The notes below the pieces were generated by a model. It saw only the letters and a program-made list of their open reading frames with translations, was not told where the DNA came from and searched no databases. Shown here piece after piece: positions 1-64,000 of a stretch of 64,000 bases of DNA; positions within the stretch are counted from its first letter, which is position 1, and every line of letters starts with the position of its first letter. The translations under genes and the position numbers were made by a program. The stretch is from assembly GCA_023205875.1 (NCBI GenBank), contig CP060760.1, positions 558,001 through 622,000 of the forward strand, given 5' to 3'. The DNA comes from Chloropicon primus (lineage: Eukaryota > Chlorophyta > Chloropicophyceae > Chloropicales > Chloropicaceae).

Positions 1-93
1 ATACGTCTCCGCGATGCATTTCAAGTGATAGACGCTCTCTTGAATGCGATGGTTCCGCACGGCATCGAGCGCCAGCTCGACCACCTGTTCCAT
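1..93 (-). CDS. 5' end of an unidentified gene, cut by the window edge
   Basis: An ATG on the minus strand at 93 opens a reading frame that runs off the left edge. Thirty-one residues are visible, beginning MEQVVELALDAVRNHRIQES. The stretch looks amphipathic and helical and carries no recognisable motif, so no family is assigned. The start is supported by the gene-oriented promoter motif about 110-140 bp upstream. The gene is divergent to the MLF-family gene at 580. Confidence 0.55.
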   Translation of the reverse strand, partial: MEQVVELALDAVRNHRIQESVYHLKCIAETY

Positions 94-199
94 CGTATCC
101 TCTCCCTCCCTCTCTACGGTGCTCCTGCTTCGCTTCGGTTCCCTCTTCTCCCTCGACGATTTCGCTCGACTAGGGCGCCAACTCACGCAAATTAAGAGC

Positions 200-232
200 G
201 TAAGGGGTCGTTCGAAAGGTAAGAGAAAGCAA
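200..232 (-). promoter_or_regulatory. CTTTCGA promoter module, weak copy
   Basis: On the minus strand this reads TTTCTCTTACCTTTCGAACG and continues into a CCCCTTACGC tail. It matches the recurring module (GTCTC, spacer, CTTTCGA, CCTCGCTTGA-like tail) and points toward the gene ending at 1. Confidence 0.4.
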
Positions 233-486
233 CTTCACGACGTCACGACCCCGTTACCATTCCTACGCCACTTCTTCGACACCTTCCGCCTCCTCCACGA
301 CGGGTGTCGGGGCGATCGATGGATCGACGACTGCTGCCAGCAGCCACCGTCTCCTCCAAAACTGCATCTCATCCCACGGACAAGTTCTGTCTTGGATTAC
401 TGCACCCAGGGTGAGACTTGCTGGAACTTTTTGACGGTGAGGGAGACGAGTGGGTGAGAAGGAGCGAGAATCAGGGGGAACCACTG

Positions 487-522
487 CGTCTGTATCTTTC
501 GATCGTGTCCTCTCTCGAGCGA
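487..522 (+). promoter_or_regulatory. CTTTCGA promoter module of the MLF-family gene
   Basis: GCGTCTGTATCTTTCGATCG followed by a CTCTCTCGAGCG tail, about 60-90 bp before the ATG at 580 and in the direction of that gene. It closely resembles the copy at 52638. Confidence 0.6.
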
Positions 523-579
523 TTTGATGACCTGGTGAGGATCTTAGCCTTTGATTAACTTTGACACTACAGCAGGGAG

Positions 580-1401
580 ATGTCTTCGACGTCCAACGGA
601 CGAGGGGGTCAAGTGAGGTTCACGACGTACTCTCACCGAGCGGTGTACGACCCGAACAATCCTAGTGCGTCATGCGAGTACGAGAGCTTCTCGAGGGGTA
701 TAAGGGAAGGAGAGCCGGGTCCTGCAAGCGGCCAAGGCAGAGGCAAAGTCATCATATCCGAGACGCACAGGACGTATTCAGACTTAGCTGGGTACGAGAG
801 ACTCGGCCTTGCGAGGACGGTGAGTGGGTCAAGCGAGGGAGGGAGGCTTCCCTGACCTCTTGCCGCCGAAATGCTCTGCAAAACAAACACTAACAAGCCA
901 TGCTTTGTCGACCTGTCTGCCACGTGCCAGCTTGGAGAACAAGGGCAAAGCGTCACGAGAGAGAGGTTTGCGAGCGGGGAGGAGCGCACCTCCCAGTCCT
1001 TTGCGTCTCTTGATGCCTCGAATGCCTCGGCATTCGATAGAAGCTGGCAGGAGCACGCGGCATCCCGTGGCCTGGATCGGATCCAGTTCCTCAAGGGCTC
1101 CTCGGCGACGAGGGAGCAGATTCAACAGCAGCAGCGTCGAGGGAGGGCCGTGCAGTCGGAAGAGGAGAGGGAGATCGCTCGAAGGGGGCGGGAGATGTTC
1201 AATCAGCACACGGAGCGCATCGTGAGGCAGGCGAGGGAACTGGGAGGAACAGCCAGGACAAGCAGAGCGAGCGCCAGGCAGGGGCAAACTCAAACTGGTT
1301 CTAGAGGTTTACCAGCAGCTAGCAACGCGGGGGGCCAGTCGCAAGATGAAAGACAAGCCAGGGAGTGGGCGAGGCAAGAAGCCCAGCGCTTCTGGAGTTG
1401 A
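580..1401 (+). CDS. MLF: Myeloid leukemia factor (MLF) family protein
   Basis: Exons 580-819 and 931-1401 are joined over a 111-bp GTGAG...CAG intron with a CTAAC branch-point-like site at 890. The product is about 236 aa. The conserved part is the MLF core: the segment around GEQGQSVTRERFASGEER, then a SLDASNASAFDRSW stretch that matches the 'N-L-D-E-x-E-x-x-x-F-D-x-x-W' signature of animal MLF1/MLF2. The C-terminus is rich in Q, R and E. MLF proteins shuttle between nucleus and cytoplasm and bind 14-3-3, COP9-signalosome or J-proteins in animals; the role in algae is unknown. An in-frame alternative acceptor at 897 would add 11 residues but lies too close to the branch site. Confidence 0.75.
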
Positions 1402-1423
1402 CTCTGCTGGTTACGGTTTTTGC

Positions 1424-1448
1424 TTTTTTTTTTTTTTTTTTTTTTTTT
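1424..1448 (+). repeat. 25-nt poly-T run between convergent genes
   Basis: An uninterrupted run of about 25 T lies in the 78-bp spacer between the MLF stop (1401) and the TFIIB stop (1480). Read on the minus strand it is an A-tract just past the TFIIB stop. Confidence 0.9.
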
Positions 1449-1479
1449 ACATGTTGTTGTAGTACAGAAAAGAAGAACT

Positions 1480-2563
1480 TCAGGCTTCCTGCTTGACCGT
1501 GATGGTGTCCCACCAGTCCGGAATGAGTGACTTGGCTTCCTGCTGAATCGTCGTCAGGGCGGACCGTATTGCGGAGGTGGATGCTCCAGTGTGGCTGCTG
1601 ATTGTGTTGATGTGGATGAAAGTATCGTCCTTGGAGATCTGAGTCACGTACATCAGGATGCCTCCAGCAATGGAGATGGGACTCTTCCCGTCCCACAACT
1701 TGGAGTGGCCCTTGTCCGACGCGATCTTGGCCATGTGCTTGGCGAGCCTCGTGCCGGCCTGGCTGATCTCCAAGCTCTTGGAAAACCTATCGATGTAGTC
1801 AGAGGGCTTGACAGTCTCCATCTCATTGTGCCTGATGCCAAGCTTGTTCACAATCACTTTGAAGCACCTCATGATGATCACCATGTGCGTGTCTTTCGAG
1901 ACGGCGGTGATCTCCTTGAAAGTTCTCGGACACTTTTCAATTCTGCAAGCCACGTAGATGCAAGCCGCGCACGCTTCATGGAGCTTCCGTTCCTTCAAGT
2001 GCTTCTCCGCCTTGCTGAAGATCTCGCAGGCCCTGTCCTTGACCGTGTTCGCGAGCCTCAGATTGTTGCACATCTCTGTGATTGCCTGGAAACCCTGTTT
2101 AAGCCGCTTGTTCGGGTCCTGGAAACGCAAGCACCAACACGACACCGATTCGATCGATCGATCGTCAATAAACAACGATGCCACCACCACCAGCGCGAAG
2201 GACGCCGCGGCAACTTACCTTGAGCGAGCCCTGGGCCCTCGCGAGGTGCAGCATCCCAGGTTGAAGCTGGATGCTGACAGAAGTGTCGATTCCACCGTCT
2301 TCCAACAGAGGGTTGCCCGCTGGTCCTGCCCTCTCCTTCGAGCCCTTGTCATCCTCAAAGGACCGCCACTCAGCGCTCTCGTCCACCCGGTTCCCCTCTT
2401 TCACCAACCCACAGTTCGTGCAAATCAAATCCCCTGAAGCCGAGTCATCCACGAAAGTGTCAGCCCCGCAGTCCCTGCAGGTATCCGGCACGACGTTCTT
2501 GCTCTTCCTCTTCTTCGACCCACCACCACCACCACCACCAGGCACCCTGCTCGTCGCAAGCAT
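1480..2563 (-). CDS. TFIIB: Transcription initiation factor TFIIB
   Basis: Exon 1 is 2219-2563 and exon 2 is 1480-2118, with a 100-bp intron (GTAAGT...TTTCCAG). The protein is about 327 aa, close to the usual size. An N-terminal zinc ribbon has C29-x2-C32 and C48-x2-C51 (CRDC/CTNC). The B-reader/linker follows (around SAEWRSFEDD), then two cyclin folds, the second containing the typical SISSxTG-like segment ISSHTGASTSAIRS. TFIIB bridges TBP-DNA and RNA polymerase II. A Gly-rich stretch followed by KKRKSK precedes the ribbon and is unusual. I chose the ATG at 2563 because longer upstream frames lack an ATG and read into promoter sequence. The gene is head to head with the TFIIF-beta gene. Confidence 0.95.
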
Positions 2564-2860
2564 CTGTCTCCAGGAAGCGCGCGCCTCCTGTGGTTTGTCC
2601 CTGACGTGGATGCCCAGGGGAAGACACCACACCTCTTCAACAAACTTTTGTCCAACACCCAGAGCGCCAAACGCGTCAAGCGACCTACCAAACGCAAGCC
2701 CGTGAGACGACCTTTCGCTCAGGTACCCTCCCCTCCTCCTCTCCTCGTCTCCCTCGCCGCCACCGTCCTCGACAAGGTGGCCCCCCGTCGAATACTTTTT
2801 CCTTTCCCTCGCGTCCTTCCCAGCTTCGTTTCCTCGACCACTCCGTGCACCAAACGCGCC

Positions 2861-2898
2861 GAGTAAACGATCAATGGAAAGCCCGGGAGACGTAGTTT
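2861..2898 (-). promoter_or_regulatory. CTTTCGA-type promoter module of TFIIB
   Basis: Minus strand: CTACGTCTCCCGGGCTTTCC, then ATTGATCGTTTACTCGG. It lies about 300-335 bp before the TFIIB ATG and is oriented with that gene. Confidence 0.6.
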
Positions 2899-3100
2899 CG
2901 CTCCGTTCACCTCGTTTCCTATTCCCGCCCTCGACCTTCCTTGCGTTTCCTTCGTTGTGTCCCTCTCTCTCGCGCGCGCAGCGCAGCGCCAAACCCAAAG
3001 CGGTGCTCGAGAGAGAGAGAGAGAGAGAGCAGAGGGGGAGAGGTGTCGGGGGTTGAGACGAGGGCGAGGAGGACGGAGGGGGTGAGGGAGTGAGGCGAAA

Positions 3101-3140
3101 GGTTTCGTCGCGAGTTTTGGATTGGTTACCTCGGTCGACG
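3101..3140 (+). promoter_or_regulatory. Promoter module of the TFIIF-beta gene
   Basis: GTTTCGTCGCGAGTTTTGGA followed by TTGGTTACCTCGGTCGACGG, about 80-120 bp upstream of the ATG at 3221. It is a diverged copy of the recurring module. Together with the copy at 2861 it gives the TFIIB/TFIIF-beta spacer one module per direction. Confidence 0.45.
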
Positions 3141-3220
3141 GGTTTGTTTTGTTTTGGGAGGGAGAGGACGGGGAGAGGACGGGGAGGGAAAGGCAGGAGA
3201 GGTGGGGTTGAGGTTGAAGG

Positions 3221-4045
3221 ATGGAGGAGGAGGGAGGGAAGAGGGTGGAGAGGGTTCGGGTTGACAAGTCCGGACGGCAGCTGTGGCTCGTCAAGGTACC
3301 GAAATCGGTGGACAAAGTCTGGAGGACGACGATGGAGGAGGCCGGCGACGGGGAAGGGATAGAGGTTGGGGAAGTCACGATCATTCAGAGCGACCAAGGG
3401 CAAGAGAGCACGAGCGCCGGGCAATTCAAGCTGGACCTGAGCGAGAGGCCCGGGTCAGACCGGATTCCACTGCATTACACGATGATTCCCTCGGTTTCCT
3501 CCGGGCAGGAGCTTATGTGCATGCACGCTCTCGCGCAGGACAGGGGAGCGGCGAGTGCCGGAGAGGCGACGAACCCAGCGATAGAGGGGCGAGTTGGCCA
3601 GCAGTTTGCCCTGCAGCCGAAGATGGGTCGCGAGTATTTCGCGATGTCGAGGCAGCGCTCGAAGCAGCAAGCCGGCGTGAGCGGAGGCGTGAGCAAGCCG
3701 AGGGTCATCAGCAGGGTTCACTTGAGCGACACCAGCGTCGTGCAGATGAGCAAGGAAGCCGTGCCGCTCCCCGTGTCGTACGTGGGAGGAGCCAAGTACA
3801 AGAGGGAGCATGGAAGGAAGCAGTCGGACTACAAGAGGGTCAAGATGGAAAACAAGGAGTCTCTCATGAACTGGCTGTTCGAGCTGTTCCAGAGGGAGCC
3901 GTACTGGCGCTTCGACGCCATTCAGAAGACGACGAATCAGCCCACGCGATTCCTCATGGACGTCCTGAGGGAGGTTGCCACCAAGGTGTTGGACGGCGAT
4001 CACCGTGGCAAGTGGGAGCTGAAGGACAAGTACAGGTCGTCCTAA
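3221..4045 (+). CDS. GTF2F2: TFIIF beta subunit (RAP30)
   Basis: A single exon of 274 aa. The N-terminal dimerisation barrel contains LWLVKVPKSVDKVW and a FKLDLSE segment. The C-terminal winged helix holds LFELFQREPYWRFDAIQKTT and the PTRFLMDVLREVATK helix, which match the RAP30 DNA-binding domain. RAP30 pairs with RAP74 to form TFIIF and recruits RNA polymerase II to the TFIIB-TBP promoter complex. The middle (about residues 95-190) is less conserved. The neighbour in the opposite direction is TFIIB itself. An (AG)n run follows the stop. Confidence 0.93.
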   Translation: MEEEGGKRVERVRVDKSGRQLWLVKVPKSVDKVWRTTMEEAGDGEGIEVGEVTIIQSDQGQESTSAGQFKLDLSERPGSDRIPLHYTMIPSVSSGQELMCMHALAQDRGAASAGEATNPAIEGRVGQQFALQPKMGREYFAMSRQRSKQQAGVSGGVSKPRVISRVHLSDTSVVQMSKEAVPLPVSYVGGAKYKREHGRKQSDYKRVKMENKESLMNWLFELFQREPYWRFDAIQKTTNQPTRFLMDVLREVATKVLDGDHRGKWELKDKYRSS

Positions 4046-4221
4046 CACGCCTCGCTGTGTGCACAGAGAGAGAGAGAGAGAGAGAGAGAGGGGAGAGGGA
4101 CTTTGAGGGACTTTGAGGAAGCGAAAGGTGAAGGAAAGACGCCTAAAATATATATGTAGTGAAGTGGAAACACGCGCTCCCACTTGCTTGGTACTCGCAG
4201 GGTCGTCCTTACTGGTAACGA

Positions 4222-5723
4222 TTACTGATCCAGGTTGCTCCCGAAAACGATGGGGTGGCAGCTCAGGTCCCGGAGGTTGACCAGCACGCACGTCTGCTTC
4301 TCCGCGAAGGAGGGGAGGGAGATCAGCCTCACCCTTTGGCCTTCCTTGCCCTCCGCGATCCCGGTCTCCAGGCTCGGCTGGTTGCCGGCAAAGTACACGT
4401 GGGGGCAGTCCTTGAGGACGAACGGGTCCTGGTCCACGAAAGGAAAGCAGGGCAGGGTGTCCGGGGCGGTTGGGGCGGAGTGGCACCACTCCAGGGTGGC
4501 GGCCATCGCTCCCAGCCTGTCCTCGTGCGCGACGTACTTCATCACGTCGTCGATGTTCTGGCCGCTCGTTCCCAGGAAGCTCACCCCGTCCACCTCAAAG
4601 CCGTGGGGGTTGGTCACCCTCCCCACGTTGGAGTAGCAGGTGGTGCTAGGCAGGAGGCACCTGTGCAGGGGCTGCTGAGGCATGGACACGTTGCAGGGAT
4701 CGGTGGGGCCCGGCATGACGTCGACCGGCATGCTCGACGCGATCTGGGTCAGGAACATGTCCGCCTCCCTGAGCCCCCCGACGCCCCGGCTCGCCTCCCT
4801 CTTGTCCTCCCCCATGGGGACCTGGCCCACCTCCTTGAGGGTGTTCCCCACCACGACCATCCTCGTGATCTTTCCCGCCAGCCCGTCGTAGTCCCCGAGC
4901 GCCCCCGTCACGTAGTCCGCCAGCAGCTGCAGGGGGAGGGGGTCCCGCTTCTCGTCCCCAAGCCCGAGGCCCGACACCAGGGCCACGTACTTGGCCTCCG
5001 AGTCCGGGACGACGGGCTCCTGCCTCGCCGGCCCGGGAAGGCAGACCTCCTTCACCACGAAGTTGCCCCCCTCCTCCTCCGTGCCCCTGACCGCGACGCA
5101 CACGCCCGAGACGAAGTCCGCCGGGTCGAGAGAGTCGCCCTTGCACCCCAAGTTCATCCTCGCCCCCTCGTCCTCCAGCACGAGAGTGTCGTCGCCAGAG
5201 ACGAACTTGGTCGAGGCCAGGTGCGTCTCCAGGCTCTTGTCCTTGGCGTACTCGTCCAGGACGCTCGGCTTCAGCTTCATGTTCTTGTACACCGTCCCGA
5301 CCACCGCGCACTCCACCCCGAGCTCCACCTCCAGGATCTTCCTCACCGGCACGGTGGGCCACTTGGCCTTCACCTTGTCCAAGACCAGCGGCGAAAGGTT
5401 CTGCAGCCTCTGGAAGTACAGGTGAGCGTACTGCTTGTTGTACACCCTGTCTCCCACGAGGTACGCGTCGTCCCGGCACTTGTAACTCCCGCGGGAGCGC
5501 TCCACGCCGCCGCCTTCGACATCATCAGCCTGTGACAGACCGAGGATGGCCAAGTCAGAAAGCGTTCGTGTTGGAGAGAGAGGGAGAGAGGGAGAGAGGG
5601 AGGGAGAGGGGGGGAGGGTCTCACCTGGGTGGTCGTGGCGAAGGGAAGGTCGGCGGCGGTCCTTGACCCCGCCTCCTCACGCACGACTTGGGTGTGAAAG
5701 AGCCTCGCGCTCGCGCCGGTCAT
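4222..5723 (-). CDS. POLD2: DNA polymerase delta small subunit (POLD2)
   Basis: Exon 1 is 5625-5723 (33 codons) and exon 2 is 4222-5529, joined over a 95-bp GTGAGA...CACAG intron. The 468-aa product matches the B-subunit family. An OB-fold region is followed by the inactive calcineurin-like phosphoesterase fold, with ALVSGLGLG, PGPTDPCNVSMPQQPLH, and the C-terminal block CPHVYFAGNQPSLETG. It is the regulatory subunit of replicative polymerase delta in the nucleus. The promoter carries an E2F-like site, as expected for an S-phase gene. Confidence 0.93.
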
Positions 5724-5754
5724 GGTGGTTTGTGATTTTTGGAGAGGAAAAAAA

Positions 5755-5767
5755 ATGGCGGGAATTT
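5755..5767 (-). promoter_or_regulatory. E2F-like site in the POLD2 promoter
   Basis: ATGGCGGGAATTT lies 32-44 bp upstream of the POLD2 start codon and fits the plant/animal E2F-DP consensus (TTTSGCGS and its complement). It could also serve the divergent gene at 5916. Confidence 0.5.
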
Positions 5768-5899
5768 CATCGCAAGAGAAACGTCATGTTCTTGTACACC
5801 ACCGAAAGTCCGTGGGCTTGAACGAGAATTCTCGAGGCACACTCACACCCTACGCACCACACGCACCACACACTTCGCTTCGGGTCGCTTCGTTTCGGT

Positions 5900-5915
5900 G
5901 GTGTGACATCACACC
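5900..5915. promoter_or_regulatory. Perfect 7-bp inverted repeat abutting a start codon
   Basis: GGTGTGACATCACACC is a 7-bp inverted repeat with a 2-bp spacer that ends exactly one base before the ATG at 5916. The centre, TGACATCA, resembles a bZIP (CRE/AP-1-like) site. It could also form an mRNA hairpin at the start codon. Confidence 0.4.
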
Positions 5916-6803
5916 ATGAGGCCTGGGTGTGGCGTGTTCGTGCTGGACACGAGCCCGTGGTCGGGCGTCCGAGACCAGAGGCTGAACATTGGGGGGCGCG
6001 AGGGGGTCGAGACGAGGCTGGCGAGCGAGGTGGTGTCGATGAAGCTCCTGTGCAGCTCCTGGATGCCTCAGAGGGTGGGGGTTGTGCACATGGGGGCCTC
6101 CAATGCGTCCTGGGGGCTGGAGCCCACGACGCATTGGAGGTCCACGGACGACCCGGGGCTGGTCGAGGAGAACCCCGCGCTGGAGCTGGGCCTCCTCCAC
6201 CGCTACGGGGCGAGCTCGGAGCCCGGACCCCCGCCGGGGGCGCCGGACCCCCGCCGGATCTCGAGGGCCCTCCGCCTCGGCCTGGAGGCTCTGAGGGCCC
6301 AGGACGGGTGGAAGCAGATCACGGTGCTCCTCTGCAGCCCGCTTCCGGGCCTGGGGGAGACGGAGGCAGACCTCCTGGCGGTGTTGCGGGAGCTGCGGGA
6401 GAACGGGGTGGAGACCGACTTTGTCCTCCACCCGAGCGTGTACAGCCCGAGCTTCGACCAGATTCTGAAGTTGCAGCAGGAGAGCCCGACCCCGAGCCCG
6501 GAGTCGTCGGGCGACGAGGGCGGCGACCGGGTCGACCGCATCAGGAGCGCGGACGGGGACGTGGAGACCCTGAGCAGCGTGTTCGGCCTCGACCTGCGAA
6601 ACAACCTGGTGCAACAGAATTTCGTCAAGACCCTCGCGCTGTACGGCGACCAGTACTTTAGCGGGGTATCCGAGCGAGCGAACCTGCTCACGAATTGGAG
6701 CATGTGCTTCCCGGAGTTCGATCCCACACAGAGCATGCCGCACGTCGTCCAGATGTACCCGTGGCTCGGCACGCTGAGTGAACCCCCCCCCCCCGAGAAC
6801 TGA
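5916..6803 (+). CDS. Unknown protein, possibly vWA-like
   Basis: A single exon of 295 aa. I do not recognise the family. The N-terminus GVFVLDTSPWSG plus a middle strand-helix unit, ITVLLCSPLPG then ADLLAVLRELRENGVETDFV, resembles a von Willebrand A/Rossmann-like fold of the kind seen in Rpn10 or TFIIH p34. No complete MIDAS motif is visible. A Pro/Gly-rich insert lies near residues 100-115 and an acidic Ser-rich loop near 190-210. The C-terminal third (LLTNWSMCFPEFDP) is probably conserved. The start codon abuts a perfect inverted repeat. Confidence 0.6.
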   Translation: MRPGCGVFVLDTSPWSGVRDQRLNIGGREGVETRLASEVVSMKLLCSSWMPQRVGVVHMGASNASWGLEPTTHWRSTDDPGLVEENPALELGLLHRYGASSEPGPPPGAPDPRRISRALRLGLEALRAQDGWKQITVLLCSPLPGLGETEADLLAVLRELRENGVETDFVLHPSVYSPSFDQILKLQQESPTPSPESSGDEGGDRVDRIRSADGDVETLSSVFGLDLRNNLVQQNFVKTLALYGDQYFSGVSERANLLTNWSMCFPEFDPTQSMPHVVQMYPWLGTLSEPPPPEN

Positions 6804-6815
6804 GAGTTATTTAAG

Positions 6816-6974
6816 GCCAAGCGCGGCGGCCCTCCATTTTTCCCTTTAGGAAGGCCGGACCCCGCGCGCGCACACACACACAAGAGAAAAAAATGCCAAG
6901 CGCGGCGGCCCTCCATTTTTCCCTTTAGGAAGGCCGGACCCCGCGCGCGCACACACACACAAGAGAAAAAAATG
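6816..6974. repeat. 79-bp exact tandem duplication with internal hairpin
   Basis: Copies at 6816-6894 and 6895-6974 are identical by eye, starting GCCAAGCGCGGCGGCCCTCC. Each holds an imperfect hairpin (CGGCCCTCC with GGAAGGCCG around a T-rich loop) and a (CA)5 tail. It sits between the stops of two convergent genes. Confidence 0.95.
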
Positions 6975-6997
6975 GACTTTTCATTATAAACACGTGA

Positions 6998-7972
6998 CTA
7001 CGTTCTGGTCAAGATGCCCCCCGTCTTCATCTCCCACACGTCGTCCGCGATCCCCTGAAGCATGTCCGTGTCGTGGGAGACCACGAGCACGGCGCTGGTC
7101 TCCTTGACGCTCTCCAAGGTGCAGCACAGGGCCTCGATGCTGGGCATGTCCATCCCCGCCGTGGGTTCGTCCAGCAGCAGCACCGAGGGCTTCCGCAGGA
7201 GCTGCACCGCGATGGCCACCCTCCGCTGGTACCCTCCGCTGAGCTGAGTGAGCTTCCTGTCCAGCGGCATGTCGCTCAAGCCAGTCACCTTGAGGACGGG
7301 CACGAGCCTCTTCACGAACTCCGATCTGGCCTCCACCCTGCTGGAGTGCCGCCAACCGAAGCTCAGCTCCTCCATGATCGTGTTCCCCACAAAGTACCGC
7401 TCCGGGAACTGGAAGACCACCCCGACGTCCCTCGGCGTTCCCGTCTTGCCCCGCCCGTTCCCGTTCCCGTTCCCCAAAGCCTTCGACGGCAGGAGGGTCA
7501 CCTCCCCGTCGTACGACGTCGAGAACCCCGCCAGAACGTTCAGCAGCGTCGACTTCCCTGACCCGCTCGGCCCGTAAATCAATCCTATCCTCCCGGGGGA
7601 GAGATCGAAGTTCACTCCGTTCAGAAGCGGCTTCTCCGCGCTCGCGGGCCGATACGTCAAGCCACGGACCTCCAGCACCGAGGCGCCGACGCAAGCCCCG
7701 CGGCCGCTTCCGAGGGCAAGGCCCCGGCGGGGACTCGAACTCCCAACGGCCCCTGCCTTCCTCGCCATCGCGGCACCCATCAGAGCTCCTCCACTGCCTC
7801 CTCTCTCGGGCGGAAGACTTCCGCGGGGAGAAGTCGTCGCCGTCCGGCTGGCGGACCTTCTCAGGGCATTCCTCGCGCTGCGACAGGACGGGCCACCCAT
7901 CGTGCCGGGTCCCTCGGTCCCGCTGCTCTTCGCCAGGTCTCCCCTCTCGCGACCGACCGACGAGGCGCACAA
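6998..7972 (-). CDS. ABC transporter ATPase, chloroplast ABCI11/NAP14-like
   Basis: A single exon of about 324 aa. The first ~95 residues are Ser/Arg/Gly rich with few acidic residues, as in a chloroplast transit peptide. One complete nucleotide-binding domain follows: Walker A GPSGSGKST, Q-loop VVFQFPE, signature LSGGYQRR, Walker B VLLLDEPTAGMD and switch histidine VSHD. There are no membrane segments, so it is a soluble ABCI-type protein. The combination of transit peptide and CbiO/EcfA-like domain fits plant ABCI11 (NAP14), implicated in plastid metal homeostasis. An internal ATG at residue 25 is an alternative start. Confidence 0.85.
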   Translation of the reverse strand: MCASSVGRERGDLAKSSGTEGPGTMGGPSCRSARNALRRSASRTATTSPRGSLPPERGGSGGALMGAAMARKAGAVGSSSPRRGLALGSGRGACVGASVLEVRGLTYRPASAEKPLLNGVNFDLSPGRIGLIYGPSGSGKSTLLNVLAGFSTSYDGEVTLLPSKALGNGNGNGRGKTGTPRDVGVVFQFPERYFVGNTIMEELSFGWRHSSRVEARSEFVKRLVPVLKVTGLSDMPLDRKLTQLSGGYQRRVAIAVQLLRKPSVLLLDEPTAGMDMPSIEALCCTLESVKETSAVLVVSHDTDMLQGIADDVWEMKTGGILTRT

Positions 7973-8678
7973 GACCTCTCTCTGTGGGCCACAAGAGCGT
8001 TATCCGATCCAGTCCAGTCCAAAGGTGGAGGAGGGAGCCAGGCCAATGCGGGGGGGGGAGGGGGCATGCTGGGCACAGGTGGCCACATCACGACCTCCTC
8101 ATCCCCTTCCTCCTCTTTCCTTCCAAGCAGGAAGCTGCTCACCCTCAACTGGATCGATGCAAGGGGTAGTAGGATGATGCAAAGGGGTGAGGTGGGTTGT
8201 GGTGAACCTTGAGATGATGGTGGCGCTGGAAGTTTGGTTCGATCAGGGTGACGGACGCTCTCCCTCCCCATCCCCCGCTTTCTCGGTGCCGGGTGGTGCC
8301 AGTGCCCTCCTTGGGAGGCCAGGGAGCGACGCGATGGAGGGAGAATACGACAGCGACAACGACAACGACAACGACGGGCGTGTGTGTGTGTGTGTGGGTG
8401 TGTGGAAGCCCAGCTGGGGAGGCAGCGATGGGATTGAGGGACGACCCACTGCTTTCCCACAATCACTCCAATTGCTGGTCCAATTCACCTTGGGTCTCGG
8501 AGAACAACCAGTCCGGTGTGGAGAGGCGAGGACGTCGTGCCCACCCGGCGTTCGAGTAGGCGGGGACCAAGCTTCTTTCTCGCGAGGGGGATGGAGGGCG
8601 TGCAGATGCGCGCGCACGCCGATGCCTGCATACTTCCTACAAATCGATGAACCACCTTCTGATTAACACAAAGAATTA
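7973..8678. other. Intergenic spacer, no gene seen
   Basis: This is the spacer upstream of the ABC ATPase and past the stop of the small gene at 8679. It holds (GT)n and (GAC/AAC)n simple repeats around 8350-8405. The frames open here are low complexity and show no domain. Confidence 0.5.
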
Positions 8679-9225
8679 TTACAGCTGTTCCAGAACAATC
8701 TGAGCAGAGGTTTGGAGCGCCATTCGTTCACGTTCAAGCAGCAGAGGAAGAGAGAAAGAGGAGGCCGGATTGTGTCAATTCAGTGCTCGGCTTCGCCACG
8801 AGCCGCAGTAGCAGTCGAAGAGGCCGGAGAAAGGGACTCACCTGTGAGCAAAACCCGCAAAGCTTCACCTCACTATACAAGTGCGTCGGCTTATAGTCTC
8901 GAAGTTTCCTCTTGGCTGCTTCGACTCCGAACTCGGCCAAGATGGAAAGAACGCACTTCCTCGTGGCGACGCCTGGCAGGTTCTCTATCAGAAACCACAA
9001 CTGCGTTGGCGAGCGCGCAGCAGCAGCAGCAGCAACAGGAGGACCCAATAGAAGAATGGAATAGAAGCAGACATCACGACGAGCGTCAGTTCGCTTCTTC
9101 TTTTGTGTTCCCACCATGGGGAAACTCAAGTTTGCTTTTCCACTTACCCCGCAAAGCTCACACTGCTTGATAGGCTTCGCCGTGTGCAGTCTCTTCTCAA
9201 ACCAGGGGCCCTTCTCCTTGTTCAT
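8679..9225 (-). CDS. Small cysteine-rich protein, three exons, unrecognised
   Basis: Exons 9148-9225, 8842-9000 and 8679-8699 join in frame over introns of 147 and 142 bp (GTAAGT...GCAG and GTGAGT...CTCAG), giving 85 aa. Two CxxC pairs (QCELCG near residues 22-26 and LCGFCSQ near 75-79) flank a helical segment containing LPGVATRKCVLSILAEFGVE, which suggests one zinc site built from both ends. The last exon adds only IVLEQL before TAA. I do not recognise the family. The frame stays open about 24 codons upstream of the ATG with coding-like sequence (GKSSEERWSK), so an earlier exon is likely and the start is provisional. Confidence 0.6.
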
Positions 9226-11295
9226 CTTGGACCACCTCTCTTCACTCGATTTGCCAGGAGCACAATCGTCTTTCAGAACCCAATGGCCATCAAATTATGG
9301 ATAGGACCGGCTGCCTCTGTGAAGCCAAGAGAAGAGCGAACGACTTGGTCGTCTTGCCTTGTCTCCCGTGTCCAGCAACCCAGAGGCGAGAAGAGATGAA
9401 CCAGCAGCAGGAGCAACAGCAGCAGGATGACTTGACTGGGCAAAGATGGTGATGTCAAAGAAAGAGAAAGGAAGAGAGAGAGAGAAGAAGAGGAAAGGGG
9501 AGAGGGGAGTTCTTCTTCAGTGTTCTTCCGTTTGGGTTAACACCGAAAAAAACGATTCTTTGTCTTTCCTTCCCCTTCCTCTCTCCGGGATCGAAGGACG
9601 TTGACCTTCCCCCTGGAGTCAATTAGAATGGTTTTAGGGAGGCGGGTGTTGTTCTTCCCTGTCTGGTTCTCGTGAAAGGCCAAGGAGAGTGCCTTCTTCT
9701 TCTTCTCCTTCTTCTCTCCCTTTGCTTTGGTATCCTCGTCATCATTAGGAGGCCTTCCCTCTCACAAAAGGTCTACTACACGACCACGCCACTTCCTGGA
9801 GGAGGGAGTGGCAAAACAAAACGTGCCTCTTTCCCGGTCAGAGGAAGGGGCTCAAGACGGAGCTAAGGAGAGGGGAACGACAAACGACAAAACGACAAAA
9901 GGGGAGAGAACCGAACAACGCGAACAATAATCCTGGCCTGTTAATTGAAGCCCAAGACGATTTTTTTTCTCCAAGATCCTAGGGTTTTTTCTCCTTCCTC
10001 CTCTTCCTTCTTTCCCTTGTGCTGCAAGAGTCTTTTGCCTGTAACGTTTGATCCCCATCGAGGTAATAAAGGTACGCACCTCGTCTTGCTGTTGTATCCA
10101 TCTCCTCTTCGCCCTTGCTTTTCCTCTCCCTCCTTCCCGAGTCCTGCAGAAGGACTTGACTCCTTCATGCATGACCCTCTCTCCTCTTTGTGTTTTCCAT
10201 CGTAAAACCATCGCAGGATTTTTTCACTCCCCTCTCTTGAGGCCTTCTTTGTCAAAGAACAAGAACAAGAACAAGAACAAGAGAAAGGAGAAAGGAGAAG
10301 TCTTCGGCTTCCTCTTTTCCTTTTCCTTTGATTGTCTTCACGAACACGAACACAAAGTTGTGTGTGTGTGTGTTTCCCCTTGCTCTGGGTCTTTCACTAA
10401 TCCCTTTGTCTTCACGAAAGAAAGAAAGAAAGAAAGAAAGGAGTCTTCCTGGGAACCCACGAAACAACAGGGTCGTTCGTTCGTCGTTGTTGTTGTTTCC
10501 TGTCTTCGTCTGTGTTTCTTTGTTTTCTTCTCTTTCTTCTCTTTCTTTCTTTCTTTCTTTCCCTTGAAAGAACCCTTGGCCTCCTCCCTTTGTGTGTCAG
10601 AGACCAACAGCGGCAGGCGTTGTATCAGTCCGTGTTACAAACCGACTGGCGCCTTGCGACTGTCAGCAACACAGGGGAACACGGAGCAGCGGAGCTCAAA
10701 GACGTCAAGTAGCGTCTGAGCCCTTGCTTTTGTGACGCAGTCAAACCAAGGGCATTATTCGATACCGAAGCCTTGGAGAATTTACGACCCCCAAAAAGAG
10801 TGAGTGTTGCAACTGAAGCCGCTTTTGACAGCCTGCCTTTGTCAAAAGGCTTGCCCATTGTTGTGAATTTGGAAGCCCAAAGCGACGGGGAGGGAGGACC
10901 TGCTCGCCGTGCAGAGGGAGAGACTTTTGCGAAATTGCAAAGGAGTCTTGCGAATTATATATACGCGCGTGTTCTGACTTTTTTTGCGGTGTTCGTGGTC
11001 CTATTCTGCACCTTTTTTTTACCAGCTTGTCTTTTGTTCGTGACACGGGCAGTGACCGACCGACCCGGAGACAAAGCGAGGGAGGGAAGCGCCTGTGACT
11101 ATGCTACACGAGTAGCCCGCTAGACAATTTGTTGAGAGCGAGCAGGACAAGGCCAACAACCTCTGGCATCTTTTCTCGGGACCAAACTCTTGTGTGATCA
11201 GGTCAAAGGGAAGAGAGACATCAAGGTTTTGTTGGTTGCTTGTGTATATATAGAGAGAGAGCGAGAGAGGACTTGAGAGAGAGAGAGAGACAAGC
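9226..11295. other. 2-kb low-complexity spacer upstream of the PKG gene
   Basis: No credible gene is visible. The stretch holds pyrimidine/purine microsatellites: (AAGAAC)n near 10257, (AGAA)n near 10419, (TTTC)n near 10540, (CAG)n near 9402 and a telo-box-like CTAGGGTTTT near 9979. A missing first exon of the small gene at 8679 and the 5' UTR of PKG could both lie here. Confidence 0.5.
11245..11252 (+). promoter_or_regulatory. Possible TATA box of the PKG gene
   Basis: TATATATA lies 44 bp before the PKG ATG, between AG-rich runs. TATA-like sequence is rare in this window, and this gene lacks the common CTTTCGA module, so a TATA-type promoter is plausible. The distance to the ATG leaves only a very short 5' UTR. 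Confidence 0.3.
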
Positions 11296-14061
11296 ATGGG
11301 TTGCGGGACGTCAAAGGTGGTTGAGGATGTGAACCCCAGCGGAGCCAAGAGCGAAACGGTGGATAATGTGGGGAAGGCCTCCAAGGGTTCTGTCATATCG
11401 GGGAAGCCGGATAGGATGTCTATGATGTCTCAGGAGACCGTCAAGCCTGGACAGGTGAACAACGATGCGAGAAGGCTCGCTATCCCACTTGAGCAGCAGA
11501 GCATTGAGGAGGAGTTCGGTGAATCCGCAATCGATATCGAGGGCATGGAGGGCTTCAAGGCCAGCTCTCCAGAGGAGCAGGAGGAGTACGAGGTTGTAGA
11601 GAAGGCAATGAGCGAGCACTATCTGTTCAACGACCTCGGTACTGAGTCCCTGAACAAGGTTATCGGTGCTATGGACAAGGTGGAGGTCGGAGCAGGAAAG
11701 ACTGTGATTGAGCAGGGCGACTCAGACGCCAACTACTTCTACGTGGTGTCCAGAGGAGAGCTTGCAATTTCGATAGGACGGGAAACGGCGGTCAAGAGGA
11801 AAAAGTACTCGGTGCAGACCGGCGCGGCCATGCCTGACAAAATGTACACAGCTGGCTCCTGCTTCGGCGAGCTCGCCTTGCTGTATAATACCGTCAGAAA
11901 TGCTTCGATTATCTCAAAATCGAATTGTACTCTATGGAGGCTGGACCGAACGACGTTTAGGAAGCTCCTACTGAATTATTCCTCCGAGAGCAAGAAGATG
12001 AACTTCTTGAGGATCGTTCCACTCTTCAGGGACTTGTCGGATCACACGCTGAGCCAGTGGGGACAGACTTTGACTCAAAAGTCCTTCAAGGGCGGCGAGA
12101 AGATATTCTCTGTCGGCGACCCCGCAAGGTTCTGCGTTGTATATAAGGGAGAGGTGTTTTACAAAAAAGATGACCATGACATCAGGCTGCACGCGACCCA
12201 CTTTTTCGGAGACAGGGAAATCCTCTTTGGCTCTTCTTTTGAGCTGGAGTACACGGCCTGCGAGGAGGGTGCGACGATAGTCTCGATGTCTGCGGACGAA
12301 TTCTTGAGGATGTACAAGTTCCTTGACAATGCACTGGACGACAACATCAAGTTCACAGCTCTGCGAAACATTCCACTTCTCGAGCACCTTACGGAGGAGC
12401 AAGTGATCCAGATCGTGGACTCCTTCACGGAGGAGAACTACATTGACGGCGACGAGATCATCAAGAAGGGTGATCTTGGGCACAAGGTGTACATTGTGAA
12501 GAGAGGTAAGCTGAGGATCCCGCTGCCAAACGGCATTGAGGTGTACTGCAAGCCTTATGACTACGTGGGCGAGAGGGCTCTGCTCTATGAGGAGCCGAGG
12601 GCCGCTTCAGTCTTTTCGGGGTCGGAGGATTGCTGCGTCCTTTCTTTGGAGAGGAAGGACTTTGAGCAACTTTTGGGGCCCCTTAACTTGATCACAAAGC
12701 AGAAGAACGCGCTGAATGTTCTTAGAGAGGTCGATTTCCTGAAGAACACCGAGGAGGACGACCTGGTCGCGCTCGCGGAGGCCATGGAGATCAGCAGGTA
12801 CGAGGAGGGCGACATGATAGTGAAGCAGGGCGAGATAGGCAACACCTTCTATGTGATGAAGGAAGGAAGGGCCGTCGTGACAAGAAACGATGATAAGAGC
12901 AAGGTCCTTGCTCAGTACGAGAGAGGTGGATTCTTCGGAGAGAGGGCCTTGCTCGACGATGAGCCTCGCGCTGCAAACATCAAAGCCTACGGCGGACCAG
13001 TCATCTGCTTCGAGATCACGAGGGAGGTCTTCAACGACCACTTCAAAGCTATGGCGAACGTCATTCGCCTGCAAGCCCGAAGTCTTAGGCAGTTCGAGGA
13101 AGAGAAGGAGATGCACTTCAGCGGCCTTAAGGACATCGCCGTCGTCGGTCACGGTACTTACGGTCGTGTGAAGATGATGCAGTGCAAGAAGACTGGGCGT
13201 GTGTACGCCCTCAAGTCTTTGATCAAGGAGAATATTAAGAACGCGGGAATCCAGTACCAAGTCTTGAACGAGGTGAGGTGCATGGCAGCCCTAGATCATC
13301 CATTCATCACAAGGCTGGTGAAGACGTACACGGATAAGAAGCGAGTGCACATTTTGATGGACTTTGCCATTGGTGGTGAAGTGTTCTCTTACCTAGGCAC
13401 GCCATTCCCTGTAGCATACGTGCGCTTCTATTCTGCTTGTGTTGTCTGCATGCTTGCTCACATGCACAAGAGGTCTATCATCTACAGAGATTTGAAGTCA
13501 GAAAACCTTATGTTGAACCAGGACGGGTACCTCGTCCTTGTCGACTTTAGTTTTGCGAAGACGATTATGAAGGGAGAGAGGACATACACCATTTGTGGTA
13601 CGCCAGACTTTTTGGCTCCTGAGATTATTAAGCAGAGTGGACACGACCGCGGAGTGGACTACTGGGCTCTCGGAGTCCTGATCTACGAGTTCCTCACCTG
13701 TCAGACTCCGTTCAAGGGAGAGTCGCATCACGAGACGTACACAAACATTGTGAAGGGAAAGATCAACTTCCCAAGAAACATGAATAAGAACGCCAAAGAT
13801 CTTATCAAGCGCTTGTGCGCCTTGAACTCCAAAGACAGACTTGGTATGGGGCCAACGGGAATCAAGGAGATCACTTCTCACTCCTTCTTCCAGGGAATTG
13901 ACTGGCAAAAGCTAGAGTCCAAGCGCTACCATGCGCCACTGATACCAGAAGTGAAGAACGCGACTGACACGAGCTGCTTCTGCATTCAGCCACCTGAGAT
14001 GGACGAGCCAAACGACGTGAACGACAATGTATTAGATAGTTTCTTTGGTTCTGAGTTCTAG
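11296..14061 (+). CDS. PKG: cGMP-dependent protein kinase, four cNMP-binding domains
   Basis: A single exon of 921 aa. The N-terminus MGCGTSK suggests myristoylation at Gly2 and palmitoylation at Cys3, hence membrane attachment. Four cyclic-nucleotide domains follow (about residues 110-235, 240-360, 365-485, 490-605). The phosphate-binding cassettes FGELALL, VGERALL and FGERALL with EPRAA are intact in domains 1, 3 and 4; domain 2 (FFGDREILFGSSFE) is degenerate. The AGC kinase domain (about 613-880) has GHGTYG, Lys640, YRDLKSEN with Asp732, and APE. The DFG motif reads DFS (D750-F751-S752). The C-terminus ends in an AGC hydrophobic-motif-like FFGSEF. The architecture matches apicomplexan/algal PKG, which drives Ca2+ and motility signalling; activation by cGMP is inferred. 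Confidence 0.95.
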   Translation: MGCGTSKVVEDVNPSGAKSETVDNVGKASKGSVISGKPDRMSMMSQETVKPGQVNNDARRLAIPLEQQSIEEEFGESAIDIEGMEGFKASSPEEQEEYEVVEKAMSEHYLFNDLGTESLNKVIGAMDKVEVGAGKTVIEQGDSDANYFYVVSRGELAISIGRETAVKRKKYSVQTGAAMPDKMYTAGSCFGELALLYNTVRNASIISKSNCTLWRLDRTTFRKLLLNYSSESKKMNFLRIVPLFRDLSDHTLSQWGQTLTQKSFKGGEKIFSVGDPARFCVVYKGEVFYKKDDHDIRLHATHFFGDREILFGSSFELEYTACEEGATIVSMSADEFLRMYKFLDNALDDNIKFTALRNIPLLEHLTEEQVIQIVDSFTEENYIDGDEIIKKGDLGHKVYIVKRGKLRIPLPNGIEVYCKPYDYVGERALLYEEPRAASVFSGSEDCCVLSLERKDFEQLLGPLNLITKQKNALNVLREVDFLKNTEEDDLVALAEAMEISRYEEGDMIVKQGEIGNTFYVMKEGRAVVTRNDDKSKVLAQYERGGFFGERALLDDEPRAANIKAYGGPVICFEITREVFNDHFKAMANVIRLQARSLRQFEEEKEMHFSGLKDIAVVGHGTYGRVKMMQCKKTGRVYALKSLIKENIKNAGIQYQVLNEVRCMAALDHPFITRLVKTYTDKKRVHILMDFAIGGEVFSYLGTPFPVAYVRFYSACVVCMLAHMHKRSIIYRDLKSENLMLNQDGYLVLVDFSFAKTIMKGERTYTICGTPDFLAPEIIKQSGHDRGVDYWALGVLIYEFLTCQTPFKGESHHETYTNIVKGKINFPRNMNKNAKDLIKRLCALNSKDRLGMGPTGIKEITSHSFFQGIDWQKLESKRYHAPLIPEVKNATDTSCFCIQPPEMDEPNDVNDNVLDSFFGSEF

Positions 14062-14182
14062 AGGCTGGCAGCAAGGAAAGCGCCTGCGTTGGAATTTTTT
14101 TGGTCGGGCTTTGGCACGAAGAACACACACACACAAGCATTTTGATATTTGGATAAGAGTAATGTTTCAAAAAGAATATCTT

Positions 14183-15655
14183 TTAAGCATCATCACCGCC
14201 ATCCACTTTCAGCCTCTGGACGAACAACCCGTTCCTGGAATTCTTGTTCCTGTCCCAGCGACCCATCCTCGGCTCCTGGCCCACGCCCGCGACGAGAACC
14301 GTCGCGTCGCCGTTGAAAGCCAGGCTGTTGACGTAGCCCTCGACCCGAGGAATGGTGCACACGCGTTGCACTCTGTCGCCCGCGACTTGCTCCTCTGGGT
14401 TGACCTTGTATAAATTAATGTGCCCGTCCCCGCTGCCGCTCGCCACGAGGTCGGTGTTCGGGCAAGCTGCCAGCGAGTGGATCCAGCTTTTGCACGGGTT
14501 CCCCATCGCCGCGGCCTCGTGGGCGCCATGCAGAGTGTAGTTCGGCCTCTTCTTGAACATGCTCCACAAGGACAGGGAGTTGTCTTGGCTGCCCGTGACG
14601 AAGGTTGTCCCGTTCACAAAGCAGCACGAGTCAATGTTCCCAGAGTTTGGCGTCCCCTTAAATAAGAGCTGAGTCTCGTCCTGCACCTTCCAAAGTCTGC
14701 AGGTCCTGTCCTCGCCGACGCTGATCACCCTCTCCTTCCTCAGGCAGTCGAGCTGCATGCAGCCTTGAACGTGCCCGAAGAGAGTGTCCACGTAAGCCAT
14801 GTCGTCCAGGGACCATATCTTGACTGTCCTGTCCCTGCTGCAGCTGAAGAGCTGCATGGTCCCGGTCTGGAACGTCAGCCCGGTCACCTCGCTCTTGTGG
14901 CCCTTGTCAAAGACTTTCACACGGTCTCCCGACCTCGAGTCCCACACGGTTATGGCCCCCGAGTGGCCTCCGGTCACCACAAGCCGCCCGTCGTCCGAGC
15001 AGCATACGGAGTAAAGGGACTCACCAGACGTCGCCGTGGAGGTCCCTCCGCTCGAGTCGGCTCTCTGGCAGTCCCGAACCCTCGCCGTGAACGCGTTGTT
15101 CCTTCTCAGCTCGGTCAGGTCCCAACCCACCAAGGCCCCGCACTTGCTGACGGAGTAGCACTTGGTGTCATCCGCGCTCGGAACGCAGACGCCGGTCAGC
15201 GACTTGCGATGGAAGGCTCCCCCGCCGCTCCTGGACATCGGCCGGCATATCAACCGCCTGCACCCCTCTCCGCTCGGGACCACCTTGTCCGCGATGTGCC
15301 TCTGGTAGTGGCCCCTCTGGGCAAGAGCTTCGACCTTCAGGCGCTCCGATATGTCCACGGGGGCGGGGCCCTCGCCATCCCACTCCTCGACCCCATCCTC
15401 CTCGCCGCCCTGTTCCGCTTCCTTCTGGATCTCCATGGACTTGAGGTAGGCCTTGGCCAGCCGAAGCCTCTTCTGCTCGGGCGTCTCCCTCCGACTTCCC
15501 TTCCCACCACCGCTCTCGACGCCCTCATCCTCGTCGGTGCTCGACCCTCCCAGGCTCACCTCCTCAGACTCCGCGTCCTCCGACTCGCTCGTCACCTCCT
15601 CGCCCTCCTCCGCCGCAAAGGCATCACGATCCTTTCTCTTCCTCACCCTCACCAT
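14183..15655 (-). CDS. RRP9: U3 snoRNP protein RRP9 / U3-55K
   Basis: A single exon of 490 aa. An acidic Ser/Glu-rich N-terminus contains KRKDRDAF. A basic helix (ETPEQKRLRLAKAYL) typical of RRP9 follows, then seven WD40 repeats from about residue 145, with GHKSEVTGLTF, CSRDRTVKIWSLD, GEDRTCRLWKV, TGSQDNSLSLWS and SGSGDGHINLYKV. RRP9 binds the U3 box B/C motif in the SSU processome and acts in 18S rRNA processing in the nucleolus. The ATG at 15655 is preferred over an upstream GTG. Two promoter modules lie upstream. It is convergent with PKG. Confidence 0.93.
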   Translation of the reverse strand: MVRVRKRKDRDAFAAEEGEEVTSESEDAESEEVSLGGSSTDEDEGVESGGGKGSRRETPEQKRLRLAKAYLKSMEIQKEAEQGGEEDGVEEWDGEGPAPVDISERLKVEALAQRGHYQRHIADKVVPSGEGCRRLICRPMSRSGGGAFHRKSLTGVCVPSADDTKCYSVSKCGALVGWDLTELRRNNAFTARVRDCQRADSSGGTSTATSGESLYSVCCSDDGRLVVTGGHSGAITVWDSRSGDRVKVFDKGHKSEVTGLTFQTGTMQLFSCSRDRTVKIWSLDDMAYVDTLFGHVQGCMQLDCLRKERVISVGEDRTCRLWKVQDETQLLFKGTPNSGNIDSCCFVNGTTFVTGSQDNSLSLWSMFKKRPNYTLHGAHEAAAMGNPCKSWIHSLAACPNTDLVASGSGDGHINLYKVNPEEQVAGDRVQRVCTIPRVEGYVNSLAFNGDATVLVAGVGQEPRMGRWDRNKNSRNGLFVQRLKVDGGDDA

Positions 15656-15724
15656 GCTTCTCTGCTTCACCCCTCGCCCTCTTCACAAACACTTCCCACA
15701 ACCAATACCGTCGTCAAAACCTTC

Positions 15725-15764
15725 GACCGAACGATCAAACGAAAAACCGCGAGACGCACTTTCG
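15725..15764 (-). promoter_or_regulatory. Promoter module, proximal copy for RRP9
   Basis: Minus strand: GCGTCTCGCGGTTTTTCGTT followed by TGATCGTTCGGTCG, about 70-110 bp before the RRP9 ATG. Confidence 0.6.
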
Positions 15765-15906
15765 CTGCTTCAACCTTTCTCCGCCGCTTCGGTTCCACCT
15801 CGTACGCCGTTCCCACAGAAAGCAACAACCCACTCGAGCCCTGCAGCTGCCCTGCTGTGAATGGATCTTCAGCACGCCTCTTCCAAGCCAATCCTGGCGC
15901 CAAAAT

Positions 15907-15950
15907 GTTCAAGTGAAGGATCAAACCAAAGACCGTGAGACGTACTTTCG
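15907..15950 (-). promoter_or_regulatory. Promoter module, distal copy for RRP9
   Basis: Minus strand: TACGTCTCACGGTCTTTGGT, then TTGATCCTTCACTTGAAC and an E2F-like TTTTGGCGCC. The orientation matches RRP9. It is one of two tandem copies in this promoter. Confidence 0.6.
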
Positions 15951-16194
15951 TTTCGTGATGCTACCTTTCCTTCTTTCCGAGTCGCGCGCCCTCTGTTCCT
16001 ATCGAAAGCAACCCAACCCCGGACCTCCGCGCAACGCTCTGATCGATCGACTGGACGGCGGCTCAACCCCTTTAGGGGAAAATCCAAAATCGACGTCCGC
16101 GGACGAGGGAGGGAGTGGCTCGACTCGACACGAACGAGGACGCCTAGGACGGCAGGGGGCGCAACGAGGGCGAAGGGATTGACCTTGGGATAGA

Positions 16195-16240
16195 ACACCC
16201 CGCGATCTTTCGTTTGATCCCTCGCTTGAACGGTTTGGCG
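16195..16240 (+). promoter_or_regulatory. Promoter module of NSE1
   Basis: ACCCCGCGATCTTTCGTTTG followed by ATCCCTCGCTTGAACGG and TTTGGCGG, about 125-165 bp before the NSE1 ATG. The tail is nearly identical to that of the opposite-facing RRP9 distal copy. Confidence 0.65.
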
Positions 16241-16362
16241 GCTCATCGAGTAAGATCGAAGGGGGTTGGAGCGAGGCGAGGAGGCGAAGGAGATTATTGT
16301 TTTGTGGAGTTTGATCCCTGGTTTGGGATCCTTTGTGTGAGGGCCAAGGAGAGGGGGTCAGG

Positions 16363-17226
16363 ATGGTGGGACGGGGTGGGCTGACGCAGAAGATGATGGG
16401 GGTAATGGACAACATCTTCGCGAACGGGGGGGAGACGGGAACTTCTTCGGGTTCCCCTGCGTCCGCTTCGGGGAGGTCCAAGTCCAACAACAGGAGGGCT
16501 TCGGAGGAGGTGATGGAAGCCGTGGACGAGGGTCTGGATCTGGAGGAAGAGATGGTGCGGGTGACGCAGGAGGAATGGAGCGAGAAGGGCCTGCGCACGG
16601 ACGTCCCGAGGATGCAGCAGCACGTCCTGCTTCAGGCCCTGCTGGAACGAAAGTACGTCACTCTGAGCGAAGCGCAAGAGATCTGTGAGGCCGTCACGGG
16701 CGACCGCGAGAGCCTCTACAGGCTCGTGGGTGAGCTGAACAAGGAACTCCAGGCAATGCAGCTGAGGATCAAATCTTCTACCGTGCCCAAGAACGGCAAT
16801 GAGAGGGGTGTGCAGACCTACCTTTCCCTCATCAATCTGGTGAAGGACGAGTCGGCGACGCAGTCCACCCGAATGTCGTACACGGAAGTCTCCTATTTCA
16901 AGCAGGTGATCGAGGCCATCGTGAGTCAGGAGGCGGTGAACGCTTCGAGCATCGTGCTCATGAATCTCGCGAACCCGCCGCCCGTGCCGAGGCAGTCCCA
17001 GGACCAGGCGTCCACCTCGGCCGCACCCGCCCCGGTTGTCTCCCAGTTCTTGACCAAGAAAGAGAAGGAAAAGGTCTTGAAGAGGCTCAGGAGGGAGGGC
17101 TGGCTCCGGCAACTCAAGCACGACGGGAGAGAGAAGTTAACCCTCGGGCCCCGGACGTACTTGGAACTGAAGTCCTTGCTGCTGGAGATGGACTTGCCTC
17201 AGGGTGTCCGGGACGCTCTCGCATAA
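16363..17226 (+). CDS. NSE1: SMC5/6 complex subunit NSE1, lacking the RING domain
   Basis: A single exon of 287 aa. Tandem winged-helix regions match NSMCE1: LQALLERKYVTLSEAQEICE, YRLVGELNKELQAMQLRIK, TYLSLINLVKDESATQSTR and the FKQVIEAIVSQE helix. A second winged helix follows with KVLKRLRREGWL and LTLGPRTYLELKS. Family members normally continue into a C-terminal NH-RING; here the frame stops about 15 residues after the YLEL segment, and no CxxC pairs follow before the next gene. NSE1 pairs with NSE3 and NSE4 in DNA repair. Ubiquitin-ligase support would be lost unless an unseen exon supplies the RING. The ATG at 16363 is preferred to an in-frame TTG upstream. Confidence 0.85.
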   Translation: MVGRGGLTQKMMGVMDNIFANGGETGTSSGSPASASGRSKSNNRRASEEVMEAVDEGLDLEEEMVRVTQEEWSEKGLRTDVPRMQQHVLLQALLERKYVTLSEAQEICEAVTGDRESLYRLVGELNKELQAMQLRIKSSTVPKNGNERGVQTYLSLINLVKDESATQSTRMSYTEVSYFKQVIEAIVSQEAVNASSIVLMNLANPPPVPRQSQDQASTSAAPAPVVSQFLTKKEKEKVLKRLRREGWLRQLKHDGREKLTLGPRTYLELKSLLLEMDLPQGVRDALA

Positions 17227-17366
17227 GCCACCCTCTTCGCAGATGGATCAACTTGAGCGCTCGCACGCGCGCGCTAGAGAGAGAGCAAAGTGATGATGTA
17301 ACGTAACGTGTATATATACCCTATAGTGTGGAGTCCTTTGAAAAAGAAGCATACTTTTGACCACCT

Positions 17367-18110
17367 TTAAGAATTGAAGTCGACGTGAGGCCCGTACAGC
17401 GCAGTCCCCCGCGGCTGAACCAACATGTACGGTTGAACACCACGCAAAGCGTTCGAGTTCCTCGATCCAGAGACCTCACTTCCTCCGGAGATGTTGTTCC
17501 AAAAGAAGGAGGAGGCGCTCTCTCTCGTCGCCTCCTTCCCGAGAGCGGGAGACACTTCCATGTGGCTCCCGCTGGCAGTGGTGGGCAAAACAACGACGCT
17601 GACCGGCCCAGCCTCGACAGCGTACGGCTTGGACGCAGCTGACGCCGCGGTCGCCTTGGTCGCAACAGCACCGCTCGTCCCAGACCTCCTCTCCTGCACC
17701 TCCTTCTCAAGCTGAAGAAGGAGATCCTGTGGAAGATCCTGACTTTGCTGCTGCTTCTCCAGCACTCGTTTCTCCATGCTCCTTCTCTTCGACGCCTTCT
17801 CCGCCTTCCTCTTGCTGCTCCTCGCCTCGGCCTCCCGCCTCCTCGTGTCCTTCGCCGCCTTCCGGACCGAACGCATCGGCATCTCCTCCGGCTCCTCGTC
17901 GTCCACACCATCGCTCTCCTCCTCGGCGTCGTCAAACACGGCTAACCCCTCTCCCTCTCCCTCCTCCTCCCCACGCGAACTAGGCTGGTCCCCCTCCTCC
18001 TCCTCGTTGTCCGAGTCGAACTTCACGTGCTTCCGCTTCCGACTTCCAACCCTTCCGCACCCATCCTCGGTCTCCAGTGCCGCCTTGGCTGCCCTCGTGC
18101 GTCGCACCAT
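17367..18110 (-). CDS. Charged nuclear/nucleolar-like protein, unknown
   Basis: A single exon of 247 aa, family not recognised. The N-terminus is basic (MVRRTRAAK, then GSRKRKHVKF). A strongly acidic stretch with NEEEEGD and EEEGEGEG follows. A Lys/Arg/Glu helix around residues 95-140 (KAAKDTRRREAEARSSKRK) probably forms a coiled coil. The C-terminal 70 residues are Ser/Gly/Pro containing and end GPHVDFNS. The composition resembles small ribosome-biogenesis factors such as BUD21/UTP16, but no diagnostic motif proves it. It is convergent with NSE1, with 140 bp between stops that include a TATATATA run. Confidence 0.6.
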   Translation of the reverse strand: MVRRTRAAKAALETEDGCGRVGSRKRKHVKFDSDNEEEEGDQPSSRGEEEGEGEGLAVFDDAEEESDGVDDEEPEEMPMRSVRKAAKDTRRREAEARSSKRKAEKASKRRSMEKRVLEKQQQSQDLPQDLLLQLEKEVQERRSGTSGAVATKATAASAASKPYAVEAGPVSVVVLPTTASGSHMEVSPALGKEATRESASSFFWNNISGGSEVSGSRNSNALRGVQPYMLVQPRGTALYGPHVDFNS

Positions 18111-18130
18111 CTCAGCAAACCACGAACTGT

Positions 18131-18165
18131 ATTCGAACGAACAGTCGAAAGCCCGTGAGACGACG
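18131..18165 (-). promoter_or_regulatory. Promoter module of the 17367-18110 gene
   Basis: Minus strand: GTCGTCTCACGGGCTTTCGA followed by CTGTTCGTTCGAAT, only about 20-55 bp before the ATG. At this distance the module must overlap the transcription start region. Confidence 0.65.
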
Positions 18166-18439
18166 CTTCGTCCAGCAACACCCTCTCCCCCTCCAACTCC
18201 CTTCTCCGCCCTCCACTTTGCCCGGAGTAGACGCCTCTCTCTCTCTCTCTCTCTCTCTGAAGCCCCTCGTCGTCCGTCGAAGAGAACACGAAGCATGACG
18301 GCTCTGGAGTGAGGAGGGAGATTGCTTTGCGGAGAGCAAGCAGGTCGTAAGGAGACTGTGTATAAAAATGTAGATACAAGGAGATTCTGTGGTCTGTGGT
18401 CTGTGCCCTTGCCTCTTCTCATCATCGTTGACAGTCAAA

Positions 18440-19957
18440 TCAGCTGCTGAAGGCGGCCTCTGCGGGCACCCTAAAGCTTATTAGGACCATCCTCTTGTTT
18501 GGCGCGACGTCCCGAACTTCGCGGACCAGAGGAGCCTCGTCGTCAGAAAAATTGACGCCAAGGAGACCCTCGACTCTCTCCACAACCCCCCGGAAGAGGA
18601 TCTCCTTTACTTCCTTGTCGGACATTGCCGGCCTCGCGGCCCCCTCCGGCTCCGGGAGCTGCTTCCCGATGAACGTGTAGCAATGAACCCGAGGAAGGTC
18701 GGTCTCCTTCCACACCCTCCGATCAAACAAGCCTCGGAAGACGTCCACGAAGTCCAGACCGGTCGCGGGAAGGTTGATCACCGCATGATTGAACAGCAGC
18801 GGAGGCTCCTGGACCTCCTCCCCGTTGGGTCCTTTCTTCCTCTTGCCGTTTCTCGAGGTCACGTGCCTCACAAACTCCCTGGCGTCCATGCAAAAAATCT
18901 CGGGCATGGCCTTGGCATCGATCTTGTTCAGCTTGCAGTTCACTTTGGCGTACTCCACGCACTTCGGGTTCAGATCGTTGGCGAGCACCCTGCACCCTCG
19001 CTTCGCGGCCGGGATCGTGAAAGGCCCCACGCCGCAAGTCATGTCAAGGATGCAATCGGTGGGCTTGAACACCTCCGTGATCAGCCTGTTGTGCTCGTTC
19101 TCCAGCCTGCTGTTCCAGTACACCTCCGCGAAGTTGAGCTTGAACCGATACCCGTGCTGGATCACGAGCGTCTCCATTTCGTGGGAGCCGGCGATGACCT
19201 CCATCGGCAGCACCCTGAACTGGTTCTCTATCGCTTGAGTCTTGTTCACCACGGTCTTGATCCTGTCGTTCTTGTCCAATATGACCCGCCCTATCAGGCC
19301 CTTGTACGCCAGCTGCTCGTCCCTCAGGTTCAAGTGAGCGATGTGACCGATGGTTTCGAAGCTCGTGGGAATCTCGCCGATCACGTCCTTGGGAATCAGA
19401 GCACCGAGGACCTGGTCTGCCGTCAAGTATTCGTAGCCCAAGGTATGCTTGTACGGCACAGGCTCCTCCAAGTCGTGCTCCTGCATCAATTCCCTCAGCC
19501 TTGGCTGCGCTTCCGGCGTGCACCCCTCGGCGAGAAGGATCATCTTCTTGTCCGCCGCATTGTCAGGCGTCGAAACGATGGTCTTCACCCTGGGCATCTT
19601 CAGAATCAACTTCGCTTTGGCGAGTTGAGACCGAACCGGTCCTATTTTGTTCAGAGGCACCCGGAGAGCAAGAAGGTTCAGGTCCCTCTTGAACTGCTCC
19701 CTATCAAAGTCCTCCCCTGAGACATTGACAACCCCGTTACTCCCTCCTGCCATCCTCTCCACCCTCCTTCCTCCCTCTCCTCTCCACTTCCCTTTCTCCC
19801 TCTCTCCTTTCCAAAACAACGACGACGAGAGCGACGACGACGAGGACGAGAACGAGGTCAATGGCCCTGGATTCTTCCCCCTCCTGGTCCACGTCAAGGG
19901 CGTCCGGTCGAGCAACGGGATCCAGTTCCAGTTCCAGTTCCGCACCCCTCGGAGCAT
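18440..19957 (-). CDS. TRM5: tRNA (guanine-37-N1)-methyltransferase TRM5
   Basis: A single exon of 505 aa. The N-terminal 65 residues (MLRGVRNWNWNW, then Ser-rich) are acidic-poor and could target mitochondria; an internal ATG at residue 69 (MAGGSNG) could give a cytosolic form, as in other eukaryotes. The body matches TRM5: ETIGHIAHLNLRDEQL, FRVLPMEVIAGSHEMET, the SAM-binding loop DMTCGVGPFTIPAAKRG, ANDLNP, and the catalytic NLP in HAVINLPATGLDF. It makes m1G37 next to the anticodon and protects reading frame. It is divergent to TOP6B. No CTTFCGA-type module is visible on its own side. Confidence 0.95.
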   Translation of the reverse strand: MLRGVRNWNWNWIPLLDRTPLTWTRRGKNPGPLTSFSSSSSSLSSSLFWKGEREKGKWRGEGGRRVERMAGGSNGVVNVSGEDFDREQFKRDLNLLALRVPLNKIGPVRSQLAKAKLILKMPRVKTIVSTPDNAADKKMILLAEGCTPEAQPRLRELMQEHDLEEPVPYKHTLGYEYLTADQVLGALIPKDVIGEIPTSFETIGHIAHLNLRDEQLAYKGLIGRVILDKNDRIKTVVNKTQAIENQFRVLPMEVIAGSHEMETLVIQHGYRFKLNFAEVYWNSRLENEHNRLITEVFKPTDCILDMTCGVGPFTIPAAKRGCRVLANDLNPKCVEYAKVNCKLNKIDAKAMPEIFCMDAREFVRHVTSRNGKRKKGPNGEEVQEPPLLFNHAVINLPATGLDFVDVFRGLFDRRVWKETDLPRVHCYTFIGKQLPEPEGAARPAMSDKEVKEILFRGVVERVEGLLGVNFSDDEAPLVREVRDVAPNKRMVLISFRVPAEAAFSS

Positions 19958-19978
19958 CGAGGACTTTGTTCTCTCTCT

Positions 19979-19988
19979 CCCGCCAAAA
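19979..19988. promoter_or_regulatory. E2F-like site between TRM5 and TOP6B
   Basis: CCCGCCAAAA, the complement of TTTTGGCGGG, lies 22 bp upstream of the TRM5 ATG in the divergent promoter. Confidence 0.4.
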
Positions 19989-20042
19989 CCACGGAGGTCG
20001 TGATCGATCGTGAAGATCGACAGACGGAGGGGAGGGGACGAG

Positions 20043-20160
20043 TTTCAACGACGAGGACGTTTGCGGTGCGGGAGGGGAGGGACTCAAGGCGAAACCTCGT
20101 CGCGAGAGCTTTCCATCGGTACCTCGCGCGATCGTTTTGACCCACGGGAAGGTTTGGGCT
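20043..20160 (+). repeat. Promoter module in TOP6B, part of a dispersed ~115-bp repeat
   Basis: It contains CGCGAGAGCTTTCCATCGGT, ACCTCGCGCGATCGTTTTGA and CCCACGGGAAGGTTTG, preceded by TTCAACGACGAGGACGTTTG. The whole block recurs almost unchanged on the minus strand at 49572-49690, and partly at 49384-49510, upstream of an unrelated gene. It ends 43 bp before the TOP6B ATG. Confidence 0.85.
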
Positions 20161-20202
20161 TTCGATGGATACGAGGCTTTGAGATGAGAACGAGTTGAGA
20201 AG

Positions 20203-22293
20203 ATGGTGAGAAAAGTATCTCAACAGAAGAGTCCTGCGGAGTTCTTCGCGGAGAACAAGACCATCGCGGGGTTCGATACGCCGGCCAAGTCGCTGTACAC
20301 GTCGGTGAGAGAGCTCGTGGAGAACTCCCTCGACGCCGCGGAGAGGGTTGGGGTGCTGCCGGACGTGAACGTGACGCTGGAGGAGATATCACTGGAGAGG
20401 TTTCAAAAGGTAGGAGGAGCTTGAGGGCAACACTCCCAGCTCGAGTAGAGAGTGTCCCCTTTGCTGACGCTGGATTGGTCTCTTCTTCTTCACCCCTTCA
20501 CCCTTTGTCGTGGTCGCCCGCCGAAGCTTTACGGCGTGGAGGCCACGGAGAGGATCGACAAGGGCCTGTACAAGGACGTGGAGACGGAAAAGGAGCGGAC
20601 GGCTCGGATGAAGAAACAGAAGCAAGCGAGGGACAAGGCCGAGAGGGAGGCCAAGAAGAAAGCCGCGAAAACGGGGGAGAGCGTGGAGGATATCTTGAGG
20701 CGACAGGAGGCTGGAAGGAAGGCAGCGGCCACCAAGTCGCGGAGGGTCTTCTACAGGCTGACCTGCAAGGACAACGGCAGCGGCATGCCGAGCGACGACA
20801 TACCAAACATGCTGGGGAGGGTGCTGAGTAGCACCAAGTACAACTCCGTGATGCAAACCCGTGGGAAGTTCGGCCTCGGTGCGAAGATGGTCCTCATCTG
20901 GTCCCAGATGCGGGTGGCACAGCCGATGGAGGTCAAGAGCGCGGTTTCTGGCCAGGGTTTTGTGTCTTTCCACAGGTTCAACATCGACCTGCACAAGAAC
21001 GCCCCGATCGTGAGGGAGCACAGGAAGCTCCAAAACCCTGGCAATTGGAGGGGAACCGAGATAAGCGTGGTGATCGAGGGCAACTTCGGGAGCTACAAGC
21101 AAAAGTTGCTGAAATACCTCAAGCTCATTGCTATCATCACCCCCTACGCCTCGTTCGACTTTAGGTTCGTGGCCGAGGAGGAGAAGAACTCCTTCTACAA
21201 CACTTACACGCGGAGGACGGACAGGATGCCCGAGCCGCCCCGAGAGGCCAAGCACCACCCCTCTGACGTGGACCTGGAGCTGCTGAAGAAGAAGATCGCT
21301 GGGAGCACGAACAAGAAGCTCTCAAAGTTCCTTAGCGGCGACTTCAGCAACATCACGTCCACCATGGCGAACAGGATGGTGACCGAGCTCAAGCTCGACA
21401 TTGCTCCGAGGCAGATGAACGACAGCCAGCTCCTGAAGCTGCACAATTTCATGCAGCAGGTGAGGTTCGCGGACCCGGATGGCAAGGACCTGTCCCCGGC
21501 GGGAGAGTACAACTTGAGGCTTGGAGTCATGAAGGAGCTCAACCCCGACATGGTGGCGACCCACCAGGGCACTGCGTACGCTTTGGAGGGCCACGCCTTC
21601 ATTGTGGAGGCCGCGGTGAGCATTGGGGGCAAAGATCCTGCCATCGAGGCGAACCAATTGAACGTGTTCAGGTTTGCGAACAGGATCCCTTTGCTGTTCG
21701 AGCAGGGCAACGATGTCATCACCAGGACGGCCAACCAACTGAAGTGGAACAAGTACAAGATCGGCTTGGAGCAAGGAATCGGGGTCTTTGTGAGCATAGT
21801 GAGCACCAAAATTCCCTTCAAGGGGACGAGCAAGGAGTACATAGGAGAGAATGACAAGATCTCTGCGGCCATCAAGAGATCTCTTGAGCAGTGCGCCCAG
21901 CAGCTCAGGACAAAGCTTGCGAAGAAGGAGGAGGCAAAGCAGCAAGGGGAGAAGAAGAAGAACCTCGAGCTTTACATCCCTGACGTCAGCAGGGCTGTGC
22001 ACAGGGTCCTGAGCACCCTGAAAGATTTTGACCAGACCAAGAAGCGGTGCATCAGGGACAGCCAAGAGGAGCTCCTGGACGGCATAAAAAAGAGGAAAGT
22101 GCTCGTCACCCATTTCACGGAAGCTCTGAAGAAGTACGTGGACAAGAAGTACGAGGAAGACGGCCTGCAGTATCAGATGCAGAACAAGAACAAGAGCAGG
22201 GTGGAGGACATCTTCCTCGCCAGCTTGGCGAGCGAGCAGAAGCTCATGCCGCCCCTGACGAACGGCGTGTGCACGATTCAGTTCCTCAAGTAG
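20203..22293 (+). CDS. TOP6B: DNA topoisomerase VI subunit B
   Basis: Exon 1 is 20203-20409 and exon 2 is 20527-22293, with a 117-bp intron (GTAGGA...GAAG). The product is 657 aa. The GHKL ATPase has SVRELVENSLDAAE, DNGSGMPSDDIPNMLG and RGKFGLGAKM; a transducer region follows. A Lys/Glu-rich insert (residues about 80-125) after the first helix and a Lys-rich stretch near 570-590 are typical of plant rather than archaeal forms. With TOP6A it decatenates DNA; in plants it is needed for endoreduplication. The subunit A gene is not in this window. Confidence 0.95.
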
Positions 22294-22412
22294 AGGTGCG
22301 GATAGGAACGACGGACCACCGCCAAAGTTGTTCCTTTGTGTAAAAGTAATGTACTACATAGAGAGCCTTGCAAAAACACAACACAGAAAAAAAAAGCCAA
22401 AGAGACCAGCGA

Positions 22413-23207
22413 TCACAAGGATCTGCTCGCCCTCTCTTCTCGGTACTCTCCGTTTGTGGACCACAAGTGGTAGTCGTTCTTCAGTTCTACCATGAAGGAC
22501 TTGAGCAGCGCGTTGAGCGTCCTCCGAAGCACCCCGTTGCAGGACTTCTCCAAGACCGCCGTGGGCAAGAGATTGAACGGCGGGACGACCTCGCACCAGA
22601 CATCCAACTCCGTCGCAGCCTCAAGAACCGGACCCGCTTCGAGATTCCTGCCCTCCTTGAGAGACGTCTTCACCTTGATCCTCAGTCTTTCGTTGATTTT
22701 CATCTTTTCCACGAAGGAGGAGCCCTTGACCAGGCACTCTTCGCACTCGATGTTCACCACGGCGGGATTGTCCTCGACGTTGACCGACATGGTCACCGCG
22801 GGAGCCACCCAGACGTTGAAGAAACTCATTTGGGGCAGCTCGAACAGGAACGTGTTCTCCGACACCTTGGTGATCCTCTCCGGGTCCGAGATGAAGTACT
22901 GCTCGATCGGAAGCTTGAGGTAGGAGTCGACCTCGACTCCCTCGCCCACGGCTCCGTCCACTGGCACCTCGCACTCCGACACGGCGGTCAAGTGTGCCAC
23001 CTTCACTTTCCTGTCTCGTCGCTCATCGACCAAGGCAGCAGCGGTTCCCAGCTCCTCCCCCCTCGCTTTCTCCGACGAGCGCGCCCCCAGCGGCTTCGGC
23101 GCCCTCCTCTTCCTCATCGACGCCCCCGATCCCACCACATCCCGCCGCGCACTACTCGTCGAGCAGCATGAGGGGCCCAGCCTCCCGTTCATCATCACCG
23201 TCATCAT
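22413..23207 (-). CDS. DUF1997 (SRPBCC-like) plastid protein, first copy
   Basis: A single exon of 264 aa. The N-terminal 65 residues are Arg/Ser/Ala rich and fit a chloroplast transit peptide. The body has the DUF1997 pattern found in cyanobacteria and plants: VDSYLKLPIEQYFI, an internal FELPQMSFFNVWVAP strand pair, a DVWCEVVPPFNLLP segment, and a final NALLKSFMVELKNDYHLW helix. It is probably a START-like lipid- or pigment-binding fold in the plastid; no ligand is known. A second family member lies at 48587. Confidence 0.75.
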   Translation of the reverse strand: MMTVMMNGRLGPSCCSTSSARRDVVGSGASMRKRRAPKPLGARSSEKARGEELGTAAALVDERRDRKVKVAHLTAVSECEVPVDGAVGEGVEVDSYLKLPIEQYFISDPERITKVSENTFLFELPQMSFFNVWVAPAVTMSVNVEDNPAVVNIECEECLVKGSSFVEKMKINERLRIKVKTSLKEGRNLEAGPVLEAATELDVWCEVVPPFNLLPTAVLEKSCNGVLRRTLNALLKSFMVELKNDYHLWSTNGEYREERASRSL

Positions 23208-23440
23208 CTTCCCTGCAAGTGCTCGATCCCTTCTCCTGGCGCTGTGTCTCCGTCACTCGCGAAAGCACCAGAGTCCCGAGCAAAAGAAACACCAACGAGA
23301 AGATCCTCCTCCTGCCAGTCTCCTCCTCGCCCTCTTCCTCGCCCTCCTCCTCCTCCTCGTCCCAACTCCCTCCCTTCCTTCCTTCCCCTGGTGGATCCGG
23401 CAATCCTTCTCCTCTCCAGTTGGAGCACCAAGGCCAACCC

Positions 23441-23485
23441 CCTCAAGCGAGGTATCGTGCGAAAGCCCGTGAGACGTACTATCGA
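23441..23485 (-). promoter_or_regulatory. Promoter module of the first DUF1997 gene
   Basis: Minus strand: TACGTCTCACGGGCTTTCGC, then ACGATACCTCGCTTGAGGGG. It is about 235-280 bp upstream of the ATG at 23207 and oriented with the gene. Confidence 0.65.
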
Positions 23486-23834
23486 TCGAACACCTCTTCC
23501 CCTTCCGTCCCTTCCCTCCTTGGTCCTCCGCTCCTTCCGACGCACGCCTCCTGCCACGTCGCACGCACGCTCCGCCAATGAGGCAGCACTTTCAGAAAAC
23601 TGATCCGAGAGGCCAAGGCGAAGGCGCGCGCGTGGACGGACGAGGCGGATTGGGTCGGTTGGTCGGTTTGTCTTCGTGATCCTCACGCACTGGATTCTCC
23701 CGATTCGACTCGAGCATCGCATACTTGTTCCGCTTCTCGTCTCGTTTCAAGGAGTTGCGTTGCGCATCGTTGCGGTTTGCGGTTTCTCGGCATCGTTTGG
23801 TGTTGGCTTGGGAGGAGGAGGCCAGCGGAGGAGG

Positions 23835-25178
23835 ATGGTGGAGGAGGCCAGCGGGGGTGTGAGGTCCGAGGATCGTCCGTTTGGGATCTTGCATCGTAAT
23901 GGTGTGGAAGGGGAGAGGGAGAGGGAGAGGGAGAGGGAGAGGGGAGGGGAGACGGTTTCGCTTTACCAGGGTGCTCAGGGGGTTGCTGGTGATTGTGGTG
24001 CTCAGGGGGGGGTGAAGAGGAAGGCCTTGGCCAACCCAACGACGGATTCCCCCCCTGGGTCGATCTCGGTGAGCAAGAAGCACCAGAGGAGGAACTTGTC
24101 CAAAGAGAGGGCGGTGTTCTGCATAAAACCTGCGAGTGGTAGTGTCGAGTGTGACCTTAGGAATCAGTTGGAGGTGTTGAAGTTTCAAGAAGTCGCCTTG
24201 AAGAAGGAGAGGCTTGAGGTGCAGAGGAACCTCTCTAACGTGCTGATGGAGGAGAACAAGAGGCGACTGGTCCTGCCGATGGACGTGTGGATCAAGATCA
24301 TAGGCCACCTGAACAAGTTCAGGGACCTCCTGCCCTTCAGCATGGCTTGCAAACACTTCCACGAGGTCTGGAAGGAGACGGAAGGCAAGAAGACGAAGGA
24401 GATCTGCGAGGAGAGGAGGTCTCTCATCTCCAACCTCGTCGAGCTTCGGGACATGCATGACAGGTTTCCAGACGACAAGGTGCACCTGAGCTCGAACTAC
24501 CTGGAGTGGCTGTACACCTTCATCATGAACAGCGACGACGTGCCGTTGCTGGTCTGCAGCACAAAGTTCACTCCGACGATGCTTAAGGTCACTCTGTTCT
24601 TCAACCTCGCGGCGCGCCATGGGGACCTCAAGGTGATCAATTGGCTCAGCGAGAAGCTCCGCTACGGGTGCTGCGAGCACCTCCAGATGCAGATCTGGGG
24701 GGAGGACACTTGCTCCTACGCCGCGAGAGGAGGCCACCTGCACGTCATCAAGTGGCTGATGGACGAGGGCTGCCCTTGGAACAACAGCGCTTGCGCTTAC
24801 GCGGCTCGAGGCGGACACGTGGAGACCTTGAAATGGATGAAAAGCCAGGGCTGTCCTTGGAACGAATCGATGGTTTGCTACGCCGCTGCCCGAGGGGGGC
24901 ACTTGAGGCTTCTCAAATGGCAGAGAAGCAACGGAAGCGAGTGGTCCCAAGAACTTTGCGAAGCGGCTGCGTATGGGGGTCATTTGGAGACGCTCAAGTG
25001 GCTCAAGTCAGAGGGCTGTCCTTGGAACACGCAAACGTGCGCCAGTGCCGCGGAGGCCGGTCATTTGGAAGTGTTGATTTGGGCGAGGTGCCAAGGGTGT
25101 CCGTGGGACAAAAGCATGTGCAGGAAAGTCGCTCACAGGCGAGGGCACACACATGTCACGGATTGGATAGGGCAGTAG
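23835..25178 (+). CDS. F-box-like ankyrin-repeat protein
   Basis: A single exon of 447 aa, from the first ATG after an (AG)n/GGGA-rich region. The N-terminus contains a low-complexity GERERERER run. An F-box-like segment follows (LVLPMDVWIKIIGHL, LLPFSMACKHFHEVW). From about residue 265 come at least six ankyrin-type repeats with the 'A-A-x-G-G-H-L-x-x-L-K-W-x-K-x-x-G-C-P-W' signature, each ending CPW. This repeat style is common in algae, oomycetes and large DNA viruses. A substrate-recognition role in an SCF ubiquitin ligase is inferred. The fragment at 46260 belongs to the same family. Confidence 0.8.
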   Translation: MVEEASGGVRSEDRPFGILHRNGVEGERERERERERGGETVSLYQGAQGVAGDCGAQGGVKRKALANPTTDSPPGSISVSKKHQRRNLSKERAVFCIKPASGSVECDLRNQLEVLKFQEVALKKERLEVQRNLSNVLMEENKRRLVLPMDVWIKIIGHLNKFRDLLPFSMACKHFHEVWKETEGKKTKEICEERRSLISNLVELRDMHDRFPDDKVHLSSNYLEWLYTFIMNSDDVPLLVCSTKFTPTMLKVTLFFNLAARHGDLKVINWLSEKLRYGCCEHLQMQIWGEDTCSYAARGGHLHVIKWLMDEGCPWNNSACAYAARGGHVETLKWMKSQGCPWNESMVCYAAARGGHLRLLKWQRSNGSEWSQELCEAAAYGGHLETLKWLKSEGCPWNTQTCASAAEAGHLEVLIWARCQGCPWDKSMCRKVAHRRGHTHVTDWIGQ

Positions 25179-25373
25179 AAAAAGGCTTTGGTTCGGTTTT
25201 GGAATTTATCGCCCCTACTACCCGTGATGACGATGATGATGAGACTCAAGCAGATATATATATCAAAATAAAACTATATATATATTAACGAGATTTTGAT
25301 AAGATAAGATAAGAGATATTTTAATACACAGGTACAAGAAGAAAGAGGAGGGGCTCGAACAGCTGGGTGCTGA

Positions 25374-26516
25374 CTACGCGTTGCGCTCTGAAGCGAGCCT
25401 CACGACTTCGTCTGCGCACCCGTAGCAGAGAGTGAATCCAGACCCGCCGTGGCCGTAGTTGTTGACCACAACTCGCCCATCCTCCAAGCTTCTCGCCTCC
25501 ACGCTCACGCCCTGTTCCCTGTAGGGTCTGAGCCCGACCCAGTGGCCAACAACCTCCATGTCTCTCGTGTAGGCCTCGGGCAGGAGTTTCTTGCACCTTC
25601 TGATGATGTCCTGAACCGCATCTTGGTCGACGTCAAGGTCCCACTGGTTCTCGTCCGAAGTGCCTCCGTACACGATGACATCCCCTCTCGGGATCATGTA
25701 GGCGCTCTCGCCATCACCACCGATTGTCACGGCCTCTGTAATGTGCTCGCGGTTTTTGCAGTGGATGATCTGTCCCCTCACAGGCTTCATGAGAGCATCC
25801 TGCTCCAGACCTTGCAAGTGCGTCGCGTTCCCTATGCCTGCACAATTCACAAGCACGTCAGCCTCCAGGGCCTCTATTGGGCCGTCCACCCTGTGCTGTA
25901 CCAGCTCCCCCCCCATGGAAGTGAAGAGGCGCCTGAGATAACTTAAGTATATGTCGACCTGAACGATAGGTGCTTGAAACTGGTACGCGAGGAAGTCGTT
26001 CTCCATGATTTCGTACTGCGGCTTGTGCGGATAGTACTTCTCTTCCACTTGGCTCTTGGTCAAGAGCTCGAACGTGGGGCAGTCCCCGGCCCAGGGAGGT
26101 ATCTCATCGGCCGGAGAGTAGCACTGCCAGATGTCCTTCACCGCCACCCCGTTCTCCTCGAACTTCGTGCCGTTCGACAGGATGTCCTCGTACGCCCTCC
26201 TCGTCTCGTTCGCCCAGCGCCCCGTCCTCTCCGTCGATTCGCAGAGGTAGGGGAACCACAGCCCCCCTGCACCTCCGGAGGCGACGCCTTGGTTCGGGTC
26301 GCCGCCTATGTTCTCGGCCAAGCACTTGACGCTGTACCCGCTTTCCTGAAGACGGACAGCAGTGCACAAGCCGATCACGCCAGCGCCAACCACAATAGCG
26401 GTGTCCCCACTGGCGCTGCACTTCACCCTCCTGCACCCCTTCCCCGAGCCCCTGGCCACCTGGACCTCCACCTTGCCCCGAAACCCAATCCCTCTAGGAC
26501 CCAACCACCTCATCAT
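25374..26516 (-). CDS. D-amino-acid oxidase family flavoenzyme
   Basis: A single exon of 380 aa. The N-terminal ~38 residues (MMRWLGPRGIGFRG, then basic) suggest organelle targeting. The FAD-binding motif is VVGAGVIGLCTAVRLQESG. C-terminal DAO blocks are HWVGLRPYREQGVSVE and NNYGHGGSGFTLCYGCA, and a central VLVNCAGIG is also diagnostic. The enzyme oxidises D-amino acids (or D-aspartate) to 2-oxo acids, ammonia and H2O2. No C-terminal SKL-type peroxisome signal is present (it ends SERNA), so plastid or mitochondrial location is more likely. The ATG at 26516 (second ATG at 26513) is chosen; the frame upstream has only a TTG. Confidence 0.88.
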   Translation of the reverse strand: MMRWLGPRGIGFRGKVEVQVARGSGKGCRRVKCSASGDTAIVVGAGVIGLCTAVRLQESGYSVKCLAENIGGDPNQGVASGGAGGLWFPYLCESTERTGRWANETRRAYEDILSNGTKFEENGVAVKDIWQCYSPADEIPPWAGDCPTFELLTKSQVEEKYYPHKPQYEIMENDFLAYQFQAPIVQVDIYLSYLRRLFTSMGGELVQHRVDGPIEALEADVLVNCAGIGNATHLQGLEQDALMKPVRGQIIHCKNREHITEAVTIGGDGESAYMIPRGDVIVYGGTSDENQWDLDVDQDAVQDIIRRCKKLLPEAYTRDMEVVGHWVGLRPYREQGVSVEARSLEDGRVVVNNYGHGGSGFTLCYGCADEVVRLASERNA

Positions 26517-27026
26517 CGGATAAGACCAAGACCAAAACCAAAACGCAGGAGGGAGCCGAGCCGTTGTCTGCAAACGAAACCGACGCGACCGAGCGTTACG
26601 ACTGAAAGTTCACTTCCTCTACCCAATAATCACGACGTCCTCCTCTGTCTCTGTCTCTTGTCTCGATGCAATGCAATGGGGATGGCAATCGTGGCGTTGG
26701 CAATGGAGTAGTGGCCTTCAGTTGCAGTGGAAACGTAATAGAATGCCAAGCACAACAAGCAAGGCAGAGGATGAAATCGAGAGGGTTCTCTCCCAACGAA
26801 CGACCTGACTGGCCGTAACGTAACGTGCGCTCCAATGAAGCGAAGCGACAGACAGACAGGAGAACAACCCAGTGACCTCCTGGCGTCACGCGGGTTTTGT
26901 GTTTTGTGGTCAGCAGCAGATCCTGCTGGAGGGGAACGAAGGAGATCTGGAGGAAGGAGGGCAAGGAAGGACGAGGTCGAGCGCCAAGCGGGGGGAGGAG
27001 GGAAGCGTGGATTGTCCTCAATCGAA

Positions 27027-27070
27027 AGTACGCCTCGAGATCTTTCGCCTGATACCTCACTTGGACGGTG
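27027..27070 (+). promoter_or_regulatory. Promoter module of the fibrillin gene
   Basis: GTACGCCTCGAGATCTTTCG followed by CCTGATACCTCACTTGGACGG, ending 35 bp before the first ATG. Confidence 0.65.
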
Positions 27071-27102
27071 GTCCTCGATGGTGTGGTTTGTTGTTTGAGA
27101 AT

Positions 27103-27104
<2 letters not shown>

Positions 27105-27139
<35 letters not shown>

Positions 27140-27143
27140 GATG
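27105..27143 (+). repeat. (ATG)n microsatellite at the translation start
   Basis: Eleven consecutive in-frame ATG codons, then AAG ATG, form the 5' end of the fibrillin coding region. The start codon is therefore itself a trinucleotide repeat. Confidence 0.9.
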
Positions 27144-28039
27144 AGAGTCAGAGGTGCTGGAGGGGGATGGGTGAGGGGGACGAGAGGTGCCCGAGCGGCT
27201 AGGGTCAGGGCAAGCGTGCGGGATGAATGCATCGACGCCATCAGGCCGTTCCGGAGGGGAGAAGGGGCCACAGCGAGGGACAGGAGTCAAATCCTCAATC
27301 TTCTTGAGGTAAGTTTGGATTGAGAGTTTGTGGGTCTGAGAAGAGTGGGCCCAATGCTCGAGAAGGCGGCTGACACAGTGCCGGTGGTGATTACCAAAAG
27401 CGTTTGGAGGACTCGAACGCGTGCAGCTCGTCCGAAATCAGGGAACAGCTCCAAGGCTCTTGGATCCTGTTGTATCAGGCGCCTGTGAAGTGTGAAGAAG
27501 ACCTGAGCGCGTACGAGAAGAGAGCGGTCACGGTGGAAGGGCCGTTCCTGTCCGCCTTCAAGCCGTTGACCAAGGGTCTCTTCAAGACGCTGTCGAACAC
27601 ACAGAACATCCTGGTCGACGAGCAAAAGATAGAGAACATCGCGGAGTTCCGCGTCGCCTCGCGGTGGAGAGGGAAGCTAAACATCGCGGGCCAAGTCGTC
27701 CTCGGGGAGGACAAGGGCGAGGGGAGCGAGGAGACGAGGAAGGCCTACGTTACCTTTTCTTCCTTCAGCCTTTCCTTGGAGGGGCTTGAGGATTTCCTCA
27801 CGATTCCGATCGACAAAGTCTTGACTTTCCTTGGGAAGGACATTCCGAAGGGCTACCTCCTGACGACGGTGAGTAATGCCCTTTTCCCCTTCTTCGCCGC
27901 CGGCGCGAAGCGAGCTGCTTCCCACTGACGCGCACCTCCTGCTTCGTTTGCGCACGCAAAGTACATGGACGAGGACCTGAGAGTGGGAAGGGGCGACAAA
28001 GGAAGTATTTTCGTAGCAAAGCGCATGAATAAATTGTAA
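27105..28039 (+). CDS. Plastid lipid-associated protein (fibrillin/PAP)
   Basis: Three exons (27105-27308, 27401-27868, 27962-28039) with 92- and 93-bp introns give about 249 aa. Exon 1 encodes poly-Met and an Arg/Gly/Ala-rich transit peptide. The mature part has the PAP pattern: RSQILNLLERLEDSN, then LQGSWILLYQAPV, the FRVASRWRGKLNIAG strand region, LTIPIDKVLTFLGK, and the C-terminal YMDEDLRVGRGDKGSIFV. Fibrillins coat plastoglobules or thylakoids and bind lipids. The last TAA lies only 4 bp from the stop of the convergent NFRKB-like gene, so the transcripts must overlap. Confidence 0.88.
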
Positions 28040-28043
28040 GTCC

Positions 28044-28727
28044 TCACGTTTTAAGCCGCTTCTTGGGGGGGAGGGCCTCGTCCACCTTGTCTTGCTGCGC
28101 CGAGGGCGCTGTCTCCTCCGCGTTCCCCTGCCTCTCCTTCTCTTTCGCGACCAGCCCCTCCACCATCTGGTTGTGATGCTCCCGAAGCCTGTGGAAGAAC
28201 ATGTTGAAGTTCAAGTCGCCAAGAATCGAGCGGAACTTGACAACGCTTGGATGGCACAGGCCCGATAAGATGTCCCTCATGAACCGCTTCGATGGGTTGC
28301 CAAAGTGGAAGGTCTCTTCCCCACCAAGCAATTTATCGAGAGAGCCCCCTGCTGCCTCATCCATGTGCATAGGCAGATACTGCCGCAAATACATCCTCTC
28401 CTTCTCGTTCAGCACCTCCTTCCAGGTCTCCAAGTTCACCACCTGGGACAGGTCCTTGAGCCCGAAGAACTCGTGCGGCAGGCGAACGTTGTCCTCCACC
28501 GCGGTGCACGTGCACATCTCGCCACTCACTTCCGTCTCCGAGGAGTCGCTCTCGTCCTCGCCCGCCACCTCGCCCTCGCCCGCCCCGGGTGGATCCGGTT
28601 CGTTCTCTCTCGTCTCCACGGATTCCTCGTCCGACCTCGTTTCGGACATGTCCTCTTCCTTGACCGCCGGCTCCTCCTTCTTCACCTCAACGCCCCCCAG
28701 CCCCTCCTCAGCAGGACCCCCTTCCAT
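28044..28727 (-). CDS. NFRKB-like DEUBAD protein (INO80-complex type)
   Basis: A single exon of 227 aa. An acidic N-terminal ~85 residues precede a DEUBAD-like domain: LPHEFFGLKDLSQVVNLETW, VLNEKERMYLRQYLP, GNPSKRFMRDILSGLCHPSV, FFHRLREHHNQMVEGL. In animals and plants NFRKB/INO80G uses this domain to bind the deubiquitinase UCH37. The C-terminus ends in a nuclear-localisation-like KKRLKT. It is far shorter than animal NFRKB (over 1,000 aa), keeping only the DEUBAD part. Confidence 0.7.
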   Translation of the reverse strand: MEGGPAEEGLGGVEVKKEEPAVKEEDMSETRSDEESVETRENEPDPPGAGEGEVAGEDESDSSETEVSGEMCTCTAVEDNVRLPHEFFGLKDLSQVVNLETWKEVLNEKERMYLRQYLPMHMDEAAGGSLDKLLGGEETFHFGNPSKRFMRDILSGLCHPSVVKFRSILGDLNFNMFFHRLREHHNQMVEGLVAKEKERQGNAEETAPSAQQDKVDEALPPKKRLKT

Positions 28728-28753
28728 GACAAACTCTCTGTCTCTCCCTCCCC

Positions 28754-28822
28754 CCTCTCAAGTCCTCGCCAGAACGTCGTTTCCTTCGAGCGACGGCTTT
28801 TTCGAAAGAGCGAGAGAAGACG
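28754..28822 (-). promoter_or_regulatory. Promoter module variant, copy A (NFRKB-like gene)
   Basis: Minus strand: CGTCTTCTCTCGCTCTTTCG, then AAAAAGCCGTCGCTCGAAGG and ACGACGTTCTGGCGAGGACTT. It starts 27 bp upstream of the ATG at 28727 and is repeated 175 bp further out. Confidence 0.6.
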
Positions 28823-28928
28823 ATCCTTTCTCCCCTCTCTCCCTCTCCCTCTCCCTCTCCCTCCACAAACGCCCTCGCCCTCTCTCTGTTGTCCGCTGCC
28901 TCGCCCTCCTCCCTGAGCTGCTCTTCCG

Positions 28929-28997
28929 CCTCTCAAGTCCTCGCCAGAACGTCGTTCCCTTCGATCGACGGCTCTTTCGAAAGAGCAAGAGAAGACG
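28929..28997 (-). promoter_or_regulatory. Promoter module variant, copy B
   Basis: A near-identical 69-bp duplicate of copy A at 28754, with only a few mismatches and the same orientation. It lies in the divergent spacer toward the MoaC gene. Confidence 0.6.
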
Positions 28998-29122
28998 CTT
29001 CCGATTGTTCGCTCCTCCTCTTCCCTCTCCTCCTCCACCGCGCTCTCCTGGCCGCCTTCTCTCTCTCTCTCTCTCCTCTGCTGCTCTTGCGCTCTCGGTT
29101 GTGTTCTGGGGGGAGCGAGGCG

Positions 29123-30050
29123 ATGGCTGCCTCGAGCTTGAGAGCGTTAGTCGCTCGGGTGTGCGCGACGGGAGTGAGGGAGGCACGCGGGGAGGCGTCC
29201 GCGACATTCGGGAAGGATCTCCTCGTCGCGATCCCGAGCGACTTTTGGAAGGCGACGCGTTGGACGAGAGGGATCAGCCAGGAAGGTGGTGGTGGTGGTG
29301 GAGGAGGCAGTGAAGTGAGTGAGATCAATGACGAGTTTGAGGAGGTCTTTGGGCAGAAGCTCGGGGAGAGGGGCGGAGGAGCGATGGGAGAGGTGCAGAA
29401 GGATCCCAGGGTCGGCGCGGTGATCGAGACGCGGGTCGTGGAAGAGACGAGCATGGCATCTCGTCAAGGATTGACTCATGTGGACGAGGGGGGGGAGTGC
29501 AATATGGTCGACGTGGGTGGGAAGGAAGACACGACGCGGGTCGCGGAAGCAAGCGCGAGGGTTGTGCTTGAGCCTCATGTGTACGAAATGGTGGCATCGG
29601 ACAAGATGAAGAAGGGGAACGTTCTCTCTGTTGCGCAGATTGCAGGCATACAGGCCGCGAAGAAGACCTCTGACTTGATCCCTTTGTGCCACAACTTGGT
29701 GCTGAATCAGGTGAGTCCCAACGCTCTCGGGGGAGGAGAGCGCTCTGCTTCGATCTCTCGTATACTGACTGGTGCCTCCCGCCCTTACTGCCCCAAAGGT
29801 GAGAGTGGATTGCGCGCTGGAACAAAGCACGAGTTGCGTCGAGATCACATCCAGCGCCAGGACGACTGGCAAGACGGGGGTGGAGATGGAGGCCCTCACC
29901 GCTTGCACCGTGGCTGCGCTGACGGTGTACGACATGTGCAAGGCGGCCTCCAAGAAGACGAGGATCACCGATGTAAGGCTCGTGAGCAAAAGTGGCGGAA
30001 AATCCGGAGACTTTCGCTGCATGGATGAACAACAACGCCAGGAGCGGTGA
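29123..30050 (+). CDS. MOAC: Cyclic pyranopterin monophosphate synthase (MoaC/CNX3)
   Basis: Exon 1 is 29123-29710 and exon 2 is 29799-30050, with an 88-bp intron (GTGAGT...CAAAG). The product is 279 aa. About 115 N-terminal residues (Arg/Ala-rich start, Gly7-8 tract) precede the MoaC fold and probably carry a mitochondrial targeting signal. MoaC blocks include [51 protein letters not shown], and [20 protein letters not shown] with the catalytic [11 protein letters not shown] loop. It performs the second half of the first step of molybdenum-cofactor synthesis. It stands alone, not fused to MoaA. Confidence 0.95.
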
Positions 30051-30537
30051 CGGTGTGGAGCGCTTCAGGAGGAAAAGTGTAAACATATGTATATACATAA
30101 CAAAAATGGATAATACAGATGCTCAAACAAGTTGAGCCCGCCTACTGTACAAAGCTTTGTGGGGGGCGCTTCAGTCTCTGTTGAAGGGCCATGTCCCCCG
30201 CGTCCTGCTTCGTCCGCCACCACCCTGGAGGCTCATCGAGGATCACCATGCAGACTCGCACCTTGTACTTGATGGGTTGTTGTTGGGCTTGACCACGGCA
30301 AGCACGACGAGGACGGCCGTTGCTTCCTTGATTCCTCGCCACGGTTGACCTCTTGGGAAAAAGCAAAGGAATCCGATCCGGTCCATTACAACTCACTTGC
30401 TCGCTCGCTCGTCTCTCGTCTCTCTCTCTCTCTCTTGATAACTTGATAACATTTAATCGCTCCTCGCCGTCGGACAGGTTTTGTCCCGCTTGCAAGATCA
30501 GACGGTGGTTCCTCCACGGCGGCCAAGCTTGCCCGTC
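30051..30537. other. Spacer between convergent MoaC and CysK; no certain gene
   Basis: A minus-strand open frame ending at 30142 has a codon-like tail (KYKVRVCMVILDEPPGWW), but I find no convincing start codon or complete intron model for it. The rest is (AG)n and the 3' regions of the flanking genes. Confidence 0.4.
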
Positions 30538-31596
30538 TCAGTGGGTCATCTTCTCGCACTCCTCCCTGATGGAGCTGAAGAGGACGGTCGACAGGTACCT
30601 CTCTCCGAAGGATGGGATGATGCAAGTAATGAGCTTTCCCGCGTTCTCGGGCCTCTTGGCGAGATCCAGGGCCGCCTTCACGGCCGCCCCGCTTGAGATC
30701 CCCACCAGCAGGCCCTCCTCCAAGGCGAGCCTCTTGGCCATCTCCACCGCTTCGTCGCTGTGGACCGTGATCACCTCGTCGATCAAGTCCCTGTCGAGGA
30801 TGCTGGGAACGAATCCCGCGCCGATTCCCTGGATCTTGTGGGGGCCGGGCGATCCCCCGGACAGGACTGGGGACTCCTCGGGCTCCACCGCGACGACCTT
30901 GACGTCCTTCTTCTTGCTCTTGAGGAAGCCCCCGGCTCCGGTGATCGTTCCTCCCGTTCCCACGCCACTGACGAAGACGTCCACTTTGCCAGCCGTGTCC
31001 TCCCAGATCTCAGGGCCCGTGGTCTCGAAGTGGATCTTGGGGTTGTCCGGGTTCTCGAACTGCTGCAGAATGAAGGAGTCCGGAGTCTTAGCAGCGATCT
31101 CGTTCGCGGCCTCCACGACACCTTTGATTCCCTTGCTTGGGTCGGTCAGAACCAAGTCAGCACCGAAAGCCTTGAGAACGATGCGCCGCTCCATGGACAT
31201 CGAGGACGGCATGGTCAGCACGAGCTTGTAGCCCTTCGCAGCGGCCATCATCGCCAGGCCTGTATGCGTAAACGAAAACACGAAACACGCGATTGTATTC
31301 AGTAACTCGGGCTCGAGCATCCCTCCAACCATCGGCAGCTTACCTACGCCAGTGTTTCCGGAAGTCGGTTCGACGAGCGTGGTCTTCCCTGGCGTGATCT
31401 TCCCCTGCTTCTCCGCCTGGGTCACCATGTTGTGTGCGATCCTGTCCTTGACCGAGCTACAGGGGTTCATGCTCTCCAGCTTCACCGCCACCGTGCCACC
31501 GCACCCCTCGCTCACCTTGTTCAAGAAAACCATGGGAGTCTTCCCGATGAGTTCGGTCACGTTCGCCGCGATCTTCACCTCATTGCCGCTGTCCAT
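30538..31596 (-). CDS. CYSK: Cysteine synthase (O-acetylserine thiol-lyase)
   Basis: Exon 1 is 31344-31596 and exon 2 is 30538-31259, with an 84-bp intron in frame. The product is 324 aa, the usual OAS-TL length. It begins [21 protein letters not shown]. The PLP lysine lies in [10 protein letters not shown]; the substrate loop is [16 protein letters not shown]; the phosphate loop is [13 protein letters not shown]; and [12 protein letters not shown] completes the site. There is no transit peptide, so it is probably the cytosolic isoform. It makes cysteine from O-acetylserine and sulfide. The promoter contains a tandemly duplicated module. Confidence 0.95.
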
Positions 31597-31597
31597 T

Positions 31598-31680
31598 CTC
31601 TCTTTCGAAAGCCAAAGAAATGAATCTTCCGCCTGTGACACTCTCCTTCGTATCCCTCCCCCTCTCCTCCCGTTACCGCC
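31598..31680 (-). promoter_or_regulatory. CysK promoter duplicate, proximal copy
   Basis: On the minus strand it holds TTTCTTTGGCTTTCGAAAGA immediately before the ATG. An ~80-bp block here recurs at 31786-31864. Confidence 0.6.
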
Positions 31681-31785
31681 CAACTCGATCGATATGATCT
31701 CCAGCTCCAGCACAAGAGCAAGCAAGAGCAGAGAGAATTCTTCCGCTTAAATCCTCACCACTGGGTCGTTTCTTTCGAGCGACGG

Positions 31786-31864
31786 CTCTTTCGAATGCCA
31801 AAGAGATGACGCTTCCTCCTGTGCCACTCTCCTTCGTATCCCTACCCCTCTCCTCCCGCTACCT
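31786..31864 (-). promoter_or_regulatory. CysK promoter duplicate, distal copy
   Basis: Minus strand: TCATCTCTTTGGCATTCGAA, flanked by the same polypyrimidine-derived block as the proximal copy, and followed on the gene side (31740-31785) by GAGCCGTCGCTCGAAAG, the variant tail also seen at 28754 and 46686. Confidence 0.6.
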
Positions 31865-32248
31865 CCCTCGCTTTCGTCCCCTCCGTTAGTGCTCCTCTCC
31901 TCCTCGAACTGTGGAACTTTTTCGGCCAGGCCCCATTGTTTGGGGGATGAAGGGGTATGACGGACTCTCTCTCCAACTTCAAGAGGATGACGGGAGGACG
32001 TGGAGGGCGTGGGGTGGGCTTGGAGGGAAGCCGGGACGCCACCCTGCATCGTGGTGCAAGGAGGGAGTCAAGTCATCGGCACATTATCAATACTGTTGGT
32101 TCTGTTGTTGGGGCTTGGTGGGAGTTTGGTGGTCGAAGGCCAGGTCCGCGCAAGAGCGAGCGAGCGAGCGAGCCCGGGCCCCACGATTGATTGAGGCCCT
32201 TGCTTGGAGAAGTGATTTCTTTGATATAGGATACAAACAAGCGTCAGG
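31865..32248. other. Spacer, no gene seen
   Basis: This is the region between the distal CysK module and the stop of the thioredoxin-like gene. It contains an AGCG tetranucleotide run near 32155. Open frames here are low complexity. Confidence 0.5.
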
Positions 32249-33008
32249 TCACGCGGGTTCCGTCTCCAAGAAAGTTTTAACGTAGTACTGGACGTCCTTT
32301 TTGGTGCGGCTGGACTCCAGGGCCCTGTCGATTTTCGAGACGACCCCTTGGCCCTCCCTCCACTTGATCAAGGTTGGCACGCTACGGAGTTTGTATACCT
32401 CGTGCAGTCTGAGCGGGTGCTTGGGGTTCTTCCAATCGCCGGGACCCCCGACGTCGACCTTGATAATGGCATAACCCCCTAGCTTGCTCATCATCTGATA
32501 GAACACGGGCGTCACCCTATTGCAGTCCGGGCACCAGCTGTGGTTCGGATCCTCGGGGTTCATCCAGGAGCCTAAGCGCAGGAAAGTTTTGGTCAGTCAG
32601 TCACTCGCACACGTCCACGTGGCCGTCTTGGTGTGTGTGCGGAGAACGAAAGAGAAGTCGTCGGTCACACTTACTTCCGGCAACGAAATAGATGATCACT
32701 TGGTCTTTCCTGGACTCCCAGTGGTGGAGCGCAATCTCGAATCCGTCCACGTCCGTGTCCACCAGCACGTTGGCCTCCTTCTTGCCGCCTCGGAGGAGGG
32801 AAGAGGCGTACAGGCCCACGCCAACCAAGCAAACCAGACCCAGAATGGCGACCAAGGTCATGGCTTTCTTCCCCGTGTCCTTGGATTTCCCCCTCGACGT
32901 GGTTCCCGTTCGATAGTCATACTTGCCCCTCTTAAAAGACGGGGACGAATTGTACGTGGGCTCCGTCGGTATCGCAGTCCTCGAACGCAAGTACTCTCTC
33001 GAGCTCAT
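32249..33008 (-). CDS. Membrane-anchored TXNDC17/TRP14-like thioredoxin-fold protein
   Basis: Exon 1 is 32675-33008 and exon 2 is 32249-32571, with a 103-bp intron. The product is 218 aa. Residues 1-48 are basic and hydrophilic; a single transmembrane helix follows (AMTLVAILGLVCLVGVGLYA, about 50-70). The rest is a TXNDC17-type thioredoxin fold with SSWMNPEDPNHSWCPDCNRV (WCPDC active site), AIIKVDVGGPGDWKN and the cis-proline loop RSVPTLIKW. Cytosolic TXNDC17 reduces cystine and small disulfides; here the domain is tethered to a membrane, with the catalytic part after the helix. Topology and compartment cannot be read from sequence. Confidence 0.8.
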
Positions 33009-33077
33009 GGCCGGAACTCCTCACCCTCACCACCGTCGTCGTCAGCCTCCGTAAACCACGTCAACGCAATGCCGGCA

Positions 33078-33105
33078 ATTCGATGAAAAGGCTGAGAGAC
33101 CTCCC
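33078..33105 (-). promoter_or_regulatory. Promoter module of the thioredoxin-like gene, weak copy
   Basis: Minus strand: GGTCTCTCAGCCTTTTCATC followed by GAATTG, 70-97 bp before the ATG at 33008. Confidence 0.4.
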
Positions 33106-33522
33106 GAACGCCAAGCTTCCGTCCGCACAAAACAAAACAACTTTGCTTGAGCAACCTTTCCTTCTGTCCACTCCCTTGCCTACAAAGTATGGAAAGGAAA
33201 ACCAAACCTTTGTCCAACTCTTTTCACCAAACGAAACCGAAACCGAAACGGTTGACCAGAAAGAGGAAAAGATCCTCTACGCATCCAGCACGACAGATAC
33301 CCTACACCACCACCCGTGGCTTGCACTCCCTTCCCTCCCCTTGGACCCTGCACTCTCCAAAGGCCCCGCCTCTTCTCCCTCCACAGACAGAAGAGAAGAA
33401 AGAAAGAGAGGAAGCAGGTCTCACGGCGCTCACGTGTCCGGGCTTCGAGGAGGGACAAGTGTTCGCGGTTGTTTTGAGGAGGAAGGCGACGGGGAAAGGG
33501 GTCGAGAGGGTCGCAGAAGGAA

Positions 33523-33570
33523 GCTACGTGTCGCGGGCTTTCGATCGGTACCGCACTTGACCACGTTTCG
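33523..33570 (+). promoter_or_regulatory. Promoter module of the KEA gene
   Basis: CTACGTGTCGCGGGCTTTCG, then ATCGGTACCGCACTTGACCA. It is about 105-150 bp before the KEA ATG and one of the best matches to the consensus. Confidence 0.7.
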
Positions 33571-33673
33571 TCCTCGGCGTGGAGTCTGGCGTTGGATAAA
33601 GGAGGGTGACGTTGTCGGTGGAGGTCGAGGAGAGGAGTGGGGTTGAGGGACGGCGGCGGCAGGGAGAGGGGAC

Positions 33674-36600
33674 ATGAACGCGAGGGGAGCGGTAGGGACC
33701 GGACGAGGTCCATGCGGAGCGACGACCGCCGTGGCGACGTCCTCCGGCGTTGCTTGTGGCGTGAGGAGGAGGATATGTCGCAGAGGAGGACGACGGTGCA
33801 GAGGGGGGGAGGGGAAGACGGTGCAGGGGTTGGAGCGCACCACGAGGGGATGCACGGGACGGTCGGGGACGTCGAGACCCTCTGTTTCGTGCGTTGTGCC
33901 CGCGGAGCGAAGGAGAGGGTGGCGCAGGTCCGTGCAGGTCTTTTCCGCAACTGCGGATAACGAATCCACGGAGGGGAAGACGGAGATCCAGGAGGCTGGG
34001 GAGGGAGAGAGGTAGGGTTGTCGTGATTTCGTGCGCGCGTGTGTGTGTGTGTGCGTGCGTGCCTTTTACCGAGGAGAGCGAGTCGACTGACGCTGGTGGT
34101 GGATTGTTTCGTCTCTCTATCTGTTTCCAACAAAATAAGCAGTGACAGCACGACGACCCTGGAGTTGAACCTGAAGGAGGCTGCGGAGGGGGAGGGGGAG
34201 AGCGTGGAGCCCATTCCAAGCGACGAGGAAGGGGAGAGCGTGAACACAGAGAGCGACCTTTGGTCGTTCATTGGAAGCAGCGAGGATGAGGACTCCCTGA
34301 CGGACCCTTGGCTCGTGGGCGGCCTCTCCATGGACAGGGATGAGGAGCCCGTCGTCGTGGGGGAGGAAGACTTGCCCGAAGACTTGCGGAAGGAGCTCGA
34401 GAAAGCCAGAGGAGAGAAGGAGGAGCTTGAGGTCGTGAGGCTGAAGCTGGAGTCCGAGGCCCAAGACCTTGCGGAACTGGCTGTGGAGGCGAACGAGGCA
34501 TCGAGCGTTGTCACTTCCAAGGTCACTGAGATCGTGGAGGGGATTGCGAACGTGGAGCAAGAGGAGCTCGAGGTCGAAAAAGATTTCAACGCCGCCAAGA
34601 AGGCGCTGAAGAAGGCGCTGAAGAAGCAGAAGAAGAAGATGGCCAGGCTTGACGCCGCGGAGGAAACCAACGCCGAGGCTGCGGTACCGGATGCCGCCGA
34701 GGTTCAGGGGGAGGAGGAGAAAGAAGCTGCGGCGGTGGACGAGGAATCCCTCGGTTACCTTCAGAAGCAAGTGCAAAAGTTGGAGGACGCTTACAACGCA
34801 TCAAAGGAGCCGCAGGCCGCGGAGGAGGGGGAGGAGGAGGAGGAGGAGAGTTGGTTGGAACAGCCCGCGAGTCCCACGGAGAGTGGGAGCCTTGATCCCG
34901 AAGTCGAAGCAGAAGCGCCGCCGCAGACTGACTCCACGGAAGTCGACAAGCTCCTGAAAGATGTCGAAGACATCAAGGCACTGGAGCAGGATGTCTTGGA
35001 TTGCAGGGACCAAAGCGACCAGCTTGCGATAGAGAGGGGAAAGTTGGAGAATGAGGTGGCTCAACTCGAGTTGAAGTCGGAGGAACTTTTGCAGACAGCC
35101 TTTGAATGCGACCAGAAGGCCAACGAGGCCATGGAAGACGTAGAGAAGGCGGTGGCCGCTGAGATGGCCGCCGAGGCCCGACTGGAGGAGATCGAGAACA
35201 AGTCGGAGGAGCTGATCAAGGATTTGATCAAGCAAAAGAAGGAGGAGATGAAGGAGACAGAGTCTTCAAATGCGTTGAGCTCGCTTGATGAGGGGGATTC
35301 GCCCTCGATCGAGAAGCTTGAGGTCGAAAAGGACAGTGTCCTCTTCAAGAGCGCTGACTTCGGGGCCGAGGAGGACGACAAGAAGAAGATCGCCGCGGAA
35401 GAGCAGGTGAGTGCCCTCGTGACCGAGGCCACCGAGCTCTTGGAAGAAGTGAGCACCCAAGTGGAGGAGGTCGAGGAAAGCACTGCGGCGAGCCCAGCGG
35501 ATGCCGAGATCGAGGAGAAGGCCGCACCAGTGCCAAATGTGGTCGTGGACGCGGAACCTGTGTCTGCCGCAGCGGCCGTCGGGGAGAAGGATCAAGTGGA
35601 GGATCCCGTGAAGACCGAGGCCATCGTCATACGGAGGAAGGTGAAGAAGGAAGCTGCGAAGAAGAACATCTTCAGCGACGCGGTGGTGAGAAACACGTTC
35701 GCTGCTTTGGCCTTGGCTGCCACCTTTGGCATCGCCGGAAAGCTGGCGTACAACAGGGGTTACGTCACCAAAGCCACCCAAGTTTTCCAGGCCCAGGTGA
35801 TCGATAGATTGAAGCCTCCTTCCAAGAAGGAAGAGGTGTCCCCAAAGAAGAAGAGAAAATGGTTGAAGAGATCCAAGGCCAAAGAGGTCCTGCAGGAGGT
35901 GGAGCACGGAAGTGAGTCTGGAATGACAGACACCCTGTGGCTCTTGGCGACGTGTGTGGTTGCAGTCCCACTGATCACAAAGCTCCCCGGCGGATCTCCC
36001 GTGCTTGGATTCTTGCTGGGCGGTGCCTTCATTGGCCCAAACGCCCTTGGAATCATTAACAACGTGAATGCCGTCAAGCACATTGCCGAGCTGGGTGTCA
36101 TCTTCCTGCTCTTCAACATTGGTCTGGAGCTGTCGTTCGAGAGGCTTCAGGCGATGCAGAAGTACGTTTTCGGGTTGGGTTTCTCGCAGGTGGCGGTGAC
36201 CATGATGATTGCGGCTTGGCTGGGGGTGGCTGTCCTTGGCCTGAATGGCTCTGGAGCCACCATCCTTGCCGCCGCCATGGCTCTGTCCTCCACGGCGGTG
36301 GCCTTGCAGGTGCTGCAGGACAGGGGAGAGGCTTCTTCCAGGCATGGAAGGGCCACCTTCAGCGTTCTTCTCTTCCAAGATCTCGCCGTGGTTGTCTTCC
36401 TCATGCTCACCCCGCTCTTGGCGCAGTCCCAATCCTCCCAGGCCGTGGGGGGACAGGAACAGGTGAAGATGTTCCTTCTCCAGATTGGGCAGGCGATTGT
36501 GAAGGCCTGTGTCGCCATCGCTGCGATCATTGCTGGCGGCAGGGTGGCCTTCAGGCCCATTTACAAGCGGATAGCGAAGACGGGAAACAACGAAATTTTC

Positions 36601-37701
36601 GCGGCCACGACCTTGCTCGTGGTTCTGGGCACAAGCATGCTCACCCAGAAGTTTGGGCTCAGCATGGAGCTTGGAGCCTTCATCGCTGGTCTGCTGCTTG
36701 CGGAGACGGAGTACGCCCTCCAGATTGAGAGTGACATTGCCCCTTACAAGGGCCTCCTTCTCGGCTTGTTCTTCATGACGGTTGGAATGGAATTCAGCAT
36801 GACGCTCCTGATCCAGCAGTGGAGGGCGATCCTTGTCTCCATGGCGGTCCTTCTCGTGGGAAAGACGGCGGTCGTCGCCCTGACGGGGCCGTTCTTTGGC
36901 CTGAGCAGGATTGCTTCCATAAGAGCCGGCTTGATGCTGGCCCCTGGAGGAGAGTTTGCCTTTGTCCTGCTGGGCGATGCCGCGGCCAAGGCCATCCTTG
37001 CCAGCGCCCTTTGCAGCCAGATGTACCTGGTTGTGGCCCTGGGCATGGCACTGACGCCCATGCTGGGTGCCCTCGGAAACGCCTTGGACGACAAGTTCGA
37101 GAACAAGGACGTCTTGAAGCTGCAGCCCTCTGAGGGCGAGGTCGATGATTTGAGGGGTCATGTCATCGTTGCTGGATTCGGCAGGGTTGGGCAGATGATC
37201 TGCCAGCTGCTGAGCGAGAGGCTTATTCCTTTCACTGCCCTGGACGTGAGGAGCGACAGGGTCGCCAAGGGAAGGGACATGGAGATGCCGGTCTACTTTG
37301 GAGATTCTGGAAGTGCCGCCGTGCTCCACAGCATTGGTGCCTCCAAGGCCGCCTGCGCTGTGGTGGTCTTGGACACGCCCGGAGCGAACTACAGGTGCGT
37401 GTGGGCCATCAAGAAGCACTACCCCAACGTCAAGGTCTACGTGAGGGCGAGGGACGTGGCCCATGGATTGAATTTGGAGAGAGCTGGAGCGAGCGCCGTG
37501 GTTCCTGAGACTCTGGAGCCGAGTCTGCAGCTGGCAGCGGCCGTGCTGCAGGAGATGCAACTGCCGCCGGAGGAGGTCTCCTCCACGATCGATGACTACA
37601 GGAGGAAGCATTTGGAGGAGCTCAGCGAGCTGGCGTTCGTGAGCGGGTCAAGCCTTGGGTACGGCTACGAGAAATCCAAGTCCATCGATGTAGAGGCTTG
37701 A
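33674..37701 (+). CDS. KEA: Chloroplast K+/H+ antiporter, KEA1/2 type
   Basis: Exon 1 is 33674-34011 (transit peptide, 112 codons) and exon 2 runs from 34143 (or 34140) to 37701, giving about 1,298 aa, close to plant KEA1/KEA2. A long acidic coiled-coil region (about 120-600) rich in Glu/Lys heptads precedes a stretch around residues 625-645 (FAALALAATFGIAGKLAY). The CPA2 antiporter domain follows from about 710, with GFLLGGAFIGPNALG, LFNIGLELSFERL, ALSSTAVALQVL, GAFIAGLLLAETEY and FFMTVGMEF. A TrkA-N/RCK domain starts near 1119 (GHVIVAGFGRVGQ). It exchanges K+ for H+ at the plastid inner envelope and is regulated by nucleotide binding to the RCK domain. The acceptor is a tandem AAGCAG. Confidence 0.93.
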
Positions 37702-37734
37702 TCAAAGTCTTTAATAAATGTATTTTTACTCCCG

Positions 37735-39055
37735 CTACATTGGCAAGGCTTCCCCCTTGACTAGAATCGCCGAGCTCACTTGAATTCCATGAAGGAAACC
37801 CCGTTGGACGTTGCCGCAGTCGCTCTGGTAAAGGTTCCGCAGAGCCCCGTGGAGATCGAGGAGCCCGATGACGATGTATGAGAGCACAGACACACAGGCA
37901 AGCAGTCCCAAGTAGATCCCGGTGGAGCAGCCACTGCCGTACAAGCACACGAACGGCAGCGCACAGCGGTAGTGCTGGAAACAGACAAAAACCAAACCCA
38001 GGAGTCAGTCAGAGAAGGAACGATATAGGTGTCGCGCTCAAAGGACTCACCATCGCATACTCCGCGATGTCTATTGCGAGATCGAAGAGATAGATGAGAA
38101 AAACGATTCTGGCTGACCACTGGATGAGCTGCACATAACTGAAGGGGAGTTTCTGGCCGTTCGTACTTGAGATCATCGAGCAGCAAGCGGCTTGGCATCG
38201 GTTCAAGGCCAGAAGGAGCTCTGTGTACACTTCGGGAAGCATGCCGGAGAGGGCGCCACCGGGGCGAGAGAACTCCGTCTTCACCAGTGCCATGATCTCC
38301 CTGTAGACGCGAGTGACTCTGGTGTGCTTGTGAAGCGGCTGGAGAGCCGCCCACGTCGTCCAGGTCGCGACGCAGTCTTCTGTGACAAGAATTCTCCCAA
38401 GGTCCTCTCCTCGCTTCCCTTCAAGATACCGAATGGTCATCGTGGGACCCAACAGAAGCAAGGACCGGACGCTCAACCCGAACTGCTTCGCGTGCTTGTC
38501 CAGGCTTTGGTCATCGGGATCATAAGCGCTCGCGACCAAGTTGATGACGAGCTGTGTGTTCCTCATCGCGTCCCCGCGCCGCGAACGAGCTTGGATCCAG
38601 TGCGTTTGGACCACCATGAAAACGTAACGGCTGACCAGGAGGGAGAACAGAACCCCGAAAACGGACACGACCTGGTTTACGAAATAGTTCGCGGAAAGGT
38701 ACTCGCCCTGGCTGAAAGTCTCGTTCCGCGGCACACCTCTCGGTTGAGCGTCCCAGCCCGCGCTCGCATCGCCCAACAGCATGGGGCTGAGGATGAACAC
38801 GCCAGAGGCGTACACGCAGAAAAAGAGGGCTTGCAGGTGAATCCCAACGCGGCTGAACACGGTGCCTTTGAGCAGAGGCGTCCTCGCGGGAGCCACAATC
38901 GACCAATTGCCCAACACCTCCGGAGAATACGACTTCACTCGCGGTCCGTTGTACTCCCCGCCGTAAGCGAGCTCCACCCCAAGCCTCGCCGCGAGCCTCG
39001 TCGCGAGGTCTCTCATCGGACTCGGGCGCTTGGATGGCGACCTCGGTCCTGCCAT
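37735..39055 (-). CDS. Bestrophin-like membrane protein
   Basis: Exon 1 is 38051-39055 and exon 2 is 37735-37974, with a 76-bp GTGAGT...TTCCAG intron. The product is 414 aa. Four hydrophobic segments are visible (ALFFCVYASGVFILSPML, VVSVFGVLFSLLVSRYVFMV, IVFLIYLFDLAIDIAEYAM, and GIYLGLLACVSVLSYIVIGL). A soluble helical part lies between the second and third. The LPFSYVQLIQW segment and the IGLLDLHGALRNLYQSDCGN tail resemble bestrophin 'PYVQLV' and 'FGxD' regions, so a chloride/bicarbonate channel role is possible but weakly supported. The ATG at 39055 is used because the longer frame has only a GTG. It converges on KEA with a 33-bp gap. Confidence 0.65.
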
Positions 39056-39229
39056 CACCTGACCCTCCCCTCCCCCCTCGGCCGCCTGCTGCTTGTCAAG
39101 CCGTTTCAAGCCAAAGCAGCAGGAGCAGAATTTGGAGAGGATGGAGAGGATGGATGGAGAGGATGGATGGAGGCAATCCAGGAAGGAGGAGCAGTGCACT
39201 ACGAGTAGGGGAAAGGGGTGAGATTGTAT

Positions 39230-39980
39230 TTATTCTTGGTCTTGGGGGTATGTTACTCCAAGCATTTTCCTGATCTCGTCCACGATATCGTGGGACTTCA
39301 ACGTTTCCTGCAAGCTCCAGAAGTTGGACTCGAGCTTCCCGCCGCGCAGGCACTCCTCTACATGTCGGCACTCGTTCACGAAGCCCTCGCTGTTTCCAAA
39401 GTTCATTGGAACGGGGAAATTCTTTTCGATGGGAAACTCGAAGACATCGGCCTCGCCGGCCTCGTCTCGCCTGACTTCGACCCTCTCCGGCGTGTGCGAG
39501 CTCCAGCACCCCCTCACGCGAATGCTGCCTTTCGTGCAGTTTATGTGCAGCTCCTTCTGGGTCTCGGACCTGGAGGAGTAGGATGCGGACCCCACGCCCT
39601 CCTTGCCAAACCTCAGGGTGATGACTCCCGTCATGTCAGCCCCCGACTCGTGCAGGCTTGCGCAGGCGTTGACGCTCTTCAGCTCCTGGTCGCCAAACGC
39701 GAGGAGCAACCATGCCAGTGGATACACTCCCAAGTCGAGCAAGCCCCCCCCGCCCATCTCGAGCTCGTAAAGCCTCTTCACCTCGAAAGGAATGCTGAAG
39801 CCAAGGTCTGCCGTGCAAGTGATGACTTCCCCGAGCTCCCCCGTCTCGAGGAGGGAAGCAATCTTCCTCGTCGCTGGGAAGCACCTCGTCCACATTCCCT
39901 CCATGAGAAACAGGTTCTTCTCCTTCGCGAGGGCCACCATCTTCCGCACCTCTGAGGGGAGAGAGAGAGACAGACAGACA

Positions 39981-40065
<85 letters not shown>

Positions 40066-40444
40066 GGCGTTAGCGAGGCACGTGAGCGTCAACGATATCC
40101 TCGACGGAAGAACCCATCATCTCTGATTCCTGCTTACCTCTTCCATTCATGCCGATAGGCTTCTCGCAAAGCACGTGCTTTCCCTTGTCCAGCGCCTTCA
40201 TCACAAGCTCGCAGTGCGTCGTGTGAATCGTGCCGATGTACACCACATCGACCTCTCCGTCCTCGAGGAGGCCGTCATACCCCCCATAGTGCTTTGGAAT
40301 CCCAAACGTTTCGGCAAAACGTTTTGAACTCGTTTCGCTCCTCGCCGCACAAGCCACGACGTTGGACTTGTTGAACGTCAGGGCGTTCGTGAAGTCGTGG
40401 GAGATCTTCCCGCACCCCGCGATGCCCCACCTGACGTCCTTCAT
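39230..40444 (-). CDS. Gfo/Idh/MocA oxidoreductase, dihydrodiol-dehydrogenase-like
   Basis: Exon 1 is 40138-40444 and exon 2 is 39230-39951; the 186-bp intron is largely a CA microsatellite. The product is 342 aa. The NAD(P)-binding motif is WGIAGCGKISHDF; the conserved EKP motif is CEKPIGMN; EGMWTRCFPA and GGGLLDLGVYPLAW are typical of DHDH and related dehydrogenases. The substrate is unknown; relatives oxidise trans-dihydrodiols, xylose or other pyranoses. No targeting signal is evident. An (AG)n run precedes the ATG. Confidence 0.88.
39982..40050. repeat. (CA)n microsatellite inside an intron
   Basis: About 34 CA units form the centre of the intron of the oxidoreductase gene, flanked by GACA and GA runs. 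Confidence 0.95.
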
Positions 40445-40633
40445 CGTGCGCACCTCTCCCTCCCTCTCTCTCTCTCTCTCTCTCCCTCTCTCTCTCTCTG
40501 TCACGGTCACGGAGGATTGAAGCCAAGGTCACGGCTATTGAAGGGAGTGAGAGGAGGATAGGATGAGATGGATTACAATGAATGGTGGAGTCCGTCGTAC
40601 CCGTAAGTCGTCAGCTTGGTCGGCTGCTCCTTG

Positions 40634-41368
40634 TCACAGCTCGAGCTTCTTCCTGGAAACGAGGACGCCGTCATTGTCGGCGTACACATATTCGCCAGGT
40701 CTGAAGGTGACCCCGGCGAAGGAGACGTCGACGTCCCTGAGCCCCGGATCCCTCTTGCTGCTCTTGAGAGGGTGCGTTCCTATGGCCTTCACCCCTATGT
40801 CCATCCTTCCAATGTCCTCGCTGTCCCTGCAGCAGCCGTTGATGATGATGCCTTCCCAGCCGTTCTTCGCGCCCATCTCAGCAAGCATGTCGCCCAGAAC
40901 CGCGCACCTCGTGCTCGCCCCGGCGTCCACCACCAGCACCCTCCCCTTGCCCTCCTCCTCCAGGGCCTTCCTCACCAATGGGTTGTTCTCGAAGCACTTG
41001 ACTGTGGAGATTGGACCAAAGAACCGCCTCTTGGAACCGTAATCTCGAAAGTAATTCACGCTTGCCGCCTCGACTGCACGCGGCACGATCGCGTCCACCG
41101 GATCCGGCATGTGCACGTCGCAGAGGTCCGCCGTCCCCATCCTCTCCGCATCCGGCGGAGGCGTCAACGGAGCCTTGTACGTCGTCCCCATCATCCTCGC
41201 CCTCCCTCCGATGGTGGTCGCGGAGGATGACTTTCCCCCCTCCTGAAACAGAACGGCGACAGGGACAGGAGACGCAGGAGGAAAGCCGAGGACGCCGGAC
41301 GCCCTGATCAAGCCGACCCATCTCCCCCCCGCCGCACCCCTCACCATCAGACCACTCAGCCCAGACAT
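40634..41368 (-). CDS. RraA-like protein (HMG/oxaloacetate aldolase family)
   Basis: A single exon of 244 aa. The first ~75 residues are a hydrophobic/basic extension that could target an organelle. The RraA fold begins at [12 protein letters not shown], continues with [35 protein letters not shown] and the terminal [17 protein letters not shown]. The G-G/D-x-x-x-A-LG-D pattern and 'NGCCRD' Arg-Asp pair are those of metal-dependent 4-hydroxy-4-methyl-2-oxoglutarate aldolase/oxaloacetate decarboxylase. In plants these proteins have also been called RNase E inhibitors, but the aldolase activity is better supported for the fold. Confidence 0.88.
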
Positions 41369-41385
41369 CAAAACGTTCTCTCGCT

Positions 41386-41397
41386 CCCGCCAAAAAA
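41386..41397. promoter_or_regulatory. E2F-like site between RraA-like and GST genes
   Basis: CCCGCCAAAAAA in a 58-bp divergent promoter. A second GGCGGGA lies at about 41410. Confidence 0.4.
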
Positions 41398-41426
41398 AGT
41401 GCTGCTGGTGGCGGGAAGGGAGAGAG

Positions 41427-42089
41427 ATGGCGGCGAGGGGCGAGGCATCGAGGGTGAAGCTCTTTTATTTTGACATTCGCGGGAAGGGTGCGCCGATAAG
41501 GTGGCTCGCGGCTCAGACGGGCATAGAGTTCGAGGATGTGAGGGTGAAACGGGAGGAGTTTCATGCCATGAGGGACAAGGGTCTGACCCCGTTCGGGCAG
41601 CTTCCGGTCGCCGAGTTCTACGACAAGGACAACAACCTGCTCTGCAGGATCGCCCAAATGAGGGCGATTCTCAGGTACATGGCTCGCTCTAGCGGGAACA
41701 AGGGGTACTCTTCTGACCTCGCGCAGGCTGCGGTGATCGATTCCTTCCTCGATTTCGAGGAGGACGTCTTCAACGCGATGCGTTCGTCCATCTTTCCCGC
41801 GCGAATTGGACTCCCAGAGTACGCGAGCGACGAGGCGAAGGAAGCCATGAGGCGGAAGGTTGCAGAGGAGGTGTTGACCCCCAAGCTGGCGTACCTCATT
41901 CAGGCGCTGGAAAACTCAAAGTCCGGCTGGATCGCGGGGGGAGACCTCTCGATAGCCGACCTCGCTTTGGGCTCCTCCCTCATGTGGCTGAACGGCGGGG
42001 TGGTGGACGGAGTGCCTGCGGGATACTTGGATGGCAAGTCACCCCTTCTCAAGGAGTATATTGCCAGGTTCGCCGCCGAGTTCTCCTAA
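41427..42089 (+). CDS. Glutathione S-transferase, sigma/mu-like
   Basis: A single exon of 220 aa. The thioredoxin-fold N-domain starts [20 protein letters not shown], with the catalytic Tyr in LFYFD and the cis-Pro in GQLPVAEF. The helical C-domain has FLDFEEDVF and the N-capping box DLSIADLAL. The usual Ser-rich glutathione contact 'ESxAI' is replaced by CRIAQMRAI. It conjugates glutathione to electrophiles; no targeting signal is present. Confidence 0.9.
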
Positions 42090-42210
42090 CTCGTATTTTT
42101 TCATAAACAATTTGTGTTTAACAACTGTGTTTGCACACACATACACACACACACACACACAACAAAACAACAAACAACAACTGGACAACGTGGAGGCTTT
42201 GTCCATCTCT

Positions 42211-43611
42211 TCACCCCGACGACGACGTCGCTCGAAGGACGGCCTCGACGATGAGGTCCGAGGCCCTCTCGATCTCCTCTTCCGTTGTCAGCCTCCCCGT
42301 GCTGAGTCTCAGAGTGCCGCGCGCGTGGGCATCGTCCAAACCAATCGCCTTCAAGACCCCAGAGACGTGAAACCCGCCGCTGTGGCAGGCGGCGCCCGCC
42401 GAGGCCGCCACGGACTCGGAGAGATCCGCGAGGATCTCCTGCGCTTGCACCGCTGGAATCGAGATGCTCAAGGTGTTCGGCAGGGAGTTGGCCTCCTCCG
42501 CGGGGCCGTTAATTCTGTAATCAATGCCGTGGCTTCCCAGCGCTTCCACGAGCCGGCCTCGGAGCAAGTTTCGCGTCTTGAGCATGTTCCTCCTTATTTC
42601 CTTTCCTTCCAGCAAGGCGATCTCGCTCGCTTTCCCGATCCCGGAGATCAGGAGGACGTTCTCCGTGCCTGGCCTCATGCCATTCTCCTGCCCCCCGCCG
42701 TGCAGAAGAGAAGGAAATTCCCTGCTGTCCAGCGAGCAATACAGGGCCGCAACCCCCTTCGATGCACCGAACTTGTGGCCAACGACCGTGCACAAGTCGA
42801 CGCCAAGGGCCTCCACATCGACGTCGACCTTGCCCACGGACTGGGCGCCGTCAGTGTGCATCAAGGCACCGTGCGCGTGAGCAATTTTCGCGATCTCTGC
42901 GATCGGCTGGAGGCTCCCGATCTCGTTGTTGGAATGCATCACCGTGCACAGCACCGTCTCCCCCGTCCTGAAAGCCGCCTCCACCGCCTCCACGCTCAAA
43001 ACCCCGCTCTTCGTATCCACGGCCACTTCGGTGTAGTCGCACAGTCCTTCTCGCTTGTACTTGGCCAGCGCCTCCGCCACGGCCGGGTGCTCGATGTTGG
43101 ATGTCACCACATGAGGGAGGAAGTCGGAGCGCTTCGGCCTCTTCTGAGACCCGTACTCCAAAGCTCCTCGTATGGCCCAGTTGTTGGACTCCGTGCCAGA
43201 GCCCGTGAAGTACACCTGCAGGAGGAAAAAGGAAGAGGAGGGCAAAGATGGCGTCAGAGAACGGGCAATACCCCGAGAGCAACGAGAGAGGGCCTTCCTT
43301 ACCTGGGACGCTTTTGCGCCCAGCAAGTTCGCCACGCGCTCCCGAGCCAGGTCCAACGCTTGCTTCGGCACTCTCCCATAGGCGTGCGAGGAGGAAGGAT
43401 TCCCAAAGTGATCAAACAGGAACGGCTGCATCTCCTCCGCAACCTCCCTGTATATCGGACTCGTGCCGTTGTTGTCCAAATAAATACACCGCCGGGACGA
43501 CGCAACTTCTTTCGCCATCGTCGCCCTCAGCTGAATCCCCCGAGGGGCCAAAACACCTTGTCCTCCTTGTTGTCCTCCACGATGCCTCTCCGCGATTCCA
43601 CCAACCTTCAT
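42211..43611 (-). CDS. Selenocysteine lyase / cysteine desulfurase family
   Basis: Exon 1 is 43303-43611 and exon 2 is 42211-43215, with an 87-bp in-frame intron. The product is 437 aa. PLP-fold blocks are YLDNNGTSPIYREV, HFGNPSSSHAYGR, YFTGSGTESNNWAIRG, the PLP lysine in CTVVGHKFGASKG, and GMRPGTENVLLISG. The catalytic cysteine sits in AASAGAACHSGG, which matches selenocysteine lyase (GAACHS) better than NFS1 (GSACTS). It would remove Se or S as persulfide/selenide. The N-terminal 31 residues may be a targeting peptide; an internal ATG (MAKEVASSRRC) is an alternative start. Confidence 0.85.
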   Translation of the reverse strand: MKVGGIAERHRGGQQGGQGVLAPRGIQLRATMAKEVASSRRCIYLDNNGTSPIYREVAEEMQPFLFDHFGNPSSSHAYGRVPKQALDLARERVANLLGAKASQVRKALSRCSRGIARSLTPSLPSSSFFLLQVYFTGSGTESNNWAIRGALEYGSQKRPKRSDFLPHVVTSNIEHPAVAEALAKYKREGLCDYTEVAVDTKSGVLSVEAVEAAFRTGETVLCTVMHSNNEIGSLQPIAEIAKIAHAHGALMHTDGAQSVGKVDVDVEALGVDLCTVVGHKFGASKGVAALYCSLDSREFPSLLHGGGQENGMRPGTENVLLISGIGKASEIALLEGKEIRRNMLKTRNLLRGRLVEALGSHGIDYRINGPAEEANSLPNTLSISIPAVQAQEILADLSESVAASAGAACHSGGFHVSGVLKAIGLDDAHARGTLRLSTGRLTTEEEIERASDLIVEAVLRATSSSG

Positions 43612-43623
43612 TCCCTTGCGAGA

Positions 43624-43648
43624 GGGTCAATCGAAAGCTCGAGAGAAA
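43624..43648 (-). promoter_or_regulatory. Promoter module of the SCLY-type gene
   Basis: Minus strand: TTCTCTCGAGCTTTCGATTG, then ACCCTCT. It lies only 13-37 bp before the ATG, the closest copy in the window. Confidence 0.55.
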
Positions 43649-43977
43649 ACAAACAAACAAAAAATAAATAAGAATGCTTTCGATCACCAGCACCTCCCCT
43701 GTCCTCGCTCTCGTCCTCGTCCTCGTCGCCGCGTTCCGTTCCGTTCCTCTCTCTCGTCCTCGCCCTCTGTCGCTCTCTCGTCCTTCTCTGGTTCCCGCGC
43801 AAAACAGAAACAGTGTTGGAGGTTTTCCCCTGTTGGTGGGATTCCAGTGTATACCAGTTTGGTCACACCCAAAGGACAACCCACTAAGCGTTTTTTTCGT
43901 GTTCTCACTTGCTGGACAAGGCAAATCTATAGTTACGAGGAGTTACGAGGAGGGCAGCGAGTGAAACCCTACCGGTC

Positions 43978-45941
43978 ATGGCGCGATCAGGGAAGCGCCG
44001 TAAGAAAAAGGAGAAGCAGGGGAGTGGCTCGACGAGTTCCACAAGGAGGTCGCACTCTGGCGAGAGTCATGCTCAGGGCGCTTCGAAGTCGGGGCAGGAG
44101 TCTCCGACGACGGAGCGGCCGTTACTTCCGTTCTGGAATCAGGGCTTGCAGTTGCTCTACGCGTTGTGCCTGCTTCCTACCGCGGACGACCCCGCCTCTG
44201 CGGGTGAGGGTTCGAGCTCGTCAGGCAAGCCTCGCAAGAAGCCTCGCAAGAAGGGCAAGAAGAAGAACAAGAAGAAGGGTAAGAAGAAGAAGAACAAGAG
44301 GGGGAAGAAAGCAGGGAAGCAGCCGGGTGGCTTGGCGGACGACAGCGTGAAGAAGACCTGGTTCTCATCGATCAAGAGAGAACTTGAAGAGGTAAAGTGT
44401 CCGAAGACGGGATGGAGGTCGTGCTTGAACCTTCCAGAAGATTCTGTGGTATCCGTGGAGACATTGCAGCCGCCCGCCAAAAGGAAGAGGGGGCAGAAGC
44501 TGAAGACCTCCAAGCTATTGTCGGAGCGAACGGTGATACGGACGAGGAAGCTTAGGATGCGCTTGAACCCTGAGCAGGCGAGAACACTTTGCAACTGGAT
44601 GGGAGCTGCGCGTTTCACATACAACAAGTGTTTGGAGGCGGTCAAGAAGGAGGGTTTTCCGCTGGTTTGGACCGTCCTGCTGGACAGATTTGTGACGGCC
44701 AAACCGCGACGCCCTGAGGTCTTTGAGGGCCTGGAGAAAGAGCTGAAAGAAATCCAATGCTCTCCACGGCCATGGACAAAACAGGAGGCAGAGCTTTTCG
44801 CATCCAAGTGGGCAAGGACCGGGACTACGTTAGCGGGGCCTTTGTGAATCAGAAGCATCCTTGGCTGAAGGAAACCCCCTGTGCCATCAGACAAGCTGCC
44901 GTGCGAAGTCTCATCAAGGCATGGGATTCGAACACCGCGAAGCAGGAAGCGATGAAGGAGCGCGGCGAGAAGAAGGGGCACCGCTTCGTTCTCAAGTATC
45001 GTCAACGTCAGCAACCGAGCTCTTGGACTATTGAAATTGATGCAAGAGAGTTAAAGAACGTGGAGACGATCGAAAGGCCAAACACGAGGCACAAGGATGA
45101 TACGAAGCACAAGAAACGACGCAAGTGGACCAAGCTGGAGGTGTTCAAGAAGAAGATGGCCGGCGGGCCCCTGTACTTGACGGAGGAGATCCCCGGGGGC
45201 AAGATCGAGGGTGCCGTGAAGATCACAAGAAATCGCCTTGGGCAGTTCCACATGCACATTCCCATCGCGACGCCATGGGATCGCCTGCCACCCCTGAAGC
45301 CTGAGAACAAGCGGAAGGTTGTCGCCCTGGATCCGGGAGTCAGGACCTTTCAGACGTCGTACTCGCCGCAAGAAGGCGTCGGGGAGTATGCCAAGGGCGA
45401 GCGAGGCTTCGCGAGGCTGTTCAACCTCTGCTGGAGGATTGATGAGATCATTTCCGAGCGCAAAGACCCAAAGGTGAAGCTCCCTTACCTCGACCGCCGC
45501 GACTTGAAGAGACAGCAATACGCCTGCATGGAGAAAATTCGAGGTCTGACGAACGAGCTTCACAAAAAGGTAGCCAACGATCTATGCAGGAGGTTCGACA
45601 CAATCCTCCTCCCGGAGTTCAAGTCCCAAGACATGGTGAAGAAGAACAACAACGGGAGACGCCGAGTGATCAGGAAGAAGACGGCTCGCACGCTCTTGAC
45701 GTTGAGGCACTATGCGTTCAGAACGTTCTTGGCTTCCAAGGTGCTCTTGCACGGCAGTGAGCTGGCGATCGTGACGGAGGAGTACACCTCCAAGACCTGT
45801 GGCAGGTGCGGACACATCAAGGACAACCTGGGTGGAGCAGAGGTGTACAAGTGCCAGAAGTGTGGCTTCAAGTGCGGTCGGGATGTGAACGGGGCACGCA
45901 ACGTCCTTCTCAAGCACTTGCGTCAACCAAAAAGTGTGTAA
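43978..45941 (+). CDS. Fanzor: eukaryotic TnpB-like RNA-guided nuclease, frame split
   Basis: Two overlapping frames (43978-44847 and 44757-45941) encode successive parts of one TnpB/Fanzor protein. The first has a Lys-rich, NLS-like extension (KPRKKPRKKGKKKNKKKGKK) and the TnpB start RTRKLRMRLNPEQARTLCNW with ARFTYNKCLEAV. The second continues with HPWLKETPCAIRQAAVRSL, the RuvC-I motif VALDPGVRTFQT (D192 of that frame), RuvC-II LLPEFKSQDM (E287), a CGRC...CQKC zinc finger and RuvC-III GRDVNGARN (D376). The catalytic triad is complete. The frames shift within 44757-44847; a short intron, a real frameshift or a sequence error are all possible. No IS607-type recombinase lies nearby. Fanzors are guided by an omega-RNA that overlaps or follows the 3' end; such a structure is visible here. 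Confidence 0.85.
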
Positions 45942-46080
45942 CTCCTCAGGGTTGCACATACGTTTGTTAGTACGGGCTGCCGTGCGTGGGCGGAAGTATT
46001 CGTTCATGTACGGTGGAATGGTCGTGGTAGGGCCGAATTACCCTGCCGAGAAACTTACAAACTCGGTGAAACGACCTTTG
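45942..46080 (+). ncRNA. Predicted omega-RNA scaffold of the Fanzor locus
   Basis: This starts directly after the Fanzor stop. GTACGG (45970-45975) pairs with CCGTGC (45980-45985) in a tetraloop hairpin. Further on a three-way junction closes perfectly: outer stem GGTCGT (46020-46025) with ACGACC (46071-46076), an inner hairpin GGTAGGG (46026-46032) with CCCTGCC (46041-46047), and a second hairpin CGAG with CTCG (46047-46065). Its location and multi-branch form match TnpB/Fanzor guide RNAs. The guide segment would begin near 46077. Exact ends are not known. Confidence 0.5.
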
Positions 46081-46259
46081 CAGAAAACTAACAGGTAAGT
46101 TAGGGGCCGGTTCTCCTGTTTCTCTCCGTGTTTCTCTCTTTCAGTGGAAAGGAGAACTTGCCTTTGTGCTTCCAGTATTGACTGTGATTTCCCTACCGTC
46201 CTTTCGTGACTTTTCTGTGTGCTGTTTTTGATCTGATGTCTGAACACCATAACAAACAG

Positions 46260-46465
46260 TAACGGGCGCCGACGCCGTTGAGTACTACTACCACTTGTAC
46301 GACTCCGACCTGATGCACCTCGCCGCTTTCCAGGGCAGCAAGCAGGTGCTGCAGTGGCTGCGAAGCCAGGACCCGCCTTGCCCTTGGATCCCAAACAGGT
46401 GCAGAATTGTGGCGAAGCACCGCAATCACCAGCGCGTCATCGAATGGATCAATGCCAATTCTTAA
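46260..46465 (+). pseudogene. Headless 3' fragment of an ankyrin-repeat gene
   Basis: A reading frame after a good acceptor (ACAAACAG at 46252-46259) encodes about 68 residues ending at a TAA. It contains MHLAAFQGSKQVLQWLRSQ, CPWIPNRCRIVAKHRNHQR and VIEWINANS. This is the C-terminal ankyrin unit of the CPW family also present at 23835. No matching upstream exon is visible. The nearest donor is GTAAGT at 46095, which lies 18 bp after the Fanzor omega-RNA fold and would define a 165-bp intron, but the sequence before it has no long open frame. It is probably a remnant truncated by the Fanzor insertion. Confidence 0.65.
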
Positions 46466-46685
46466 CCAAGAACAATCTCTTCCTGTCATCGACCTTCGCT
46501 TTCCTTCCTGGTTCCTCCTCTCCTCCTCTCTTTGTTTCTTTCTCTTCATTTTCTCCCTTCCGCTGAACCATCATAACGGCCCGAGGCCACGAGGGCGAAC
46601 ACAAGAGGGAGGAGAACGAGAGAAACGAAGAGGACGGGAGCGCGCGGAGGAGGAAAAGAGAGAGAAGGAGGACCGAACAGGCGAA

Positions 46686-46720
46686 ACGTTCGTCTCTTGC
46701 TCTTTCGAAAGAGCCGTCGC
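46686..46720 (+). promoter_or_regulatory. Promoter module variant of the CotH gene
   Basis: ACGTTCGTCTCTTGCTCTTT followed by CGAAAGAGCCGTCGC, ending a few bases before the ATG at 46725. The tail matches the variants at 28754, 28929 and 31740. Confidence 0.55.
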
Positions 46721-46724
46721 AACC

Positions 46725-48568
46725 ATGGTGACGAGGTGGGGACTTTGCTGGGGGTTGGTCTGCCTGTGGCTCGGAGGGGTCACTGATACTGTTGTTGCGA
46801 CCAAGTACCACGCTGGCAGGGGCGAGGAAGAATTGGACACGATCTTCAGCCACGGGGCGCTCAACGAGTACCACCTTCAGGTCGGAAAGAGCCAATGGGA
46901 ATGGCTCAACACTCACGAGCTCCTCGAGGAGTACGTCGAAGGAAACCTTTCGTTCAAGAACTTCAACACCCCGGGAGGCGTTGGATCAGAAGAGTTGTTT
47001 GAGAAGGTGGGCATTCGCTACAAAGGGTCGAAGGGCAGTTTAGAGTATTGCTTTTCCAATGCCACGTCGGGTAACGAAGGATCGTCCCAGGTAATAATTC
47101 CTTCCCTCTCTCGTCCGAAAACTCTTTCTCTCTCTCTTGACTGACACCGCCGTTCGGCAACTCGTGCGATAGTGGAACAAGCGCTTGTGCAAAAAGCTGT
47201 CGATCAAGCTGAGCTTTGACAAGTACGACGACAGGGGCAGGTTTTATGATCAGAAGAAGCTCAATCTTCATGCGTAAGTGGGATCTCTTGATCGCTCGCA
47301 TCCCAGCCCTCGCCTGACTTGCCTTCCTTCCGTCCGTCGCTTCGGCGGTTGCTTCCAGCATGCAGAATGACCCTTCCTTGATGCGGGAGTGCCTAGCTTA
47401 CCACCTGTACCGGTCGATGGGACTCAAAGTATCTCGCTGTGCGCACGCCAAAGTTTTCGTCAATGGCAGGTATGAAGGCGTCTACCTCGCCGTGGAGAAT
47501 GTCGACTCGCGGTTCTTGGAACACCACTTTGGCGAGAAGGAGGGAGTTTTGTTCAAGGAGAAATGGCCAGGCATCGGCGAGGACGCGAATCACGCGGACT
47601 ACTTCTTGGAGGGAGTGAAGAACAGGAAAAGCTCGACAACCAAGAGCGATATCGAGCCAATGCTCAAGTTCTCTCAGAAACTTTGGGACGCGAAGGACTC
47701 GGACGAGGTGGCTCACGCATTACACAAGTACTGGAATCTGGAATCGATCACTCGGGTGCTGGCGGTTGCCTCGGTTATCGACGACTGGGACTCGTTCTTC
47801 ACCTTCTTCCCCAGCGACCCGAATCGTCACCAAGATCCAAGCAACGGACAGAGGCGCTTCAATCACAACTTTTACGTCTACCAAGATGGAGGAGGCAAAC
47901 TTAACCTCATTCACTGGGACACGGATCTGACTTTCAGTGAGTACGGATCGGTGCTGGAATTATTCTTCGGTTTGCCGGCTTGGAACGTGCCATTATGCGA
48001 GCCTCACAACAGGAGGTCGACGACATGCACGCCTTGCAAGGAGTACTTGCCGTACAACGTGTCGCAGGGGTCGCCGACGAACGGTGGAATATTGCCAGGG
48101 GCGGGGTGCGATAAGATCCTCAATTTCATCGCGACGGACCCGGCGACCAGGGAGGGTTACTTGAAGGACTCCTGGTACTTCCTTCAACGCGTCTTCATCC
48201 CAAGCGAGCTGGAAAAGGTGGTTCGGGCTTGGCAAGCTCGCGGGCTGGAGGAAGCACACCGGTGCGACCCGAACTATCCGGCGGGCAAGGGCATATTTCC
48301 GGACCCCAGCCAGAACGGAACGGCGGTGAATTGGAAGGAGGAGGTCCAAAGCCTTCTGGGCACGATAAGGCAAGAGTACAAATTGGCCTTGGAGAGGACC
48401 AACCCAGTGTACCAGCCGCACGTTCCTGACCGGAAGAAGATTGGGAAGGTCTTCAAGTGCGTCACGGACTGCTCCAAGTTCATGTCAAGACACGACATCA
48501 AGTCGCTCTACACTTGCTACAGCATCTGCCTCCACGAGGTTTCACCATTCGCCAGCTCGCAGGTGTAA
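46725..48568 (+). CDS. CotH-family secreted kinase-like protein
   Basis: Exons 46725-47090, 47173-47273 and 47359-48568 with 82- and 85-bp introns give 558 aa. The N-terminus (WGLCWGLVCLWLGGVTDTVVA) is a signal peptide. The CotH fold shows GIRYKGSKGSLEYCF, the metal/ATP region LMRECLAYHLYRSMGL, VNGRYEGVYLAVENVDSRFL, and the catalytic-like NLIHWDTDLTFSEYG. Bacterial CotH phosphorylates spore-coat protein; Mucorales CotH proteins are surface invasins. Here the protein should be secreted or ER-lumenal. The C-terminal third is Cys containing (CVTDCSKF, CYSICLH) and not part of the core family. Confidence 0.88.
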
Positions 48569-48586
48569 AGCATTAATGCATTACAA

Positions 48587-49369
48587 TCACATCTTGAGCA
48601 CTTTGCTCTCTGCCTTCTCCTTCGATCTCGCCCACTTTGCAAAGTCCTGCGGCAGGCTTCGCTTCAGACTCTCCTCAAGACGGCTGATGACCCCGCCCAA
48701 GATGGCCTCGACCGTCTCCCTGAGCAGCGGGAAGGTGCTGTACGGGAAAGGAACCTCCACGCCCAGGCTCATCTTCACCGTCCCGCGTAGTTTGTTCACC
48801 TTGGATGCCGGAGTTCTCTTGCTTGAACGCAGCCTGCCGTCCACCTTGAGCTCTGCGGGGACGCGTATCTCGTCCGGAAGGTCGCTCAAATCAATGTCAC
48901 TCACTTGGATGCCCAGCTGGCCTCCCTCGTTCCAAACCCTCAGAACTGCCCTCGGCGCGAACTTGACGCCGAAAAAATCTTGCTCCAGCAGCGTGACTTC
49001 CCACTTGCCCTCCTCCAGCAACCTCCTGCGAGATTCGTCGGGAAACGTCGCGTAAACTATCCTGTCCACCTGCTGCAGGTAAGCGTCCACCGTCCTTCCG
49101 CTGTTCAGCTCTACCATGGTGAACTCCGTGTCCCTCGCGGATGTGTACAAAGCCTCGCAGAGCGTCGACGGCCTTCGGTGCGACCGCCAGTCAGTAAGCT
49201 CGCCTTCCCTTAGCACAATCCATATTCGTTCCACTCACCTGTCATCTCCAGCGCGGTGGCGAAGCGTTCGCCCCGTATTCGCCCCAATGGCTTTGCCTTG
49301 GCGCGGTCTCGACCTCCCCCTGTGGCCCAGACGCCCTCCTCCCCCGAGGCCCCTCCCCAGGAGCCTCAT
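48587..49369 (-). CDS. DUF1997 (SRPBCC-like) plastid protein, second copy
   Basis: Exon 1 is 49239-49369 and exon 2 is 48587-49172, joined over a 66-bp GTGAGT...CGAAG intron, the shortest in the window, with a TACTGAC branch-like site. The product is 238 aa. Exon 1 encodes an Arg/Gly-rich transit peptide (MRLLGRGLGGGGRLGHRGRS). The body has VDRIVYATFPDESRRRLLEE, VWNEGGQLGIQVSDIDL, a VEVPFPYSTFPLLRETVEAI segment and the closing LKRSLPQDFAKWA helix, a better match to cyanobacterial DUF1997 than the copy at 22413. Its stop is 18 bp from the CotH stop. Confidence 0.75.
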
Positions 49370-49383
49370 CCTCCCAGGATGCC

Positions 49384-49510
49384 CTTCCCCAAAACCTTCC
49401 CGTGGGCCAAAACGATCGCGCGAGGCACCGATGGAAAGCTCTCGCGACGAGGTTTTGATCTGAGCAAACTCAAACCTCCCGCACCGCCAACGTCCTTGTC
49501 GTTGAACCCC
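49384..49510 (-). repeat. Dispersed promoter repeat, proximal copy
   Basis: Minus strand: CTCGCGCGATCGTTTTGGCC and CGCGAGAGCTTTCCATCGGT, with the ACGTTGGCGGTGCGGGAGG upstream block. It is a diverged member of the three-copy repeat shared with 20043 and 49572. Confidence 0.8.
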
Positions 49511-49571
49511 TTCCTTCCTTCCTTCCTTCCGCTCTCCGTCCCTCCGTTCCCTCAGATCAGTTTCCCTTGCC

Positions 49572-49690
49572 TCAAACCTTCCCGTGGGTCAAAACGATCG
49601 CGCGAGGTACCGATGGAAAGCTCTCGTGACGAAGTTTTGCCTGGTGTCCCTCCCCTCCCGCACCGCAAACGTCCTCGTCGTTGAAACTCG
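49572..49690 (-). repeat. Dispersed promoter repeat, distal copy
   Basis: Almost identical, in reverse complement, to 20043-20160 upstream of TOP6B over about 115 bp, including the GAGGACGTTTGCGGTGCGGG block and CCCACGGGAAGGTTTG end. Confidence 0.85.
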
Positions 49691-49753
49691 ACTTATCCAA
49701 ACTTATCCACAACTTGATCCACAACGAGAGGTCAGAGAAGCAAGTGGTGAGAG

Positions 49754-50464
49754 ATGCTGCAGCGCGCGGTGGTGGGGGGAGTGCGACGGTGCCATGGGAT
49801 GGCAGCGGCATCGACGAGGCGGGAGGGCTTCTCGGAGATGTTTGCGAGGGAGACCGACAGGCGCGACGTCTCCCTGACCAAGGTCATGCATGGGATCTGG
49901 CAAAAGCAATGGAACGTTTGTCCTGGAATCCTCGTGGATGCGACGGTTGGAAAGGGAAGGGACACACTGGAGCTGGCGCGCATCAGTGGGACGACGGAGT
50001 TCCCGATTCATGGCTTTGATGTTCAGCCTCAGGCCATCGAGCAAGCCACCGAGCTTCTTAACAGGGAAGGATTCGTTGATGTCAAGCTCCACTGCCTGTC
50101 TCACCATTACTTGGGCCAGAGGCTGTCGGAGGAGGGCGTGGAGAGGGGGACCGTGGCCAACGTGTGTTTCAACCTGGGCTTCCTGCCTTCGTCGGACAAG
50201 ACCATCACCACGCAGAAGGAAACGACTCTTCAAGCTCTGGAACAGGCTTCTCTGTTCCTTCGGGAAGAAGGTCTACTTTCGGTATTGTCCTATGTCGGCC
50301 ACCCTGGCGGAGTGGAGGAGTACGAGGCCGTGCTCGAGTCGTGCCTGGAGCTCAGGGGCCGGGGCGGCTGGACCGTTCACCACTTCGATCCGCACCGAGA
50401 AGGGAGGGCACCGGAGCTCTGTCCCAAGATCATCATCTTGCGCAAGGACGAGGAAGAATCCTGA
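49754..50464 (+). CDS. MnmM/YtqB-like tRNA (mnm5U34) methyltransferase
   Basis: A single exon of 236 aa. The N-terminal 28 residues (MLQRAVVGGVRRCHGMAAAS) look like an organelle presequence. The 'rRNA_methylase' family core follows: ILVDATVGKGRDTLELARI (SAM loop), IHGFDVQPQAIEQA, VANVCFNLGFLPSSDKTITT (the NLGYLP motif), and LSYVGHPGGVEEYEAV (the GHPGG motif). Bacterial YtqB has been shown to be MnmM, which methylates nm5(s2)U34 of tRNA; a plastid or mitochondrial enzyme with that activity is inferred. Confidence 0.88.
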   Translation: MLQRAVVGGVRRCHGMAAASTRREGFSEMFARETDRRDVSLTKVMHGIWQKQWNVCPGILVDATVGKGRDTLELARISGTTEFPIHGFDVQPQAIEQATELLNREGFVDVKLHCLSHHYLGQRLSEEGVERGTVANVCFNLGFLPSSDKTITTQKETTLQALEQASLFLREEGLLSVLSYVGHPGGVEEYEAVLESCLELRGRGGWTVHHFDPHREGRAPELCPKIIILRKDEEES

Positions 50465-50578
50465 CCACCGCTGTTGTGTGTGACTAAAACTAAGACTTTC
50501 TTTTGTTTTTCGTTTTGTTCTGCATTACCTGTACGAATAGAAAATAATTAGAAAAAGAATCCGCGTCCTCCACCCCCC

Positions 50579-52321
50579 TTACGCAGCGGACTCCGCCTTC
50601 CTCGCGCCCTCCTGCTCGTCCCCCCAGTTGTAAGAATCGTAGATCTCCAAAAACATGTCCCTGCACGGAACTTTGGCCTTGAGCTTGATGCAAGCCAAGA
50701 ACGCCCCGGAGAGCTTCCTGTGCAGGCTGTAAGCCTCCTCGGGTGGGGGAGTGAGGCGATGCTTGACCAGAGTCCCGGCCTTCTCCGAGACCCTCCCCGT
50801 GAGCTGGCCCTTGGTCTGGGCGAAATCGTACTCGCCATCCACGCTGAAGGGGATGCCCACGGTGAAGCCAGCCTCGCAGTGGGCATCCAGCATCACTTTG
50901 GTCTCATCCCCCGTAAGGAATCCCAAGCTCTTCGAGCACTCTATCACGTTCCCCTTGTCCCTCCTGGCGCAGGCGTGCACCATTTTGATGTAATCGTCAA
51001 CGAACTTCTTGGGATACTCCTTCGCGGCCCCAAAGTCGATCAAGTTCAATTGCATCGCATCCGCGTCATACAAAAAGTTGCTCCAGTTGGGATCCGTCTG
51101 CATGAATCTCCAGACGAAGAGCTCTTTCAGGGTCACGCCAAGGATCAGCTTTCCGAGGAAATCCCTGTGGTGCTGGGACAGCTGGCTGACCTCGTCCAGG
51201 GGGATTCCCTTCACGAAGTGAGTGCACAGCACCCTCTTGCCGCACAGAGGCAAGTGGACATCCGGCACGAAAACGTTCTCCTCCCCGGCAACGAGCTCCC
51301 TGTACTTGCGCTGGGCCTGGGCCTCGTACGTGTAGTCGCACTCGAGGGCGAGCTCCTTCTTGGCGACCTCAACGGCGTTCTCGATGTACATGCCCTTGGG
51401 AAGGAGGCTCGTCGTCCGCACCAGTCTCATCAAGTTGTCCACGTCCGAGGAGATGGAGTCCGCCACGCCAGGGTACTGCACCTTGAGAACGACGTCGGAC
51501 CCGCACTCTTTCAGCTTCGCCTTGTGAACCTGGCCTATGCTGGCCGCCGCCATCGGCTCCCAGTCAAAGTCCTCGAGCTGGTCCAGCCAGTCGCTGTCCA
51601 GGTTCGTCACGAGCTGCTGCTCCAGCTGGGACCTCGGCATGGCGTCCGCGCCGTGCCTCACCCTCTCCAGAACTTGCTGTATCTGGGGGGGAATGAGGTT
51701 CTCGTCCTGAATGCTGAGCATCTGGCCAATCTTCAGGGCCGCCCCCCTCATGCGGCACAGGGCCACGGCGAGCTTCTCCGCGTTCCCGGGGGTGAGCACC
51801 GCGCTGTAGCCCTTCGCCTCCTCTCCGCCGCTCCACGCGCGCCTCGCGGACTCCCACGCAGTTCCGGCGGCCAAACTCGCGCCGAGCATGCCAAACCCGA
51901 ACACCCGGGAGATCGGGCTCGAGGGCACGGTCCTCTCCCTCAGCTCGTACTTCCTTGGACCACCCTGGCCGCCCGCTGCGTCCTTGGCGACCGCCCCGCT
52001 GCTGGTGGACGCCTCTCCCCCCGCGTGCCTCTCCTGCCCGCCCGCCTCGCCCGCAACCTCGTCCTTCGTGGCCTCCCTCCTCGACGACCCCGTCGCCTCG
52101 GCAACGACGCCCTCGACCCCCTTCTCGCGCTCGGCGCCCGCCCTCTCCCATGGAGCCGAGGAGGCCGCACCGCCGCCGCCCTCCTTCCGCATGCCCGGAT
52201 CCCTCGATCCAGCAGACCCCTCGGATCCTAGCTTCACCGCCGCACTCCCGTGGCGCGCCACGAGGGCCACACCACGCATGACCTTCACCAGGTCACGAAC
52301 TCTCACGTCCATCACAGACAT
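50579..52321 (-). CDS. COQ8: COQ8/ADCK3-type ABC1 atypical kinase
   Basis: A single exon of 580 aa. The N-terminal ~200 residues are Ala/Gly/Glu rich with a probable mitochondrial signal ([18 protein letters not shown]). The ABC1 signature KxGQ appears as [20 protein letters not shown], followed by the Ala-rich nucleotide loop [22 protein letters not shown] with the conserved Lys, [16 protein letters not shown], the catalytic region [14 protein letters not shown] and metal-binding [14 protein letters not shown]8 supports ubiquinone synthesis at the inner membrane. The ATG at 52321 is used because upstream frames start only with TTG. Confidence 0.93.
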
Positions 52322-52396
52322 GGTTTCCCTCTCCCTCTCGCCGCCTTTGGCTGCTTCAGGACAAGGCGAGACACCAAGCGAGTGAACCCCGTCCGA

Positions 52397-52430
52397 TGAC
52401 CCACCAACCAAAAGCTCTTGAGACGTGCTC
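52397..52430 (-). promoter_or_regulatory. Promoter module of COQ8
   Basis: Minus strand: GCACGTCTCAAGAGCTTTTG, then GTTGGTGGGTCATCGG, about 75-110 bp before the ATG. Confidence 0.5.
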
Positions 52431-52637
52431 TCGCGACGTGAGCCTCTCCACTCTCCCCTCGTCCTCCCTCGCGGCCGATCCGGCCGATCCCCTCCCTCAA
52501 CCTGACGCGCTCCTCGCTCCAGCGCTTCTCAGCCAGGAGTTCATTATCTTCTAGGAGCAGCACCAAGGCCAAGGTGAGTGAGCGGACGAGGACGAGGACG
52601 AGTGGTGCAGGGGGAGGACGGGTCACCGACGGACGCA

Positions 52638-52680
52638 TCGTCTCCTCTGTATCTTTCGATGGACACCTCGCTTGCTCGAT
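52638..52680 (+). promoter_or_regulatory. Promoter module of the 52769 gene
   Basis: CGTCTCCTCTGTATCTTTCG followed by ATGGACACCTCGCTTGCTCG, about 90-130 bp before the ATG. Nearly the same as the copy at 487. Confidence 0.6.
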
Positions 52681-52768
52681 GAGACGCACAAGAGAGAGTG
52701 TGGCGTTCTGAAAGTGCATCTGAATAATCTTCTAGGAGCAACAACTGGAGGGCGCACAAAGGTGGAGG

Positions 52769-53344
52769 ATGAGGGGGCAAAACCGGGGCTTGCGCCTTCA
52801 CTCCTTGCCGCAGAGCTCGAGCTGCGAGGCTGCGAGGATGGCGAGGAGGAGAATCTTCCTGTCTCTCGGTGGGCTGGGAGTGTTAGGGAATCTGGCGGGG
52901 AACTGCCGATCGACTTGGGCGAGGGAGGAGGCGAGGGAAGTATCCTGCGACGTCAAAGTCGAGCAGCTTCAGGGAGGTTTGGGACCAGATGATGTTCCGG
53001 CGAGGCTGACGTTCGCACTCACAGAGAAAGGGACGGGGAACCCGATACTGTGGAAGGACCTGTCAAGCTTTTCCTCCACGGGCAGCAAGCCACACGCTCT
53101 CCACGTCCATGTGTACGACGAGGATGACCCAGACATTCCTGGAATTGAGGTGGGCCACGTCCACCCGGAAGACTTCGGCAATCCCTCCGCCTCGAGGGAT
53201 GGCAAGTACGACGTGGAGTTCGAGTTCCCGCACCCCGGAGCCTACACCGTGGAGCTCAGCTACCTCCTCGCGTCGTCCAACAACGGTGCTGCCAAGACGA
53301 TCAGGGTCCCGGTGACGCTGGCGTCAAAGTTCGAGGGCGCCTGA
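52769..53344 (+). CDS. Small secreted/lumenal beta-sandwich-like protein, unknown
   Basis: A single exon of 191 aa, family not recognised. A second ATG at residue 24 begins a better signal-like segment (MARRRIFLSLGGLGVLGNLA), so the mature protein may be secreted or enter an organelle lumen. The rest alternates strands in an Ig-like pattern: ARLTFALTEKGTG, HALHVHVYDED, a His-Val-His stretch at GIEVGHVHPEDFG, VEFEFPHPGAYTVELSYLL and a terminal IRVPVTLAS. The HVHVYD and GHVHPED histidines could bind metal, as in YtkA/CopC-like folds; that is conjecture. Confidence 0.6.
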   Translation: MRGQNRGLRLHSLPQSSSCEAARMARRRIFLSLGGLGVLGNLAGNCRSTWAREEAREVSCDVKVEQLQGGLGPDDVPARLTFALTEKGTGNPILWKDLSSFSSTGSKPHALHVHVYDEDDPDIPGIEVGHVHPEDFGNPSASRDGKYDVEFEFPHPGAYTVELSYLLASSNNGAAKTIRVPVTLASKFEGA

Positions 53345-53485
53345 CCGGAGGGGCTCGCACGGTGCGTGTGAAACCAAAAAGGCGATTTGTCGATTTGTGT
53401 CATGTATTCTAGAAAAGACAAGAGTGTTACTTACGGTAGGTAACCTACCCATCCCAAAAAAAGAAAGATCTGTCTGTTCTGCCGC

Positions 53486-54922
53486 TTAGAAGACCCGGGG
53501 CACGAAGACGTAAGGCACCCGCTCGCAGTACTTGACCCAATCCTTGCCGTACTTGTGCTTGCACCTGGAAGTGTCCCTCCACGTCCGATGCAGGATCATG
53601 CAAAGGAAGAAGAAGGGGTAAAAGTAAGGGACAAAGCTCCCGAAGCCGCAGATCAGTCCCCACGTCAAGGCCATGATGAAGTCCGAGGTGTAGTGAATTT
53701 TCCTCGCGTACTTCCAGAACCCATCCACGAGAAGCTTGGACCCGCACTCGGTGCTCATGTACTTTGGCTTCTCCAGGTCGCTCCAAGGCAGCTGGGGGAA
53801 GGCGTGCTTTCTCTTGATGTACACGCCGCCGTTCTCCTCCTTTGCTCGGAACAGATTTTTTTGAGACTGCGACACGTCCCACACATAGTAAGCCGAGAGC
53901 AGGAGGCCGTAGCACATGAGCTTGTACGCGAGCGGGTGGGTGGTCTCCTCCTTGTTCCTGTACCGCACCAGGTACATGCTCTGCAGGCAGTACATGAACG
54001 GGACCCCCGTGAAGTTCCAAAAGATGAGCATGAAGCCAAACTTCTCGTAAAAGATGTCCCACGTCATGGGAATGCACTCCTCCCCCTTCATCACGGCGTT
54101 GCTGTACAAGAAGTGCGCGAGCAGGATGAACCACATGTTCCCGTCCCTCAGGACGTGGAACCCCAGAGCCTGCAGGGAGTCTCCAGGCCCCGCCGGCGAG
54201 GAGGCCGCCTGGTCCAAGGCCTCCAGCTGCGCCTGCTTCACGCTCGAGCCGAAGGTCAGCATGAAGAGGAGGATCCAAGAGACCCTCCCCTCGGCGAACA
54301 TCTTGAGGTCCACCCTGCCCACCCTCGGGTGGAGGACCGCGCCGAAGAAGAAGTCGTGGACGTGGTCGCCCGTCATCCTGTACGAGTTCCCCGTCGCCAG
54401 CGCCCCAAAGTACAGCAGGACGGCGAAGACGTCGCTGAAGACGACCGCCACCGTCAGCACCTCCCCGTAGTGGTCGTGCAGCCTCGCCCAGTTAAATATT
54501 CCCGCGGCTTGCGTGACCAGCATGACCCCGAGGGTCAGCCACCACGAGGACAGGCCGTTGATCAGGTACGACAGCCGCTTGGTCTCGTCGTACTCCACGG
54601 GGCGGCCCCTCAGCTCCGGCCCAGGCATGAAGGCGGCCAGGAGGAGCTGGCCCACGAAGAAAGTGGAGTAGAACGCGACCGCGAACGCCGTGGGCCTCGC
54701 GTGCTCCGAGATCGCCGCCCTCATGTCCGACCAAAGTTCCCGCCCGTCGAAAAGGGGGTCCCTCAGCTTGGCGTCGTTGTGGACCAGGCAGTACCATAAA
54801 TAATAGAGGATCCAATGCGACCACGCGATCAGGAGGAGGTTCCCGAGGGTGCCCCCCATCTCCTTCGGCTGGTGCTCCTTCGGCCCCGAAGGCGGAGCAC
54901 CCCTGCCGACGCACCCGTTCAT
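53486..54922 (-). CDS. ERG4: C-24(28) sterol reductase (ERG4 family)
   Basis: A single exon of 478 aa with 8-9 hydrophobic segments. The ERG4/ERG24 signatures are clear: HDFFFGAVLHPRVG, the C-terminal LLVDGFWKYARKIHYTSDFI (equivalent of LLxxGxWxxxRHxNYxGD), FVPYFYPFFF, and the end HRTWRDTSRCKHKYGKDWVKYC. The Ile/Phe pattern and the RxxxxHYTxDFxMA segment fit ERG4 (final step to ergosterol) better than delta-14 or 7-dehydrocholesterol reductases, though the split is not certain. It sits in the ER membrane and uses NADPH. Confidence 0.9.
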   Translation of the reverse strand: MNGCVGRGAPPSGPKEHQPKEMGGTLGNLLLIAWSHWILYYLWYCLVHNDAKLRDPLFDGRELWSDMRAAISEHARPTAFAVAFYSTFFVGQLLLAAFMPGPELRGRPVEYDETKRLSYLINGLSSWWLTLGVMLVTQAAGIFNWARLHDHYGEVLTVAVVFSDVFAVLLYFGALATGNSYRMTGDHVHDFFFGAVLHPRVGRVDLKMFAEGRVSWILLFMLTFGSSVKQAQLEALDQAASSPAGPGDSLQALGFHVLRDGNMWFILLAHFLYSNAVMKGEECIPMTWDIFYEKFGFMLIFWNFTGVPFMYCLQSMYLVRYRNKEETTHPLAYKLMCYGLLLSAYYVWDVSQSQKNLFRAKEENGGVYIKRKHAFPQLPWSDLEKPKYMSTECGSKLLVDGFWKYARKIHYTSDFIMALTWGLICGFGSFVPYFYPFFFLCMILHRTWRDTSRCKHKYGKDWVKYCERVPYVFVPRVF

Positions 54923-55020
54923 CCTATCTATCTCTCGGCCTGCCTCCAGCGAGCGAGCGACGCCACTTGACGTGGTATGTGCCCTCCCTCGGAAAGCGAA
55001 GGCTCCGGAGCGTCAAGACG

Positions 55021-55063
55021 AGTCAAGTTCGGTACCAATCGAAAGACCGCGAGACGTACTTTC
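55021..55063 (-). promoter_or_regulatory. Promoter module of ERG4
   Basis: Minus strand: GTACGTCTCGCGGTCTTTCG, then ATTGGTACCGAACTTGACTC. It is about 100-140 bp before the ATG at 54922 and very close to the consensus. Confidence 0.7.
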
Positions 55064-55168
55064 GCACAACCACCCTCTCCCTCCCCTTGTGCCCCCTCCA
55101 CTCGACGACCGGAGCCGCCAACCAACTCGAGCGTTACCCACTCGAGCGTTAATGTTAAGCCCTTCGAG

Positions 55169-55268
55169 CTAGGGTTTCCTCCGAACCCCAGAAACCCTAA
55201 CTCCACAAGATGTGCGTTTTTAGTGTACCGAATACCGTACACTTGTACTAGGGTTTTTTTCCCGCCAA
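55169..55268. promoter_or_regulatory. Cluster of telo-boxes and an E2F-like site
   Basis: AGGGTTT at 55171, a perfect plant telo-box AAACCCTAA at 55192-55200, TAGGGTTT at 55249-55256 and TTTCCCGCCAA at 55258-55268 lie together between ERG4 and the PHD gene. In plants telo-boxes drive growth-related genes. Confidence 0.55.
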
Positions 55269-55429
55269 CGACGGGATTTGTACAGGAAAATAATTATTCC
55301 GTCGAATAATAAAGTTTTGAGGCGCGGAGACCACTGGTGTGAGGTGGACTCGGTGCGGCACGTTGTCGCGAGGAGTTTGGGAACGAGGGAGGTCGAGGGT
55401 CGTGTCGAGGTCAGGAGGACGCGAAATAT

Positions 55430-55466
55430 TGTCTCACGGGCTTTCGATAGACCCCTCGGTTGTTGG
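55430..55466 (+). promoter_or_regulatory. Promoter module of the TDBD-PHD-GNAT gene
   Basis: ATTGTCTCACGGGCTTTCGA, then TAGACCCCTCGGTTG. It is about 300-335 bp before the ATG. Confidence 0.6.
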
Positions 55467-55763
55467 ATTCGGTGCGTGGGAAGTTGGGGAAAAGTCGCGG
55501 AGTGGGGTGGACGCTCTAGGAGGAGGAGACCTCGAGGAGGAGAGGGGAGGGAGAGGCCCCGAGGGCTCGAGGGGGAGAGGAAGGCCCCGGCGTCGAGGAG
55601 GGAGGGACGGGAGGCCTGACTCGAAGTCCTTTGACGACCGCGTCGGAGGCGTCGGGCGACGCGAACGGGAGGGGGAAGCAGCCCCGTGAGGTTGGTCTGA
55701 GCTGGCACAGCTCTCGGACGTCTAGTACAGAGAGGGCGCCAGAAGGACTGGTGGAAGAGTCGA

Positions 55764-57812
55764 ATGGAGCTGCGCACGAGGAACGAGAAGGGCCAGGTTG
55801 GCCCGTCGTCGTCGTCGTCGTTCGGTGTGCTGGACCACGACAGCGGGAGCGAGGCCAGCGAGGGCTGCCACAGGGGGAGCAGGAAGAGGGAGAGGGAGAC
55901 GTCTCGGCAGCACCACCACCACTCCGGGAGCGGGATGAAGCGGGTGAGGTACAACCTGCGGACGCCCTTCGAGGCGGTTCACGCGTCGAAGCCGGCCGCG
56001 TCGGTGGTGCTTCACAGGCGGAACTCGTCCCTGGACTCCGACAGGTCCTACGTGGTGCTAGAGAAGGCGCCGACAACGACGACGGAGCTGGAGAGCAGGT
56101 GCAAGCGGGTCCTTCGCTCGAACTCCTCCGGCGCGGCGCAGAGGACGGTCTCGTCGAAGCCTGCGGGGAGGAGGGGGAGGCCGAGGCTGGCGGCCGCCGC
56201 CGCGGACAAGCCTCGGGTCGTGGTCACGGCCCAGGAGCTCCTGGAGCTCAGGCCGTTCGAGAACAGGGTCGTGGAGGTCAGGGACGGGGAGGGGATGATC
56301 CTGATGACCGGGGTGGTGCGGGCAGGCGGCCTGATCGAGTGCCAGGAGGGAAGGAAGAGGAAGCACATGAGGTACACGAACTTCGAGGAGCACGCCTTTT
56401 CCGGCCGAAAGGACAGGGAGACGTGCGCCTACTCGAGGGGGCAGATGATCTACTTCTCGAACGGGCAGACGCTGCGGGACTTCGTGCTCGCGATGAACTC
56501 CAGGTTCGTGGAGAACTTCGCCATCGAGGACCTCCACAGGTTCACGGGGGCGACCATGGCCCCCGGCGAGGCGGACAAGTCCTCCAGCGAGTACGGGGAC
56601 TCCACCAAGAGCACGCTGGCCAAGGCCACCATGAGGTTCTGCCACCTGAGCCCCTCCGTCCCGGGCTCCCAGTTCCGGGTCAAGGGCGGCGCGAAGAGCC
56701 ACAAGAAGGGGGGCTGCGGGGTCGCCGAGCCCCTCGCCTACTGCAGGGCGGCGAGGTGCAGCTTCTCCTGCGGCAGAAAGCAGCAGGAGGAGGGCGAGAG
56801 GCTGCTCACTTGCGACGCTTGCCCGCAGGGCTTCCACCCCAAGTGCATCACCGAGTTCGTGGGGGCGAAGACCTTGAGGAACGGCCAGGTGGTGAGGCAG
56901 AGCCACTTGGACTTCCTGTGCCCCAGCTGCAAGGCCCAAGAGAGGTTTGACCCCGACACGCAAGTCGGCAAGGAGCTGAGCAAGAGGTGCGAGGTACTCC
57001 TCGCGGAGCTCGATCGGATCACGGGCGGGTGCTGCCTGTGCCACATACCGGATTTCCACCGCGGGGAGACGTGCACGCCGAACACGGCCATCATGTGCGA
57101 CCAGTGCGAGAGGGAGTTCCACGTTGGCTGCCTGAAGAAGAAGAACATGTGCAGCCTCAAGGCGATTCCCAAGGGGGACTGGTTCTGCTCCCGCAAGTGC
57201 AAGGGCGTGAACCAGGCGTTGGCCAAGATCAGGCAGCTGGGTTGCCACAAGGTCAAGTCCGTCGGGGGCAAGGAGGGGAGGACAAACGTTTACACGTGCG
57301 AGGTCCTCTGCGGAGAGGGCAAGGGCGCGAGGACGAGGAACTCCTTGAGGGAGGCCTTGGCCATCCTGCAGGAGAGCTTCGACCCCTTGCCCCACGCCGT
57401 GACGGGTGCCGATCTGCTCCCCATCATGGCGAAGGCCCAGACTTGCGCGGACCACGACTACACCACGGTGCACACCATCCTCCTGAGGAGCAACGGCGAG
57501 GCGGTCTGCGCCTGCGTCATCAGAATTTGCGGCGAGTTCCTCGCTGAGCTTCCGTTCGTGGCCACGAAGAGCTCTTGCAGGAGCAGGGGGCACTGCAGGC
57601 AGATGTTCTCCGTGATTGAGAACCTGCTGTCTGACCTGAGGGTGCGCCGGTACTGCCTCCCAGCGGCGGCGGGCCAAGCCATGAACACGTGGATAAAGCA
57701 CTTTGGGTTCAGGCCCATGCTCGACTCGGACTTTAGGATGGCCAAGGCCGATTTCAGGATCCTTCAGTTTCCCGGCACCACCGTGCTCGTGAAAGAGGTT
57801 TCCGCTGGCTGA
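55764..57812 (+). CDS. Plant-style TDBD-PHD-GNAT chromatin acetyltransferase-like protein
   Basis: A single exon of 682 aa. A basic, Ser-rich N-terminus precedes a TPL-binding-like domain (TDBD, about 165-260): ELRPFENRVVEVRDGEG, AGGLIECQEGRKRKHMRYTN, FEEHAF and YFSNGQTLRDFVLAM. PHD 1 (about 330-390) holds LLTCDACPQGFHPKC; PHD 2 (about 425-490) holds IMCDQCEREFHVGCLKKK and GDWFCSRKC. A GNAT-type domain ends the protein (FLAELPFVATKSSCRSRGHC, then GHCRQMFSVIENLL, WIKHFGFRPM), with a divergent acetyl-CoA loop RSRGHC in place of RxxGxG/A. The order matches the IDM1/acyl-CoA N-acyltransferase PHD family of plants. Nuclear, histone-reading function is inferred. Confidence 0.88.
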   Translation: MELRTRNEKGQVGPSSSSSFGVLDHDSGSEASEGCHRGSRKRERETSRQHHHHSGSGMKRVRYNLRTPFEAVHASKPAASVVLHRRNSSLDSDRSYVVLEKAPTTTTELESRCKRVLRSNSSGAAQRTVSSKPAGRRGRPRLAAAAADKPRVVVTAQELLELRPFENRVVEVRDGEGMILMTGVVRAGGLIECQEGRKRKHMRYTNFEEHAFSGRKDRETCAYSRGQMIYFSNGQTLRDFVLAMNSRFVENFAIEDLHRFTGATMAPGEADKSSSEYGDSTKSTLAKATMRFCHLSPSVPGSQFRVKGGAKSHKKGGCGVAEPLAYCRAARCSFSCGRKQQEEGERLLTCDACPQGFHPKCITEFVGAKTLRNGQVVRQSHLDFLCPSCKAQERFDPDTQVGKELSKRCEVLLAELDRITGGCCLCHIPDFHRGETCTPNTAIMCDQCEREFHVGCLKKKNMCSLKAIPKGDWFCSRKCKGVNQALAKIRQLGCHKVKSVGGKEGRTNVYTCEVLCGEGKGARTRNSLREALAILQESFDPLPHAVTGADLLPIMAKAQTCADHDYTTVHTILLRSNGEAVCACVIRICGEFLAELPFVATKSSCRSRGHCRQMFSVIENLLSDLRVRRYCLPAAAGQAMNTWIKHFGFRPMLDSDFRMAKADFRILQFPGTTVLVKEVSAG

Positions 57813-57918
57813 CGGAATGCGGCGAGAGCGGAGCGAGAAGAGGGAGGGAGGGTGTGCCTGGACTTTGTTTTCTGTTTTAGAGAAAAACGTTCTTTTCCGG
57901 AGAGTTTAACTTTGTGAT

Positions 57919-59076
57919 TTACATCCATCGCTTCTTGGTATTCAAGTGGAAGGTTTTCTTGTCGACTCTGCCCGGGTTGTACTTGCAAGGCCCCGGCGCG
58001 ACACCGAGCTGATATATGCCGCTCGAGGCACTCCGGTCCGTGGAGCTAATAAACGCGCTGTTCGCCCCCTTCGCGTGCACCATGTGGTCGCTGTGCGCGT
58101 ACTGCCCAGGCCCTGGCGAGATGCTCCTGCCAACCTTGGGCTGCACAGGCCTGCCAAAACGGTCTGTCGCCGTCTTCCCAAAGATGCTGCTGTACTTTCC
58201 GAATTTCATCTTTCCGCTCATGTCGATATCTTCAACCCCGATCTCGTACGTGCCCGGCCCCGGCCCCGGCCCCGACCTTTGGTTCACCTCGTTCACCGCC
58301 ACCTTCAGGACAGCCTTCTCGGGATCCTTGTTCATCTTGGTGGAGCCAACAACTTTTCCCTGCTGCCCCTTCTCTGGCGAGCTGTACCTCCCCGTGGAAG
58401 ACTTGAAGGTCGTGTACTTCCTCTCCTTCACGGTGAAGGAGTCTGGTAGAGTGTATTGCCCGACGCTCGCTCCTTCGGAGGACTTGGACCCGAACCGCTT
58501 GGTCGAGCTCTTGAAGGCCGAGATGGAGGACTTGGTCGCCAGCGAGCTCTGCGGGGAGAGGCCGTTGAGGTAGTCGTAAGCACCCGGGCCAGGGGTGAAC
58601 TTAGTCGCCTGCTTCTTGTGCGGCACGAGGTTCTCCACGGACTTGGAAAACGCCGCAGTGGTCGCAGACCGGTTGAAGTACTTGTCGTCCTTCATGTGGA
58701 TCCCCGAGCGCTGGTTGTACTCGCCGGGGCCTGGAATGTACCGCGAGGGGTGCCCGAGTTTCGTCCCGAACCGTGTGTCCTTGGACAGGAAGCCCGAGCA
58801 GTAACCTTTGCAGGACATCGAGCCCGCGTTGTTCACCAGGGTCGTCGGGTTATGGTAGTACCCTGGGCCAGGAAGGTCGTTGTTCCGCTTGTTGAACCGC
58901 GTCGTCCTGCTGTTGAACCCGTCCTTCTCCCTGTAAGGCAAAAGAATCGTCACGTAGGACGACGGTATCGAGGACTTGGGGTGAGCCCCCTCCACCCTTT
59001 CCCACGCATTCCCTCGCTTGAGGTTGCCCACGAACGTCCCGCCCTTGCGACTGCTCGGCGGCTTCGTGTTGGCCAT
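57919..59076 (-). CDS. SHIPPO/STPGR-repeat protein (CIMAP/ODF3-like)
   Basis: A single exon of 385 aa. At least seven Pro-Gly-Pro-Gly-x-Tyr repeats are spaced 35-60 residues apart: PGPGYYHNP, PGPGEYNQ, PGPGAYDY, VGQYTLP (degenerate), GPGPGTYEIG, PGPGQYAHS and APGPCKYNPG. Such proteins bind axonemal or cortical microtubules in flagellated cells. The gene suggests the organism has, or recently had, flagella or a microtubule cytoskeleton using these proteins. The ATG at 59076 is chosen over an upstream TTG. No CTTTCGA module is visible in its promoter. Confidence 0.88.
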   Translation of the reverse strand: MANTKPPSSRKGGTFVGNLKRGNAWERVEGAHPKSSIPSSYVTILLPYREKDGFNSRTTRFNKRNNDLPGPGYYHNPTTLVNNAGSMSCKGYCSGFLSKDTRFGTKLGHPSRYIPGPGEYNQRSGIHMKDDKYFNRSATTAAFSKSVENLVPHKKQATKFTPGPGAYDYLNGLSPQSSLATKSSISAFKSSTKRFGSKSSEGASVGQYTLPDSFTVKERKYTTFKSSTGRYSSPEKGQQGKVVGSTKMNKDPEKAVLKVAVNEVNQRSGPGPGPGTYEIGVEDIDMSGKMKFGKYSSIFGKTATDRFGRPVQPKVGRSISPGPGQYAHSDHMVHAKGANSAFISSTDRSASSGIYQLGVAPGPCKYNPGRVDKKTFHLNTKKRWM

Positions 59077-60098
59077 CACCTCCAATGATCACCACGGCCT
59101 CAAACCAGTCGGTCAGACACGGACTCCCTCAAGCTTGAGGAGCAAAGTACTTGCTGTGCTGCTGCTGCTGTTGTGGCTTCGACTGGACTAGAACATAACT
59201 CGTTGAGGCAAAGCAAAACTTCGTGCGTTTGGTGGAAACAAGTGCTGGAACACAAGTGGCACCAAGTCAAAGCTTCCCTTGCCCTCGGCTCGGACAATTT
59301 CTCATGCAAAGGTCCGACCTTTGCGAAGCCTTCTGAATGGGGATGGGAGGGGAGGCTCCTTCGCTTCGCTCTTCCGTCCTCGCTTTGCGCGAAAGTCAAC
59401 CGTTGATCTTTGTCAAACGTCATCGTCGAACGGGGGAGGAAGGGATAAAAACCCCGTTCGAGGAAGGACGTTTGAGATTGAGTCTTTTGGTCGACGGAAC
59501 CCAACGATGGTCTCCGCTCTACACGGCGTTGTACCCCACGAAACGGAGCAAGAGGGGTACTCATCGAAGAAGGACAAGGTCTAGTTCTTATTTCTATCGC
59601 TCATGTTTGAGTTGAGTGCGTGCTTTGTCGTCAACCTTGTGTCAAAGTTGCCCAAGTCCTGCAAGTTTGGAGAATTCTGTAACTTCATGGAGTAAACCGT
59701 TCACGATTTGTTTCAGGTAAAGTAACGTCGTTTTCGGAGATCCCTCCACGAGAGGAAAGGGAGTCCAAGGGGAGTCCAAGGGGCGTCGTACAGGACGCGT
59801 GGTGACAGGTTGAGGACCTTGGAGCGGAGGCCAACGCTTTAGCGGAGGCATTGGGGACGGGTACCGAGGAGGGGATCATTGGAAAGGAGTTTCCGCGAAA
59901 GCGCGTCTCGAGGGCTTTCGATTGGTACCGAACTTGACCGGTTTCGTTGTCGGGTGGAGGAGACAGGCCCGAGGAGAAGAAGACTACGAGGACCGAAGCC
60001 GTTGTCCAGGATGGCAACGTGAGCTGCAGAAGCAGAGCAGCAGGAAGCGACAGAACGGACTTGACAAGGAAGAGAGTGAGTGAGCGAAGAACTTCGAG
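59077..60098. other. 1-kb spacer with a promoter module for the surface-protein gene
   Basis: This is divergent spacer. A strong module lies at 59901-59940 on the plus strand: GCGCGTCTCGAGGGCTTTCG, then ATTGGTACCGAACTTGACCG. A (CTG)n run is at 59160. Open frames here are short and carry no domain. The long distance from the module to the ATG at 60099 (about 160 bp) is typical of the window. Confidence 0.55.
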
Positions 60099-63000
60099 AT
60101 GAGGTGGACCAAGACGCGTCCAAAGATCGGACTGGTACACGCTGCAGCGTTGGTGCTGGTGGTGCTGGTGTCAGATGTCCTTGCGCAAAAGGACTGCACG
60201 GGAACGAACAGAGGATGGCTGACGAACGGCGCGGACAAGGGGGTGCACCCGACGGGTTTGTTCGGGCCCTTGGGGCTTCACGGCGAGCACATCATGGCAA
60301 GCGAGGTGAGCAGCACGACGGTGCAGATCCGCGTTTCGGAAGTGATGTACAACTCGACGACGGAGGGGTGGAAGTACAACATAGACGGCGGCATGACGCA
60401 GACCGGGAGCAGCAGCTACAACCCCTTCAAGGTCGGAGGCAACGGAGACCTTAAGCCGGTCTCTTACTACCCGGAGAGGCTTTACAAGGTCAATATCATC
60501 TGCACCAAGGTGTGTGCTTTCCTTGCGAGTTTCGAGAGGGGGACGAGGGTCGACTCCGTGAACGAGTCAGACGTGGACAAGAGAGCTGCGCTGCAGGTCG
60601 GCGTGAACACTGGCCACGTCGGCGTCACTGCCACGGGGGTCAAGGCCTACAGGGGCATCTCCAACTACACGTCCACGGTGAACGACATGCCGCTGGCCAC
60701 GACGTACGAGTTGTACTGGGAGGCCCCGAGCTTCAGCGAGATTAACTACGAGGGCCTCGACCTTCGGGTGAGTGTGGTGGAGGACAACACGGCGACCTGC
60801 GCGGGAAAGTTCTACCAGTACACCCTGCCTTCGCTGCTGACTTGTGGAGACGGAATCAAGGACGACCTCGAGGAGTGCGACGACAGGAACACTGTGAACG
60901 GCGACGGCTGCAGCAGCGACTGCAAGATAGAAGTGGGGTACACCTGCGAGACGAAGAAGGACGTTTTGCACGGCACAGGAGAGAGGGACACCTTCAACAG
61001 GGAGTACGTGAGGTCCTACTGCACCAAGGCGGAGATCTACGTGGACGTCCTCGGCGGCAATGGGGTCTACAACAAGACCACGCCGTTGGTGGTGACAGAG
61101 GGAGGCGAGGCGACCTTCACCGTGCTGCTCTCGACCACGGTGAAGCCGGGGAAGGAGGTGTTCGTTTCCCTCCTGGCGACGACTGAGGATGGCCAATCTG
61201 CGGCCGGACAGATCCAGATGTCCAAAAGCTCCTTGAGGTTCGACTCCACGACCGCGCAAGTCGCTCAACCCATCATTGTGACGGCGATCGGGAACAACTT
61301 CAGGGACGGGAACAGAAACATCAAGATCAAGTACACGGTGTCCTCGACGGATGAGAACTACGCCTTGGCCTCGCACCCGGACACGACTGTTGCCATCACG
61401 GACGACGACGTCGCGAGCTTGGCTTACACCACACCGGAGAACTTCATCGTCATGGAGGGCGGGGTCGGCGTGGATTTTGAGGTGAAGCTCACGGCTCAGC
61501 CCTACGGCACCGTTGTGGTCACCTTCAGCGGATTGCCAGACAGCCAGCTGATGCTGACCCCGAACCAACTGGCTTTTGGCGCGAGCGATTGGAACGTCCA
61601 GAAGAAGGTGTCCGTGGTCGCCATAGACAACAAAGTTGTCGAGGGAAAGACGGCCGTGAAGATCAGGCCAACGATAACGGCGCCAGGCGATGTTGCCTAC
61701 GAGGCCCTCAACAGCCAGGCCGCGGCTGGGGATTGGGACATACCAGTCCAGGTCGAGGACAACGACACTCCTGGCTTAGTGGTCACGCCCACCGCCATAT
61801 CCATCGTCGAAGGAGAAGCTCAGCACTACTACACCGTGGCCCTTCGCTCTCAGATGCAGTCGGGTGCAGAGGTGTCCGTAACCCCCACCGTCAACAACTG
61901 CCTGGCCCCTTGTGCATTCAGGGCCAGGGGCGGAGAGAACAGGACGCTGGAGACTCTCACGTTCTCGGAGCACAACTGGGACGTGGAGCAGAAGGTCTAC
62001 GTGACGTACGACGAGAATGACATGGTCGAGTGGCGGAGCTCAGACAAGCCCAAGCTCGCTGGAACAAAAGTCTTCACCATTGAGCATTCCACAGTGAGTT
62101 CCGACCCCTTGTACAACTCCTTGGCCACCCACTCGGCCATGTGGCCGTACAAGGTAACCGTCAACGTGACTGACAATGACATTCCTGGCGTGTCGCACCC
62201 AGAGGTCGTGACGCTGACGGAGGGCGGGACGGGGCAAGATGGACAAGGGCTCGCGGAGATCGATTTTCCGATGAAGCTGCTGTCACGGCCCACGGATAAG
62301 GTGGAAGTTCGGCTGAGCATCCAGGATCCGAGAGTGAGGATCTACGAGAAGTTTATGGTGGCCTCACCGGCGTACAATGTTTCGGCCCAGGGGGACGCAG
62401 CAACGATCACCTGGCAGCCCGAGGAGTGGGGCACGACTAGAATCGTTCGGCTCCGCGCAATGTTCGACGACAGCGCCCAGAAGCCAGACGTTCTGGTTGG
62501 CATGCACATCGTCTCAAGCAGTAACGACGTGCTGTACGACAAGGTGGTGGAGAAGGACATCGTGATCACGATCAAGGACAACGACGTGGCCAAGGTGATG
62601 CTCACCACCCCAAGCGGCGGGAGCGTGGCCAACCTGGAAGTGACGGAGGGCGGATCGATGACCGAGTTCGAGATGTACCTCAATGCCGTGCCAGACAATG
62701 ACGTGACGTTGAAGCTCACCCCGAGCGCTCAGCTCGAAGTGAGCCCGAGCACAGTGGTGTTCACCCCCCAGAACTGGAGCAACAAGGTCTCCGTCCAAGT
62801 GAAAGCGGTCGACGACGCGCTTGTGGAAAGCGTGAAGCACCAGGGGCTGGTCAGGTTTGAGTTGACTGGCGGAACGCCAAGTTACACGAACGTCAAGGTG
62901 CCCGACTTGAGCGTGACAGTGAATGAGAACGACTTCGTTACTGTCACAAGGTCGATTGGTACGTTCGGAGGCATCATCAGCCCGACCGAGCCCTCCGGTG

Positions 63001-63779
63001 CGGTGATCCTGAACGTCCCCGGCGGTGTGCTGAACTCGACCTTGAACATCAAGCTGGAGGAGAGCGAGAAGCCTTTGGGGGAGACTGTCCTTGGGTCCAA
63101 GGAGACCATTTCGGGCTCCCAGAACACGTACGAGAGGGTCAGCGGGACGTACTCGTTCCAACCCCATGGCCAGACCTTCAAGGCGCCTGTTTACATCACC
63201 ATCCAGTACAGCGAGCAGCTCTGGGTGAACGAGTTCACGAAGAGCCAGGTGCAAAACCGCCTCGTGTTCCTGAAGAAGGACTCCGACACCGATCCCGAGT
63301 GGAAGGTCGTTTCGGGGGGAAAGTTCTCGAACGGGGTCGCAACCCTCGCTACCACGAGCTTCAGCTTGTACAAGGTTGTCATCGAGAAGGACCCCGCCAA
63401 GCCTCCAGAGAGCATCGCCGCCGCGGAGGCACGGATGGCCGGGGGCTTGGCCGGGCAGGACGTCGCAAAGTGCATCAACGGCTTTGAGCTGGCTTCCACG
63501 GGCTCTGGTTCCACCTGCGGGTTCAAGTTCAACGACGAGATCACGACGCAGAACAACATCGAGGTGACCAAGGAAAAGGATGTGGACGAGTACAGGATCT
63601 CGGTACTCGTCATCATTCTGCTTTCGGCCGTGGGCCTGGAGGCTTTCATTATCCTGGGGCTCATCATATCGCTCAACGCGAAGAAAGCGGAGGGGGGAAG
63701 CACCGTGGGAAGCAACGCCATCGTCCCGGTGGACAACCCTGCCCACAACAACGCTCTCGTGAGCGCCAAAATCCCTTGA
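60099..63779 (+). CDS. Large type I surface protein with Calx-beta-like repeats
   Basis: A single exon of 1,226 aa. The signal peptide (HAAALVLVVLVSDVLAQ, about 14-30) is followed by an N-terminal domain. A DUF4215-type cysteine module follows (CGDGIKDDLEECDDRNTVNG, DGCSSDC, GYTC, about 247-287). Next come about five Calx-beta-like repeats of 110-130 residues, each with a VTEGG/VVEGE start and an 'x-I-x-D-N-D' end (VAITDDDVAS, QVEDNDTPGL, NVTDNDIPGV, TIKDNDVAKV, TVNENDFV). A juxtamembrane domain and one transmembrane helix (ISVLVIILLSAVGLEAFIIL, about 1170-1195) lead to a short basic tail. It is probably a Ca2+-binding adhesin or cell-coat protein; that role is inferred. Confidence 0.85.
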   Translation: MRWTKTRPKIGLVHAAALVLVVLVSDVLAQKDCTGTNRGWLTNGADKGVHPTGLFGPLGLHGEHIMASEVSSTTVQIRVSEVMYNSTTEGWKYNIDGGMTQTGSSSYNPFKVGGNGDLKPVSYYPERLYKVNIICTKVCAFLASFERGTRVDSVNESDVDKRAALQVGVNTGHVGVTATGVKAYRGISNYTSTVNDMPLATTYELYWEAPSFSEINYEGLDLRVSVVEDNTATCAGKFYQYTLPSLLTCGDGIKDDLEECDDRNTVNGDGCSSDCKIEVGYTCETKKDVLHGTGERDTFNREYVRSYCTKAEIYVDVLGGNGVYNKTTPLVVTEGGEATFTVLLSTTVKPGKEVFVSLLATTEDGQSAAGQIQMSKSSLRFDSTTAQVAQPIIVTAIGNNFRDGNRNIKIKYTVSSTDENYALASHPDTTVAITDDDVASLAYTTPENFIVMEGGVGVDFEVKLTAQPYGTVVVTFSGLPDSQLMLTPNQLAFGASDWNVQKKVSVVAIDNKVVEGKTAVKIRPTITAPGDVAYEALNSQAAAGDWDIPVQVEDNDTPGLVVTPTAISIVEGEAQHYYTVALRSQMQSGAEVSVTPTVNNCLAPCAFRARGGENRTLETLTFSEHNWDVEQKVYVTYDENDMVEWRSSDKPKLAGTKVFTIEHSTVSSDPLYNSLATHSAMWPYKVTVNVTDNDIPGVSHPEVVTLTEGGTGQDGQGLAEIDFPMKLLSRPTDKVEVRLSIQDPRVRIYEKFMVASPAYNVSAQGDAATITWQPEEWGTTRIVRLRAMFDDSAQKPDVLVGMHIVSSSNDVLYDKVVEKDIVITIKDNDVAKVMLTTPSGGSVANLEVTEGGSMTEFEMYLNAVPDNDVTLKLTPSAQLEVSPSTVVFTPQNWSNKVSVQVKAVDDALVESVKHQGLVRFELTGGTPSYTNVKVPDLSVTVNENDFVTVTRSIGTFGGIISPTEPSGAVILNVPGGVLNSTLNIKLEESEKPLGETVLGSKETISGSQNTYERVSGTYSFQPHGQTFKAPVYITIQYSEQLWVNEFTKSQVQNRLVFLKKDSDTDPEWKVVSGGKFSNGVATLATTSFSLYKVVIEKDPAKPPESIAAAEARMAGGLAGQDVAKCINGFELASTGSGSTCGFKFNDEITTQNNIEVTKEKDVDEYRISVLVIILLSAVGLEAFIILGLIISLNAKKAEGGSTVGSNAIVPVDNPAHNNALVSAKIP

Positions 63780-64000
63780 CTGGATTGTGTCTAATACTTT
63801 TTCCATCCTTTTGTACAACACTAGTATTTTTTCTAACGCTCAAGCTCTCTCTCTCCTTGTTGTCCTTCTGGAATCCTAAAACCTAAAAACCTAAAAACCT
63901 AAAACCTAACAAAAAGAACTTTTCAAGGAAGGGGAGGCGGGGAGGCGGGACCCAAAAAAACGCGCGTCTTGGCGGTCTTGGTATTTCAAAGGTGGGACCT
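63780..64000. other. Downstream spacer with telomere-like repeats
   Basis: From 63875 to 63910 the sequence is a run of CCTAAAA/CCTAAAAA units ending CCTAAC, i.e. a degenerate array of TTTTAGG-type repeats. The rest is poly-A/T rich spacer with an E2F-like TTGGCGG near 63968. Confidence 0.6.

Follow-up and report, generated by a model that had tools for sequence, protein, structure and literature searches.

The 64,000-nucleotide stretch of Chloropicon primus DNA analyzed here (the window) contains 24 copies of a rigid, directional element of about 59 bp that is sharply set off from its background. On balance, we favor the reading that it is a DNA-level control element, dependent on direction and position, which would lie in the leader or first intron some 100-150 bp downstream of the transcription start site. 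The count agrees with the "some 25" copies of the first-pass annotation. The oriented module of about 40 bp described there is real and directional, but its length was understated, as the informative columns reach from about -20 to +38 relative to CTTTCGA. Of the 15 example positions given there, 14 contain a copy, while 43624 scores -0.1 bits, against 18.5 bits for the weakest copy that was accepted. The copies and one predicted intron are as follows:

476..534, + strand: element copy, 42.6 bits; gene start near 580 (+), placed by eye
2660..2718, - strand: element copy, 53.5 bits; proximal in a pair (183 bp), precedes the TFIIB gene
2843..2901, - strand: element copy, 56.4 bits; distal in the TFIIB pair
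3095..3153, + strand: weakest element copy, 18.5 bits; precedes the TFIIF-beta gene
15707..15765, - strand: element copy, 56.7 bits; proximal in a pair (186 bp), precedes a WD40 gene
15893..15951, - strand: element copy, 60.9 bits; distal in the WD40-gene pair
16187..16245, + strand: element copy, 53.1 bits; precedes the Nse1 gene
18113..18171, - strand: element copy, 35.5 bits; precedes an ORF without Pfam match
20089..20147, + strand: element copy, 54.8 bits; precedes the topoisomerase VI B gene
23427..23485, - strand: element copy, 51.6 bits; precedes a DUF1997 gene
27022..27080, + strand: element copy, 46.8 bits; precedes an ORF without Pfam match
28770..28828, - strand: element copy, 53.3 bits, second sub-class; proximal in a pair (175 bp)
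28945..29003, - strand: element copy, 61.6 bits; distal partner of 28770..28828
31573..31631, - strand: degenerate copy, 23.8 bits, proximal in a pair (186 bp); overlaps the ATG of a PALP-domain gene
31759..31817, - strand: element copy, 55.7 bits; distal partner of 31573..31631
33518..33576, + strand: element copy, 42.1 bits; precedes the Na/H exchanger gene
46682..46740, + strand: element copy, 33.5 bits; upstream of segments, the second with a CotH domain
49400..49458, - strand: element copy, 50.8 bits; proximal in a pair (182 bp), precedes a DUF1997 gene
49582..49640, - strand: element copy, 53.4 bits; distal partner of 49400..49458
52376..52434, - strand: element copy, 27.3 bits; precedes an ABC1-kinase gene
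52574..52813, + strand: 5'-leader intron, predicted from sequence only, containing copy 52633..52691; donor 15.0 bits at -79, acceptor 11.5 bits at +161
52633..52691, + strand: element copy, 36.2 bits, within the predicted leader intron
55007..55065, - strand: element copy, 37.6 bits; precedes the ERG4/ERG24 gene
55421..55479, + strand: element copy, 51.0 bits; precedes a PHD / IDM1-like gene
59895..59953, + strand: element copy, 51.7 bits; precedes a 1228-residue frame at 60084

A matrix built from the window alone and run on 200 kb of unseen sequence found 25 sites at 22 bits or more, compared with none in five shuffles and none in the reversed sequence. At a cut-off of 15 bits there were 32 sites, against 0-2 in the shuffles and one in the reversed sequence. 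Across the 17.6-Mb genome, three degenerate patterns gave 106, 146 and 92 matches and their reversed forms 0, 0 and 1. When the two halves of the element were scanned separately, the consensus spacing was kept in 44 of 45 half-pairs, and the motif columns are conserved between flanks that hold little information. The 11-base core is uninformative by itself, as allowing up to two mismatches yields 23 occurrences in the window for 21.3 expected, which is no enrichment. Internal symmetry or repeats within the motif were also considered and proved weak (best correlations 0.36 and 0.27).

The placement of the copies is tied to gene starts, with genes called by a codon HMM made for this analysis rather than taken from an annotation. 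In 264 kb, 56 copies were found, 43 in divergent and 13 in tandem spacers, and none in the 184 kb called coding or the 12.5 kb of convergent spacer. The claimed direction toward the adjacent gene holds for 65 of 68 instances (four of the 68, in L001, L003, L005 and L007, being near-identical). The three exceptions are located at 123460 and 141856 of the held-out sequence and at 496 of the window, where a correct-strand ATG, seen by eye near 580, belongs to a gene missed by the gene finder. Among long tandem spacers, 3 of 39 carry a copy opposed to the gene direction. Equal frequency in 3' regions and random orientation, the outcomes named beforehand as counting against a promoter association, did not occur in the 264 kb.

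The element was originally placed upstream of most genes, which proved too broad. In the window it precedes 18 of 36 gene starts, and in the remaining 200 kb 26 of 89. Upstream regions are bimodal, with 43 of the 131 sampled scoring 4 bits or more and just one more reaching 0, a score attained by one reversed and no shuffled control. The element marks a minority, all-or-none class comprising about a third of gene starts. Its carriers are functionally mixed, including genes for TFIIB, Nse1, topoisomerase VI B, ERG4/24, a Na/H exchanger and others.

The position relative to the transcription start was approached through ATG triplets and splice donors, with ATG counts compared to the mean of letter permutations. 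In 52 distal or single copies, ATG occurs 7 times at -100..-60 (23.0 expected) and 4 times at -60..-22 (16.6 expected), and the observed/permuted ratio is 1.4-1.5 between -400 and -200. A further set of 80 loci from the rest of the genome, with some dependence among them (12 derive from one duplicated family and 7 from another), gave 15/42.0, 9/21.0 and 8/24.8 from -150 to -22, and farther upstream 28/30.2 and 35/29.6. The onset is gradual (ratio 0.77 at -175..-150). In four 25-bp bins from -125 to -25 the ATG ratios were 0.36, 0.22, 0.33 and 0.21, and those for antisense CAT 0.69, 0.67, 0.43 and 0.40; because CAT also falls below the permutations there, part of the deficit nearest the motif is not strand-specific.

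Donors of the form GGTRAGT cluster in the same region. The 52 distal or single copies have 9 at -110..-70 for 0.53 expected, with none in antisense, and the 80 loci add 7 at -84..-71, two of them in near-identical loci. Among 105 non-redundant copies, 11 have a donor within the 16 bp at -90..-75, and the remaining ~200 bp contain another 11 donors. A clear upstream donor is confined to these 11 of 105 copies. An apparent restriction of donors to the CTCTTTCGAANGAGCC sub-class (7/40 versus 0/40) was discarded, as the non-redundant set gives 6/43 versus 5/62 (Fisher p = 0.35). Sense ATG depletion and donor clustering together suggest that, at least for those genes, the transcription start should be well upstream of the motif. 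The element thus seems to be located within the transcribed leader or the first intron, an estimated 100-150 bp past initiation.

We infer from these patterns its position relative to the start site, its action on DNA rather than RNA, the existence of a binder and any effect on expression. We posit that the probable reader of the ~59 bp, two halves at fixed distance, is a sequence-specific protein or complex whose footprint is long. This putative reader would promote or orient initiation just upstream, and the result would be one all-or-none promoter class covering about a third of genes. More tentatively, the element may be an internal Pol II promoter module, in which a dedicated long-footprint factor, reading the ~59 bp as a single unit from within the leader, would license initiation ~100-150 bp upstream and thereby divide the genes into two promoter classes; we regard this stronger form as possible but doubtful. 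Its logic recalls that of RNA polymerase III genes, and we are not aware of a published equivalent among protein-coding genes. A long zinc-finger protein was considered as binder and set aside, as the search found just five zf-C2H2 matches; such counts are lower bounds, so the genome holds at least five, three of them adjacent in one frame.

The first-pass annotation had proposed a core promoter or start-site element replacing TATA, with the pre-initiation complex assembling on the motif and transcription starting at or just past it. Strict direction and fixed internal spacing would suit this, as would a first ATG at a median of ~100 bp downstream of the motif and the deficit of CAT along with ATG just upstream of it. 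The splice donors at -90..-75 and the shortage of sense ATG between about -150 and the motif, however, suggest that transcription begins farther upstream, and we consider this explanation unlikely. Orientation, confinement to 5' spacers and all-or-none presence do uphold a promoter-class element, but the donors and ATG pattern do not favor a core or start-site role. As for TATA, TATAWAW is indeed absent (0 in 105 loci, -150..+150), but the motif does not sit at TATA's place.

Slightly less probable still is an RNA leader element that acts on the nascent or mature transcript, in its splicing, export or translation. The motif would lie in the leader in sense direction, which is consistent with such a role. 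Across 55 copies, however, RNAalifold predicts no consensus pairs within the 61-column core, the window has no Rfam matches, and the same sequence is conserved even though splicing would remove some copies and leave others in the mRNA.

The spacing of paired copies might instead point to chromatin phasing, with the element positioning both the nucleosome-free region of divergent promoters and the first nucleosomes downstream. Same-strand pairs are spaced at 175-200 bp in 10 of 12 tandem cases, 9 of 19 divergent pairs group at 230-283 bp, and in 5 of 10 tandem pairs, spaced 178-199 bp, flank alignments are no better than those of shuffled sequence. A 170-bp array of 6.3 copies on C16 and A6 runs near -170..-155 in one sub-class fit as well. 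Yet a ~10-bp WW periodicity was not seen next to the motif (the peaks fell at 14.25 and 12.25 bp), a bound 59-bp site at 183-bp spacing would not leave 147 bp free, and a duplicated leader would produce equal spacing by its unit length; we judge this explanation improbable.

Least credible is a functionless dispersed repeat whose leaders spread via duplication or retroposition: the 145 oriented loci do collapse into 105 clusters, the largest having 17 and 10 members with common flanks (others have 4 and 3, with some pairs), and the TFIIB gene and a kinase gene have 229 bp in common at 86%, but the motif columns are conserved against flanks with little information, none of the 56 copies is in called coding or convergent sequence, and 65 of 68 point toward a gene. 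Insertion regardless of gene direction or position, as by a dispersed repeat or transposable element, was not observed, all 56 copies being in divergent or tandem spacers. Viral spread was likewise rejected, as two long patterns had no exact match in viral contigs.

We return to a control element downstream of the start site, for which several known systems offer comparison. The animal DPE and MTE are short, directional downstream elements at fixed positions of about +18 to +33; the present element differs in its length of ~59 bp and its offset, which would be +100 to +150. According to the published text, the Arabidopsis TTNGATYTG motif of intron-mediated enhancement (IME) acts from transcribed 5' sequence, be it an intron or an intronless 5'-UTR, independently of splicing, and the authors raise the possibility of a factor that switches on transcription upstream of where it binds (Gallegos and Rose, 2019; PMC6760150). 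Both would share a place in transcribed 5' sequence, but TTNGATYTG is short and dose-dependent, whereas the rigid, ~59-bp element is all-or-none and occurs mostly as a single copy; TTNGATYTG was found in 0 of 105 loci (-150..+150). In vascular plants, the downstream GATC motif YVGATCBR is described as position-dependent, present in introns and UTRs, and linked to the transcription of many genes; support was weak in Marchantia, and Physcomitrium showed no clear effect. The main text does not contain the words "algae" or "Chlamydomonas" (Voichek et al., 2024; PMC11525189). That motif is an 8-bp, dose-dependent one served by GATA factors, in contrast to the ~59-bp, all-or-none element. YVGATCBR occurs in 11 of 105 copies at -20..+38 (11 sites; permuted mean 3.5) and in 22 of 105 at -150..-20 (35 sites; permuted mean 5.2). 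The element is not this 8-bp motif. In Chlamydomonas, IME offers a parallel as a transcribed, intron-borne enhancement in a green alga; it differs in the post-transcriptional effect reported, and the account given concerns introns inside transcribed ORFs with no statistically significant common motif (PMC7419008). The best reading is that the element would work like the land-plant downstream elements, but is not one of them.

An E2F/LIN54 (DREAM) site, suggested by TTTGGCGC and TTYGAA words, was rejected, with a full E2F site (TTTSGCGC) in just 3 of 105 motifs and none in the flanks; TTYGAA is present in 43 of 105 copies, an inflated figure, since the pattern used to pick 40 of the 145 loci contains TTCGAA. 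The word "promoter" is absent from the main text of both Chloropicon genome papers. In the open-access literature, a search for Chloropicon and promoter gave no such element in the titles or abstract openings of the matches listed, and one for CTTTCGA and promoter nothing relevant among the best 12 of 50 matches.

In plants, sequence downstream of the start site is reported to play a central role in transcription via short, dose-dependent motifs (PMC11525189). If our reading is true, a deep chlorophyte lineage would possess a downstream element that is long, rigid and all-or-none, and logic of this kind would be older or have a separate origin. The element would also provide a precise handle for promoter annotation in picoalgae, and supply a single, well-defined site at which to test how sequence downstream of the start drives initiation. 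The element hints at an uncommon mode of switching on genes in a tiny marine green alga.

A motif matrix seeded with eight sites and refined on the window alone (one seed, 43631, later fell out) was applied to 200 kb of unseen sequence from the same chromosome, where it returned 25 sites at ≥22 bits; none of five dinucleotide-shuffled controls gave any, nor did the reversed sequence. Lowering the cutoff to 15 bits raised the held-out sites to 32, with 0-2 per shuffle and one in the reversed control. Across the genome searched (17,584,162 bases, 20 contigs; window, G000:C7:558001-622000), three degenerate patterns matched 106, 146 and 92 times on both strands, and their reversed versions 0, 0 and 1 times. 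Once eight additional loci were joined to the window and the 200 kb for refinement, the matrix gave 68 instances, 24 within the window. For these and the counts below, the sequence scanned was also used in training; position and direction played no part in it. The unbiased counts rest on 264 kb of one chromosome, and 80 further loci picked by exact patterns are biased within the motif, but not in the flanks used for the ATG and donor tests. The matrix scan confirmed a copy at 14 of 15 coordinates listed in the first-pass annotation; 43624 holds none.

Counted from the C of CTTTCGA, the informative matrix columns span about -20 to +38, and the layout is roughly CGAAAG, CGTCTC, CTTTCGA, GA..CCTCGCT.GA and TTTGG. 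An alignment of 55 copies is gapless. Because an ungapped matrix picks ungapped copies, the two halves were also scanned separately, which yielded 44 pairs at consensus spacing, one at +1 and none elsewhere from -15 to +30; small insertions were seen by eye in a few copies (the genomic locus L002, held-out 83633). Two loose sub-classes share the common layout, the middle being GATTGATACC in one and GAAAGAGCC in the other.

Genes were called by a purpose-built codon HMM, not taken from an annotation, and the coding share was 69-70%; the 2019 Chloropicon primus genome paper gives 73.8%. With a 150-bp minimum for the coding segments that delimit the spacer classes, 43 of 56 placed copies lie in divergent spacers (37.0 kb) and 13 in tandem spacers (26.3 kb), while convergent spacers (12.5 kb), short tandem gaps (3.2 kb) and called coding sequence (184.3 kb) hold none. 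The proposed orientation of copies toward the adjacent gene is borne out, 65 of 68 pointing at the next called gene. The element is not, as had been thought, upstream of most genes: a copy was present at 44 of 125 gene starts. Upstream regions scored at least 4 bits in 43 of 131 cases, with one more at ≥0 bits, and the reversed control gave one at ≥0 bits; the element is all-or-none per gene, without gradation. Among 43 divergent spacers, nine have at least one copy each way, 18 one way only and 16 none, and among 39 long tandem spacers a copy runs along the gene direction in eight and against it in three. A divergent arrangement is commoner at gene starts that carry a copy (35 divergent, 7 tandem; n=42) than at those that lack one (49 and 40; n=89), and tandem "starts" may in part be miscalled introns. 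Purely by extrapolation, carriers would number some 2,900 genome-wide, a third of ~8,600 genes; 8,683 genes, or 0.494 per kb, are listed for strain RCC138 (Table 1, PMC12301720).

Window genes with the element are functionally mixed. The following genes were noted within the window:

22443-23141 (-), DUF1997 gene with an element copy
44011-45920 (+), adjacent segments with HTH_OrfB_IS605 and Cas12f1-like TNB domains
48590-49165 (-), DUF1997 gene with an element copy

We read 44011-45920 as a putative TnpB/Fanzor-type nuclease gene; Fanzor2 within cut-and-paste transposons of C. primus has already been described (PMC10711439). In motif-less promoters of the window and of 20 sampled stretches (L009-L028), oriented TAACGCC, GTAACGCC and GGATAACG occur in excess (5-6 of 89 promoters versus 0.4-0.8 expected; reverse 0-2) and perhaps mark another promoter class.

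In order to place the element relative to transcription, sense-strand ATG counts were compared with the mean of the five letter permutations of ATG. In 52 copies that had no neighboring copy immediately upstream, observed/permuted counts stood at 27/17.8 and 25/18.2 for the pair of 50-bp bins covering -300 to -200, and were down to 7/23.0 by -100 to -60 and 4/16.6 by -60 to -22. The 80 further loci, 19 of them in two duplicated families, showed a deficit from -150 on (15/42.0, 9/21.0, 8/24.8), with 28/30.2 and 35/29.6 above it. Among 105 non-redundant loci, the ATG ratio was 0.62 at -150 to -125, then 0.36, 0.22, 0.33 and 0.21 in the bins to -25, versus 0.81, 0.69, 0.67, 0.43 and 0.40 for the antisense word CAT. 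Depletion is therefore stronger on the sense strand, clearly so at -125 to -75, and both ratios are low near the motif. GGTRAGT donors occurred nine times at -110 to -70 in the 52-copy set (0.53 for permuted words), with none antisense, and at -84, -82, -82, -81, -81, -79 and -71 in the 80 loci, two of these seven being in the near-identical L084 and L085. A matrix built on the donors of 24 inferred coding introns placed a donor at -90 to -75 in 11 of the 105 copies, with 11 donors across the other ~200 bp upstream. Downstream acceptors give plausible predicted introns in some (e.g., window 52574-52813), and in others no acceptor reached 6 bits. Composition, C-rich farther upstream, becomes G-rich near -125, and G-richness holds on both sides of the motif; AGAGAG peaks near -95, and one sub-class has A6 runs near -170 to -155. 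Taken together, ATG depletion, splice donors and composition lead us to infer that the motif lies inside the transcribed leader, at +100 to +150 from the start.

RNA structure as the basis is without support, with zero conserved pairs in the motif core and, across the window, no match to an Rfam family. A DNA element that would act from within the transcription unit is favored by the one-way orientation, the rigid layout, the all-or-none occurrence and the fact that the motif is conserved in leaders predicted to be spliced as well as in those apparently left unspliced.

By its inferred position, the closest described behavior appears to be that of land-plant downstream elements, although the element is neither of two such motifs. 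TTNGATYTG, active from introns or intronless 5'-UTRs (PMC6760150), is in none of the 105 loci, and the GATC motif (PMC11525189) is in 11 of 105 copies. Intron enhancement in Chlamydomonas is reported as post-transcriptional and without a shared motif (PMC7419008). Among the matches listed, no prior report of this element was found in the open-access literature.

Within the window, the 200 kb, L006 and L008, same-strand pairs are spaced 175-200 bp in 10 of 12 cases (the others, 266 and 448), divergent pairs 230-283 bp in 9 of 19, some of the 19 being combinations with a tandem mate, and converging pairs are absent. At least eight more same-strand pairs (159-186 bp) were seen by eye among the matches listed for the degenerate patterns. 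Five of the ten tandem pairs have flanks whose alignment does not beat that of shuffled sequence, even though these pairs are 178-199 bp apart; the flanks of the remaining five can be aligned. On contig C16 (L029, 1748-2824), a 170-bp unit is repeated in 6.3 copies (96% matches) with six exact motif matches, upstream of a frame that we take to be RAD51-like, as read from the frame rather than from Pfam.

Shared flanks collapsed 145 oriented loci into 105 clusters, the largest with 17 and 10 members. Near-identical motif-bearing leaders also mark an expanded HARE-HTH gene family (L001, L003, L005, L007 and cluster mates), for which 18 places were found in the genome; HTH repeats in tandem could in principle fit a long site. 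As a possible binder class, zf-C2H2 gave few matches in the genome. HARE-HTH genes belong to the 17-member cluster (L001 on Pfam evidence, L003 and L005 through places among the 18), as does L002, whose frame is by eye unlike theirs. The leaders of the window TFIIB gene (2660-2901) and an unrelated kinase gene in L006 (1302-1542) share 229 bp at 86%, with two element copies. This segment is a promoter region copied between genes, and together with the cluster sharing it indicates that leaders are sometimes copied from one gene to another.
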